Assembly (NCBI GenBank): GCA_033032175.1
Contig: CM065309.1
Coordinates: 3,968,001-4,032,000, forward strand
Direction of reading: 5' to 3'
Length of the DNA: 64,000 nucleotides
Source: Saturnia japonica
Lineage: Eukaryota > Arthropoda > Insecta > Lepidoptera > Saturniidae
Shown: positions 1 through 64,000 of the stretch, piece by piece
Position numbering within the stretch: position 1 is the stretch's first letter
Layout of the letters: the number at the start of each line of letters is the position of its first letter
Position numbers and translations under genes: made by a program
Notes under the pieces: generated by a model
What the model was told of the DNA's origin: nothing
The model's input: the letters and a program-made list of their open reading frames with translations, nothing else
Database searches by the model: none

Positions 1-147
1 ATTTATTACCAAATGCAGTACCTACGTTAAAACTTGATGTGAGAAATGTTACAAAAAATATTGTATAATTAATATTGTCATTAATTTTTCATGGTTAGTG
101 TCACTATAAAACTATACTTACTTTAATTTTTATTGTATTTATTTTAG

Positions 148-541
148 ATTGAGGAAACTGTACAAGAAAATGAAATTGAAATGGATGTTGAAGTCACTGC
201 TAGTTTTGTACCAGATATGATTATTGATTCTTCTCGCAAAAAAAAAAAAAAAATCACGTATAGAATGCCTGGAACGTATATCGTATCAACGTTTATTAAA
301 AATAAAACGCCTACAGTGCCATCAAAGGCGTTTGAAGCGTAAATTATTTCGCATGGAGGATTTACTTCAAGACTTGAAAAAGAAAGATTTAATGAACAAA
401 ACCGATGTCCATATATTAAGCGGAATCAATATCTCAAGTGCTGAAATAATTAAGAGACAGTTTATTAAAAGTAAAAATCTTCCCAATGAAAAGAAATACT
501 CGGAAAATCTTAGGAAAAGAGACAGACTTACAATAAATTAA
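148..541 (+). pseudogene. Last exon of a THAP-type coiled-coil protein, frame broken in a poly-A tract
   Basis: A 3' splice site (tattttag) ends at 147. From 148 the frame is open and reads an acidic stretch (starting IEETVQENEIEMDVEV) into a lysine run encoded by 16 consecutive A (238-253). Past that run the original frame soon stops. The coding-like sequence continues in the next frame as a basic coiled coil (LLKIKRLQCHQRRLKRKLF), then KKYSENLRKR and a stop at 539-541. The coil followed by a 'YSENLR' box is what I know from THAP-domain proteins related to P-element transposases; those continue much further with 'FALTLHFYS'-like sequence, so this copy is C-terminally truncated. The THAP zinc finger would lie left of the window. 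AATAAA signals follow at about 630-655. The one-base frame difference in a homopolymer may be a sequencing or assembly error or a real pseudogene lesion. Confidence 0.5.
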
Positions 542-1390
542 TTTTATTTGAAGGTTCTTGAAAAATGTTTTAACTTTTTGTTATTATATATATTATGTAT
601 TTAGTGATTAAGATAATTATGTTATCATTATTATAATAAACAAGTAAAATAAACATTTGTCGAAGTTATTTTTAACACCAACGAATATATCGATATAATG
701 TCCGTACCGGCGGACAACGCACATCACTTTAGAGATGAGGGACAAACCACGCCCTACCCCCGTGCCCTTCCTTACACCCGCGTAAATGAATCGCATTGTT
801 TCGATACTTATAACAAGTTTTGCACTCTCTAGGTACAGTGAGCGGACTTTATTACTCTATGCTTTTATATGTGCAATAATGAATATATATATAATTGTGT
901 TTACATTTTTTTTAATTTCCGTCTTACTACAGACATTTTTTTCTTAGAAATAGATAAATTTTGTATATCACGCTTGTTTATCTACGAAAATGTGACTATT
1001 TTTTACGTGTTGTGAACTTTGTCAAATGAAATATTTTTGCTAGGCACTTTAATTTATTTTTCAAGAAAGTAATTTTGGAGTTAGTAGACAGCTACTACCT
1101 ATGAACATATGAACAGTCATATTAATATATATATATATGTATGTCGACATTACAACTCAAATAAAATATTTCAGATCATGATACAATTTCATTCGATATT
1201 ATCAGGATCATCTTATATTATTTGCTAATTAATGCGTATTTTCTTAACGGTTAATTATTTAAAATAAACGTTGATTATAATTCTAAAGTGTTGTATAAAA
1301 AATACAAACAAATAATTTGAGTCACATAGTATTTTACTTGACACAAATTGTTGTCGACACCTGAAGGTAGTGAATTGTTACTATCTTGTC
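542..1390. other. Intergenic stretch
   Basis: Contains the likely poly(A) signals of the THAP-type gene (630-655). A GC-richer patch at about 700-840 has no open frame. AT-rich sequence with a short TA microsatellite (about 1124-1140) follows. I see no gene. Confidence 0.5.
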
Positions 1391-1430
1391 TATAAATGAA
1401 GTAACGGTTATCGACAACTCAGAACCACCA
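1391..1430 (+). promoter_or_regulatory. Candidate core promoter of the secreted-protein gene
   Basis: TATAAATG at 1391-1398 is followed about 25-30 bp later by ACTCAGAACC, an arthropod-like initiator. The first ATG after it is at 1444, the start used in the gene model. The spacing is typical for a TATA-driven insect gene. Inferred from sequence only. Confidence 0.4.
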
Positions 1431-1443
1431 TCAAACTGTCGAG

Positions 1444-4400
1444 ATGTCACAACGTCTTCTAGATACAACGGTACCGTTCTGATAGTTTTATTATAGCACT
1501 ATAAATTACTTCCTGTATTTAAAAAAGTAAACCAATAAGAGTGTTTATAACTAGTGTTTGTGTAAACAGTGATATTTAACTTTTTTCGATTTTGTAATTA
1601 GATAAAAACCTTACTTAAAAAAATGAAATGTCTTGTATTGTAATAGATAGTAGAACTCCTTTAAAACTACAATTTTCAGTTTTTATTTTATTTCATGAAA
1701 AATAAAAGTTTGTAACTGTAAGAACTTAAGGACTTAACTCAAAATATTATACAGTAAATTTGAACCATAATAACTATTACACATTTATATATCTATCTTC
1801 GATGTACATCATATTTGGATTTATACATATATTAGAAACCGGCAGAGATTTTTTTTGTTTGTTTGAACTCTGATATCTCTAGAACTTCCAGTCAGATTTA
1901 AATAAACGTTTTTGAATCTTATAGCCTATTTATTGATGAAGGTTATATGTTATATTACTTCACGCTAACATTCTAAGGAGAGGAGTAGTAACGATGTACG
2001 TCAAGCAATCTGGCAAGCGGTAGGCAAGTACGGGAAGTGATAATGACGATCTAAAGACTACACGAGTGCGTTGGAGGCGGTACTGAGTGGAGAATTAGTC
2101 AAATAAATTTAACACACAGTTACTTCTAATTAAGTTTTTATTAAGTTGTAGTATTAGGCAGTGAGCTTTCTTAGTGTGCGGCGAAATAGATTTTAATGGT
2201 ATCTCTTATTGGAATGATACAATACAAGCAGTGTACAGTAGTACAAGCCTGCATCTCTCTAGGGATAATAGCATAATTTTGTTGCTAATGTAACTATGGA
2301 ATGCATATTGTAAATTTAATTTAATTTTCAGAGATGCCTGTGGTACTTCTTAGTTCTTCACACGTCATCAATATGGACTCCAGTGCAAAGCATCACAGTA
2401 AGAACTCCGCCTAGCAACCCATCAACGGTTGAAGCGCAAGCAAAATTTTTTCAGTAAGCATTGCCACTGTTAAGCTTGATTGCTTATTTAACACAACTTT
2501 ATCATTAGTGAATAGAAAGTGACCTAGTTAATTTGCATTTAAATCTCAGCCTTCAGTTGGATTGGATTCGATTGAAATTACAATATGCAGATAAATTGCG
2601 TAAGAATTATTATTGCGAGCGGCATTTTTTGTATCGTGGAGCTTCCTGTAATAAACTATACTGTGATAATGTTGAATTTAATAGTATTTACTAGTATAGT
2701 GATTGTTTAAACAAATTAAAAACCCCCGGCACAAATAACCTATTCATTCAGACCATGTCATTGATATGTTCATATCAATGAGCCCAAACACGATACTTCT
2801 GCTGTAAGTTGGTAAGGAATTGTGTATCCTGCAAATTTTAGATGATTCTTGCAATATCATAGAAGTAATTGGATACCAAATTTCGAATCGATTCCTTCCT
2901 CAACGAGATAATGATCTGCAAACGGCTAAACAGATTTTTTAAAGTTATAGCTAAGAACATTCGATCAACAAAAAAAAAAAAAAAAAAAAAAAAAAATTGG
3001 TTGATCTGTTTGGGAGTTATGATATCACAAACAGACACGCAGATAGATTAACTTTATTATATAACACCTCTCTGTTTGTGACGGGGGCTCAAAGCATTTT
3101 TATTTTCAAAAATAAACGGTCTAGTTATACTAAAACGCATGAAATTTTATGCGCTATCTGCCAGTGACTAAAGACCTAATAAATTTCAGAAATTTACTCG
3201 TATTTGTAGAGTTAGAGAAATTAGCTTTTTATGTACATTTCTTTAGTGTAATTTTTAATTAACATAGTTTTTAATTATATAATAGGACTAAATATTGCAA
3301 TAGTGATAGTTAGTGAAAGTATATATTTGCTTTATAGGGATTTTTTCTCGGTACAGTTGAGTCCGTACAACATAGAGTTCGGTCATGTCTGCGAGGACCC
3401 CAACACATGGGAGCAACGATACGAGAAGAAAGATTTTAAGAACCACAGGGACATGGGAAAAGTAAACAATATTCTATCTCGCTGTCACTAACTATCTGTG
3501 TTTCTTTCTCTGTTCCGCTTCGCTTGACTTCGCTGAAGGTATAGGCACTTGCCCACATCTGAGGACTTCGATCAAGGGCACCGGTTGGGCAGCGATCGCC
3601 ACTTCACTGAGCGTCATGAGAGGTCCAGACCTTCTGCGGGACTATTTTCTGCTAAAGTACGCTTTTAATGCTTCATAAAACCTCTTTCCTGATTTTTTTT
3701 CTACATGTCTATTTACTTTGTGCCATGAGTACCAGGATACGATTTATGCGATTGCCTCAAGTAACAAAACATTATTTATGCAACTAAACAATAATTCTCA
3801 CATGTTATCAACTGGATATAAATTGTTTTCGCAATTAAAATCAGCATTTTATTTAAAACGTTGCAGGTTTATCTAATAAAGCTAACTTTCTTTTCCGTCT
3901 TCATAAAAAGCAGCTAACCCTTTCTAAATCTTCTTTCCAAAAAAGATCTTCACTTAAATTAACACTACAAATAATAACTATATCAATTGTTCACTGATTA
4001 AAAAAGGATTCAAATGTACCTTATATATTTTGAATTATACATATGTATTATTATAAATAGGTGCGATGGGGAGACAAGAAAGGTGGATACGGAGAACATT
4101 ATTGGGACTTGAACCATGCTGGACATGCCGGTGACCATGGCAATGATGGATACGAGAGTGATCACGATGATGGTGCCTACCATGAAAGTGACCATGGTAC
4201 TTACGATGAGCCAAGTGAACATTCTCCCACCTACGGTAAAGATGAGTATAATCCAGAGAGAGCATCAAATTACGAAGAAAGTAGTCGGGCTAAAAGAGCT
4301 CATCCACGGGTAAAATCAGAAACGGAGAAACCAAAGAAAGAAATTAGTAATAAGGAAATTGTACACTCAGCTCCAACTCACGAAGTTGAGTACTCTAATG

Positions 4401-4753
4401 ACAGAGAAACTTATAAGCCATCTAAAAGACATCCTCAGAGGGAAATAAATGAACCACATGAAAACTATAAGCCAAAGGAACATAAAAACCAAGTAGTGTT
4501 AGTTGTTACTGAGAAGGATGACACTGAAGAAGTAAACGAACCAGCGGTTAAAAGTCAACCTGAATTGACTCAGTATGTTCCATATGAAGGCGGGGCTGGC
4601 GTTAGACAACATCAACATCCTGAAGTCACTGCAGCTACTTCAGTTCCTAGACTCTTCTTGGAACCATCGACGGGTCATGTTGTAGACCGAGCAACGGGAC
4701 AAGCCTACGTGTTGCAGCCTATTATAGCTCTAAATAATAATTACAAAAATTAG
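1444..4753 (+). CDS. Secreted His/Glu/Lys-rich insect protein (DUF4779-like), four exons
   Basis: Model: exons 1444-1470, 2332-2397, 3357-3461 and 4061-4753, all junctions in phase 0, giving 296 aa. Exon 1 (nine codons) supplies the start. Exon 2 (RCLWYFLVLHTSSIWTPVQS) is a hydrophobic core, so exons 1-2 look like a signal peptide. Exon 3 holds a conserved-looking segment, YNIEFGHVCEDPNTWEQRY. The donor at 3462 (GTAAAC) joins in frame to WGDKKGGYGEHYWDL in exon 4. The rest is low-complexity: His/Asp/Gly-rich (about residues 85-125), a basic 'RAKRAHPR' site that could be cut by a furin-like protease, a Lys/Glu/Pro-rich middle, and an ordered C-terminus with PRLFLEPSTGHVVDRATGQA. The architecture fits an insect-specific extracellular, perhaps cuticle-associated, protein of the DUF4779 type; that family name is from memory and tentative. 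ATTAAA at 4821-4826 is a likely poly(A) signal. Exons 3-4 are secure, exon 2 likely, exon 1 least certain because its donor (G|GTACCG) is weak. Confidence 0.65.
2971..2994. repeat. Poly-A tract
   Basis: A long uninterrupted A run inside intron 2 of the secreted-protein gene. The lysine- and phenylalanine-run reading frames across it are artefacts. Confidence 0.8.
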
Positions 4754-4826
4754 TTTAATTTTTCTATACCTACGTTTTAGTTTAGTATTTATAAGATTTG
4801 TTATAACTATTTATTTTTTAATTAAA

Positions 4827-5880
4827 TCATAAATAATGTTTTTTGTTTTGTTTTCAACAAAATAATTATTCTAAATGCTACAACCTACAATAGATAACCA
4901 AGCTCAAATTTAAAAAAAAAAACACTAGTTCCTCAATTAGAGTCGATAAATATATGTATTTATCATATATAATTTAATACGTTAAGTAAATTACCCTAAG
5001 ATTAATTTCATCACTCCAGGATAAAATAAAAACCGAATGAATATAATTATACTATATTCGTATAACGTAGGTACTCAATTCTCAATTTCGTATACATTTA
5101 AAGTAAATCTAAATTTTGTGCCTGCAGAGTGTACGTAATTGAGAGATTTATGTTAATTTTTGCAAAATATAATTAAAATGAAAAGCATTACACACAATCT
5201 TTTTGGTAAAAATACCTTTATTACAACAATGTTAGAACAACCTATGTTAGAAAATTATCTTGCTCGAATTCGTGGGTAAGTTAAACCATTATGCAAGATT
5301 GAAAAATTAAACTGATATACCGTTTTACGTAAGATGTTGTAATATTTCACTCTATGCACTTTTACGTGATTAGGTAATAATTGAACAAATACGAAATTGA
5401 AAGCTGTTATAGCAATTATATGTTTATGCGTAAGTAATTTTAAACTAATACAATCAATTTTATTTTTAATTCGACTTTTCTAATGCAAGTTACACAGCAA
5501 GTAGTTCGAAGAGTTTAAATAGCTTGTAGTTTAGTGTTTATTAGAAAAACGGTTACTCTGAATAAGTAGTAGGATTTTTCAACTTTATTTATTTTTATAA
5601 TATCGGTACCCCTCGGGTCCGCGCGTGATTATTACCAGTGATTATTTTCATCCGTAATTATGTTTTTACTCATATTAATGACAATTTGTATATAATCCTA
5701 TCGACTGAGAAGTGCTTTTATTATGTATTTCCCGTGCAAAATCCATTGTATTTTTTTTTTCGATTATTGAAAGTACCTACTCGTATTTTTGAACATTTTT
5801 AAATTCTTGTCATTAGAGCAAATGAAACAAGCATCAAAATCGGTTGATATTTAATATATTTTTTTAAGACTACTAATAGT
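4827..5880. other. Intergenic, no gene seen
   Basis: AT-rich sequence downstream of the secreted-protein gene. No open frame with coding character, no terminal repeats and no tRNA-like box was seen. Confidence 0.5.
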
Positions 5881-5883
5881 ATC

Positions 5884-6140
5884 GCCTCATTAGCCTAGTG
5901 GTCGTAAGCGCAACTGCTATGATCAAGGTCCTGGGTTCGATTCCCAGGTCGAACAAAGCGTTATTGGGTTTTTCTATTAAATTCTCAGTAGCAGCTCGGA
6001 GTTTAGATTTATGCTCTATTAATGGCAATAGGCTCGTCCCCTATTACATGGGACCAAAAGACACACACGGCGAACTGTAGGTGTACATTAGTACACCTCT
6101 GCCTAACCCTACGGCGATACAGACGTAATGGTATGTATGA
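5884..6140 (+). repeat. tRNA-derived SINE, family 1
   Basis: The head reads like a tRNA gene: TAGCCTAGTGG (A box) at about 5892 and GGTTCGATTCC (B box) at about 5935. The tail contains 'ctcagtagcagctcggagtttag', 'ggcaataggctcgtcccc' and 'gtacacctctgcctaaccct'. The same tail occurs near 12837-13060, 37487-37730, 41862-42105 and 63801-64000, which proves it is a dispersed repeat and not a tRNA gene. Pol III promoter boxes are intact in this copy. Confidence 0.85.
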
Positions 6141-6299
6141 TGGTGTTATTGACAATATTTATAACCTATCAATTGTGGAATGACTTATACATAGTAACTA
6201 AAGTTAAAATTTCATCAAAATAATTTCAACCTATAAATGTAGGTAGGTATACCATGGACGGTATACATTAAAAAGAAATTGTAAATTTATTTCCTATTC

Positions 6300-6345
6300 C
6301 CTTTTCCTCTATTTCCTTCCTTCCTTCCTTTTATTTCCATTGCCT
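6300..6345 (+). repeat. Pyrimidine-rich CTTC microsatellite
   Basis: Short degenerate (CTTC)n run inside a wider C/T-rich stretch. The sequence from 6345 to 6898 is AT-rich with several ATCGATTG motifs (about 6471-6690) and no gene. Confidence 0.6.
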
Positions 6346-6898
6346 ATCCTTTAACAATGGCATAAAGGTAAGCATCCGGTGTTCAAAATTTCATAAAAAT
6401 CGATCAACCTATTTTTGAGCTAAATCGTATTGGGAAATTATTGGTTTTCGGACAATCAATACAATAATGACTATCGATTGTTTTTAGGATGGAATATAAT
6501 ATATCAACCTATCGAGCGACGACAGCTCAAAAAAGGTTACGTGTTCTAAAGTTTGCGTACTTTAGTAACTCCACGGGTTAAAAAAGAGGGCATCCGCGCA
6601 TCATCTTCCTTGTACTCACATAAATACCCCGTACTATGTATTGGAAATCAACAATCGATTGTTCGATTGTGCTAATTATTATCGATTAATAGATGTTTAA
6701 CCAACACTATGGAATATTTTAACTTGCGTGACTGTAATTACAGGAATACAGAAAATTAATTGGTGAATGTGAAACTAATTGAGTAGGTAGCTGTTGTTAT
6801 GAAATAATAAGCAATTGATTTTAAAAGTGGTGCCATAAGAGATATCCCATCAGCAACATCCCAGAAATCATTTTGACTTATCGAGATCTATAACTACA

Positions 6899-7410
6899 AA
6901 TAAATAAAATTGAAGTGTCTGTTTGTAATCTCAAAATAACAGGTCTTTATTTAATGTATATTATAATATAATTACGGTACATAAATATTAAAAAAAAATT
7001 GTCTGTCTGTTTGTTCTGGGTAATCTCCGAAAGGGTTGAACCGATTTTGATGGGAGTTTCACTGTCAGATAGCTGATGTTAAAAGGAGTCACTTGGGCTA
7101 CTTTTGTTTTAGACAAAGATATAGGATCCGCGCAAATAAAAACGTATTCGAAAATACGACGATTTCGGGGCGCTTATGTGTCTTACGCTGAGTAAACTAT
7201 AATAAATATTATATCAAATTAATGTACTACATAATTGTAGGTCTTAAAAAAGACCTACGAAAAAGTCAGCGAGAGTATTTGTCTATCACATCAATAAGCC
7301 TTTTTGCCTATAAAGTAACCAGGAGCGGGGGCACGGGGGAGGTAGCACAATTCGCGCGTGTTCCCGATCGACGTAATCCACGTGAGCACAGCCGCAGGCA
7401 CAGCTAGTAT
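6899..7410 (+). repeat. Short interspersed element, 'gtctgtctgt...cagctagt' family, copy 1
   Basis: Order of blocks: 'aaaattgaagtgtctgttt', a gtctgtctgtttgttc tract, 'accgattttgatggga', 'gctgatgtt..aaggagt', 'cgcttatg..ttacgctgagtaaac', and an end at 'gcacagctagt'. The blocks recur in the same order, or wholly inverted, near 7683, 8200, 10918, 13575 and 26668. It carries no intact coding sequence; reading frames across it are chance. I infer a non-autonomous element common in Lepidoptera but do not assign a family name. Confidence 0.75.
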
Positions 7411-7682
7411 TAAAATAAATCTTCTGATAATAAAACCACAGGTTTAAACAGTTATTAATTCAGATGTTATCATAATTATTATCATTTTCGAAAATCGCTT
7501 TCAATCGAACCCGAACGTTATTTTAGTACAATGCAAATGAAGGGGTCACTTGTATTTCCCACGTCCCTTCCTGCCCAAACAGGTTTGAATGGTGGGAGAT
7601 TGTCTTTGAATGCTTTCCGTTCAAACTGTCAGTTATTTGTTTACAACGTTACACGCGGGCGATAATCTATGCAAATAGATAA

Positions 7683-7850
7683 AATTGTTGTGTGTGATAC
7701 TATATAAAAAATTGTTCTTAAAATTTTTGTCTGTCTGTCTGTTTATTTCGGATAATCTGCGAAATGGTTGGACCGATTTTTACGGGACTTTCACTGGCAA
7801 ATAGCTGATGTTATAAGGAGTAACTTAGGCCACTTTTATAAAAAAAAAAA
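7683..7850 (+). repeat. Partial copy 2 of the gtctgtctgt...cagctagt element
   Basis: Contains only the head of the element: 'tttttgtctgtctgtctg', 'accgatttttacgggacttt' and 'gctgatgttataaggagtaa'. It is truncated at an A run (about 7841-7851), beyond which a TCTCTC microsatellite (about 7882-7902) follows. Confidence 0.7.
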
Positions 7851-8199
7851 AGTGAGAGTTCACACGTGGTAGAAGTGAAACTTCTCTCTCTCTCTCCCTC
7901 TCTTTGTATATAGTATATATTTCGAGCTCATTAAGAATAGACGAAGGACAGGGAACTGTATAGAAACACATTCTATCTCATTCTCTCACAGTCTAAAACC
8001 TATATATGTATATACATTTATAGCTATCTCTTTTTCGTTACACATTTTCGTTTCATAAAATCCAAGTCACAACGTCCCAAGAGAAATATCACTTCAAAAA
8101 GAAAAATATATATCACTTGAAGCGTTTCTCCACTGAACACCAAGAAGTATAATATCCACATACCTACCTACTTCAATATTATTTATATAATATTATTAT

Positions 8200-8740
8200 A
8201 CTAGCTGTGCCCGCAGCTTCGTTCACTTGGCCTACAGAATGCCCGCGCGAATATTGTTACCTCGATCCCGGCTATTTTGAAGACAAAAATGCTTAGTATA
8301 TAGCTTATAAAAATGTGTGTTCCTTAGACGACATACGTATACTCTTGCTGACTTTATGTAGTTCTTTTTAATGTCTACAATTATTTAGTATATTAATTTG
8401 CTATATCTATTATGGTTTACTCAGCGTAAGTAATTTAAGCGCCCGAATTGATTCAACATGACCAGTTTTTTATATTTGTGCAGAACTCTAGTTATTTTTC
8501 TAAAATAAAAGTAACCTAAGTTACATCCTATAAAATTAGCTAACCTCCAGTGAAAGTCCCGTCAAAATCGGACCAACCGTTTCGGAGATACCCGGAACAG
8601 ACTGACAAAAATAAAAAAGGGTTTTATGTTATGGGTATCGTATATACTTTCTAAAATAAAGAAATGGAAATGGTATAGTAAAAAAACTGTTATTTTGACA
8701 TTACGAAACAGATACTTCAATATCATTAATTGTATAGATT
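8200..8740 (-). repeat. Inverted copy 3 of the gtctgtctgt...cagctagt element
   Basis: Starts with 'actagctgtgcccgcagctt' and ends near 'aatatcattaattgtatag'. All internal blocks are in reverse-complement order relative to copy 1. Confidence 0.75.
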
Positions 8741-10259
8741 TATTATAATACTCATCCTCTGCTCTCGGGGATAGCATAGATACCAATTTCACGTACATTT
8801 TTGTTATGTAATGGGGCCAAAGAGTAAATAAAACGTTAAGAAAAAATTTGGAAACAGGTAGTGTAGTATTGTGTTTAAAATCTACAGTTATTTAACAATG
8901 AACAGCAATCTCCCCACAGTTCAATGGTCCGGAAGTCTATAGGGATGCGAAGCGCGCACGCGACACAGATGAAAAACTCTTCGAGGGTTGATGCTGTAAA
9001 AACTTTTGTCGGGGGGTTGTACTGTTTATAAGAAATTTCATATTTCATCACCTTTTAATAAAACATCATTTGAAATTTAATACTATGTTCATTCACTGTT
9101 GCTTATTTGATGTTTTTCTTATTTTAAAAGTATGTTGGTAACGTCATGAAGTTTGACATCAAGGGGGGGGGGGGGGATCGTGGGAGGAGAGCGGGAGTTG
9201 GCCACACGGTGAGCGGTGAGAAAGAAAGTATGACACATGTACTCTCTTTTAACTATATATACCAATATTATAAAGAGGAAAGATTTGATTTTTTGTTTCT
9301 TTTTTTGTTTGTAATGGATAAACTTAAAAACTACCGGACCCATTTTAAAATTCTTTCGCCAATTTAAAGTTACAGTATCAGTGAGTAACACGGGCTATAT
9401 TATAATTTGAATAATTAATTTATTCCTCATAACAATTTCGATAGTTTTACACAAAGTATAAAAAACTGCCTATACGGGTGCGATGGCGATGTTTTACGTA
9501 TAAAATTAACACGGGTGAAACCGTGGGGTACAGCTAGTTATTTAATAAAGGTGACAGCATATATTAATGATTGGTTTCCGCGTTGCTTAACACTTCAACC
9601 TATTATCAATGTATGGGAGACAGGCATAAATGAAAATCAGGTACTCGGCTACAGAGTACCCATTTTTTTCCAACTTTGCCGATCAACCAGTCCTCGTTGT
9701 TATGGATTGTTACTACAAAATGCTGGTCAACATTTTAGAACTTTCTAAGGATTTTATTTTTGTGACATCTCAAAATTAATGTTTCGTCTTATTATTTCCA
9801 ATCTACTTGTACAGAAGAACCAAGCTATACGCAAAATACCAGCAGTAATAAATAACATACTTAGAGTAAAAAAGTATGTTTATGAATAAAAAATAAATAT
9901 ATATACCTACATAAAATTCTCCCATAAATTCCCCTGTACATGTTGAATTGAAGGAATGATAGCTACTGAGCTACTGGATCACTACTATCACTATCACTAC
10001 TACTACCACTAGATAGCTTATACTAAAACGGTGTTGATCGGCATAAGTTCCTACAATGAGCCCGAGCTTCAGGAAAAAATCGTTATCGAACCATTGGTAG
10101 AGCATAGGTATAGGTAGACGTCTAACATTGTGGTCAAACACTTAAGAATTTATAAAGAATATTATTAAACATAAGAAAAAAGTAGAAAAAAAAAAACAAA
10201 TTGTTAACTACAGCTAATAATAAAACAATTTTTATGCTTTATGTAAGTGATCACTTACA
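8741..10259. other. Repeat-rich intergenic sequence, no gene
   Basis: Holds a 14-G homopolymer at about 9163-9176. A second element type spans about 9255-9542 and ends in 'gaaaccgtggggtacagcta'. At about 9680-9800 lies a reverse-orientation fragment of the 'acatgcattttaag' family described for 12360. Short open frames here have no coding character. Confidence 0.5.
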
Positions 10260-10494
10260 GCCGTTTTCAATAACATATCTGAGTTTACTATACCCAATTA
10301 GTACATATCTGTAATAAGTATTTGCTTTAACTTAAGACTTAAGGATCGATATCCTTATATATATGATATAATATATTATTTAAATACGAAAATCTATCCA
10401 TTGATAAGTTATTGAAAAAAAAGTAAGGACAAAAGGTTTTATTGGTTTATCTTTAGTAACTGAAACAACGGATAGATAGATTATTGAAAACGGC
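10260..10494. mobile_element. 235-bp MITE with 14-bp terminal inverted repeats
   Basis: gccgttttcaataa at 10260-10273 is exactly inverted as ttattgaaaacggc at 10481-10494. The interior is AT-rich with no open frame. Length, perfect termini and lack of coding capacity fit a miniature inverted-repeat transposable element. I could not settle the target-site duplication, so the superfamily is open. Confidence 0.65.
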
Positions 10495-10499
10495 AGTTA

Positions 10500-10917
10500 T
10501 TTGAGAAACATAGAAATAACACAGTATGTTATTTTGTGATATATCGGCGTTACTATTTCATTGTTTTGTCAATAAACGAATAAAAATAAATTCCCAGGCG
10601 CAAAGAATAATCCTCAAGGAACATTCTTTATCACGTGCAAATTTACAAGACGGTCAAAGGGTGTCCACCCTTTACGAGTTCACAAAGGCTAGACAAACTA
10701 GTTTGACCAGTTCCAACGTGGGAACCATTGTCCAGTGTCTATTGCACGGTTCACCTTTGATGACGATGTGTTGTGACCCTGCCCAGTTCACGGGTGTATT
10801 TTTACACTTGTCCTTTATGGGGTATGGGTCTTCTGTGGGGTACGTAGCATAACACTTCTGTTTGACACACAGTTGAGTAAAACATGATGCGTATATACAT
10901 CTATACGATTATTACAG
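10500..10917. other. Repeat remnant, no gene
   Basis: The 'ggtcaaactagtttg'-like block near 10690-10760 resembles sequence around 13300-13400. This suggests remnants of one older element. The 108-codon open frame here is not supported as a gene. Confidence 0.35.
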
Positions 10918-11424
10918 TAAATAAAATTGAAGTGTCTGTTTATAATATGAAAATAACAGTACAGTTACATTTATTGTAATAAAGTATATACGACACCTAT
11001 AACAAAAAGCCCATTTTTTTAAATTTTTTATGTCTGTCTGTTTGTTCCAGGTAATCTCAGAAACGGTAGGACTGATGTTGACGGGACTTTCTCTGATAGA
11101 TAGCTGACTATATAGGGAGTAACTTAGGTTACTTTTATTTTAGAAAAATAATTAGGGTTCCGCGCAAATAAATAAAAACTGGTCATGGTGAATCGATTTG
11201 GGCGCTTAAATAGCTTATGCTGAGTAAACCATAAGAGATATAGCAAATAAATGTAATACGTAATTATAGGCGTTAAAAAGACATACAAAAAGTCTAGGAA
11301 AGTATATATATATCTTCTAAGGAAGACCTACAACAAGTATTTTTGTCTTTAAAATAGCCAGGAGCAAGATTCGCGCGGGCATTCTGTAGTCCACGTGGGC
11401 GAAGCCACAAGCATAGCTAGTATT
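10918..11424 (+). repeat. Copy 4 of the gtctgtctgt...cagctagt element
   Basis: Near full-length: 'aaaattgaagtgtctgttt' head, gtctgtctgtttgttcc tract at about 11032, 'tgctgagtaaaccataagag' in the middle and 'gcatagctagt' at the end. Confidence 0.75.
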
Positions 11425-12359
11425 ACGTAATATTTTTTTAGTGAATTAAAATTTAAAACAACTTAATTCTTTGGGTTGTAATGGGACACGTAAAAGAGAT
11501 GCCCGAGCCAACCTCAACTGCAGGTGACAAAAACTCCCTGGGAAATCCTAAAAAGTTTGCTAGCGTTTTGTTACACCACTGATAATATCATCGAAAGACA
11601 CTAGAGAGAAAGAAAGAAAAGACATTTATTTGTTACATACACACAGACACAACAACAAAAGAAAATTACAAATAAAAAAAAAAAAATAGTAGAAAGAAAA
11701 AAAAAGAAAACTTAATTATAATGGAATACATATTGTGTGTAGCAAATGAGCCTCGAGTCAGCATATAATATGCTGGAGGGGATGAGTTCTCGAGCGCTGA
11801 TTTTCACTCAATGCTCAGAGAGTTAAGTCTTGCGCTGTGTAATAAATAAATACTATGCATGATGTGTTTTATATCTACTAGTATAAGCGAATAATAATAA
11901 ATATTTATAGTATAATAATAATCATTGCAGCTGATATAATATAAAATAATAAATAAATACAAATATTTACACTACAATAATTGCAGTAACAATCCTTAAT
12001 AACTAGGACTGGTCGCTAAAGTAGAAAAAAGATGAGGAAGAAAAATAGGTAAGGGTGTCGAATTACATCTATAGAACCGAGATGCCCAAGCCAACCTCAC
12101 CTGCACCTTTTGCCCCACCGAGTCACGACCACCATGCATGAAGTGAAAAGTCCGTCATAGTGACTCGCTTTTGTACATATCCAGTTAAATTAATGCTGGC
12201 CGGCATGACAGCGGTGACCGTCGTTGGATTTCGATCTCTCGGTGGTCGCCGTTGTGTTAGGATTTTACTGTGCTTACCATCAGGGTCAGTACAGTCAATT
12301 TGCTGTCCTACTATAAAAATATCAAGGAAAAAGGAGTTTTTGACGGGATTTTAAACGAT
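11425..12359. other. Repeat-rich intergenic, no gene
   Basis: Contains two related blocks, 'gatgcccgagccaacctcaa' (about 11501) and 'gatgcccaagccaacctcac' (about 12081). An element at about 12120-12310 recurs inverted at 60180-60300: 'gtgaaaagtccgtcatagtg' here, its reverse complement there. A-rich and GAAA-rich simple sequence lies at 11605-11720. Confidence 0.5.
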
Positions 12360-12600
12360 CATAATTATGGTGGTTTTTATTATAATTTATAAACTTACGA
12401 TATTTTGCCCTATTATGTATAATTTAGGCGACATTTTATGTGATGATATACTTTGGTTATTATACAAGCAAAGTATGTTATAAATAATACATAGAAACAT
12501 GCATTTTAAGCTGCCACAAAATCTCCCTGGTTACTTTTAACAAGGGATCCACCATTTTGTTAATTGAATGTTTCAAGAATAATTAGAAAAATATTCTAAC
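12360..12600 (+). repeat. AT-rich dispersed repeat, 'acatgcattttaag' family
   Basis: Blocks 'ggtggtttttatta', 'ttttgccctattatgtataa', 'catgcattttaagctgccac' and 'caagggatccaccattttgt' recur in the same order at about 35265-35500 and 39615-39850. Inverted partial copies lie at about 55075-55170 and 58950-59050. It is non-coding and of unknown class. Confidence 0.6.
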
Positions 12601-12836
12601 TGTGAGATATTGGCAGAATTGTGTATAAACACAGCAGCCGTTAAGTAAAAATAAGAAGAATAACTTAATATAACAAAGTATGAACATATTTAATACTTAC
12701 TAATGCTTGTTTTTGGCATTCATCTGAATAAGCAATAAAAAGTTATCAATAGTACCACTTACGTAATTCAAATTAGAAGAAAATTACAATTTTTTTTTTT
12801 AGTTTAAATACATTTAAGTAAAGTAACTTAACATAT

Positions 12837-13062
12837 CATCAAGCCTGTATCCCCGATGGGTTAGGCAGAGGTTTACTAATGTACACCCACAGTTCGCCGG
12901 GTATGTTTTTAGGTCCCATGTAATAGGGGGGCTAACCTTTTGCCATTAATCAGGCACAAAGCCAAACCCCGAGCTGCCAAAGAGAATTTCATAGAAAAAC
13001 CCACAAACACTTTGCCTGACCTAGGAATCGAACCCAGGACCTCGATCAGTATCATAGTTAAA
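12837..13062 (-). repeat. Inverted, head-truncated family-1 SINE
   Basis: Runs from 'aagcctgtatccccgatggg' through 'gttcgccgggtatg' to the inverted B box 'ggaatcgaacccaggacctc'. Homology ends near 13060, before the tRNA A box, so this copy is 5'-truncated. Confidence 0.8.
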
Positions 13063-13574
13063 TAAGGTGGAAATATAATTAACCGGAAATGGACACACTA
13101 ATCTTTATTATTAACTAATTTAATAATAAATATTTCAATAAAAATATTTTTTCCCCCTAATTTATTGTTTAACATTAAAACTTATAATTATATTTATCTA
13201 AATACTTTCGAAAAGTTAACCAAGCGCTTCGACCGTGTGTCTCATTAAAAAAGAAAGATGTACATGCAAATAAAGGGTCATTTCAAGACACTGTCCTTTC
13301 CCACAGTTGAAAGTGGTCAAACTAGTTTGCGGACGAACCCCTTGCAATTAAAAAATCCGAGGACAGTGGCGTCTCCTCAGTCCATTGTCCAAGGAAACCC
13401 GTTTGACCCGTTTACCATTATGTGAAAAAATCTTAAAAGTTTGAGGTCTTCTTCTTTCTTTCTTTCTTACAATGTGATTAATATTGTATTGTTTCGGTTT
13501 ATTTTGATTTATTTAAGAGATTTTTAATAAGTGATAATTAATATGTTAGCCAAAAGATCAACATATTATAATTG

Positions 13575-14076
13575 TAAACTAATAAAAATATGTGTCTGTT
13601 TTGATGTCAAAATAACAGCTTTTTACTAAATCCATATGAAATTATATACGTATGTATATATATAACCTATAACAAAAAATCCATTTTTTTTAATTTTGTC
13701 TGTCTGTCTGTTTGTTCCGGGTAATCTCCGAAACAGATAGACCGATTTTGACGGGACTGCCATTGGCAGATAGATGATCTTATAAGAAGTAACTTAGGCT
13801 ACTTTTATTTTAGAAAAATAATTACTGTTCTGCGCAAAAATTCGGGCGCTTAAATGGCTTACGCTGAGTAAAACATAAGAGACATTATTAAATCAAATTA
13901 ATGTACTATATATTTGTAGACATTAAAAAGACCTACAAAAAAGTATATCTTCTAAGGAAGACACACAATAAGCATTTTTGCTTTTAAAATAACCGGGAGC
14001 GAGGGAGCAAGATTCGCGCGTGCCCGATCGACGGCATTCTGTAGTTCACGTGAGTGAAGATGTGGGCACAGCTAAT
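13575..14076 (+). repeat. Copy 5 of the gtctgtctgt...cagctagt element
   Basis: Includes a gtctgtctgtctgtttgttc tract at about 13697, 'accgattttgacgggactgc', 'gcttacgctgagtaaaacat' and the 'gggcacagcta' end. Confidence 0.75.
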
Positions 14077-14159
14077 TATGAATAAATTTAATAGGCAATA
14101 AAATTATTTATGTTAATTTTTAATTAAAAAAATCAAATTTTTCGATCGTGATTTATTGA

Positions 14160-14480
14160 CAACTAGCGGTGCCCGCGATTTCAAACTGATTACCAATCAC
14201 TGATTGGAAATTACCAACCAATACTTGAGTAAATATAGACATTATTTTTAGTAACATTTTCTAGTGTGGTTAGAATATACTGGTTTTTACCGCGCCCTGT
14301 TCTACCAAGCCGAGTGTTGAATTATTTTAATTTTCCATTGCCTCCTAAACTATGCGTACAAATAACATACTATAAAGGGCAAAGTATATCTTCGTAAAAT
14401 TGTCTTGATAATGAAGTAAGTTTCGTTTGTATGGATTAATATGCTATGCCTAATATGAGCATTGATTTTGAAGCAGCTGA
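14160..14480 (+). repeat. Dispersed element, copy also near 18290-18430
   Basis: Starts 'aactagcggtgcccgcgatt'. The block 'ccgagtgttgaattatttta', followed by 'ctatgcgtacaaataacata' and 'gattaatatgctatgcct', is repeated in the same order at about 18290-18430. Non-coding. Confidence 0.55.
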
Positions 14481-14899
14481 AGGATTTTGTAATATTTTTT
14501 AATAAAATACATTTTTATATATATTACGAGGTCATGATAACAGTTTAATATGCTCAACTAATATTATGTAATGTCGTAGAATTCATGTGATTTGTTTTAT
14601 ATTCATAATTAATCTTCTGCTTTAAAATATCGGATCTAGTTTTCAAGTAAGAATGCAGCTCATTACATGATATGTTGATGTTGGCCTTGGTAACCAAAAT
14701 TGCTTTCAAAAGTGCGACACTTAGCTGTGTTTTTTCACTCGGCCATACTTTATCAATTAATATTATCGTTTGATTTGTTTACGAAAGCGGGAATTTTTCT
14801 TCTCGCTGGGGACAGACTGCCTGAAAAAGGAACTATCCCGCCCAAAGTGGGACGTCTGTTCAAGTTAGCCATGCCTAATCAAAATGCTCATATCTCACT

Positions 14900-15230
14900 A
14901 ATGCCTGATTGTGGCTTATATTTATATGAGACAGACGTATGGTATCACCATTGTTGTATTACTTTTCAGATCACTAAATACACATACGCGTGCTTCCTTC
15001 CTTCCTCCCATGAGGAGGGGAACATGCATATGCGTATATGTTAGTTAGTTCGAATTTACGGATAGGGAATTAGTCAGATCGCTACTTATTTGTAATCGCG
15101 ACAACCGCCCAAGCCGAGGTCCGGTCACTTTGGCACCCTTGTACGAGAGTTGTACCTTACTTTCGCGGCTGAGTGACTTAAGCGCAGAGGCTCCAGGGCC
15201 CCTAAACCTAACAGTATAGTCAGTCAGAAA
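14900..15230 (+). repeat. Dispersed repeat with an inverted copy near 51110-51420
   Basis: 'gatcactaaatacacatacg', 'gcttccttccttcctcccat', 'aagccgaggtccggtcactt' and 'ctccagggcccctaaacct' all have reverse-complement counterparts, in reverse order, at 51110-51420. Fragments of one older retroelement are likely. The 114-codon frame beginning at 14700 overlaps this repeat and is not a credible gene. Confidence 0.6.
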
Positions 15231-15908
15231 AAAAATGGTATCGCCTTTGGGTATCGCATACTTTTTTTAGATGTACTAAGGCCCAATATTTTTGTAGTAT
15301 TTGGACTTCAATAAGTGTGATTTTTTGCCTAATTTTGGTGGGAAATTTTGTTTATAAGTTTTTAAATAATCTTACTTAATATTATGAAACAGAAATTAAT
15401 GTATAACCTAATCGTTTCTTATATATTTCTAACACCGGAATTACCAAGGAAGCAAAAATTAGAATCGTAACAAATGATGATAATTAAGTAAAAACTATTA
15501 ATATACAATACCTAATTAAATTTCGATCAATTTTAAAGCAGATCAAATCTTAATATATCATAAATATATATTTCATTTACGATTTAAATCTTTCAAAAAT
15601 AACTTTTTAAATGTACACCAAAATTGCAGATTTTTTTTTATCAGGACACCACAATGTATCGTATTTACGGTTTCGATACGAAAATGTGAAAATATTGTTC
15701 ACATCTATCAGCACAAGACGAAAGCGACCACATAAATGAAGTGAAGAAAGATAATTTTTTTAGGTTACTTACACGAATCGAAATTACGTGTTTCATCACT
15801 ACTTACAACAAAAATTTTTAATCTCTCACAGGCAAAACTTCTTGTCTAGTTATAAGTTTAGTTATGGCACTAAAAATGAAAATGAAAATTTTACCAGATA
15901 CATATATA

Positions 15909-17366
15909 AACTCATCAAAAAAGTCTAAGCAACATGTACTAATTTAAATTTTAGGATGGTTCTTCACATTATAACGTTGTATTTTATTTTTAAAATAATA
16001 TCTTTAGGGTAAAAATAACAGCTGTTGTCTTTATAAGTTCTTTTAATAACAGAAACGAACAATATTAGAATATACTGTACAAACTAAGATACATAAGAAA
16101 CTAAACTTTTTTCTTACATAATGAAATTTCTAAAGAAAATGTATTTATTTTGAAAGAATAGAACAATTTAATACAAAGTATGGGCTCCTCTGCTATTCAG
16201 AACTTGTCGGCAACGATTATTCATTGAATTAATGAGACTGTTTATGTCATCTTGCGGTATTCGCTCCCAATGGAATTGTAGCAAATCCTTCAGCTGTTGG
16301 GTTGTTGTCGCTCCGTCCAAGTCCTTCAAAACACGTCTCTGGAGCATGTCCCATGCGTGCTCGATGGGGTTGAGATCTGGCGATTGTGCAGGCCAGGGCA
16401 ATCAATACCCGGATGTTCTCCGTTGCAAAGTATTCACTGGTTCGCGAACTGTATGTGAACGCGCATTGTCATGCATTAACCTAAAATCGGAGCCAAAAGT
16501 TTGTGCAAATGGGTAGACATAAGGTCTGAGAATATCCTCAATGTAATTTTCAGCATTCATGTTTCCATTTACAAAAACGAGCTCAGTTCGCCTGTTCTTC
16601 ATAATACCCGCCCATAACATAACTGTTGAGCCGCTGTATGGATGAACTTCCTGAACGCACCTGAGGCTTTCAGTATTTCCGGGCCGACGATACACTCGCA
16701 CCCTTCTTGTATCAGGCTTAAACCCGAATCGCGACTCATCGGAAAACATAATTTTGTCCCATTGTTCCTGGGTCCATGTTATGCGTTCTCTACACCATTC
16801 ATATCGACGAGCGCGATTCCCGTGACGTATCGGTGGGCACCTGATTGGGCGTCGAGCTCGTAGGCCGTACTCATGCAGTCGATTTCGCACAGTTTGAGGA
16901 CTTACATCAACACCACTTGAAATTTGTAGCCTCAAACTTATCTCTCGAGCGGTTAACATCGGCTGGCGTCTTGCAGTCAGTTGTATATACCTGTCTTGCC
17001 GAGTGGTTGTACTCCTTTTACGGCCTGGATGCTGTTCAGCGGGTTCTCCTGTATTATTGTAGTGCTGCCAAAGACAACAAATAACACTTCTATGAATGCC
17101 AAAATGTCGAGATACCTGAGATGGTTCAATCAAGACTAAACGTAGCAATTAAAACGCACTTAAATTCAAACAAATTCGCAGTCATTTGAATTTTATGAAA
17201 AAACAAAACATAATCAAATTTTTTTTTACAACCATCCAGTATGTCATCAATAACAAAAAAGTTTACTTACCTGCGCACTTTATTTGAGAAAATATTTAGA
17301 AATTAATTAATATAAATGGAAATATTTGTAATATCACGCATGTTGCTTAGACTTTTTTGATGTGTG
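15909..17366 (-). mobile_element. Tc1/mariner-type transposon with terminal inverted repeats
   Basis: The left end 'catcaaaaaagtctaagcaa' (from about 15913) is mirrored at the right end 'ttgcttagacttttttgatg' (to about 17362). The full inverted repeats are about 28 bp with mismatches only in the outermost bases. A TA dinucleotide sits at each outer edge (15907-15908 and 17367-17368), the usual Tc1/mariner target duplication. The element is about 1,458 bp and encloses one broken transposase gene on the minus strand. Confidence 0.85.
16168..17148 (-). pseudogene. Tc1-like DDE transposase, frameshifted
   Basis: The N-terminal part has a helix-turn-helix-like segment (VSRHFGIHRSVICCLWQHY) and a second DNA-binding region with TAREISLRL. 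The catalytic core shows FSDESRFG (first Asp), LMHDNARSHT (second Asp) and, in another frame, QSPDLNPIEHAWD (Glu). The spacing is compatible with DD34E but crosses the break. Between about 16380 and 16440 the reading passes through three frames, so at least two small indels separate the second Asp from the Glu. The upstream frame ends at TSGY-stop and the downstream frame ends at 16168. No ATG fits the expected start, so the N-terminus may also be incomplete. The element cannot encode an active enzyme as written. Confidence 0.85.
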
Positions 17367-17379
17367 TACATTGACGTAG

Positions 17380-18880
17380 AATCCAAGGAAATTAATTTAT
17401 TTCAAATAAACTACTAAAGTTTCTTTTAAACAATGCAAATGTTAATTAAGAAAACTGGATTTTGGACGCTCCACCAAACTCAGATTTATTAAGTAAATCA
17501 CTCATTTACGTATCACTAACCATTACGCCAGCGCACGCGAATAAAGCAGTTCGGGAGCGCTTTGTCTTCCGACTTACTTAACAAAAATCAATATTTAAAG
17601 CTAGCCGAGAGATGTAGCTTAATCCTATATAGCCTATGCTTCATGAATCTGCCTATCATATACAAAAAGAGCTTTTTGAATTCGACTGTAGTTTCAGAGA
17701 TTAGGGTGCTTAAACAAACAAACAAAAAACTCTTCGCTTTATTATATTAAATACGTATAAATTAAGACTATTGCCAAGTTAAAAAGCTCATATCAAAGAA
17801 AGTAACAAATTGTTTTGTAAATGAATTGAAGAACGTGTACATTCTTACAGCTATAATTAAAGAAACTACCATGGAATTTTACACCTGCTAGATCTCAGCT
17901 CTTTTATCTGTGACGAGGACCCCGAACACCGTTTCCAACGAACTTGGCCTTCTTTTAACGTTTATGTTTTTGTTGGGATATCATTATATTACCTTTTGAA
18001 AAGCTGCAAAACGCCATCTATTGGTGAGCGCATAAAAACGTCGCTGTAGTTGATGCAAATTATTACTCTTAATTAAAACTCACCTCAACTCACCTATGAG
18101 TATTATTTCGTTTAAATTTAATCTAAAATATAAAACTTTTCCGCTTTATTATATAAATATAGATAATGAAGTACATATTTATAAAAAATACAATCAGTGA
18201 TTGTTGAACAATCAGTGATCACTTGATCAGTCACATCGCGGCATCGCTGCATCGCACGAATTGTTCGCGCCACTACTAATACAGACCCGAACCGAGTGTT
18301 GAATTATTTTAATTTTGGATTATCTCTCAAACTATGCGTCCAAATAACATGCTGTAAAAGACAAAATTTATCTTCATTAAACTGTTTTTATGATGAAGTA
18401 ACTTTTCTTCTTAAGGATTAATATGCCATGCTTAAAAATAATGCTCATAAATTAATCTTCAACAAAAAAATAATTGCAAAATATCTTATAATTAACAGAT
18501 AGATTTATGGTATTGCTGACTTTTTTTAAGTTATACCAGTGGGCAATATTATGACGTAGAACATTATATTTTTACCTATCATTATTCATTAAGCCAGCCC
18601 ACGCGGATAAAGCTCTTCGCGAGGACTTCGACTTCTGAGCTACGTAACAAAAATTCTTATTAAATTGAAGGCTAGCTGGGAATTATAGCCTAATGTTTTT
18701 AGGCTATCATAATTAGAAAAAAAAAAATCGAATCCAACTGGTAGTTCCAGAGATTAGCGTGTTTATACAAACAAAAAACTTTTCTGGTTTAATTTAATAT
18801 TAGTATTAACTATATATACTAATTGTTTTAAATCTTCAATAAAACAATCAGTGTGCCTTTTCTTATCCGAGGTGCAATGA
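17380..18880. repeat. Two related degenerate repeat copies
   Basis: A block at about 17520-17750 ('cagcgcacgcgaataaagca', 'agctagccgagagatgtagc', 'gtagtttcagagattagggt') is repeated with divergence at 18595-18800 ('cagcccacgcggataaagct', 'ggctagctgggaattatagc', 'gtagttccagagattagcgt'). The 18290-18430 segment matches 14280-14430. No gene is supported. Confidence 0.5.
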
Positions 18881-19329
18881 AGATGAATAGAAATTGGGCG
18901 GGGACTTTTTAACCCTTTCTAATCGTACGATCTATTACAGAAAAGGGTCATTCAGACTTTTATTGCAGTTTCTGTTGTATCAGTCAGTTGAAGGTTGTTG
19001 TAGTGGTTACTTCAAATTTGCATTTAATTCATCAATTAAAGTCAATAATTCTGGTGATGGTTATTTATTAGAGATTACAGCATAAAATTGGGTAAGCAAA
19101 TAATGTTTACAGTGTATGGATAAATAATCTAAATACGCTACTATTTTAAATAAGGTAAATAACTTAGTGTATTTTATTATTTTATGTAGGCAAATTTAAT
19201 TCTAGTGATGTACATACTCAATATATTTTTACTTAATTGACCATAGATTATATAAATTAATAGTTTATCGTTTACTTGCATCATTACATATTTTTAAATT
19301 TTAGTGTTTCTCTTTTTTTTTATTCTGAT

Positions 19330-22209
19330 CTATTCAGGTTCGTTCATCCTAAGGCGAGCAAAATCTTCAAATACGATATTATCTTCTTCTTCGTTAGTAT
19401 ACAGAGTGTTCTCGTAACGGTGTCTCTCGATAGACTGCATTTTCTTCATTGCGTTAAATCGCTGACGTTCAACAGTACCTAGAATTATTTTAACTTTAGG
19501 TAAAAAATTATATTTTATTCCATTTCTGAAATGCACACTTTGAAGAAAATATTCACTTAGAAAATAATTAGTTTATGGTTTTCAGAGTTAGATCTCTAAA
19601 ATAGTTAACTTCTTCGCGTTGTTTTAAAAAAGTTGGCCGTCACGGGACACCCGCACCCGGCAGGTGTGAAACATCTTAGTACCTAAATATTAAAATTTCT
19701 AATAAATAAAAAACAATAAAAAAAGAGTAAAATAATAATGTAGAGTATACTACGCGGCGTAAAGGAAGCATGACGGCATGAAAGGGCGTCATGCCGTTTG
19801 GCGTTTTTGCAGATAGGATTTAGTATGGAATTTAAAATCATCATCATCGTCATTATCAGTATCTGTCCACTACTATACGTAGGCCTCTCCCAAGGATCGC
19901 CACACTGGACCCGATGTTTGTTCTTTCACATCGAGACGAATCCAGTCTCCCTCTGCAGGTCGTCGCTCTATATTAAAGGGGGCCGTCTCACACTTTGATT
20001 ACCTAAATGTGGTCCCCAGTTCAGAACTCATCTACCCCATCGGTTATCAGTTCTTTGTCATATGTGGCCAGCCCACTGCTACTTTAGCGAGTTAATTCTT
20101 TGAGCTATCACTAACCCTAGTTCTCTATCTGATTGCCATTACTGATTCTATCCTTCAAAGAAACTCCGAGCATTTAACTCGTTGAGTGACTTTAAATTTC
20201 TGAACTAGTCCAACCGTGAGTGTCTATTTTTTGGCTCCGTAGGTCATTAGGTACTTATAGAACGCACTGGTTGGTAATAAGATTTTGAATAATGATTCAA
20301 AATAACATTAATTAGACCATAATATCGTTGGTCGTTATGATCATTACCTGCATGTTTTTTACGTTTACCTCTTGTCATATAGCTCACTCACCTTCAGCAG
20401 GATGTAGCAGTTTGAAAGGAACATCAGTGACAAGTTCGCCTCCAAGGGTTCCGCAATTCAGTTTGACGCGAACAGAGTAGGAAATAACGATACCGATGGC
20501 ATCGGTTGGGCATTTTCCTTCAGCAACCAGAGTTGAACTGGCTAGATTAACATCGTCCTCCTTGAGATGGCCATCCAATGCAACGCCTAAGAATTTTGTA
20601 AACAAAGTTTTTTAGTAGGTTTGCTTCATATCCATTATATAGTACAAGTTACTTAGCATTTTACTATTACCAATTTTTTTTAATATCAATCCGGCATAGT
20701 TATGGCCCTGTACCTGATGGTAAGTACAGTAAATTCCAAAAATAATAAAGAACACCGAGAAATCAGCTATTCATTGATCGTCGTCGGTGTCACGGCAGCC
20801 TGCAAGCCTCTCGGCAGCTGGATATACATTGGCTGATCCCAAAACATGACAAAGCAAATGGAAGTCATCGTGAAGTGTGGTCGCGACACAGTTGGGTGCA
20901 TATCCCCAACACCACACTTGATTACTAGTTACATACCGGCTGATCCCTTAACGCAACATGCCTAAGCCTGATCATGATCCAGTAGGACACCACCATCCAC
21001 ACCACTTAACACATTTAACGTGAAGCGCGACATATAAATATTTTGGTATAAAAAACAGGAAAATTTAAAATGCCCATAAATAAATATACATACCACGAAC
21101 GTCTTTGCTATTTCGAGCCAGAGGTACCAAATAAAATGTTTTCGACAGACTAGCTCCAGGCGTAATAGGACAGCCTTCACGAGTTTCCAAAGAAGCAACG
21201 TAACGACTGAACTGAGAATTGATCATTGTAATTTCAACATGTTGCACTACGATGCACCGAATATTACGAACGGCCTTCCTTGAGTTATTTGAAACAATAA
21301 CGTTGGCAGCGATCTTCTCTCCATGGTAGTATATTTCTCTATCAAGAGTAACCTCAAGGTTAATTTTTCCGTTACTGAAAGTGAACCCTTTGCTAACAAG
21401 AGAACTTGGTAAGCGACGTCCACGCGTGAGTGGAGCGTGTTGTAGCTGCAAATGTAATCAAACATTTTATTAATATATCATGAAATCTGAGGTTCCAATT
21501 ATAGTCAGTCTTTCATACCTTTTTAATAGCAAGGGTTACTGAACTCCGTTTATGGCTTTTTTGGTCTTCCTGTTCAGCGACGTATGTTCTTACGGCGTAT
21601 TCAACACCCATCGGCTTGCCTTGGTCTTCTTCGGCAGGTTGTAAAGTAACCTACATCACGTCATGCAAAAATATACCTACTTAAACAACTGAATAAACAG
21701 ATAGGTACATATTGAATTTAATTAAAAAAACAAGATCATACCGAGCTAGGTGCCATTTCAGGGAAGTTAAAAGTAAATGGATAAGCATGAGGACCCAGTT
21801 TCTTCAGCAGCTTTTCTTGTACAGGTGTTAGTTCCATTTTGGAGTTGATCAATGGGACAACTTGCTCCTGGCCAATGACCATTTCTTTAGAAAATTTCAC
21901 TCCCATCACCTCATCCTCTTCACGACCATAGCGATATGTTGTCACCAACTGTGCACACAGTTATTTTACATTTAGTTAAAATATCGTACTTTCAATAATA
22001 CCACAAAATGAAGCATAAACGCTTCTTATACTTTTTACCTGACTGTAGACTTTTCTTCCTTTCAGATATTCAGTATCCACTACCACAATACCGTCAACAG
22101 GATCGCAGTATTCCATATGATCAATGAAGTCCCGTTTGCCAAGGTAAACCGTAACTTTTCCATTTGGTGTTGTTTTCTTAAATACCTTCACAGCCACCAC
22201 AAAAGCCAT
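19330..22209 (-). CDS. Arr2: Visual arrestin 2 (phosrestin I), complete, six exons
   Basis: Coding exons, 5' to 3' on the minus strand: 22209-22039, 21948-21742, 21650-21519, 21445-21094, 20586-20392, 19478-19330. They total 1,206 nt and encode 401 aa, the length I recall for Drosophila Arr2. All junctions have GT..AG and matching phases (0,0,0,1,1). The N-terminus ([20 protein letters not shown]), the arrestin signature [19 protein letters not shown] (about residues 62-80) and [17 protein letters not shown] are close to fly Arr2 and distinct from Arr1 or beta-arrestin. The C-terminal exon carries [13 protein letters not shown] and the tail [13 protein letters not shown]; Ser368 aligns with the fly CaMKII site. 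Function by family: binds light-activated phosphorylated rhodopsin in photoreceptor rhabdomeres and ends the G-protein response. Start chosen at 22209 because the fly protein begins just before VKVFKK; the upstream in-frame sequence is not conserved-looking. It is transcribed away from Pex7. Confidence 0.95.
19621..20250 (+). repeat. Repeat fragment in the last Arr2 intron (catcatcatc family)
   Basis: From about 19838, 'atcatcatcatcgtcattat' is followed by 'ctgtccactactatacgtag', 'gcctctcccaaggatcgcca' and blocks ending in 'gcccactgctactttagcga'. A related copy lies at about 46225-46590. It is a dispersed retroelement-derived fragment sitting in the 20391-19479 intron of Arr2. Confidence 0.6.
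20775..20965 (+). repeat. Dispersed repeat, copy also near 49770-50040
   Basis: 'cagcctgcaagcctctcggc', 'agctggatatacattggctg', 'tggtcgcgacacagttgggt' and 'ttgattactagttacatacc' have counterparts in the same order around 49830-50010. It lies in the intron between Arr2 exons 4 and 5. Confidence 0.55.
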
Positions 22210-22767
22210 AGAAATGTAGTCCAACATTTTGAAGAATTTAAGCGCGAAAATAAAGTTCAAGATAAAATTTTAAATGAATAAATGTGTAAGTTCAGAGATG
22301 TTCACCAGAAATGAATGTTACCGGCAAACGTCTTTTTTATATGGGGGTAACATGTGAGGTTTCATACAGCCTAATAGGATTTTGATTGAGTGTGTTAATA
22401 AGATTACAGACAAGTGACGCACAGTCTACGTAAATAAAATCGATTTATAATGAACAGCACTAGAGTCGTAAACTTTGAATTTCTAAACGTAGCTATCGAC
22501 ATCGATGATCGAAACCCTAATTCCAAATGACGTTTGTTTTGACATATTTTGATGTAAAAGGATTGCACTTTATTTCACTTTAGTACTTACAAACAATGAA
22601 ATAAACTAATTAGAATATTGTTTTATTTAACTTCAAAATAGACCTTATTTTTAATAATTCTTATAGGAAATTTAAAGTCTTGATACGTGACTTTTTTATA
22701 GGTTTTGCGGATAATAGGCTTTTATGGATTTGGTGAAAAAAACTTTTATTTCAGTTATACTATAAGC
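22210..22767. promoter_or_regulatory. Bidirectional promoter region between Arr2 and Pex7
   Basis: 558 bp separate the two start codons and must hold both promoters unless there are remote 5' UTR exons. At about 22493-22507 the sequence CTATCGACATCGATG contains two overlapping DRE-like (TATCGATA-type) half-cores, typical of insect housekeeping promoters. At about 22608-22618 TAATTAGAATA is one mismatch from the P3/RCSI Pax6 site (TAATYNRATTA) of photoreceptor genes. Site assignments are by eye and inferential. Confidence 0.4.
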
Positions 22768-25700
22768 ATGCCGACCTTTTTGACTCCGGGTCGTCACGGG
22801 TACAGTGTCAGGTTTTCTCGGAAGCGCCCAGATGCCTTAGCGGTTGCCACAAGTCAATACTATGGTCTGGCTGGAGGCGGAACTCTATTCTTCTTGGAGC
22901 TCGCTCCTGACGGAAGTACTTTGTTGGAGATGCAGAAATTAGAATGGAGTGATGGACTATTTGACGTGGTAAGGCTAATTCTTATAAGATATTTCGCTTA
23001 AATATTTCTAATAGGTGGTAACAAATATGACCATAACTATGAATGAAACTTATTAATGGTACCTAATTATTGAGTTTTTGGTTATAGTTAAATATAAAGC
23101 AGACTCGTGAGGTTTTGTAGGTTACTTGAGATTTGAGAGGCTGATATTATTAGCCCCCCCCCCATCTTTTTCTTAAAGTGGGTGATAACACACCTTGTTG
23201 TCGGTGGATGTTTTAATGGTAGTAGAAGGCTTAAAGAAAAATAGAGGGTGTTAGGGTAATCTACGGATGGTAGATTAAAAATGGTGAAATATAGTTTTAC
23301 CTATACATATTTCTGTAGTTCTAAAGAATTAGAATCCCTTTATTTCAAACTAGTTAAATAACTAGGTACATCATTTGTAACATAAATTTTTACTTACCTT
23401 AATTCTATTGAGCTTATGTTTAGTTTATCATGCCTTTCTCAGCTCCTGTGGCATGTTACAACACTCACAACAAATGCTGTTTGTTTATATGAAGTTCTAA
23501 CATGTTTTTGTTAAATAACTTGGGAGATGCTAGAAAAGATTTTATTCTCAAAGAGGGACAAATAAATTGGAGAACCCAATTATTAGTTAATTTAAACATT
23601 GATATATTTTTTTAAATATTCATTACAATCTAGCATGCATTTAAAAGCTAATAATTAATTCAATTTTGACTGAAATTGTTACCAACAGTACTCTATTTCT
23701 AAGGTTATGTTGTATTGTATTAACTTATAGTCTAAAGGAGAAGACACTCAATGTGTTATGAAAATAGATTACACACATTGAGAAAAGAATCTTATTTTGT
23801 TTCTCAACTACATGGTGAAACTAAGAGAACAATGCTCATAGGCTTAGGTTTCATCAGGATGTGTTTTCATTCACAGTCAGCTCATATTGTTGGCTCGTAA
23901 TAATGAAATTCAAATTATAAATATATATATACACTCTTTAGTTCATCTTTGATCTTAACCAAATTGCTAAATAGCCATCACAATAAACTTTTCAACTTTT
24001 TGAAATTATGATACTAGGTAGTTGTGTATAAAATCTGATGATTAAAAGTAACTCACTATTTAAGACCCAGTAAACAATATAAGTTTTTATTCTTGTACTA
24101 TAGTTTGTAAGCTTTTGTAATTTTTAAAAAAACATTTTTGAGTTATGTTTTTATATCACTCGCTTTCTTAAATGAATTAATGATTGATTATTAATCAATG
24201 ATATAATTTATTCTTAAATATGTCATTAAAGTGCTATCTATCTTATTCAAGGATAGCATAAAAAACATCACCGTGAAAAAAATCACTTCGATTACCAACT
24301 TTCATGGTCAAACAGTGTTGTAGTTTATCAATATCATACATATATACATACCAACAACCATTTTTTAATATATGTATAGATTTTCACTCTGAAACATGAC
24401 TGACAGTGTGATGAAGCCAATGGAATGCATATGTATACCTATACAAACTAAGTTACTTCAGTGCTAATAGTCTTAGTTATGTATTTATAGGTTTCTTGGC
24501 ATCAGTTAATCTATTTGTGTTAAGATCATAGTCCGTAAAAGTTAACAAACCCAATGAGTCTGATAATGGTACCTACTCTTTGAAAATAATAAATGATTTT
24601 GTTAAGTTATTTTTTGTAGAATAAAATATAAGTATTTGGAAAATAAATGTGTTTTTTTGGAAATCATGATAACAGTTACATATAATAATACTCAATAAAA
24701 TTTAATCAGTTATTTTAAAAAAATGAATGTTTAATTTAATTTTGCAAAACTGAGAGACCCATTCTGGTGTTAAACTCTTTCTAATGAACTTCTAATATAA
24801 AAAAATTATGACAGGTCAGTTTATTCAGCCTTGTGGCACAGTGGTAGCCCTACTATTGAGCTGAGAGGTTGCAGGTTTGATCCCCACACATGACTGACTT
24901 TTGTGTGATGAGCATAAATTGTTAGGTGTATGTCTGGGAGATAAACGTCTATAAATATATTATCTGGCTTGGCAGATTTTGTTTTACTACCACAACACCA
25001 CCTATGCGATTCTAACATAGCTATGAACAATTATCTCAATAAAAGTAATATTTATATAAATATGAGCAGAATCCATCTAGTCCTTCAGAAGTTATAAATT
25101 AAAATCAAAAAGTCTTTATTCAATTTAGGCCATAAGAAGGCACTTATAAATGTCAAAACTCTACCACCGGCTTGAATAACATCCAAGTCATTGAGGAAAA
25201 CCTACAAGAAACGTGATTGGGTTTATCTTTATTTTTCCAACTGCAAAAAAGTCTATTTCTTTGGCACTAATGGCTTAATAGATTTTTGCACACTAGGTGT
25301 CGATTGATTCATCTTAATTGTAGGAGTGACATCTGAAAAATAATATAATACAATAATATGTAATGAATTAATAAACCATATAATTTAGTGGATGCAAAGA
25401 GAGGGAGTCACTCCCAGACATCACTATAATTCACATAATGATCCACCCTATAATCAACCTTCTATTTGGGGAATGTCAGTAATAGTAGTTTGTCAATAGT
25501 TAGTCAATATTTCACCATATCTGGCTAATATATTTTTAATCAGTGCATAGAAACAGGACCTTTCCCTAGTTTAATGATAATAAGCAAAGTAGTTCCTCTG
25601 TTTATATCAGGTGGTAGTCAAACTGGCATTTGGTAAAGCCCTATCGCTATGCTAAGATTTGACCATGATGTTTTCCTTCACCAAAAGCTCAGGCTCATTG

Positions 25701-28700
25701 CAGGGCTCTAAACTCACATAGATTAACGAGGAGTACATAGATGTTACCACTGAACTGTCATTGCTTCCAAATTTTATTGCATTAATTAATAGTATAGTGC
25801 GTAAATGTTGATGCACCTCTCTGAAAGTAATCCTGGCCCATGTGCTCATATTCCCCCATATTTTACAATCTATACTAATATTATAAAGCTGAAGAGTTTG
25901 TTTGTTTGTTCGAATGGGAAAATTATTTTAGTGTTGGATAGACCATTTATCGAGTAAGGCTATAGGCTATATAACAACATGCTACAACTAATAGGAGCGG
26001 AGTATTAATGAATAATGTTGCAAAAACGAGGAAAATTTATTCCTTTTGAGAGCTTCCATTATGTTATGCAGACAAAATTGCACAGGTCAGCTTTATTTTT
26101 AGTTTTATAAATACATATTGAAATATATTTTTAGACATGGTCAGGAACGACAGACAATACAGCAGCATGCGGTGCAGGCGATGGTACAGTGATAGTGTGG
26201 CGTGTAGGCTGTTCTGCTCCGCTAAGAGTTCTCAGAGCACATACAAGTGAAGTGTGCTCAGTTGATTGGCCGAGAACACACCTACTGAGTGCTAGTTGGG
26301 ACACAACTGTTAAACTGGTTTGATACTTTTTTATTCTTAGAATACAATTCAAGGTTTCTGAGTTTGGGGTAAAAGGTAATTTGATATTCTTATTATTATG
26401 ATAAAGATAGATTCTATATTGTAAGGTCTCTTACCTGTTACGGAGATTACTACAACGGAACAATGAAATTCGATTTGTTCAGGTTATTAATGTTTGATGT
26501 ATAATTTATAATTATAATGTCTATACTTATTATAAATAGCTATTATACTACATCTATGGTTTGTATGAGGTAATCGCCGTATCTAATGATCTGTTTCTGA
26601 AAATTCTTTAACTAATATGAAGCAATTATCCTTGAGTGATATAGACTTTGTTTTATTATTATTGTTTAACTAGCTGTGCCCGCGGCTTCGCTTACGTGAA
26701 CTACAGTATGCAATCGTTTAGGCACATGCTCCCGCTCCTGGCTATTTTAAAGACAAAAACGCTTATTGTGCTTATTGTTTAGAAGATAGATATATGCTTT
26801 CGCAGACTTTTAGTAGGTCTTTTTAATGTCTACATTAATTTGCTATATCTCTTATGGTTTACTCAGCGTAAGCTATTTGAGCGCCCAAATTGATTCACCA
26901 TGCCCAGTTTTTTTTTATTTGTGCGGAACCCTAATTCTCTTTCTAAAATAAAAGTAGCCTTTAAGTTACTCCTTATAACATCAGCTATCTACCAGTGAAA
27001 GTCCCTTGAAAATCGGTCCAACCATTTCGGAGATTACCCGGAACAAACAGACAGACAGACGAACAGGCAGACAAAAATTTTAAAAATGGGTTTTTTGGTA
27101 TAGTTGTCGTATATACTTTCATAAGCAATTAGTAAAAAGCTGTTATTTTGACATTACAAACAGACACTTCCATTATATTAATTGTAATAGATGTGTATGA
27201 GTCAGGGAGGGGTTGCGATTATATTTTTTTTAAACTTTATAATTTTGGCGTTGTGACCACAAAATGATAGCACGCTAAGCCTAGTATTAGACTGGCTCTC
27301 AAGTGCAGCTGCCAGAACACACCAATCGTTGCTTGGCGACAGATTTTAAACTTGAGTCTATATTAATGATTCTTCAGTTCTGTCTGTACTGTATGTAATT
27401 TTTTTTCCAAATTTCCCGACAGGCATCCTATGGGTATATAAAAAGACGCTGATCACGAATATGACATTAAATTTTTGTCTGTCTGTCTGTTTGTATATCC
27501 GGATTTAACTCAATAACGACTTCACCGATTCTTATGAAAATTTGTGCACGGATTTATGTTTTTGGTCAGTCGATTGACTATAACATTTTTCGATAATACT
27601 TTTAGAAATAATTAAAAGCACTTAAATTCAAAAAAAATGTTACTTATATTTGACCTAATTTTGATGTAATTTTTTAAATAAATTAATTAATAATAATTAA
27701 TTAATTAATTAATTTTTTAATTATTGATGGGCTATATGAGTTGTCAATAAAAGTTAAGAAAATTATAAAAAAATAAATGTCTCAATTCTAAACCGATGTT
27801 GATGAAATTTTGTACTCCGAATGCCTATGTCATTACGTAAACGATATTAGTTTTAGAAATTGTGAAAACCGATTTAGATAAAATGTTGTAGATTGGAAGC
27901 ATAAATAATTCCATAATTGATAGGCTAGGTATATGAACTGATAATAATGTCAGTAAAATCAAATTAGGGAATAAAAATAATAACTCCGTAATAAATGCGT
28001 GCAGAGCGCCGCTAGTAATAAATAAATTTAGTTCTAATTTTTTTATTGAACCTATTTTAGTGGGATCCAGAGCCTGAAGTTTGTTTAAGTACGTTCACGG
28101 GACATTCACAACTAGTGTACACAGTGGCCTTCTCGCCACATTCACCAGCCACCTTTGCTTCTGTATCCGGAGATGGCCACCTCAAGCTGTGGACCTGCAC
28201 AGAACCGGCTAGACCTGCTGCAGTTGTCAAAGCCCATGATGCAGAGGTATTTTAATGATAAGCATATGTACAGACATTAACATATTGTACCTATGTAATG
28301 AACTGAAAAATATGTATTTTGTTCCAAATTAAAACATAATAATTGAGTCAAATATGGGAATACAGTTTCAACACAAACCTTTAATTACAAATTAAACAAA
28401 GTTTGTATTACAAATTAATTGTAACTCAATTATTTTGTATTAACAACATCTAGACATGCTAACTGCCGATTAAGCTCAAACATAAATACAGTCATGTGCA
28501 GTATTGAACCCGCGACCTCTTGGCTCAGTAGTAGCTTGGTTTGTGTAGTACATATACTAAGTACTTACTAATATTCCTTACTGACAGCGTATTTAGTACC
28601 AATGAGATTCTGTCGCTATTGGTCAAGCTAGATTCACGTAGACGCGAATCTGTCGAAAGGGAATGAGATACACGGTATGCACATGAGTTCTCTGAGCGCT

Positions 28701-30542
28701 GACTCATTAAGCTATTTTGAACTTTATTATAAGAAAAGTAAGAATTATTTTTATTATTGTTTTTTTTAGACATTTTCGTAAGGTTTGTCTTTGTTCTAAG
28801 AACTAGAATCAAAGTTCGATTTTAATAATTTGTTATCAGTTAGTATATTGCAAGTGTAATTTGGTTACGTAATTGTGTTAAGGGTATTGTTTGTTTTGGA
28901 ATGCTTTTAAAATTCCAGTATCTACTAAATGTTTCGTAAAAAACAGGTCTTTAGAACGACAGTCTTAAAAATATGAAGGTCGAATGAAAATATACCTAAT
29001 ATTCGTCAGTGTATAATTCATTCATGCCCCGGCAGTGTTTGTACTGTACTAATAGTACTAGAAGTCCCAACTAGTACAATAAAATTAAAATATTGTACTA
29101 GAACGGAGCACTCCTCTTAGTAAACGAGCAGGAACATGTCTACTCAATAGTGTGGGATGGTCATGAGAAGTGTATTGTAATTTTTTTATTATCCTACATT
29201 GATAAATTATGTGTTTTTGATATTATTAATTTTGTGTTTCAATGTAAGGCAATTTTGAACACTCAGAAACACGAAGCAAGTAATAATTATTCTATTTTTT
29301 GTTATTTTTTATGCCCAATTTTAAAGGTTCTCTCATGTGATTGGAGCAGAACAGAAACTCACGCTATCGCGACAGCTGGATCTGATGGGTTGGTCAGAGG
29401 ATGGGATTTAAGAAGGCTGACGTCTCCAATGTTTACATTAAAAGGTTTGTTATAATTGGTATAAGTACATAATTATCCTTGAAAATAGAAATACAAAACA
29501 AATACATAAAGTTACTTATGTAGTGATTATTGACTCCTCGAAAAACCCAATCAACAAGCCAGGAAATGCCTTAGACTAATGATTTTCTTTTTCATCTTGA
29601 TTATTTAGTGATTTTGAACAGTAAAAATGTTAATTATTAATGAAGTATCTTTTTGTGAAAATAGTTGTCAAGCATTTTAGGCAAGTCTAATTTGATTGTG
29701 TAAGATTACCTTTTCGAACCTCGTTTGATTTATTCTACATAACCATATTTGTACTTTGTGTAAATTATTATTACAAATCATAAATCTTATATTACAAAGC
29801 ATAAATAAACAAAGAAAGTTGTCATTAGGTTGCGAGTGTGCTGTTAGAAGAGTCCAGTTTTCCCCTCACGCACCTTCTGTATTAGCGGCAGTATCCTACG
29901 ATTTCACTACAAGGTAAAACAGTGTTTTTTATTATTTAAGTTCATTATTCATTTACATTATATATTGCTTGAGTTATTTATAATTGTCTATTTGTTAATA
30001 ATTTATTAGGATTTATCAAATTTGACATGTTTTGTAGAAATATATCAGAAGTGAATGGATGGTGTTATTTCAAATGACCCAACTCCATTTACAATGTTAG
30101 AATTTTGATGAATTATCATATAACTGAAGCTTAGATCAATAATAGTGATTAGAAATCCAACATATTTTAGTAATTGTACATACAACATATTGTTCTCAGG
30201 TAGAGCGATATCTAGTTGGAACTCAATGGAGACCAATCATTAATCTAAATTATCAAACAATTTGTAATAAATTTTGTTTCGCATATTTCATCTAATTTTT
30301 TTGCCGGACCTGTTAAAGAGTTTTCAGTCTCCTGAAGATAATTTTAAATATATAATCTTAATATCTACATAATTTGTTCTAGAATATGGGATTTAAAACG
30401 CGGCTGCGACCCATTAGAGACTATCAGGCATCATTCCGAGTTCACGTATGGTCTGGATTGGAACTCGCTGAGGCCCCATCAGATAGCGGACTGCGGTTGG
30501 GACTCTCTGGTGCATGTTTTCACGCCTAGGTCTTTGGTCTGA
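22768..30542 (+). CDS. Pex7: Peroxin 7, PTS2 import receptor, complete WD40 protein
   Basis: Exons: 22768-22968, 26135-26317, 28061-28246, 29327-29444, 29829-29913, 30383-30542. Junction phases 0,0,0,1,2 all match and the product is 310 aa, against about 320 in human PEX7. The N-terminus LTPGRHGYSVRFS and SDGLFDV match the PEX7 family. WD40 repeats follow with typical ends: GTVIVWRV, WDTTVKLWDPE (across exons 2/3), GHLKLWTC, GLVRGWDLRR, DFTTRIWDLKR. The last exon has RHHSEFTYGLDWNS and IADCGWDSLVHVF. Family role: a cytosolic receptor that binds N-terminal PTS2 signals and, with Pex5L or Pex20-type partners, delivers cargo to peroxisomes. Its presence in an insect is of some note, because PTS2 import is reduced or lost in several animals. 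Two donors (GTTTGA after exon 2, GTTTGT after exon 4) are non-consensus. Start ATG 22768 is the first in frame with the conserved LTPGRHG. Confidence 0.95.
23090..26130. other. Pex7 intron 1, mostly repeats
   Basis: Holds a C run at about 23154-23163, a family-2 SINE (24828-25040), a tail fragment of the 'aagaaggcacttata' repeat (25100-25230; also at 62975-63340), and another element head at about 25868-26065. No coding sequence is supported. Confidence 0.5.
24828..25040 (+). repeat. tRNA-derived SINE, family 2
   Basis: tRNA-like head: GTGGCACAGTGGTAG (A box) at about 24832 and GGTTTGATCCC (B box) at about 24876. The body has 'ttaggtgtatgtctgggaga' and 'gataaacgtctataaatata'. Inverted relatives occur at 28484-28545 and 47350-47478. 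Confidence 0.75.
26668..27190 (-). repeat. Inverted copy 6 of the gtctgtctgt...cagctagt element, in Pex7 intron 2
   Basis: Starts 'actagctgtgcccgcggctt', contains 'cttatggtttactcagcgta' and 'gaacaaacagacagacagac', and ends near 'tccattatattaattgtaat'. It is nearly full-length. Confidence 0.75.
27440..28020 (+). repeat. AT-rich repeat with TTAA microsatellite, Pex7 intron 2
   Basis: A 'tttttgtctgtctgtctg' tract at about 27473 precedes 'acttcaccgattcttatgaa'. An (ATTA)n-like simple repeat sits at 27675-27725. It ends near 'gagcgccgctagta' at about 28005. It resembles the 3' untranslated parts of dispersed elements, but the limits are uncertain. Confidence 0.4.
28484..28545 (-). repeat. Fragment of a family-2 SINE, Pex7 intron 3
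   Basis: 'gtattgaacccgcgacctct' followed by 'tggctcagtagtagctt' is the inverted B-box and anticodon-side region of the family-2 head. The remaining intron (28247-29326) shows nothing coding, but includes a palindrome-rich patch at 29036-29100 built on GTACTA/TAGTAC. Confidence 0.5.
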
Positions 30543-30548
30543 AAATAT

Positions 30549-32140
30549 GTAAGTGTTTTCTCTCATTGTGTCTTGAAATTGTTACAAATAGATGTATTGG
30601 TCAATGAACTATTTAACCCAACTAGTTCTGTCATATTTTAATAAATATGTACTAATACGCAAAAGTAATATCACAATAATTATATCTAAGATTATTAATT
30701 ATTAAGCACAACGGGAAACTTGAATACGTTCTCAAAAATCTTTTGTTTGTGTGAAAATGTATGGTAACTCGGGATACAAAACATCCGTTTCCATTTCATT
30801 GTAAACTTTCATTAGAAATGAACTTTTAATTGTTACTTGCAGGTAAACTTTATTATAAAACAAGTCTGTACGACATAGTTTATCGTGTCTAATATGAAAT
30901 AGTAATAAGGCAAAATACTTTAAAAAACTCTTAGTTTTCCTTGGCAAAAATCGTATACTGAATTACGTTCAGGAATTTTGGCAAAAAATACGTAGATAGG
31001 ATTTTTCGCCGTAAGTAGCTTATATTCTGCCTTCTGTAGGGCCTTTGATCATAATAAACAATTAGTAATTTATTTATTTTTAAGTTATCCAATCTCTCCA
31101 AAGTTTGGTTTGAACGTACGTTCTTCATCGACCTCCAAGATAGAGGAGATATCACGGTTTATTAATACAATTTTTTTTTAAATACATAAATATATGTATA
31201 ATTATTTTCAGGTTAGACGGGAATGTTTGTGATATAGAAGAATATAGGGCTGTGTAAGCCAAGGAGAGTACTGTGCCAAATATGCGCTGTTTAAGATAAT
31301 AAGAAAAACTTATATATCAGGGTTCATATTATATTCTTGACAAGCTTTACGACGCGACGGGGCCTAGCTGTGGGGCAATTCGCAATTAAAACTTAAATTA
31401 CCAGTATGTTTATTAAGTAGGCACGTTCGATACTTTTTAGTTTTTAATGGATTACACATTATCTAAACTAATATTGAAAAGCTAGGGAGTTCGCAGAAGC
31501 ATATTTATCTAGGGCCATGAGGGCCATAGAGCACCTTTGTCTCGCAGCAAAAAAGTAAAATATGTCTGGCTTTGCCAATCTGCTTTTTTAGTTTTCTGTT
31601 TTACTCATTCTGCTAATATTATTATTTATTTAAGACGCCAAATCTTAAAATACGCCCATGAGTTTTTATATTTGAACGTGCTAACTACCCAGATTATTAG
31701 TCTGATTAGATTATTTTTTTACTAGCCCTTGAGGTAAGCTATATGACTTCACGATACGACCCTAAGCAGCTAAGCAAAACTGTTACGCTGGTGAAACCGT
31801 TACAGTCCGCGCGCACGGGTGACCTTTTGTCGCCGTGACTGTTATTTCATTCTTCCCATTTCTATGAATAAGACTGTTTTGTCACCTCTATACATATTCT
31901 TTGGGTGATGAAAGATTCACGGTGACAAAACTCACTCGGTGCGCCAGTACTTACGTTATGGTATGTATATGTCTTTTAGAGAATTTACTCACGGCTAGTA
32001 CTTAAGTTTAAAAGGTGTAAAAACAGGGAATTGTTGTATAACTCGATGGGTTTAAAACGTTATGTGTGGTGTTGGAAGTATTGTAAAATGTATAATATAA
32101 ATATAACTTGTTGTTATTTCAAAATAAAATATCACAATAT
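30549..32140 (+). other. Pex7: Likely 3' UTR intron and last non-coding exon of Pex7
   Basis: Six bases after the Pex7 stop there is a strong donor, AT|GTAAGTG at 30549. An acceptor (attattttcag) ends at 31211 and AATAAA occurs at 32123-32128. A 3' UTR exon of about 31212-32140 is the simplest reading. The stop-to-junction distance is too short to trigger nonsense-mediated decay. No coding frame of interest lies inside. Inferred from signals only. Confidence 0.45.
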
Positions 32141-34320
32141 TAAAACCGTTACTGGACTGAAGCTTTGAATTCTCGGATTGAATTCTCCGTGAGAAGTTCT
32201 AAAAAATCCGAAAGGTAGTTTGCGCCGTTGTGATTTATGGTTGTCACTTGTTTCTTTAGAACAAAGTATTTTATGTTTTATTTCGTGCAATTTTACTATA
32301 TACTTTATATTCAAAATGAAGTTCGTAAAACAATTTACTTTCAGTTTTGATTTTTCAAGAATTCATTTTCCGTGAAATATTAAAAGAGCAAAAATTTTAA
32401 AAATAGTTTAATGTACTATTCTTTCCCATCGTTAACTTGACGATCAATATACGTTTTTAAGCTCTATTATAAGGTGGCAACCCTATAAGTTGTACATGGT
32501 TGGTGGTTGATGGTACATTGATCCCAGCACTCATTCTCAGCCTTTTACAGTGCACCAGTCTAAGTTGACGCAGCAGTGCGCCACTGTGCACATAACCTGT
32601 GTTCACTATTTAGACTTTACCATCACGATTTAATCTAAAATTGTATTAAATTCGATACGAACGAATCAGATGCAGCGACAATTTAAGACGGTCATTTTAG
32701 TTCCTCAAATATCCACCGCCAATTTATATTGGTGGCACGTACGTATTTATACTTATCTTCGAAAATGTAGGTGTGACGTAACATAAAAAGAACAAGTAAC
32801 TGATCCATTAAAAAAAGGCTGGCTTATTTTAGAGGCAATAAACAAAATTACGTACTGTATATGTATAATAATAAAATTAAGGTCTGTTTGCACGTAAAAA
32901 GTATTTTCGTTGTATTGAAACATGTAAATTGTAGTTAGCTTGTTGGAAGTGTAACAATTATTGTAAAGTTATTAAATTAAAAATTTAGTTATCGTTTCAT
33001 ATTCCAAAAATTTACATATTATATTTTTTAGTTTTTTATTGCTTCTGGAAATCCATCAGAATTTTTCTCTTAACTTGTCAGGTTAGTATTCATTAAACAA
33101 AAATTTTTTGAAAATCTTTTAGTTTATATTGGTTTGTAATATTACTAACGATAAATCGAATTTCTAACAATTAATCGATAAACTATCGATTGCATCTTAT
33201 TTTCGTATTTAACATAGACGTAACCGAGTGACCAATGCGATGAAAAATGAATGACTTTTACCTTTGATCTTTTGAGATTCGTTGCTGTCAGAAAAATTGT
33301 GTACCTTCCTTTTAAAATATTGCTGTACTATCGATAGTTTAACTCGAATATCGATTGCTTTATAGTAAAAATGACTATCGATTAATTAATAGACTAGCGA
33401 CGTTTAATGAACACTACTCTGTGAACGCATGACCTATATTTGACATCACGCACACATCATATTAATGTGTAAAATTTATAGAAATATGATATATACAATA
33501 AATATGATGTCAAACTAAGGTCACTTGTTAATGGCTATTGTCCGGTTTACTGGGAGTTTTTTACTTCAAGTATTTTATGATTAAAATTTGAATTAAATTG
33601 CATTTAATTGTTATAATAGCGAAGTGGAAATGTATCAGGCATTTTATAGTTATTTATCTATTTATTATGAGTAGTGGCGCTTAATATGTCGATTTAAGAA
33701 AAATCGTTATCAGAAACATGCTCGAATTAAGTCATTTTATGTAAAGAATTTATTATTGAAGCAATCTATAATATTGTTATAAATTATTGTGTTCGTTTAG
33801 AACAACCTAAATTGCAATATGTTTAATAAGTCGATAAATCATTTTTTAGCGTGACTGTTAATTCTTTGGAAAAGATAAAAATTCTTTTCCTATTTTAATT
33901 AATTGGTTTTGTATATTTTAAAGACAACTTATGTTTTTGTTATAGGTATGTATATAACATTTATATAGTAATATTGAATATAAAAAAGTATAAATAAATA
34001 GAAACAATGTCATGAATATTTGTTTAATTTTAATTAATAATAGGTACCAGAATACAATAGATTTACTGCTACACTAAATATGCTTTACGGTATCAGTTTC
34101 TTCTCATAATAGTAAAAATTTTTTTATAAAACTTTCACAGTAAAATAAATCATGGTATGGGACAGTACATCACATGATTGGTTCCAAACGTCATTGTTTT
34201 CAATTGATTGATTGAATTCTTATTTGATTAGTACTTGCCAGATCGTTTCCAGTTGCCTTAAAAAGGCTAGACAGGCTCATTCATACTTGTAACAATTCTT
34301 TGTGCACAAGTATTCTGCCA
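32141..34320. other. Intergenic region with ATCGAT motif cluster
   Basis: AT-rich, without genes. At 33170-33400 at least five ATCGAT or TATCGATA-type motifs occur (taatcgataaactatcgatt, actatcgatagt, aatatcgattg, gactatcgatta). Similar motifs lie at 6470-6690. The 32.46-32.62 kb patch is GC-richer but not open in any useful frame. Confidence 0.45.
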
Positions 34321-34326
34321 TTTATT
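34321..34326 (-). terminator. Poly(A) signal of the large minus-strand gene
   Basis: TTTATT on the plus strand is AATAAA on the minus strand, about 130 nt past the stop codon at 34455. Confidence 0.45.
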
Positions 34327-34454
34327 CAACTAGTCGGAAGTATTCTCTAAGTAAATGTAGTTAGTCGTTGAAACGTAAAACATTTTTTGCATTCTGAAAA
34401 TAACTTTTTAAATGAAAAATTTAAAATTGCGACATCTAGTGTGCAATTGGAGTA

Positions 34455-34741
34455 CTAACTAGGCATGTTAGCTTTTAGTCTTCGAACCCTGCCCTCTATA
34501 GCTGTAAGCATGTAGTAAATGGACTTGAGATGTTGTTTGTCGTGCCGGCACATGTCTGTCAAACTTGAATTTCTAGTTAAATTACAAGACATGGGTTTGT
34601 TCATGTAGCAATGGTATATTTTATTGGTTTGACAGCAGAGGTCGTTACGGCCGCTTGGCTTCATCGTACTAGCTTCCATGAACGTTATATCGGAAATGTC
34701 ATTATTGTACGGTTCGCTAGGTGCCGTTAGATGTTTTGTAA
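34455..34741 (-). CDS. Terminal exon of the large gene
   Basis: Acceptor tattttcag ends at 34742 on the minus strand. The frame runs 94 residues to TAG at 34455-34457. It is the longest exon and the most cysteine-dense: NDLCCQTNKIYHCYMN, then MSCNLTRNSS and TDMCRHDKQH. The end is basic (GRVRRLKANMPS). It accepts the single T left by the preceding exon (TTT, Phe). Confidence 0.75.
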
Positions 34742-37700
34742 CTGAAAATAAAAGTGGAATTTAACGAATAATTGAGTCATAAATAAGGAGGGGAAAGGTA
34801 AAACCGCAACTATCTTTAACCTTAAAGTTGAAAAAAGCGTCAACAAACAAATTACAATTAAAAAACACACTAAAATGGAAAATGGACTGGAAATTATACT
34901 TTTTCGTGATTTTATAGTTTTTACTGTTCTAAAACTTAAAAAAATAATTGAACAATAATAGGACAAGCTTGTGGTGTGAATAGTTGTTCAAGTGGGCTAA
35001 AATTAAGAAGTAATACATTTTGCGCCATCTTTAAAATTACGCACTTGCTACCGTGGCGCCCGCGCCACCCTAATTTGACACTTTACCACGGACACTTTCA
35101 TACATAGAGTTGGTAACTTTTTACAGAAATAAAATCAGCAGTGTTCAATTTTTTGTTTATGAATTTTTATTTAGGATTTCTGTTCACATGTTAACGATCA
35201 TCTATATTAATTATTGTTAACTAATTAATCTTAATAAAGAGTTTTTGACTAGATCTCAAGCAGTCATGTGGTGGTTTTTATTTTAATTCATAAATTTTTG
35301 TTATTTCGCCCTACATTATATAATTTTGGTGGCATTTTACTTGATTTAGTTTGGTTATTGTGAATGAAGTGGATTATCTAATAATAATAACTAAGAACAT
35401 GCATTTTAAGTTGCCACATACTCCTTGGATAGTTTCAACAAGGGAAGCATCATTTTGTTAGAGCTATGATCGAAGATTAAGATTATAATTATAATACGAA
35501 AAAACATGAAGAAATAAATAATGTATTCACATTACTTTGGCAGAATTGTGGAATAACACAGTTACCAATAACAAGATAAATTATTAAAAAGGAAAAAATA
35601 CCCGACTGCAACAAAAACATTTGACAAATTTTTATTTTTGCGTTTTATTTGATTCTCAGACGTTGTTCTGACATCACTCCCAGAATTAAGACGAATCTAA
35701 CGACATCTCCTAAGCTAAAGCTAAAATCCATCAAGCCATTTAGGCTACAGAGCGTGCCAAAGAAATATACATACATGCACTCGAAAAACTTAACCCTCCT
35801 TTTTCGCAGTCGGGTAAAAAGATGGATCTTAAATTGTACGGTGACAGTACCTTTTCAACAAAACTAGACATGGCTGTTTCCTATGTGTGACAAATTGAAG
35901 TGAATTTATATTATACTAAAACCAAAAACTTACTTAAACGTAGGTAGTAGATACTTAAAAAGATACCTCACATAATTCTAGCTGTTGAACACTGCGAAAA
36001 TATTTACTTACTAAGGTATTGTAAATCGTTAGGTATAAGGTCATAAATAAATAAATAAATGTTTTATACTCACAATTTTCTCTGACACGACCAAATTGTT
36101 TTGTTAACAACTGGCTATAATAGCGGCAAGTAGTGACCAAATGCGATTTCACAATATATTCCTCTAAGTATTCTGAAAATGAAGATAAACTATATCATAC
36201 ACCTACTTACCATACTTTTTAAGGATTTCTTTTATTCCACTTTATTACAAGGTCTATATTAGTTGGTCGAAATTCTAAAAATACTTAATTGATTAAGTCA
36301 ATAATTTCAAGAAAATGTTACAGACTAACGAGGTAGCTTATAAATGAGTAAAAACAAAACTGAAAGTACTAGTTTTTTTAAAATAATAGCTCGCGCATTG
36401 ACGGTACCTACGTAGGTACTGTCTTTGATGATAAGCTCAACAGAGTCCAAACATAACGGCAACCACCGAGAGATCTAAATCCATCGGCGGTCGCCGCTAT
36501 TAATACATACCTAGGTATTAATTATTTGAAACAAAATAATATTGTAAGATTGCATGACAGAGTTTATGTTTAAGTTTGTAAAAAGTATAGTGAAATAAAT
36601 CGATACCCAATAGGAATAACATCGTAACTCACTGGCAATGTTCAAGATTTTTTTATATAATGATTCAAATGTAAATTGGCTGATAGATACCTATTTGTGA
36701 GGTGTAACTAAGTAATGGACAATGAAAATAAACAAGAAATATCCTTTTTCTAAATTTCTAATGACAATTTCAGTTATGTAAAAATGGATCTATTAGTCTC
36801 AAAGATAAGACTGCAAAAGAAATACGAGTTTTATTTTTATATATTTTAAATGATTATATCATTAATATGTACTGGGTGTCGAAATATAATGGCTGGTTTG
36901 CTACCAAACGTGGATCTAGAGTTTATTTAGTTGGGGAAGGAGATCACGATCCTTGCCGAGATTCGCGCGTGTTTGCTAAACTAAGATAAAAAAACAATCA
37001 AATTTTTTACTCGTATTATCCATCGAAAGGTTAGCGAGTGTGAGACGACAGTTAGAACAAGAACATGTCTGAGTGAGGCCATCTAATAACAGACTCTTTT
37101 CCGACCACTTGTAGTCATTATCTGAAATAAATGAAATATGTATTGAATTGTGTTTCGTATTGTCGAATGATACTTGTGAGAAAACACACTATTTTACAGT
37201 AGTAAAATACAGTACAGTACAGTTTACAGTTACAGTAGTTTACAGTAGTTAGTAAACTACTATTAATATTATTATATTAAGTAAGTAATTGTTGTATATA
37301 TATATATGTAATTGGTTTCTCGGAAACGGCTACAACGATTTCGATTAAACTTTGAATTTAGATAATATTTTACATTCCAAGTTTACCTAGATAGGTGCTT
37401 TTCTTTTTTTGTTTATAAGACACCGAGCACGGCTCGGTCGCCCAGGTATTACTATATAATTCCTCATCTGCCTCATATATACTAGCTCATTAGCCTAGTC
37501 CTCGTTAGCGCGACTGCTATAATCGAGTTCCTAGGTTCGATTCCCAGATCGAGCAAAGTATTATTGGGATTTCTCTGAAATTCTCAGTAGCAGTTCGGAG
37601 TTTGGCTTTGTGCCCGATAAATGGCAATAGGCTCACCCCCTGTTACATAGGACCTAAAAAACACACGGCGAACTGTGGGTGTACATTGGTACACCTCTGC

Positions 37701-40700
37701 CTAACCCTTCGGGGATATAGGCGTAATAGTCCCAGTCAACACGTTACCTTTCCTTTACATCAGGCTGCCTGTCTACTGTAGCGGAGAAAAGCGAAGCTGT
37801 GCATATTTCGCTCAATAGAATTACATAAAAATCTAGAGACGTAATTCTATTGGTCGAGATTGCCTAGAGATGCAATTCTATTGGTCGAGATTGGTTAGAG
37901 ATGCAATTCTAATAATCGAAATTTTCACAGCTCCGCTTCAGTTGACAGGCAGCCTAACACACAGGTCATACGTGGGTCAAAGCCTAATGAATATACACAT
38001 GACATAAAACTGACAAGCTTATTGATCTCAAAGTTATGTCATTCTCCGTCAGAACATACTGATGTATAAATAAGACTTTAATATGATGTCAGGAATCCAC
38101 ATTAATAGTGTCTCTTCAAGCCAGCAATAATAGTCATAAATAATAGTTCACAAAAAGCAATACACACATGCGATCGATCGCAAAGAAACGGAATATACCT
38201 AGGTATCATCGAACACTTCTGCGAATAAAGAAGATTTAAAATGCTCAAGTAACATCCATCGTTAATTTTTGCTATGATGAACTTTAAAAAGAAAATTACT
38301 ATATATTATAAATAACAAACACGTCGAGTTTGTAAAACGAGATTTGACTCTTTCTATGGGATATATAATATTTTGTAGCAATAGAAATATATTTCATGGT
38401 TTTCTAAAACGGGTTATTCATTTTACTGTTTTTAAATCTGAGAAGTGGCACAGTATGACGCTACGAAGACTGTTCTTGTCTCTTATATCGAAGATTGGAT
38501 AAGAGATAGCCTCTTGGGATAGTGTACACGATAACGGTCTTTTATATTTTAAGGTCACCTGGTTGTGTAAAGTTATCCACAAAAGCTTGCTGCTTGATAA
38601 CCTTAGATGGAACGTGCTCGGTGGAACGTATATTTTGTTCGTTAAGTTTTTCATCTGGAAAAGGGAACATATATTTCAAATTACTAGGTTATTTGTTAAA
38701 GCAATCGTAAGAAGAACCAAAGGTCCGCAAAATTCGAAAGCCTAAATGATCTAACAAAAATATTGATAGATAGTTGTTATCCTATGAGTACCAAATAATG
38801 TGTACATAAGGAACAGATTAACAAATAGTTGGACTTTCACTTTACTAAAAATAGAGGGGTTTTTAGCCTACCTATTCAATTATTTGGCTGGAATGTAAAT
38901 GTGTGTGTACATACAAAATACAATTGCATACATACATACATACATAAATCAAACCTCTTTTCCAACGGGGAAAGCAGTGACCACGTCATTCCATTTGTTA
39001 GCTTGCTACGATCCGCGCATATATCTTTCGCTTCTTCAACATTCATCATTAATTTTATGCATGCTCGTTGGTTTAGAGTACTGTTGACCTGACCTTTCTT
39101 GAGAACGTCCCCGATTTGATCGTAGAACGTTCTTCTAGTTTTTCCTCTTCCAACGTTCTCATTCACTCTCGTCTTATAAATCTGTCTGGTCATTCTTCTT
39201 TCATTCATCCTCTCTACATGTACAAACCATCTAAGTATAAATAAAACACAATAACTTATAAGAATTGAGTGAAGATTTTAGTGCCATTTTGAGTTTAACT
39301 GTAAATATTGCTCTGTCGAATAGGTATTTAATTACGAATATAACATATTTATTTATTTTCAAGTTCATCAAGATATATATATATATATATATGTGTATAA
39401 GACAATAAATTTACCAGTAACATCAGCACGTGAAGTCAGAACACTGTGTTTTAATAATGGCAGTTTGTTGGAATCGTCTTTGAATACTAATTTTACAGTC
39501 TCGTACAGTGCTTTGTAAACTGAAAAATTAAATATCAAAATAATTAGATAACGTTATAACTAAAAAAAATGTAAATTAATCTTAATAAAGAGTTTTTGAC
39601 TAGATCTCAAGCAGTCATGTGGTGGTTTTTATTTTAATTCATAAATTTTTGTTATTTCGCCCTACATTATATAATTTTGGTGGCATTTTACTTGATTTAG
39701 TTTGGTTATTGTGAATGAAGTGGATTATCTAATAATAATAACTAAGAACATGCATTTTAAGTTGCCACATACTCCTTGGATAGTTTCAACAAGGGAAGCA
39801 TCATTTTGTTAGAGCTATGATCGAAGATTAAGATTATAATTATAATACGAAAAAACATGAAGAAATAAATAATGTATTCACATTACTTTGGCAGAATTGT
39901 GGAATAACACAGTTATCAATAACAAGATAAATTATTAAAAAGGAAAAAAAACCCGACTGCAACAAAAACATTTGACAAATTTTTATTTTTGCGTTTTATT
40001 TGATTCTCAGACGTTGTTCTGACATCACTCCCAGAATTAAGACGAATCTAACGACATCTCCTAAGCTAAAGCTAAAATCCATCAAGCCATTTAGGCTACA
40101 GAGCGTGCCAAAGAAATATACATACATACACTCGAAAAACTTAACCCTCCTTTTTCGCAGTCGGGTAAAAAGATGGATCTTAAATTGTACGGTGACAGTA
40201 CCTTTTCAACAAAACTAGACATGGCTGTTTCCTATGTGTGACAAATTGAAGTGAATTTATATTATACTAAAACCAAAAACTTACTTAAACGTAGGTAGTA
40301 GATACTTAAAAAGATACCTCACATAATTCTAGCTGTTGAACACTGCGAAAATATTTACTTACTAAGGTATTGTAAATCGTTAGGTATAAGGTCATAAATA
40401 AATAAATAAATGTTTTATACTCACAATTTTCTCTGACACGACCAAATTGTTTTGTTAACAACTGGCTATAATAGCGGCAAGTAGTGACCAAATGCGATTT
40501 CACAATATATTCCTCTAAGTATTCTGAAAATGAAGATAAACTATATCATACACCTACTTACCATACTTTTTAAGGATTTCTTTTATTCCACTTTATTACA
40601 AGGTCTATATTAGTTGGTCGAAATTCTAAAAATACTTAATTGATTAAGTCAATAATTTCAAGAAAATGTTACAGACTAACGAGGTAGCTTATAAATGAGT

Positions 40701-43700
40701 AAAAACAAAACTGAAAGTACTAGTTTTTTTAAATAATAGCTCGCGCATTGACGGTACCTACGTAGGTACTGTCTTTGATGATAAGCTCAACAGAGTCCAA
40801 ACATAACGGCAACCACCGAGAGAATCTAAATCCATCGGCGGTCGCCGCTATTAATACATACCTAGGTATTAATTATTTGAAACAAAATAATATTGTAAGA
40901 TTGCATGACAGAGTTTATGTTTAAGTTTGTAAAAAGTATAGTGAAATAAATCGATACCCAATAGGAATAACATCGTAACTCACTGGCAATGTTCAAGATT
41001 TTTTTATATAATGATTCAAATGTAAATTGGCTGATAGATACCTATTTGTGAGGTGTAACTAAGTAATGGACAATGAAAATAAACAAGAAATATCCTTTTT
41101 CTAAATTTCTAATGACAATTTCAGTTATGTAAAAATGGATCTATTAGTCTCAAAGATAAGACTGCAAAAGAAATACGAGTTTTATTTTTATATATTTTAA
41201 ATGATTATATCATTAATATGTACTGGGTGTCGAAATATAATGGCTGGTTTGCTACCAAACGTGGATCTAGAGTTTATTTAGTTGGGGAAGGAGATCACGA
41301 TCCTTGCCGAGATTCGCGCGTGTTTGCTAAACTAAGATAAAAAAACAATCAAATTTTTTACTCGTATTATCCATCGAAAGGTTAGCGAGTGTGAGACGAC
41401 AGTTAGAACAAGAACATGTCTGAGTGAGGCCATCTAATAACAGACCCTTGTCCGACCACTTGTAGTCATTATCTGAAATAAATGAAATATGTATTGAATT
41501 ATGTGTTTCGTATTGTCGAATGATACTTGTGAGAAAACACACTATTTTACAGTAGTAAAATACAGTACAGTTTACAGTACAGTACAGTACAGTTTACAGT
41601 TACAGTAGTTTACAGTAGTTAGTAAACTACTATTAATATTATTATATTAAGTAAGTAATTGTTGTATATATATATATATATGTAATTGGTTTCTCGGAAA
41701 CGGCTACAACGATTTCGATTAAACTTTGAATTTAGATAATATTTTACATTCCAAGTTTACCTAGATAGGTGCTTTTCTTTTTTTGTTTATAAGACACCGA
41801 GCACGGCTCGGTCGCCCAGGTATTACTATATAATTCCTCATCTGCCTCATATATACTAGCTCATTAGCCTAGTCCTCGTTAGCGCGACTGCTATAATCGA
41901 GTTCCTAGGTTCGATTCCCAGATCGAGCAAAGTATTATTGGGATTTCTCTGAAATTCTCAGTAGCAGTTCGGAGTTTGGCTTTGTGCCCGATAAATGGCA
42001 ATAGGCTCACCCCCTGTTACATAGGACCTAAAAAACACACGGCGAACTGGGGTGTACATTGGTACACCTCTGCCTAACCCTTCGGGGATATAGGCGTAAT
42101 AGTCCCAGTCAACACGTTACCTTTCCTTTACATCAGGCTGCCTGTCTACTGTAGCGGAGAAAAGCGAAGCTGTGCATATTTCGCCCAATAGAATTACATA
42201 AAAATCTAGAGACGTAATTCTATTGGTCGAGATTGCCTAGAGATGCAATTCTATTGGTCGAGATTGGTTAGAGGTGCAATTCTAATAATCGAAATTTTCA
42301 CAGCTCCGCTTCAGTTGACAGGCAGCCTAACACACAGGTCATACGTGGGTCAAAGCCTAATTAATATACACATGACATAAAACTGACAAGCTTATTGATC
42401 TCAAAGTTATGTCATTCTCCGTCAGAACATACTGATGTATAAATAAGACTTTAATATGATGTCAGGAATCCACATTAATAGTAAGTGTCTCTTCAAGCCA
42501 GCAACAATAGTCATAAATAATAGTTCACAAAAAGCAATACACACATGCGATCGATCGCAAAGAAACGGAATATACCTAGGTATCATCGAACACTTCTGCG
42601 AATAAAGAAGATTTAAAATGCTCAAGTAACATCCATCGTTAATTTTTGCTATGATGAACTTTAAAAAGAAAATTACTATATATTATAAATAACAAACACG
42701 TCGAGATTGTAAAACGAGATTTGACTCTTTCTATGGGATATATAATATTTTGTAGCAATAGAAATATATTTCATGGTTTTCTAAAACGGGTTATTCATTT
42801 TACTGTTTTTAAATCTGAGAAGTGGCACAGTATGACGCTACGAAGACTGTTCTTGTCTCTTATATCGAAGATTGGATAAGAGATAGCCTCTTGGGATAGT
42901 GTACACGATAACGGTCTTTTATATTTTAAGGTCACCTGGTTGTGTAAAGTTATCCACAAAAGCTTGCTGCTTGATAACCTTAGATGGAACGTGCTCGGTG
43001 GAACGTATATTTTGTTCGTTAAGTTTTCCATCTGGAAAAGGGAACAAATATTTCAAATTACTGGGTTATTTGTTAAAGCAATCGTAAGAAGAACCAAAGG
43101 TCCGCAAAATTCGAAAGCCTAAATGATCTAACAAAAATATTGATAGATAGTTGTTATCCTATGAGTACCAAATAATGTGTACATAAGGAACAGATTAACA
43201 AATAGTTGGACTTTCACTTTACTAAAAATAGAGGGGTTTTTAGCCTACCTATTCAATTATTTGGCTGGAATGTAAATGTGTGTGTACATACAAAATACAA
43301 TTGCATACATACATAAATCAAACCTCTTTTCCAACGGGGAAAGCAGTGACCACGTCATTCCATTTGTTAGCTTGCTACGATCCGCGCATATATCTTTCGC
43401 TTCTTCAACATTCATCATTAATTTTATGCATGCTCGTTGGTTTAGAGTACTGTTGACCTGACCTTTCTTTGAGAACGTCCCCGATTTGATCGTAGAACGT
43501 TCTTCTAGTTTTTCCTCTTCCAACGTTCTCATTCACTCTCGTCTTATAAATCTGTCTGGTCATTCTTCTTTCATTCATCCTCTCTACATGTACAAACCAT
43601 CTAAGTATAAATAAAACACAATAACTTATAAGAATTGAGTGAAGATTTTAGTGCCATTTTGAGTTTAACTGTAAATATTGCTCTGTCGAATAGGTATTTA

Positions 43701-46700
43701 ATTACGAATATAACATATTTATTTATTTTCAAGTTCATCAAGATATATATATATGTATAAGACAATAAATTTACCAGTAACATCAGCACGTGAAGTCAGA
43801 ACACTGTGTTTTAATAATGGCAGTTTGTTGGAATCGTCTTTGAATACTAATTTTACAGTCTCGTACAGTGCTTTGTAAACTGAAAAATTAAATATCAAAA
43901 TAATTAGATAACGTTATAACTAAAAAAAATGTAAATTTTATAATACAATAATTAGTTTCTTAATTATTAATTTACTCACCTTTTGGTGATAGAATTTCCC
44001 GTAAAACGTCACTGGTTTTTGTATGACAGCATATCGACGAGACAGAGTGTGAAGTGATTAGCCCAATGGAACGATTTTGAATTTGTCCTTTTTGATCCAA
44101 TTCTAAAACGTTAGAAATATGAGTAGGTACTACTAAGTACAACAATTTTTTTTTGAGTTAACATGTCAATGTTCATAATAATTACCTATCCATATTAGTT
44201 GATCTGGGGCTTATTTTTAAATGAAAATCTAAACTATCTTCAAGACAACGGAATTCTTATGTTTACGCGAATTAAATTTCTATTAAATATTTATCAAAAA
44301 TTATTATATTACGTTCTCCTTTTTAACGATTTATACTTTTATAGTTACTCAGTATATATACCCAGCTATGTTAGGTTACGTTGAACCTGCGATATAAAAT
44401 ATCCCGAGCTGGCAACCGCAATATACATTCACAGTGACACGTGGTCGGTTTAGTACACGACACATAAAAATTCTGTTAATATTTTAAAATTAAAATATCA
44501 AAAATTTATATAGCTCAATTGTTTCAGCATAGCTCAAAAAGAATATAACATAAATTTTTAGATGTATCTTTCGCCTTGGAAAAAGAAGATTTTTCATTTA
44601 AAAAGCGACCACTTTGATTTTTCTCAAGCTGTTTTGCCAAATTCAAAGGATCGCTTTAATACGTGCCATAGAATCTCGATAATCACAAAATATGCTAGAT
44701 TATAGTAGTATAGAGGAATGTTAATACAAGAAGACTTGCAAGCATCATACGATCATTTTCTTAGACTGAGATAAAAGATCAAATAATTTGCATAATTGCG
44801 AATTAACTTTATGTGCCGCTTAATTGAACATTTTGCAAACTACACTCAAAAGTGAAATTTATTATTTACATATTACATAATTATGATAAATCTGATAATT
44901 TTTTATTCTTCGTCTGATATTTAATGGCAATTCTTACCTTTGTCTTTGTGAAGAGGTTCGCTTTGAATTGCGACATCAGACTTTTGATTATGTATCATAC
45001 ATCGTGGCTTACCGTATACATAGTAGCAATCTGTGAAACATAATTAAAAATTGATAATAATTGTTTCTACAACTACCCATGAACATATAAAGTTTGTATA
45101 GGTATATTAAAAGGCACAGATTTAAGAACAAGTCAGATGTAGAGTTCAGAACAAGAAAAGACGGGACCAGCATTTAGCTATGTGCTTGACAGCTTGGTGA
45201 CAACACTATATAAAAAAGTGAGGCAGTATGCATATAAGCTTTTCAGGATAGTGAATATAAATTCCACTGTCTTGTATTTAATTGATAAACCACTCCAGCA
45301 GTGTAGTTGTTTGATCCATCCGTTACCCAAAAACTGATTTTATATTTGAAATCAAGAACCCTAATGACCGCTACATACTGATATTAAACCGGATCAAACT
45401 AACTGAACTCATAGACGTCATATTGATTAATGAGCCAATATGTGCTTCTGAATTGTATTTCATTGTTGGCGACTCTTTCGTGTTCCGTGCTTTACTCCTG
45501 CCTTTTTCTCAAATCTATGTTAAAAGGGATGTACTAATAATGGGGATGATATATTCGCTAGAGTAAAAGTGCTTAAAACAGGGAAAAATAGGATTGTACT
45601 TACTTGAAAGTTGATTCCCAATGCAATTGTTTGTTTCGTTTGCAAAACATGGCGAAGCAAATGGAAGATAGCATCTAGATGTTAAAATGGTTGCGGATCT
45701 TTGGATTTCTCGAGGCGTGCATTCTATAGCTGATTACGACCAACGATTTTAACAATGTATAAGCTGTTTAATGTATATATAAAAATAATATAATATCTAC
45801 CTATTTTGATTTTTTCGATTTCGATTTATTAAAGTTTATTGTGACCACACATTTGCTTTTGTAATTTTTGTCCAATTTAAGTATTATACTCAATTTCGAA
45901 TCTGGTTTTGTTGGGTCTGGCACAAAAGAAGAAATTCACCAAATAACTTTCACAAGATAATAGACATGCAATATTTCGGAATAACGGTATTATTTGTACC
46001 TGCATTACATATTTCTGGAGTGGCTTGAAGTTTAGTTTCTCTTAAATCTTTCTTTAGTGTTGTATCTAAAATGTAAAATTGATAGCTGTTTAAAATAAAT
46101 TACATTAAATAAAATTACGCAAGAATTTATACTTTTTTGGCGTACATAACAAAAATAATTACTAAAATTTTTATCCCGCATGTAAGCAACATCATGAAGA
46201 GTCAATGATAATAATGTGAATTCATTTTAATGCCATTATTCTCATCATCATCATCATCATCTGAGCCGAAAGACGTCCACTGCTGTATTCATATATCCCT
46301 CTCCCAATAATCGCCGCAATAAGTGGTCCTGCGCTTTTTGGATCCAACGGGTTCCAAATTGCAAATTGCAAATTTAGGTTTGCAAATTTACCAGGTCATC
46401 GATCCACCCTGTAGTGGGTCTACCCACGCTGCGTCTTCCGGTACATGGCCGCCATTTGAGAACTCTTCGGCCCCATCGGCTATCGTTCCTACGAGCAATG
46501 TGCCCCGCCTACTGCCACTTAAGTCAAGATGCTTGAAGATACTATCATTTATGGCTAACTTCATCATATCGCAGTTCCGTCAAATAAGTAAGTATAACTT
46601 AGTTTGAAGTGATGTGAATGCAATGATTAGTTTCAATTTACCTGAAGTGACTTGATCAACCATAAATTTACTTTTAATTCTAACGTCCGAATCAGATGTC

Positions 46701-49700
46701 CTTCTTGATGGTCTGTATATTGGAAGGATATCTGATAGGCTATCCTTTGATAATGCCACTATTGGTAATGCTGAAATAACTGAAGTTTTCAATTATTATA
46801 ATATATGTAATAAAGTAGTATAAGTTATTTATACTGCTCCTTAGATCGAATCGAAACTTAGTAAAAACAACCTTACTAATTATATGTATATAAGCAAAGT
46901 AAAATTTTTGTTTTTAAATCTTAAACTAAACTTAAAAAGCTATTGTAATGGTTCTTTGCAAATAGATTGTTTTAACGAGATATTTTACATTTACTCTGCC
47001 TAGATTCGTTACTAAATGTTAATAGATTTTGTTTACAAATTTTATATTCGTTAATAAATACAAGGGTATGAATCTACCGTAGCTATTAGTCCCACGATGT
47101 ATACTGCTTTCAGCTGTGTTGGTATTTTCTGCTACATAAATGGGTTTTAATTCTTCCACGTTATCTTTTCGATAATTGTTTACATGATGGTAATCTAAAG
47201 TTAAATATTTAAAAATATAAAATTTGTACTGTTCATTTATTTCTTCTATTATTACTTTGACACAATTTCACACACGGCCATTTAATGCCAAACTAAGCAA
47301 AGCTTGTAATAAGGTAACTAAACAGTTGATATAATACATAGATATACATTGATACAGTTGATAATATATAGATATTTTTATACCCAGACACACAACTGTC
47401 AGTCATGGGCGGGGATCGAACCCGCGACTTCTCGGCTCAAAAGTAGCGTTTCTACCACTGCGCCACGAGGCCTGTCACTAATCTATGCAATAATATTTTG
47501 AATATATTTTTTTAACCGTTTAAATGACATAATAAGAAATAAGTGAATTCTTCAATTTAGATAGGTACCTTTATTTTTAGTATCCAAGAAAATGACTGTT
47601 ATTGTGAACATATGGAAACAAAATAATTAAATTCAACATTTTCAGCAATTAATCTTAGAAACAGGGTTCCCTATCGTATAATTTTTTTTTCTTACAATTA
47701 TTTGGTTCATTTTCGACTCGTGTATTTTTTTTTTTATAAAATATATGAATGCAGTTTTTCTTTTTTTTTAAATCGTCATGTTCCTTAGTACATGTTTCTC
47801 TATCTTCTATAGTTTCAGAGTTCTCCTCACTGACCCATTTAAATGTTACACCTGTATATATTAATATTAAGCATGGGTACTACCTTTCTCCATATTTGCG
47901 CCTCTTTTGATCCATTTATCACCGTCCAGACCATTGGACAATACTCCACTAGTTTCATAATTTGGACGTATTTCCGAATTGGACCTTCTCTGGCCAATCA
48001 ATCGTGAAAGAGACATAATTTGATCGTTTATGAGCTCTGTCAATAACAGAAAAGCTATTTGTGTTCATTTGTTTAGATAGTATGATTTGCTTCGTTGTAC
48101 TATTACAATGTAGGTGATTTGTCAACAAAGAATCAGTAATAAATATATCTTCATAATTTATCCTAATTAAATAAGTATTTAGAACCGCTTCGGTTACAAA
48201 TAGGAATTGCCCCATTGAGCGTATTATATCTGAAATCTGTAACGTGGTGACTGTTGTTAGATGTGAAGTAATTTTTGAGCTTTTACCATATCTCCCTTCC
48301 AATACAAAACCACGCGGGCTGGTATTTGGAATCATAGCTGAACATTAGTAGCCATCGTGTTCAAGAAAAAACAAGTTTGCAAATTATTTCTTTTGCCATA
48401 CTTTGATGACGTGGAATCACCTCCCGGCCAGCGAGTTTCCTCCCTCCAACATTATTTGGTCGTTGTAACAAAGCGTGAAGCTGTATTTCAGTAGTAAAAT
48501 TGGTCACCGGCGGTCGTCGATATTTCAGGACTGCATCGTATTTTCTATGAAATACCTACTGTGCACTCATATAAAAAAATGAATTGGATATACTGTGATA
48601 CTTTTAACTAAAAAAAGATTTTCTTCCTCGTAAGAAGAAACAAAGAATAATGCTCATGAACGTAAGTTAGGTTATGAAAAAAATACCTACATAAAAACCA
48701 GTTTTAATGTTAGGGCCGATATGAGAGAAAGTGAATGCTGAGATGATGAAATGAATTCTATGAGAGCAAATGAGCTCATGAAGAGCTCAGCTGGACACCG
48801 CATCGAACGACGTGGGTTCGAAATCTTAAAATGAGCTTGAGCTTTCGGTAAAGGAAAAGACCTTGATGGAACCCATAGCATGTTGGCAAGAGATTATCTT
48901 GCTAAGGGAAATAAAAAATTGACTAATAGAAATTGTGAAGATATTGTTCAATATTATTTAACAAAAAAAAATTTGTAAACGAAATAAAATGTTTTCCAAC
49001 AATAACTTTATTTTTTAATAATAACAAATCTGAACAACATGATAGTTTGATATTTATTTTTTTACATATCATTAATAAAAACTTCTACAATTATTGCAAT
49101 AAATTCAATTTTGCTCAAAAATCGTATTAAAATAATAAAAATCCACTATGAAAATGGTGGATCCGTGAAAGTTACGTTTCGTAAGATTCGTGATATTTGA
49201 TTACTCTTTATAATACAGTAAAATTTCCATCATTTTCATGTCAATTATTTGTTTTAAAAAACAAAGTTCTTGTTGAAAAACTCAATAATGTCATATTGTA
49301 AAATTACTGTAAATTTTCGGAGTTACTTCCTTGGAATAGACGGGACTGCATTCACACGTTTTAATTTCCGCATGTGTTTGATGTAGGAAGGATGGCGTCT
49401 GTGTATGGCGTTCCAAATCTGTTTAACATAAGCAAAATTCAATATAACTGTGTAAGGGATCGGCATATTGCTTTTTTATTATTCATTGACAATTTTGTTC
49501 TCGAGGAAAATAGTATGTTTATATTTAGATTTATTGCGAATTTCTATTTCAAACCGTCTATTTCAATATTGGTCTAAATCTAAAATTGTGAGAAGATTTA
49601 TTTTATCAATTCTTTTTTTATATACTTATATTTTATTTACACTCTTCTTACGCGAGTTAAAATTAAATAATTACTACGAGTAATACTAGAAAGTTCTATT

Positions 49701-52700
49701 ATTGTAGCACTGTAAAGTGCAGGCATTGTGTGTGATAGTAAGTACACTTTACATTACAATCCAAAAACAATGGCGTCTACCGAGAAATCGACAATCTATC
49801 AGTCGTTGCTGTCTTGCTGGTCTGCAAGCACCTTGAAAGCAGGTAGCTGAATGTACATTGGAAGATCCCGAAGCGCGATAAACCAAATGAGTCAGTCTGA
49901 CGGGTTTAATATTATGCTCATGGTGGTCACGACAAACTTAGACATAGATCCCCACCACCCAGCTTGATTACTCGATGGATATACTCCGGTTGTCATATCC
50001 TACCACCCAAAATTAGCATTTAGCACCAATCTTCGGTAGGTGGATAGATATTTCAAGAAGAAGAATGTGTTGATAAGTTTATAATGAATTGAAATTAAGG
50101 CTACGTACGTTTATTTGAAAAGTTGTCTGTATTTGTTTCATGGTCAGAGTTTAGGTTTTCGCAAGAGCACATTAAAATTTGTCCTGAAAATATTAAATAG
50201 GTAGTTTTAATGTTAGCGATGCATTGGAATTTAAAGTAGGTTCACGTTTTGCTAATAGAACCTCTACTAATAAGGCGATGTATAACATGAGAAATCAATG
50301 ATGGCTTAGTTGCTTGTTCGGACTACGCAGCGATCGACGTGAGCTCGAATCCTGCAATTAGTCTGAGGTTTTCGGTCAAGGAAAACAACGTGATGAAACC
50401 ATAGCATTGTGGTAGGGTTTTTTCTAATACCCGCCTGGCTAGCTACCACTATGAAGTTAAAAATCTGTCACCAAACACTAATAGGTTTGTTCCGGCTGCT
50501 GCACTTGAGAACTAGTCTTCCACTTCGCTTAGCGTGCTACCATCTTGTGCCACATCACTACTTAAGATCAGGTGAGTTTGTGACCACAATGCTAAACCTA
50601 TATCGAAAAAAAAATCCTTTATAAGAAAATAAAATGACAAATACACAACACAAATAGTTTTGAATTATACGTACTTTAGTAATTGCAATAGTGTGTAAGT
50701 ATTTAGGTAAGCAAGTAAGAAGTTATACTTCTTTGGCGTAACAAAACAAAAATAACTTCAAAAGTGTGCACGTGCTGACGATATGATGAAGTTAGCCAGT
50801 CATCAATGATTTAGCGGTGGTGAGGAACAGAGAGTAAAGTTCCTCATCCGCCATAGAAAAGGGAGGATCCTCCGGCCAGACGGGTGCTATGTCTGGCGGG
50901 CAGCTGCCCCGACGGTTGTAGTCGGGTTCTTGTATATATACTCAACGATTGAGTTAATTTCTATAGCGCAATGTAGGATAGTAGGATGCGTCTTATGTGG
51001 CTCGTTAGATGTAGCTATGTGTCGCTACGTAGTTGCGTCGATGCGTCAGTTGTGGCGAGAGATGTCGCTACAAATGATAATATTGTGAAAGCATTTTAGA
51101 AACTTTTTCTTTTAGATCTGACTATACTGTTAGACATAAGGGCTCTGGAGCTTTAGACCGTTTTTACAGCTTCACCGTGGCTTGGGGGCTAGCGCCTAAG
51201 GCACTCAGTCGCAAAAGCGTGGCAACATGCTCAAGGGCGCCAAAGTGGTCGGACCTCGGCTTGGGCTGTTGCCGATCACGCGATAAAGTCATGATATAGC
51301 TAATTTCCTATTCGTATAATTCGAGCTAACTAACTGTACATATATACATGCTCCTGTCTCCTGGGAGGAAGGAAGGAAACATGTGTACATGTATTTAGTG
51401 ATCTGTCAATTTTTGTCTACACTAACTAGCCAAGAAACTTTTTTTAGATTGTGTAATTGTGAGAAGAAATTGTATGAATTTAGATTATTATTATTGACGG
51501 TTAATTTCCGACTGGTAATTCCAGAGGTGTAGAGTATTTAAACAAACAAACAAAAAAAAACTTTTTCGCTTTATTATATTTTATTATTATTTTGTATATA
51601 TAAGCAATAACTAGCTGATTCGTGCGAATATTTCGCACATTAAACAGTGTAAAAAATGTAACTAACAGTTGTAATGTTAATTTGTGTAGATGGCGCCTCC
51701 TACATGTTAGTTGGATATATTTTATTATTACACCAAAAACATTAATTCTAAAGGGAATATAAGATTTAAAATGATGTTGCCACAAAAAATATCTTTGTGA
51801 AATAATACGTAGAGTTAAACAATAAAATACAATTCTTACCGACTTCCTTAGTAACAGTGTTTGTGCTAACTGTATTTGGACCTTTTGTGGTCTGCACTGT
51901 TGTACACTTTGAGGTGACTACTGGTTCGCAATTACATCCCAATGGCGTATCTAGAACAGTCCCTATGGAAGATGAAATGGAAGATAAGACTGTATCCTAT
52001 AAATTCTAACTAAAAATAACGAATAAAATTAATTGAATATAAATATAAATACAACAAACAAAATAAACACGCTCGCTAAATTGATAACACAAGAAAATGA
52101 TGATCTTTCGAAAACGATTTTTTTATAAAATCTGGTTAATCTTTGGATGTCATTTACTACTGAACTTGTATTTGAACTTCATTATTACTTTTTTAAATTA
52201 TTTCTTTAATCACTACCACTTAATAGCAAGTGCACTATTAATCGTTTATTCATACGTACTCAAATAACACAGTTAATATTACTCCTGCCAAACTATCGCA
52301 GTTTGTTTGCAGACGTCGCTAGCTCCCTTTTTACATCATAATTTATTTAGTGTTATATATTATTTTTACACGAAATATTCCCAAACTAAGATTTATATGA
52401 AAATCTTCACAAAGAAACTTGGTTATTTTTTTTTAATGATATTTTGTAAAGCAGTTACTGTCTATTTCACACGATATGTTATTAAGAATAGTTGGAATTA
52501 AATAACTTTACATCTTTGTTGTTATTATATCCTCTCTTAACATACATCACCGAACCCATAGATTTAATGATTGAATACATACAGATCGGTAGCTCGAAAG
52601 AGAAAAAGCATAGTATACGCTTCCGACAGAACGAAATACGACTTACGTTACGTTATGAAAGCCTATATATACTACATGATTACCAAAACAAATCCCACTA

Positions 52701-55700
52701 ATTTTTGTAATATCTAAATTGTCATTTAATGTTTAATAGACTTGTTTAATTGTGGTTACGTGTACTGTACCTGAATGTAACTCGTTTAACAAAGAAACTA
52801 ACTAATTAATACGCAAACTAGCGTATTCCGTCTTTGGTCTCGTCTTATTCAACCTATTTCCGATCGTAAACTATAGGTTTAAATCTATGACCAATCCTGT
52901 CATTTCCAATTTGAATTATTATGCTTTTATTTTAAGTAAAACTCTTTACATTTGTGTCTAATGGCTTGGAAGCATAAGAATATGTAAGAGCTGATATTAG
53001 GGAACGACTCGTCACTGGATGTCATTTTTCTATGGTAATATAAATGTATGCATTGATTAGCTTCATTTCGTATAAAATTTTATTGCTATATAAAAAAAAA
53101 TTTGGGTAAATTTTTTCACACTTCTTAAATTCAAATAAAAAAAGAGTTATTTGACACATAATATTCAGAAAGTGTGACTATTTTCACCACAATAAAGAAA
53201 GAAGTTTAGCAAGCAAAAGTTAATCAAGTTAATCATCATAAAAATTCACTTTCATCATTTTTTCATAATGAATAAATGTTATAAATATGCTATTATCAGT
53301 TTTAAACTCTTAACTTATATTATTAATGCGACAATGAGCTAGTTTGTTTATTACTCAATCAGGAAAGATTGGTTAAATGAATTTGGATGAATTTTTGCAC
53401 ACAATCTGTTTGTAACTAGGATTAACACGTATGATACTTATCCTGGTAAACAACCAATTCTGAAGTCCACATAGACGAAGTTAGTAATATATAATGTAAT
53501 TAAAAAAACCTTACCTAAGCTAGGCTGTCATGAATATGATGGAAAAAAGGATTTAATTGTAACTTTAGGAAATGAGTACAATTGGGTTGTTGTTGGATGT
53601 TTTTATATGTGTAGAGATGCGATAAACGCGTTTTATTATGGCATTATTAAAGTCAGGTAATTGCTCGACATTCATTCAGTCACTTATTATCCAGTATATA
53701 ACCACGTGCTTATACGTCACCACAGCTCAAAATATACTATATTCATTTCTTTGTAACAACAAAAAATGACATATAAAGGCTTTCGTATTTTTTGCGTACT
53801 GTGTAACTGGAAGGATTATTTATAGTTTAATTGTGCTGTTTTTATAAGATGTTAGCGTATGTTGCGTCTATCATTTTCTTTTAAATAAAAAACGATGTTT
53901 ATGGACTTCGAAACGGGCGAAATCGATTTTGATGAAATTTTCAGACAGCGGGTGATTCTATAAAGTTTGGTAGGAATCGGATCAATGTTCCATGGACTCC
54001 AAAACGGAACAGCAAGCCGTGACAAGAGTTAGCTCGTATATTATAAAATGTTATATTATGTTTACGTGAACTTATTGGCATTGTTTATGATATGTTTATA
54101 ATAAAATATATTTTTACCAGCATCTTGACAAATGCTTCGAGTCTGTGTGGCGACGTCGTCAAAGGAGCCATTCAGTGTGCACACGGAAAGCAAACGACTG
54201 CGTCCGATACATGTCGATTGTAATAAATATGAATCTATAAATATGAAATTTATTTTAATAATAAATATACATAGTCTTATGACTAAAATATATTACTTAT
54301 GTCTTGTGTTATACAAGACAAAAACGTTTATACAATTGCTAGGATAATTGTTTTTACTGCGGTTATTGTTAGAACTCTAATAATTCATTTGTCCTCAAAA
54401 AATTTAATAGCTTAGTGGATGGAGTAGGTACATAATACATATTTGCATTGTACGTAGGCCAATTATATTATCATAAAATATTAAGCTTGTGTATCTGTCT
54501 TTCGTCGTAGTTTGGCACATGAGCGCCACTAGGATTACTTTCAGGGAGGTGCATCAGAACCTATATGTACCTTATCTATAAATATAATATTTATGTAATA
54601 ACACATATATAAGTTAATGTTAAAGCTTTATGTTTTTATTCCAACATTAAATACGGTTGTTTCGTCTTTCTGCAATAAAAAACATTTTGTTATTTAATTT
54701 TATGTTTTCGATTTGTTATTTGATTGTTGAGGTTGAAACTAATCGTGGAAAATACGAAACAACTGTATATCTTTTCAGGTGGAAGTAGCAAAGAAAATTC
54801 GGATAAAGTAATTACAATGGATTTCTGCAAAGTAACATCTACATCAATCAAATATATTCTTTCTCCCAAGTGCACCCGCTTGCACCCTGGTGCAGGCCGG
54901 TGCCAATGTCCAGGGATGAGTTCGAGGATCATTATAATGAAGTCATTTTGATTAGATCGTATTTAGTGTTTTAGAGGAAAACTCTTCTTTTTCTTTTCTC
55001 TGACTTGGCAACTAGTTCTCTTTATTGAAGACCATTACTGCCATTATCAAGTGAAGTGTCCTGTGTTATCATGATTTCAGTATCCTAACAAGATGGTGGG
55101 CTCCCTTATTAGAACTTTCTAGGGAGTTTTTGTGGCACCTCAAAATGCATATTTCCAGTTTATAAAAAACCACTTCACGTATGCACAATATCCAAACTAG
55201 ATCACGCAATACACCACCAATATTAGATAATATAGAGTCAATAACCTAAGTTAATAAATAAAACCACATCATGACATATCAAGATGCCGCCAAAAACTCC
55301 AAAGGAAACTACCTCACGGATGAGTAAACATATTATAATTCTTTTCTTTAAATATTTAATTGAAGTTGCTATACTGAAAAGATATAAAATTATTTTAATT
55401 TTAATACCTTCGCTAATAAAAACGTTATTAACATTGAAAGACATTACCAAGTTGCTTAAAATACGTACCACAATTTTCATTGGATTGAATACCGGCTTCC
55501 AACTTATTGTTCATATCAAATGAAAAATTTGTATTTATATCTGTAAGTGTGGACAACCCTAATGATTTCAACTGGGTTTTTACATCATCTGTACTGGTTT
55601 TTACCGAATAGTACGTAGATCGCATATCTATAACATGTACGGAATTTTCATATGATTTTTATGAATGAAAGTAAAGTTTAAAAAAAAAACATGGTGATCG

Positions 55701-58700
55701 AGTGGTTTAGAACGGCGGAATATCGATACGATGTGTGCAGGTTCGGGCCCCCGTATGTACCAACGAATTTAACGGAATTCGCGTACGGTTATTAATTTAA
55801 ATTGATAACACTAACGGCCGACGGTGAAAGAAAATATCGCGAGGATACCTGAGCAAAGGAGAAATGCATTTGTAGTACCACTGTATGTGGGAAAAAATAT
55901 AGAACTGTTTATTTTTCGGCGTTTGAAATCGCCAATACATCGTGAGCTGGTGCCGGTGAAGTGATTAATCTTTGGATGTCATTTACTACTGAACTTGTAT
56001 TTGAACTTCATTATTACTTTTTTAAATTATTTCTTTAATCACTACCACTTAATAGCAAGTGGACTATTAATCGTTTATTCATACGTACTCAAATAACACA
56101 GTTAATATTACTCCTGCCAAACTATCGCAGTTTGTTTGCAGACGTCGCTAGCTCCCTTTTACATCATTATTTATTTAGTGTTATATTTTATTTTTACACG
56201 AAATATTCCCAAACTAAGATTTATATGGAAATCTTCACAAAGAAACTTGGTTAATTTTTTTAATGATCTTTTTGTAAAACAGTTACTTTCTATTTCATAC
56301 GGTATGATATTAAGAACAGTTGGAATTAAATAACTTCTACATCTTTGTTCGTAATAAGCAAGCGGAGCAAGTTTATTATATCCTCTCATAACATACATCA
56401 CCGAACCCATAGATTTAATGATTGAATACATACAGATCGGTAGCTCGAAAGAGAAAAAGCATAGTATACGCTTGCGACAGAACGAAATACGACTTACGTT
56501 ACGTTATGAAAGCCTATATATACTACATCATTACCAAAACAAATCCCACTTATTTTTGTAATATCTAAGAATATAAATTGTCATTTAATGTTTAATAGAA
56601 TTGTTTAATTGTGGTTACGTGTACTGTACCTGAATGTAACTCGTTTAACAAAGAAATTAACTAATTAATACGCAAACTAGCGTATTCCGTTTTTGGTCTC
56701 GTCTTATTCAACCTATTTCCGATCGTAAACTATAGGTTTAAATCTATGACCAATCCTGACATTTCCAATTTGAATTATTATGTTTTTATTTTAAGTAAAA
56801 CTCTTTACATTTGTGTCTAATGGCTTGGAAGCATAAGAATATGTAAGAGCTGATATTAGGGAACGACTCGTCACTGGATGTCATTTTTCTATGGTAATAT
56901 AAATGTATGCATTGATTAGCTTCATTACGCATAAAATTTTATTGCTATATAAAAAAAAATTTGGGTAAATTTTTTCACACTTCTTAAATTCAAATAAAAA
57001 AGAGTTATTTGAGACATAATATTCAGAGAGTGTGACTATTTTCACCACAATAAAGAAAGAAGTTTAGCAAGCAAAAGTTAATAGTGTATACTTTTTGCTG
57101 TAATGTTCGCGTTCATCGTGAAATTTCACTTTCATAATTTTTTCATAATGAAGAAATGTTATAAATATGCTATTATGAGTTTTAAAATCTTAACTTATAT
57201 TATTATTGCGACAGTGAGCTAGTTTGTATATTAATTACTCAATCAGGAAAAATTGGCTGAATAGATTTGGATGAAATTTTGCACACAATCAGTTTGTAAC
57301 TAGGATTAACACGTATGATACTTAGCCTGGTAAACAACCAATTCTGAAGTCCACATAGACGAAGTTAGTAATAAATAATGTAATGTTAAAAAAATCTTAC
57401 CTAAGCTAGGCTGTCATGAATATGATGGAAAAAAGGATTTAATTGTAACTTTAGGAAATGAGTACAATTGGGTTGTTGTTGGATGTTTTTATATGTGTAG
57501 AGATGCGATAAACGCGTTTTATTATGGCATTATTAAAGTCAGGTAATTGCTCGACATTCATTCAGTCACTTATTATCCAGTATATAACCACGTGCTTATA
57601 CGTCACCACAGCTCAAAATATACTATATTCATTTCTTTGTAACAACAAAAAATGACATATAAAGGCTTTCGTATTTTTCCCACTTTTTGCGTACTGTGTA
57701 ACTGGAAGGATTATTTATAGTTTAATTGTGCTGTTTTTATAAGATGTTAGCGTATGTTGCGTCTATCATTTTCTTTTAAATAAAAAACGATGTTTATGGA
57801 CTTCGAAACGGCTGAAATCGATTTTGATGAAATTTTCAGACAGCGGGTGATTCTATAAAGTATGGTAGGAATCGGATCAATGTTCCATGGACTCCAAAAC
57901 GGAACAGCAAGCCGTGACAAGAGTTTGCTCGTATATTATAAAATGTTATGTTATGTTTACGTGAACTTATTGGCATTGTTTATGATATGTTTATAATAAA
58001 ATATATTTTTACCAGCATCTTGACAAATGCTTCGAGTCTGTGTGGCGACGTCGTCAAAGGAGCCATTCAGTGTGCACACGGAAAGCAAACGACTGCGTCC
58101 GATACATGTCGATTGTAATAAATATGAATCTATAAATATTAAATTTATTTTAATAATAAATATACATAGTCTTATGACTAAAATATATTACTTATGTCTT
58201 GTGTTATACAAGACAAAAACGTTTATACAATTGCTAGGATAATTGTTTTTACTGCGGTTATTGTTAGAACTCTAATAATTCCTTTGTCCTCAAAAAATTT
58301 AATAGCTTAGTGGATGGAGTAGGTACTTAATACATATTTGCATTGTACGTAGGCCAATTATATTATCATAAAATATTAAGCTTGTGTATCTGTCGTTCGT
58401 CGTAGTTTGGCAGATGAGCGCCACTAGGATTACTTTCAGGGAGGTGCATCAGAACCTATATGTACCTTATCTATAAATATAATATTTATGTAATAACACA
58501 TATATAAGTTAATGTTAAAGCTTTATGTTTTTATTCCAACATTAAATACGGTTGTTTCGTCTTTCTGCAATAAAAAACATTTTGTTATTTAATTTTATGT
58601 TTTCGATTTGTTATTTGATTGTTGAGGTTGAAACTAATCGTGGAAAATACGAAACAACTGTATATCTTTTCAGGCGGAAGTAGCAAAAACTTCGGATAAA

Positions 58701-61700
58701 GTAATTACAATGGATTTCTGCAAAGTAACGTCTACATCAATCAAATATATTCTTTCCCCCAAGTACACCCCCTTGCACCCTGGTGCAGGCCGGTGCCAAT
58801 GTCCAGGGATCATTATAATGAAGCCATTTTGATTAGATCTTATTTAGTGTTTTAGAGGAAAATTCTTCTTTTTCTTTTCTCTGACATGGCAACTAGTTCT
58901 CTTTATTGAAGACCATTACTGCCATTATCAAGTGAAGTGTCCTGTGTTATCATGATTTCAGTATCCTAACAAGATGGTGGGCTCCCTTATTAGAACTTTC
59001 TAGGGAGTTTTTGTGGCACCACAAAATGCATATTTCCAGTTTATAAACCACTTCACGTATGCACAATATCCAAACTAGATCACGCAATACACCACCAATA
59101 TTAGATAATGTAGAGTCAATAACCTAAGTTAATAAATAAAACCACATCATGACATATCAAGATGCCGCCAAAAACTCCAAAGGAAACTACCTCACGGATG
59201 AGTAAACATATTATAATTCTTTTCTTTAAATATTTAATTGAAGTTGCTATGCTGAAAAGATATAAAATTATTTTTATTTTAATACCTTCGCTAATAAAAA
59301 CGTTATTAACATTGAAAGACATTACCAAGTTGCTTAAAATACGTACCACAATTTTCATTGGATTGAATACCGGCTTCCAACTTATTGTTCATATCAAATG
59401 AAAAATTTGTATTTATATCTGTAAGTGTGGACAACCCTAATGATTTCAACTGGGTTTTTACATCATCTGTACTGGTTTTTACCGAATAGTACGTAGATCG
59501 CATATCTATAACATGTACGGAATTTTCATATGAATTTTATGAATGAAAGTAAAGTTTTAAAAAAAACATGGTGATCGAGTGGTTTAGAACGGCGGAATAT
59601 CAATTCGATGTGTGCAGGTTCGGGCCCCCGTATGTACCAACGAATTTAACGGAATTCGCGTACGGTTATTAATTTAAACTGATAACACTAACGGCCGACG
59701 GTGAAAGAAAATATCGCGAGGATACCTGAGCAAAGGAGAAATGCATTTGTAGTACCACTGTACGTGGGAAAAAATATAGAACTGTTTATTTTTCGGCGTT
59801 TGAAATCGCCAATACATCGTGAGCTGGTGCCGGTGAAGTGATTAAGTCCGTACCTTTCGTTGGAAAGAGGCCTCATAGGGCAGAGAGACAAAATCATTCA
59901 AGGAAGGGTAGTTTGAAAAAAAAACTGTGGTTGTTATTTTATTACTTTTAAGATGAAACGCACAAATTAATTAATGAGATTTATATTTATATTCACTTAT
60001 ATTCATAATAGAGCTTAGTTCAGTTTTACGCTTAACTCATCTAAGAATATAATTAACTGTTTATTACTATACCATTACATAGAGTTAGTAAATATAAATT
60101 TATAAAATAAAAAATTCTTAATCACATAATGTTAAATTAAATGTAAGGTTTTATTGTACTCCACGGCATATTAACGGTACTGACTCTGACACACCGTAAA
60201 TTCCTAACACAACGGCTATCACCCAAAGATCGCAATCCATCGATCCAAAAGCGAGTCACTATGACGGACTTTTCACCACATGCGTGGTGGTCGCGATCCA
60301 GTCGGCAAAACAACCCTACCTAAAGTTATTCGAATATGGCTCCCTTATTTCTTAATATGAATATTATTAGTCCTTAGTTTCATACACAATCTTTTAATTT
60401 GATTTCTGTTCAATGAATGATATTAGTTTTTATTTTCATAGTCTCTTTTTTTTCTTAAGATACATTTTATTTGGATTATTACAATGCAAGAGAAATTTAT
60501 ATAACTGCCATTTTTTAAATTATTTTTTTTATATATCATTCAAAACAAATTTTAGTGTAACAAGATTTTTTTTTAAATATATACCGTTTGAATTAAAACA
60601 ATTTCATGTTTATCTCCTTAAAAGCGTTCAATTTTTATCAAGTAATACAATTGCATTACAGAAAAAACTTGGAAATATGTTGATACTCAAGGTTTCGTCT
60701 TCTATGTACGATTTATAGACAGTTTTATAAAGAAAACGACTTAAAGCATACATAGCCAAAGGCTAAAATACTATAGAACCGAGATTACTAGATTGAGATT
60801 AATGGCCCCTCATCTATCAAATTGAAGGGCTCTGTTAAATGTATAATACTACATTCAAGCTGAAATTTTAAGATAACCACTACAGAGATTTCAAATTTAT
60901 TTGTATTTTAGATTATATACAATTAATCTTAAAGGCTCAGCTGATATAAAACGGCTTTATTGAATTGATTGTTTATTAATTTTTAAACCGTGTTATACAT
61001 AACCTGTATGTGTAATATGTTAACCCGTGTTAAATTTATTCGACCTTATATCGTCGTTCCCACGTCTCGTATTTGCCTACAGCTTGCCAGATTGCTTTAC
61101 ATTTATTTACTGCTGCGCTTCTTAGAGTCCCACCGTGAAGTTATATAGTCTATAACCTCCCTAATAAATAGGCTATAAAATACGAAAACATTTATTTTTA
61201 TTAGATTGGTATTTTCAGAGATATTACCGCGTTCAAACAAGCAAAAAACAATTGCTCATAAGTTATAATATTAAAAGTACCTATAAGTATTTATTTTTTT
61301 CTGAAATTAATTTTAACATTGGATAGACGTATTAAATGTATACGTAATACGTCACTGCACAATAAACACCTGCGGGCCTAGCACAGTTGAAATCGTTAAT
61401 GCTAATAGAAAATGAAAAAAAAAAGTATGGAATTGACATTTTCGATCACGTGATTTAACATTCAGATATGAAAATTGCGCATACATTTGTAGCGACATCG
61501 ATATAGCAACATCTATCTCGCCACATACGAATATATATATGATGGAGCCACACATTTTTTTTAGGGATCTGTTGCGTTAACGATTGTGACTCAACATTTT
61601 TGTAAATAAATGTAATTTAATTAATCATGTAATTATACTAATCTGTTATTAGTAAGGTTGATTTTGTCGTGTATATAATCAAAACTTACCGTTCTCTTTA

Positions 61701-63604
61701 TTCGTCTCTGTATATACTGTACCCTTATCCATTGTAGAGAAAATCATATAAGAAGCCATTTGTAAATTTTTTGCAGATTTCACTCCCGCAAAATTTCCTT
61801 TCTCGGCTGGAAAATATTTTAGAGAAGTTTTGTTAGTTTTGATTTTTTATTATTAGTTTGACATTTTTTTTAAATAATTAATGGTGCATGATGGTAGGGT
61901 ATTTGATATGATTGTTAAACTGTGCTAGCTACGAACTTGAAGTTGAAAATCACGCGTCAAGCACACAACAGCACTTAAGAGCTAGTTCCCCAATAGGCTT
62001 CGCGTGTTACCGTTTTGGGCTACATCGTAACTTAAGATCAGATGAGTTTAAGACGACGAAGGGTAGGTATCTTTATTTAAAAATAAAAGATAAAAGTTCC
62101 ATAGTTTTAAAACAGCATAGGTATTTAAAAAACGTTACCATAATAACTGTCCATTTCATTAGTCGAAACACCTTCGTTACAAAATGTGATAATAGTCTTG
62201 GGTTCAGTTTCTTTTCGAATAATCAGTTCATGTAAATTATAAAAATTGTTAATTTTTTTTTTTTTATCTATATATTTTTATTATTGCAAGAGTGGGAGAA
62301 ACCATGCAAGGAGCACGAATGCCAACCCTATTTCTGTCACGATGCGTCGTACCAATAAAATGGTGAATATCCGACTCGTAAAGGCAAAATAAAAAATGTT
62401 ACATAATTTTATATTATAGGGTCATTCCCCATGTTACTTTTGCGGGTTAAATGAAGGAGATATGAAGACTGTATTATTTTTTTAAATGTTGTGTTTAATT
62501 TATGGATACAATTTAATGCATCAAATAAAATGTGGAATATCCGGCTCGCAAGAAACAATTAAAATTTTGCATATTTTTTATATGGTTGGATCATTCACCA
62601 TATTACTATTGCGAGTTAAATGAAGGAGATATGTTGACTGCATTTTTTTGTGTTTAATGTTGTTTGTACCGACACATTGCATAAGACAATGGAACTGCTA
62701 AACCATAAGGAAAGAAAGTAGTGCTCACGCTGCCGTGTTCTCATGCAAAGGGTTATATGGTTGGCAAAATACACTTGCATGCGAGTCCTTTCAACTCAGT
62801 TCCCACGAGTTGCCTATTGGTGACTGGCTTCAGTTATGACTACAGCCTTTTTGAGGTTAGTTATAAATAGTTATTAATCAGCTGCAGTGATCAGTTAAAA
62901 TCAGCTGTGTTGCATACTTGTTTCAAAAGGTTATTATAGGTTGGAGCATTACGTGAATGATAGTAATGTATATCAAATCAAATCAAATCAAAATACTTTA
63001 TATATCTTAGGCTCTAAGAAGGCACTTATGAATGGCAATACAATTACCACGAGAAAATATCCCAGTCATCGAGAAGAATCGGCAAGAAAGTTGTTCGGGT
63101 TTATTAACATTTAAAAAAAAATTGTTTCTTAAAGTTTTTTTATTGTTTACACTTTTTACAATTTCAGTGGATGAAAATGATACACTTTCTGTACATCCAC
63201 CAAATATAAATACAATAATTAAAACAAATAAAAAAAACCTTATCAAGTTTCTTATGGCCTATTCTCGACGACTGGAATGTTTTCTTAACCGGTTATAGTG
63301 TTGCAACTTATAGTGCCTTCCTAGTGTCTAAATTGAAAAAATAATTTTTGATTTTGATTTTGTTTATTGTTTAATAAACCTTAAAAAATATTGCTATTGA
63401 AAACTATGGCTGTCGCTACTACCATTATGCAAGCAATAAAGATCTATATATTATGTTTTAATAATTTAATATTATGAATAATGTAATTACTTGTCATGAA
63501 TTTGTCTTGGGACGCCATGTTCAACTGATAACAGTCACATCGCTGCAAGGACGGTGTTGTAAGGCACTCGTTATCCTTATAGGTAACCCGGTCAGTTGTT
63601 ACCT
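34455..63604 (-). CDS. Large unrecognised Cys-motif protein, 28 phase 1-1 exons, 5' end outside window
   Basis: Exons 5' to 3' on the minus strand: 63604-63491, 62210-62139 (weak), 61806-61690, 59505-59347, 58129-58013, 55627-55469, 54234-54118, 51962-51840, 49418-49308, 48530-48402, 48337-48287, 48036-47884, 47851-47696, 47194-47078, 46770-46642, 46065-46000, 45729-45604, 45030-44938, 44102-43980, 43879-43775, 43031-42936, 41472-41362, 40523-40425, 39519-39415, 38654-38559, 37121-37011, 36172-36074, 34741-34455. Each internal exon length is 3n, with two bases completing one codon and one base starting the next, and all have AG..GT borders. The joined frame gives about 1,112 residues without a stop. 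I recognise no domain and see no membrane span; the signal peptide, if any, is upstream. Cys motifs recur: RCDCYQL, GCNCEPV, TCECSPV, TCSCSNC, ICCHTKT, LCCQTNK. N-glycosylation sequons (NETN, NLTR) suggest an extracellular protein. Exons 20-27 and 4-7 are tandem duplications. Function unknown. Confidence 0.75.
35265..35500 (+). repeat. 'acatgcattttaag' family repeat, duplicated at 39615-39850
   Basis: Same block order as at 12360-12600. It forms the left edge of duplication A, and the second copy sits at the junction. Confidence 0.6.
35600..35826. mobile_element. Short element with 'acccgactgc' inverted ends, copy at 39951-40177
   Basis: 'acccgactgcaacaaaaaca' at the left and 'ctttttcgcagtcgggta' at the right form imperfect inverted termini. 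The interior contains 'aatctaacgacatctcctaa' and 'ggctacagagcgtgccaaag', which I know as a repeat widespread in arthropod genomes. The 72-codon open frame inside it is not a gene. Confidence 0.55.
37290..37450 (+). repeat. Element fragment with TA microsatellite, duplicated at 41665-41828
   Basis: (TA)n is followed by 'ggtttctcggaaacggctac' and ends 'agcacggctcggtcgcccag', a tail type seen in other insect dispersed repeats. The ACAGT-rich array just upstream (37198-37260; 41550-41630) differs in length between the copies. Confidence 0.5.
37487..37735 (+). repeat. Family-1 SINE, duplicated at 41862-42110
   Basis: Head 'cattagcctagtcctcgtta' with B box GGTTCGATTCC. The body has 'gtagcagttcggagtttggc' and the tail 'gtacacctctgcctaaccct'. 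The A box is altered (tagtcctcg), so Pol III activity is doubtful. The 41.9-kb copy has a 2-bp deletion (ctggggtg for ctgtgggtg). Confidence 0.8.
37762..37955. mobile_element. 194-bp palindromic MITE with internal tandem units, copy at 42135-42328
   Basis: 'aggctgcctgtc' at the left end is exactly inverted as 'gacaggcagcct' at the right, and the inner flanks (cggagaaaagcgaagctgtg / cacagctccgcttca) extend the pairing imperfectly. The interior carries three to four direct repeats of about 28 bp built on 'caattctattggtcgagatt'. No coding capacity. Confidence 0.7.
38559..38654 (-). CDS. Exon 25 of the large gene (copy of exon 21, 42936-43031)
   Basis: Acceptor cttttccag, donor CAG|GTGACC, phase 1-1, 31 full codons, reading EKLNEQNIRSTEHVPSKVIK at the start. 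The other copy reads GKLNEQ, a single Glu/Gly difference. The 78-residue open frame across this place is a different reading frame and not the product. Confidence 0.7.
38895..39210 (-). pseudogene. Decayed retroelement ORF tail, duplicated at about 43270-43585
   Basis: The minus strand reads MTRQIYKTRVNE, TRRTFYDQIGDVLKKGQV and RACIKLMMNVEEAKDICADR. This resembles the C-terminal tail of insect non-LTR retrotransposon polyproteins (the '..RPRRTF.DQI..VL.KG.V.S..NRRACM' region), from memory. It is frameshifted near its end and in one copy also inside (an extra T near 43468). It lies in an intron. Confidence 0.5.
39373..39394. repeat. TA microsatellite, length-variable between duplicate copies
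   Basis: About 11 TA units here against about 6 in the second copy (43743-43755), close to the donor of exons 24 and 20. Confidence 0.7.
43980..45729 (-). CDS. Exons 17-19 of the large gene, Cys-rich core
   Basis: Exon 17 (45729-45604) reads IECTPREIQRSATI, then RCYLPFASPCFANETNNCIG. Exon 18 (45030-44938) reads CYYVYGKPRCMIHNQKSDVA. Exon 19 (44102-43980) reads LDQKGQIQNRSIGLITSHSV, then SSICCHTKTSDVLREI. Donor and acceptor pairs are good (TCAA|GTAAGT, AAAG|GTAAGA, AAAG|GTGAGT). Seven cysteines in about 55 residues across exons 17-18 suggest disulfides. These exons are single-copy. Confidence 0.7.
46225..46590 (+). repeat. catcatcatc-family repeat fragment
   Basis: A (CAT)n run is followed by 'gagccgaaagacgtccactg', 'tcatcgatccaccctgtagt' and 'tgtgccccgcctactgccac'. 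This is a retroelement-derived fragment related to 19838-20240. The 94-codon frame across it is not a gene of the host. Confidence 0.65.
47350..47478 (-). repeat. Inverted family-2 SINE
   Basis: 'cggggatcgaacccgcgact' (inverted B box) and 'taccactgcgccacgaggc' (inverted A box) form an intact tRNA-like head. The body runs leftward to 'gatatacattgatac'. It lies between exons 13 and 14 of the large gene. Confidence 0.75.
47955..48337 (-). other. Open intron continuing exon 11 of the large gene
   Basis: The frame of exon 11 (48337-48287) runs on through the next intron to a stop at 47955, 126 codons in all. It contains protein-like text such as RSMGQFLFVTEAVLNTYLIR. Alternative donors in phase 1 exist (CATT|GTAATA, AATA|GTACAA), so a longer exon 11 is possible. 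I use the short form because AGATATG|GTAAAAG is a fair donor and exon 12 has a clear acceptor. Confidence 0.4.
48737..48915 (+). repeat. SINE-like element, family 3
   Basis: 'agctcatgaagagctcagct', 'gacgtgggttcgaaatctta' and 'ctttcggtaaaggaaaagac' match 50295-50425 in order ('gtgagctcgaatcctg', 'ttttcggtcaaggaaaacaa'). The tRNA-like head is weak. Confidence 0.5.
49308..49418 (-). CDS. Exon 9 of the large gene
   Basis: Acceptor tatgttaaacag, donor TACA|GTAATT, phase 1-1, 36 full codons, reading LERHTQTPSFLHQTHAEIKT followed by CECSPVYSKEVTPKIY. The CEC motif matches CDC, CNC and CSC in other exons, which supports the call. The short open frame on the plus strand here is a shadow. Confidence 0.65.
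49770..50060 (+). repeat. Dispersed repeat related to 20775-20965
   Basis: Same block order as the Arr2-intron copy but longer: 'gctgtcttgctggtctgcaa', 'gtagctgaatgtacattgga', 'gtggtcacgacaaacttaga' and 'cttgattactcgatggatat'. Confidence 0.55.
50295..50620 (+). repeat. SINE family 3 plus associated tail
   Basis: The head at 50295-50425 is as in 48737-48915. The following 'ctgctgcacttgagaactag' ... 'acttaagatcaggtgagttt' block recurs at 61915-62060 ('acttaagagctagttcccca' ... 'acttaagatcagatgagttt'). The 71-codon frame here is repeat-derived. Confidence 0.5.
50640..51110. other. Intron sequence of the large gene, nothing recognised
   Basis: The patch at 50870-50930 is GC-richer (gggtgctatgtctggcgggc) and probably an old repeat. 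No exon fits the phase 1-1 pattern here. Confidence 0.35.
51110..51420 (-). repeat. Inverted copy of the 14900-15230 repeat
   Basis: 'gggctctggagctttaga', 'gcgccaaagtggtcggacct', 'ggcttgggctgttg' and 'ctgggaggaaggaaggaaac' are reverse-complement relatives of blocks at 14900-15230. Confidence 0.6.
51840..51962 (-). CDS. Exon 8 of the large gene
   Basis: Acceptor catcttccatag, donor GTCG|GTAAGA, phase 1-1, 40 full codons beginning TVLDTPLGCNCEPVVTSKCT and rich in Thr after that. It is the first single-copy exon downstream of duplication B. Confidence 0.7.
52136..59845. repeat. Tandem segmental duplication B, two ~3.85-kb copies
   Basis: Copy 1 is about 52136-55968 and copy 2 about 55965-59845, direct orientation, offset 3,829 bp at the left rising to about 3,895 at the exons. 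'ttaatctttggatgtcattt' starts both. Copy 1 ends inside a SINE at 'gaagtgattaa', while copy 2 continues into that SINE's 3' end. Each copy carries two exons of the large gene (159 and 117 nt), adding 92 residues in frame. The exon-encoded proteins are identical between copies. Copy 2 has a small insertion near 56345-56370. Confidence 0.9.
55690..55968 (+). repeat. SINE family 4, truncated by the duplication junction; second copy 59568-59890
   Basis: tRNA-like head 'ggtgatcgagtggtttagaa' and B box 'gcaggttcgggcccccgta'. The body has 'cgacggtgaaagaaaatatc' and 'gcgaggatacctgagcaaag'. The 59.6-kb copy goes on past 59845 into 'ttcgttggaaagaggcctca', the usual kind of tail. The 55.7-kb copy stops at the junction. 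Confidence 0.7.
59900..61689. other. Intron of the large gene with old repeats
   Basis: Includes an element at 60180-60310 inverted relative to 12120-12310. A segment at 61035-61140 contains 'cagcttgccagattgcttta', whose inverted relative lies at 1985-2060. No further exon is supported. The 101-codon frame at 60413 is AT-driven. Confidence 0.4.
62139..62210 (-). CDS. Candidate exon 2 of the large gene
   Basis: Phase 1-1, 23 full codons reading TEPKTIITFCNEGVSTNEMD. Donor TATG|GTAACG is fair. The acceptor (ttattcgaaaag) lacks a good pyrimidine tract, so this exon may be skipped or false. Leaving it out keeps the frame. Confidence 0.4.
62340..62690. repeat. Two diverged tandem units of about 170 bp
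   Basis: 'aataaaatggtgaatatccg' at about 62356 and 'aataaaatgtggaatatccg' at about 62525 begin two units that share 'gtcattccccatgttactt' / 'atcattcaccatattacta' and then 'aaatgaaggagatatg'. No coding capacity. Confidence 0.6.
62965..63345 (+). repeat. 'aagaaggcacttatgaatgg' dispersed repeat
   Basis: An (AAATC)n start is followed by 'ctaagaaggcacttatgaat', 'tcgagaagaatcggcaagaa' and 'tatagtgccttcctagtgtc'. It is related to 25100-25230. Open frames of about 80 codons on both strands here are repeat-derived. Confidence 0.6.
63491..63604 (-). CDS. First exon of the large gene visible in the window
   Basis: Acceptor attttccttgcag, donor ACAA|GTAATT, phase 1-1, 37 full codons beginning VTTDRVTYKDNECLTTPSLQ and then RCDCYQLNMASQDKFMT. 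Because it starts mid-codon after an acceptor, at least one more exon with the start codon lies beyond 64000. Confidence 0.7.
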
Positions 63605-63800
63605 CTGCAAGGAAAATATAACGTGAGCGTCCATCCGATTTTATAAATAGGTACTAGTGTAGCTAGTACTAATGTAGTGAGCTAGTGCTCGAAATTGTAT
63701 TTTTTTTAAACGCGTTAATCTCTAAAAGTACCAGTTTGGATTACGATTTTTTTTTTGCATTTTATGGCCTATATTTTGAACAAAAAATATAAAATATACC

Positions 63801-64000
63801 GTCAAGCCTATATTCCCCGAAGGGTTAGGCAGATGTGTACTAATGTACAAACACAGTTCGCCGAGTATGTTTTTAGGTCCCATGTAATAGGGGGCGAGCC
63901 TATTGCTATTAATCGGGCATAAAGCAAACCACGAGCTGCTACTGAGAATTACATAGAAAAACTTAATAACATTTTGCTCTACATGGGAATCGAACCCAGG
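63801..64000 (-). repeat. Inverted family-1 SINE, cut by the window edge
   Basis: 'aagcctatattccccgaagg' to 'gggaatcgaacccagg'; body as in the other family-1 copies. The tRNA A box would lie just past the window. Confidence 0.8.

Follow-up and report, generated by a model that had tools for sequence, protein, structure and literature searches.

We show that the 64,000-nucleotide stretch of Saturnia japonica DNA analyzed here (the window) contains the 3′ half of a real and unstudied gene that is common to moths and butterflies, has orthologues in other species, is locked in phase 1 in this genome, and carries tandem duplications. The gene is genuine, undescribed in the literature, and Lepidoptera-wide, and its uniform-phase architecture is rare. 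It is predicted to span ∼53 kb of the minus strand, from an ATG at window-equivalent position 87,736 (coordinates are continued past the window edge, which the ATG lies 23.7 kb beyond) to a stop at 34,455. The final model consists of 43 exons, 22 of them in the window, with 5,055 coding nt and 1,684 amino acids. All 42 introns are in phase 1, and the 41 internal exons are 66 to 243 nt long and multiples of three.

A preliminary description of the window had placed the gene at 34455 to 63604, with 28 exons. The mini-exon gene and its stop stand, the terminal exon being matched by 15 of 15 orthologue models, whereas the 5′ limit does not. The gene runs on beyond the window, and 21 more exons were found at 64.9 to 87.7 kb on the same strand (upstream exons were traced to 87,537, plus a first exon with the ATG at 87,736). 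The exon count within the window became 22 in our model, and 16 of these 22 scored above 20 of 20 shuffles.

Orthologues and the phase 1 exons

The minus strand between 34 and 64 kb contained 70 candidate phase 1-1 AG..GT blocks with a longest chain of 4,023 nt, compared to at most 35 blocks and 2,763 nt for the other 11 combinations of phase, strand, and half-window. The simulated expectation for the same phase was 16.2 ± 5.2 blocks and 1,046 ± 329 nt (60 second-order Markov simulations). The enrichment extends past the window edge and is clearest at 80 to 90 kb. Splice thresholds were relaxed, as strict ones yielded almost nothing, and an unforced chain had more than 30 phase 1-1 blocks in the window, many of them without orthologue support. 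Because chained phase 1-1 blocks form a single frame almost by construction, the lone open frame is weak evidence; it is the orthologues, not the open frame, that bear the weight of the gene claim.

Exons of the model were selected partly by phase, and checks using free borders and shuffles therefore matter. In a phase-free check, the best-scoring splice border of any phase was taken around 15 orthologue-matched cores. The freely chosen acceptors were in phase 1 in 12 of 14 cases (one core had no acceptor) and the donors in 13 of 14. At the two acceptor exceptions the core alignment extends into the intron, and at the one donor exception there is a stronger GT farther along the open frame. Overall, 25 of 28 free borders were in phase 1 (binomial probability of ∼1e-9 at p = 1/3 and ∼1e-6 at p = 0.45), a calculation that assumes independent borders and includes, among its 15 cores, two that are copies of one exon. 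The symmetric phase 1-1 mini-exons reported from the first reading of the sequence are thus borne out.

Joined window pieces matched an unnamed Colias eurytheme protein, the one match at E ≤ 10 among 6,021 candidates. After further searches with this protein, and then with the full model, the set comprised 15 proteins, drawn from 13 species: Colias, three Pieris species, Maniola, Pararge, Vanessa, Epargyreus (Hesperiidae), Bombyx, two Mythimna species (Noctuidae), Arctia (Erebidae), and Galleria (Pyralidae). Bombyx mori LOC101735909, Maniola jurtina LOC123866640, and Pieris brassicae LOC123712210 are among them, and none is functionally named. The orthologues match exon by exon, are collinear, and share the MKPSGR/AIEGRxRR C-terminus, and their matches run in protein order both without any constraint on order and in order-imposing chains (13 of 15 proteins). 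They differ from this gene in the content and number of their cassettes, and the other models are 22 to 48% identical to that of Colias. Among the 4,819 candidates scored, no match at E ≤ 1 came from outside Lepidoptera, in a search that requires shared 5-residue words and similar length and that distant relatives may escape. All 85 tblastn matches at E ≤ 0.01 fell within the gene span on the minus strand, with none elsewhere in 224 kb. The exons in the window are as follows.

34455..34741, minus: terminal coding exon and stop, with the conserved MKPSGR, AIEGRVRR-type C-terminus; all 15 orthologue models, raw score 236 versus shuffle maximum 50
36074..36172, minus: exon YLEEY..VREN, second copy of duplication 1; orthologue support and duplication alignment
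38559..38654, minus: exon EKLNEQ.., second copy of duplication 1; good splice sites, without orthologue support
39415..39519, minus: exon YKALYET.., second copy of duplication 1; orthologue support and duplication alignment
40425..40523, minus: exon YLEEY..VREN, first copy of duplication 1; orthologue support
42936..43031, minus: exon GKLNEQ.., first copy of duplication 1; good splice sites, without orthologue support
43775..43879, minus: exon YKALYET.., first copy of duplication 1; orthologue support
43980..44129, minus: exon ..SIGLITSHSVSSICC..; orthologue support
44938..45030, minus: exon CYYVYGKPRCMIHNQ..; core matched by 12 orthologue models
45604..45729, minus: exon ..RSATILTSRCYLPF..; orthologue support
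45851..45916, minus: exon ..SKLSIILKLDKN..; one orthologue, Mythimna separata, raw score 43 versus shuffle maximum 39
46000..46065, minus: exon TTLKKDLRETKLQATPEICNA; orthologue support
46642..46770, minus: exon ..SKDSLSDILP..MVDQVTS; orthologue support
47884..48036, minus: exon LINDQIMSLSRLIGQRR..GDKWIKRG..; raw score 139 to Bombyx
50109..50183, minus: exon QILMCSCENL..; marginal, raw score 44 versus shuffle maximum 42
51840..51962, minus: exon ..NCEPVVTSKCTTVQTTKG..; no support beyond splice sites and order, 2 of 20 shuffles reach its score
54118..54234, minus: exon ..IGRSRLLSVCTLNGSFDDVATQT.., second copy of duplication 2; orthologue support
55469..55627, minus: exon MRSTYYSVKTST.., second copy of duplication 2; coding-identical to the first copy, 3 of 20 shuffles reach its score
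58013..58129, minus: exon ..IGRSRLLSVCTLNGSFDDVATQT.., first copy of duplication 2; orthologue support
59347..59505, minus: exon MRSTYYSVKTST.., first copy of duplication 2; weak orthologue match, 5 of 20 shuffles reach its score
61690..61806, minus: possible exon EKGNFAGVK..; splice sites only, without orthologue support, 18 of 20 shuffles reach its score
63539..63604, minus: exon VTTDRVTYKDNECLTTPSLQR; orthologue support

Scored against the 15 orthologues, 29 of the 43 exons exceeded all 20 of their own shuffles, compared to ∼2 expected by chance, and 20 exceeded the best of all 860 shuffles. The other 14, including the ATG exon 1, failed to beat their own shuffles.

Failing exons upstream, outside the window: 87736, 87201, 86055, 83176, 71036, 68644, 66321, 65588
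Failing exons in the window: 61806, 59505, 55627, 51962, 43031, 38654

These 14 exons are provisional, placed by splice sites and order, and several resemble the orthologues by eye only. In the shuffle test, the candidate blocks left out of the model (1,277 in all) scored a median of 31, with the 99th percentile at 48 and the highest score at 59. Since such blocks score as high as 59, the model may still lack a few real exons.

The gene appears to be single-copy in this genome. With the 616-amino-acid joined window piece as the query, which lacks the upstream exons, all 20 matches at E ≤ 1 were the gene's own exons and no paralogue was found. The "undescribed gene family" of the preliminary description is therefore not a family within the genome, nor is it new to the databases, which hold automatic models from 13 species. 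It is undescribed in the literature: judged by title and abstract, no paper was found on the LOC numbers, and none of those on gene architecture describes the gene.

Protein disorder and SxIP motifs

The first reading had recognized no domain in the joined product, and profile searches agree with it. Pfam gave no credible family for the 15 orthologues (five families, each in one member, with a best E of 0.0005 in a table that shows no curated cut-offs) and no family for the 616-amino-acid piece. NCBIfam gave three families, each in 1 of the 15 proteins, two of them in the Colias protein P0001 far below the cut-off, and a PDB profile search gave no matches. AlphaFold2 assigned a pLDDT below 50 to 722 of the 791 residues of the Colias model. 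A pLDDT of at least 70 was reached by 31 residues, mainly near 690 to 710 and 770 to 790, inside helices 677 to 709 and 767 to 790. The prediction used the 15-sequence alignment, and the Colias model has no N-terminus, so the SxIP region discussed below lies outside it. A large and mostly disordered protein is predicted. A SAxVxTS-like motif is present in three copies in the window gene, compared to 0.14 expected, and is above shuffles in several, not all, of 16 sequences.

SxIP motifs were counted as [ST]x[IL]P with a basic residue and no acidic residue nearby, following the criteria in the excerpts of PMC9877351 (those of PMC4365484 also give a definition); the "nine residues" of these criteria were assumed to be a 3+4+2 window. 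Some trends were apparent. First, all 11 models that reach exon 86,941 (seven genera, the window gene included) have at least one SxIP motif, such as PSSIPRR, where 0.03 to 0.16 are expected in the first 150 residues. Second, six of these 11 models have a second motif, which is of the SKLP type in four of the six. Third, no SxIP motif is present within the first 150 residues of the five models whose start lies further downstream. The motif is short, its counts across relatives are not independent, and the single copy in each of the four Pieris models falls short of significance when taken by itself (P of 0.06 to 0.10).

Our preferred reading, to which we give about an even chance, is that the gene encodes a Lepidoptera-wide, disordered, microtubule-linked scaffold, built of phase-locked cassettes and without a signal peptide. 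The N-terminus, with its one or two SxIP motifs, would bind EB1 and thereby bring the protein to growing microtubule ends, and the conserved C-terminal helices would hold a partner. The intervening cassettes may be a spacer built of short motifs, differing in number and make-up from species to species and perhaps from isoform to isoform. This gives the functionally unnamed Bombyx mori gene a testable hypothesis. The conserved PSxIPRR block could also serve another end, for example, nuclear import. Involvement in the unusual spindle or sperm of Lepidoptera is speculation, and no literature was found on Bombyx with EB1 and the spindle.

Another possible, though rather improbable, explanation retains the same gene and architecture but takes the conserved basic N-terminus as nuclear or kinetochore/spindle associated, the SxIP motif as incidental, and QT motifs as recruiting LC8 (dynein light chain). 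QT-type motifs could bind LC8. Triplets in which QT is preceded by T, S, V, I, A, L, or C were above shuffles in five of eight representatives (z of 2.6 to 4.2). However, the enrichment was absent in two of the eight (z of −0.7 in Epargyreus and −0.5 in Pieris) and weak in the window gene (z of 1.6), and TQT itself was enriched in none of them (z of −0.9 to 1.1). Multiple LC8 binding was demoted as the main reading because of this inconsistency. According to the excerpts of PMC4843017, the spindle protein SKAP carries an SxIP motif at its N-terminus, and LC8 may be part of its complex. In the excerpted descriptions of SKAP and other SxIP +TIPs (PMC4843017, PMC4365484, PMC9877351), the feature in common with the present protein is an N-terminal SxIP motif with basic neighbors. 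In contrast, the Pfam and PDB profile searches gave no credible sequence relationship, and EB1 binding is putative here; SKAP may at best be a functional analogue.

Tandem duplications and cassette growth

Both duplications that had been noticed within the gene were confirmed.

35223..43937: tandem duplication 1, units 35223-39577 and 39574-43937, 98.6% identity
52133..59845: tandem duplication 2, units 52133-55968 and 55962-59845, 95.7% identity

Both are head-to-tail, with units that abut with a 4- to 7-bp overlap; duplication 1 carries three exons (100 amino acids) and duplication 2 carries two (92 amino acids). In the older duplication 2, none of the 89 substitutions counted by MAFFT (76 by blastn) falls in the 276 coding nt, where 6.3 were expected (p of ∼0.0015), and none of the 13 gap events is coding (0.9 expected). 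The exons of duplication 2 are under constraint, which we count in favor of the gene. The younger duplication 1 has 13 substitutions over 4,384 columns, of which one is coding compared to 0.9 expected, and is uninformative in this respect. The stretch from 35223 to 35522, at the end of duplication 1, looks like a dispersed repeat, with 40 scored genome matches from 3,044 candidates (two of the 40 are the stretch itself and its copy). Being repeat-like, it may have seeded duplication 1.

It is unlikely that both duplications are assembly artefacts caused by unmerged haplotypes, in which case the gene would have 38 exons, not 43. The few differences between the units of duplication 1 are within plausible heterozygosity. 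However, the units abut with short overlaps, duplication 2 is more diverged and yet has no exon substitutions, and internal repeats are found in the proteins of other lineages too.

These repeats, in four other genera, together with the two duplications here, bear out the earlier suggestion that the gene grows by duplication of exon blocks. Tandem repeats above shuffle maxima were present in the proteins of both Mythimna species (offsets 45 to 49), Arctia (28 and others), Pieris brassicae and P. macdunnoughi (40), and Pararge (72). The best internal repeat of Maniola (61) is level with shuffles (60), the Bombyx protein has no internal repeat at the threshold, and P. rapae is without the Pieris repeat. 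Descent of all cassettes from a single exon was considered but not adopted; the best internal match of the model minus the duplicate copies was 47 versus shuffle maxima of 38 to 46.

The two models of P. brassicae, and likewise the two of Pararge, differ by whole blocks, which may partly be due to automatic annotation. For example, the block matching exon 40425..40523 is absent from one P. brassicae model, and most of the block matching exon 44938..45030 is absent from one Pararge model. Of 38 block ends, 34 could be mapped (one block, with which a model begins, was excluded), and 12 of the 34 lie no more than 2 residues from a junction of this gene, compared to 13% of positions. As a test of exon-border conservation, this is supportive only. 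If the orthologues share the phase 1 lock, to which only these 12 of the 34 block ends point, the lock was kept while the sequence diverged to ∼30% identity, and exon number itself would be the evolving trait.

Since every intron of the model splits a codon after its first base, a mini-exon can be copied or dropped without a frame shift. We regard as doubtful the more specific proposal that the protein is a scaffold of microtubule plus ends, confined to Lepidoptera, and that each lineage tunes its length and motif count by duplicating or skipping phase-locked mini-exons. The gene offers a system for asking how disordered proteins acquire length and binding sites.

Comparison with known systems and neighboring loci

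Symmetric small exons are used as cassettes in the PEVK exons of titin and in schistosome micro-exon genes. The cassette exons of this gene resemble the titin PEVK exons in their symmetry, but their composition is not rich in P, E, V, and K. The closest architecture is that of the aphid bicycle genes. In the excerpts of PMC9168663, the bicycle and megacycle genes have many small internal exons, nearly all of one phase, evolve fast, and are confined to a single group of insects; megacycle itself is a very large single gene with more than 100 microexons. The bicycle genes, as described there, form a family with phase 2 exons, and many of their proteins have signal sequences and CYC motifs. The gene studied here likewise has small single-phase exons, fast evolution, and occurrence in one insect group, but its exons are in phase 1, it appears to be single-copy, and its N-terminus is not signal-like by hydropathy. 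Because the bicycle genes are a family with phase 2 exons and, in many cases, signal sequences, this gene is not a member.

The bicycle genes, with uniform phase and many signal sequences in the same excerpts (PMC9168663), also lend something to the idea of a repetitive secreted protein (silk-, mucin-, or effector-like) that expands by duplicating exons, as do fast evolution and a Ser plus Thr content of ∼19 to 22%. The preliminary description had leaned this way, taking symmetric phases as typical of extracellular proteins. We consider this reading very unlikely, and the extracellular assignment is unsupported in view of the predicted disorder, the SxIP motif at the N-terminus, and the hydropathy values. 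In 15 of 16 sequences, 19-residue hydropathy was at most 1.26, with no membrane-like helix, and 9-residue hydropathy near the start was at most 1.46, with no signal-like start, a verdict given by hydropathy alone. The exception was the Pararge protein P0012 (19-residue value of 1.78 at residue 4), which has an unusual start that matches no other by eye. The protein studied here seems to be intracellular. Finally, a decaying pseudogene or chance open blocks would fit the fast divergence from the Colias model (22 to 48% identity) but can hardly be credited against the collinear orthologues, the good splice sites, and the absence of coding substitutions in duplication 2.

Several other loci were observed around the gene. 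Lysine-rich reading frames on the minus strand at window-equivalent 88046 to 89353 apparently belong to a separate gene, and this upstream frame ends near 88,046, ∼300 bp before the predicted ATG. Within the window, arrestin domains at 21068 to 21960 on the minus strand (PF02752, E of 2e-10; PF00339, E of 6e-10) are consistent with the Arr2 named in the preliminary description, and weak WD40-type matches below Pfam cut-offs at 29102 to 29452 on the plus strand are compatible with its Pex7. A Tc1/mariner-like transposase remnant lies in two adjacent frames at 16171 to 17148 on the minus strand (HTH_Tnp_Tc3_2, E of 1.5e-19; DDE_3 below the cut-off). An open 230-residue His/Glu-rich block with no Pfam match occupies 4061 to 4750 on the plus strand. 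At window-equivalent −144 to 65, also on the plus strand, is a frame resembling a THAP-type zinc finger. A long LTR-retrotransposon-like reading frame was found at window-equivalent 143221 to 147247 on the plus strand, and a tandem array with a unit of ∼191 bp (offsets 195, 386, 577, and onward) at window-equivalent 116134 to 117851.
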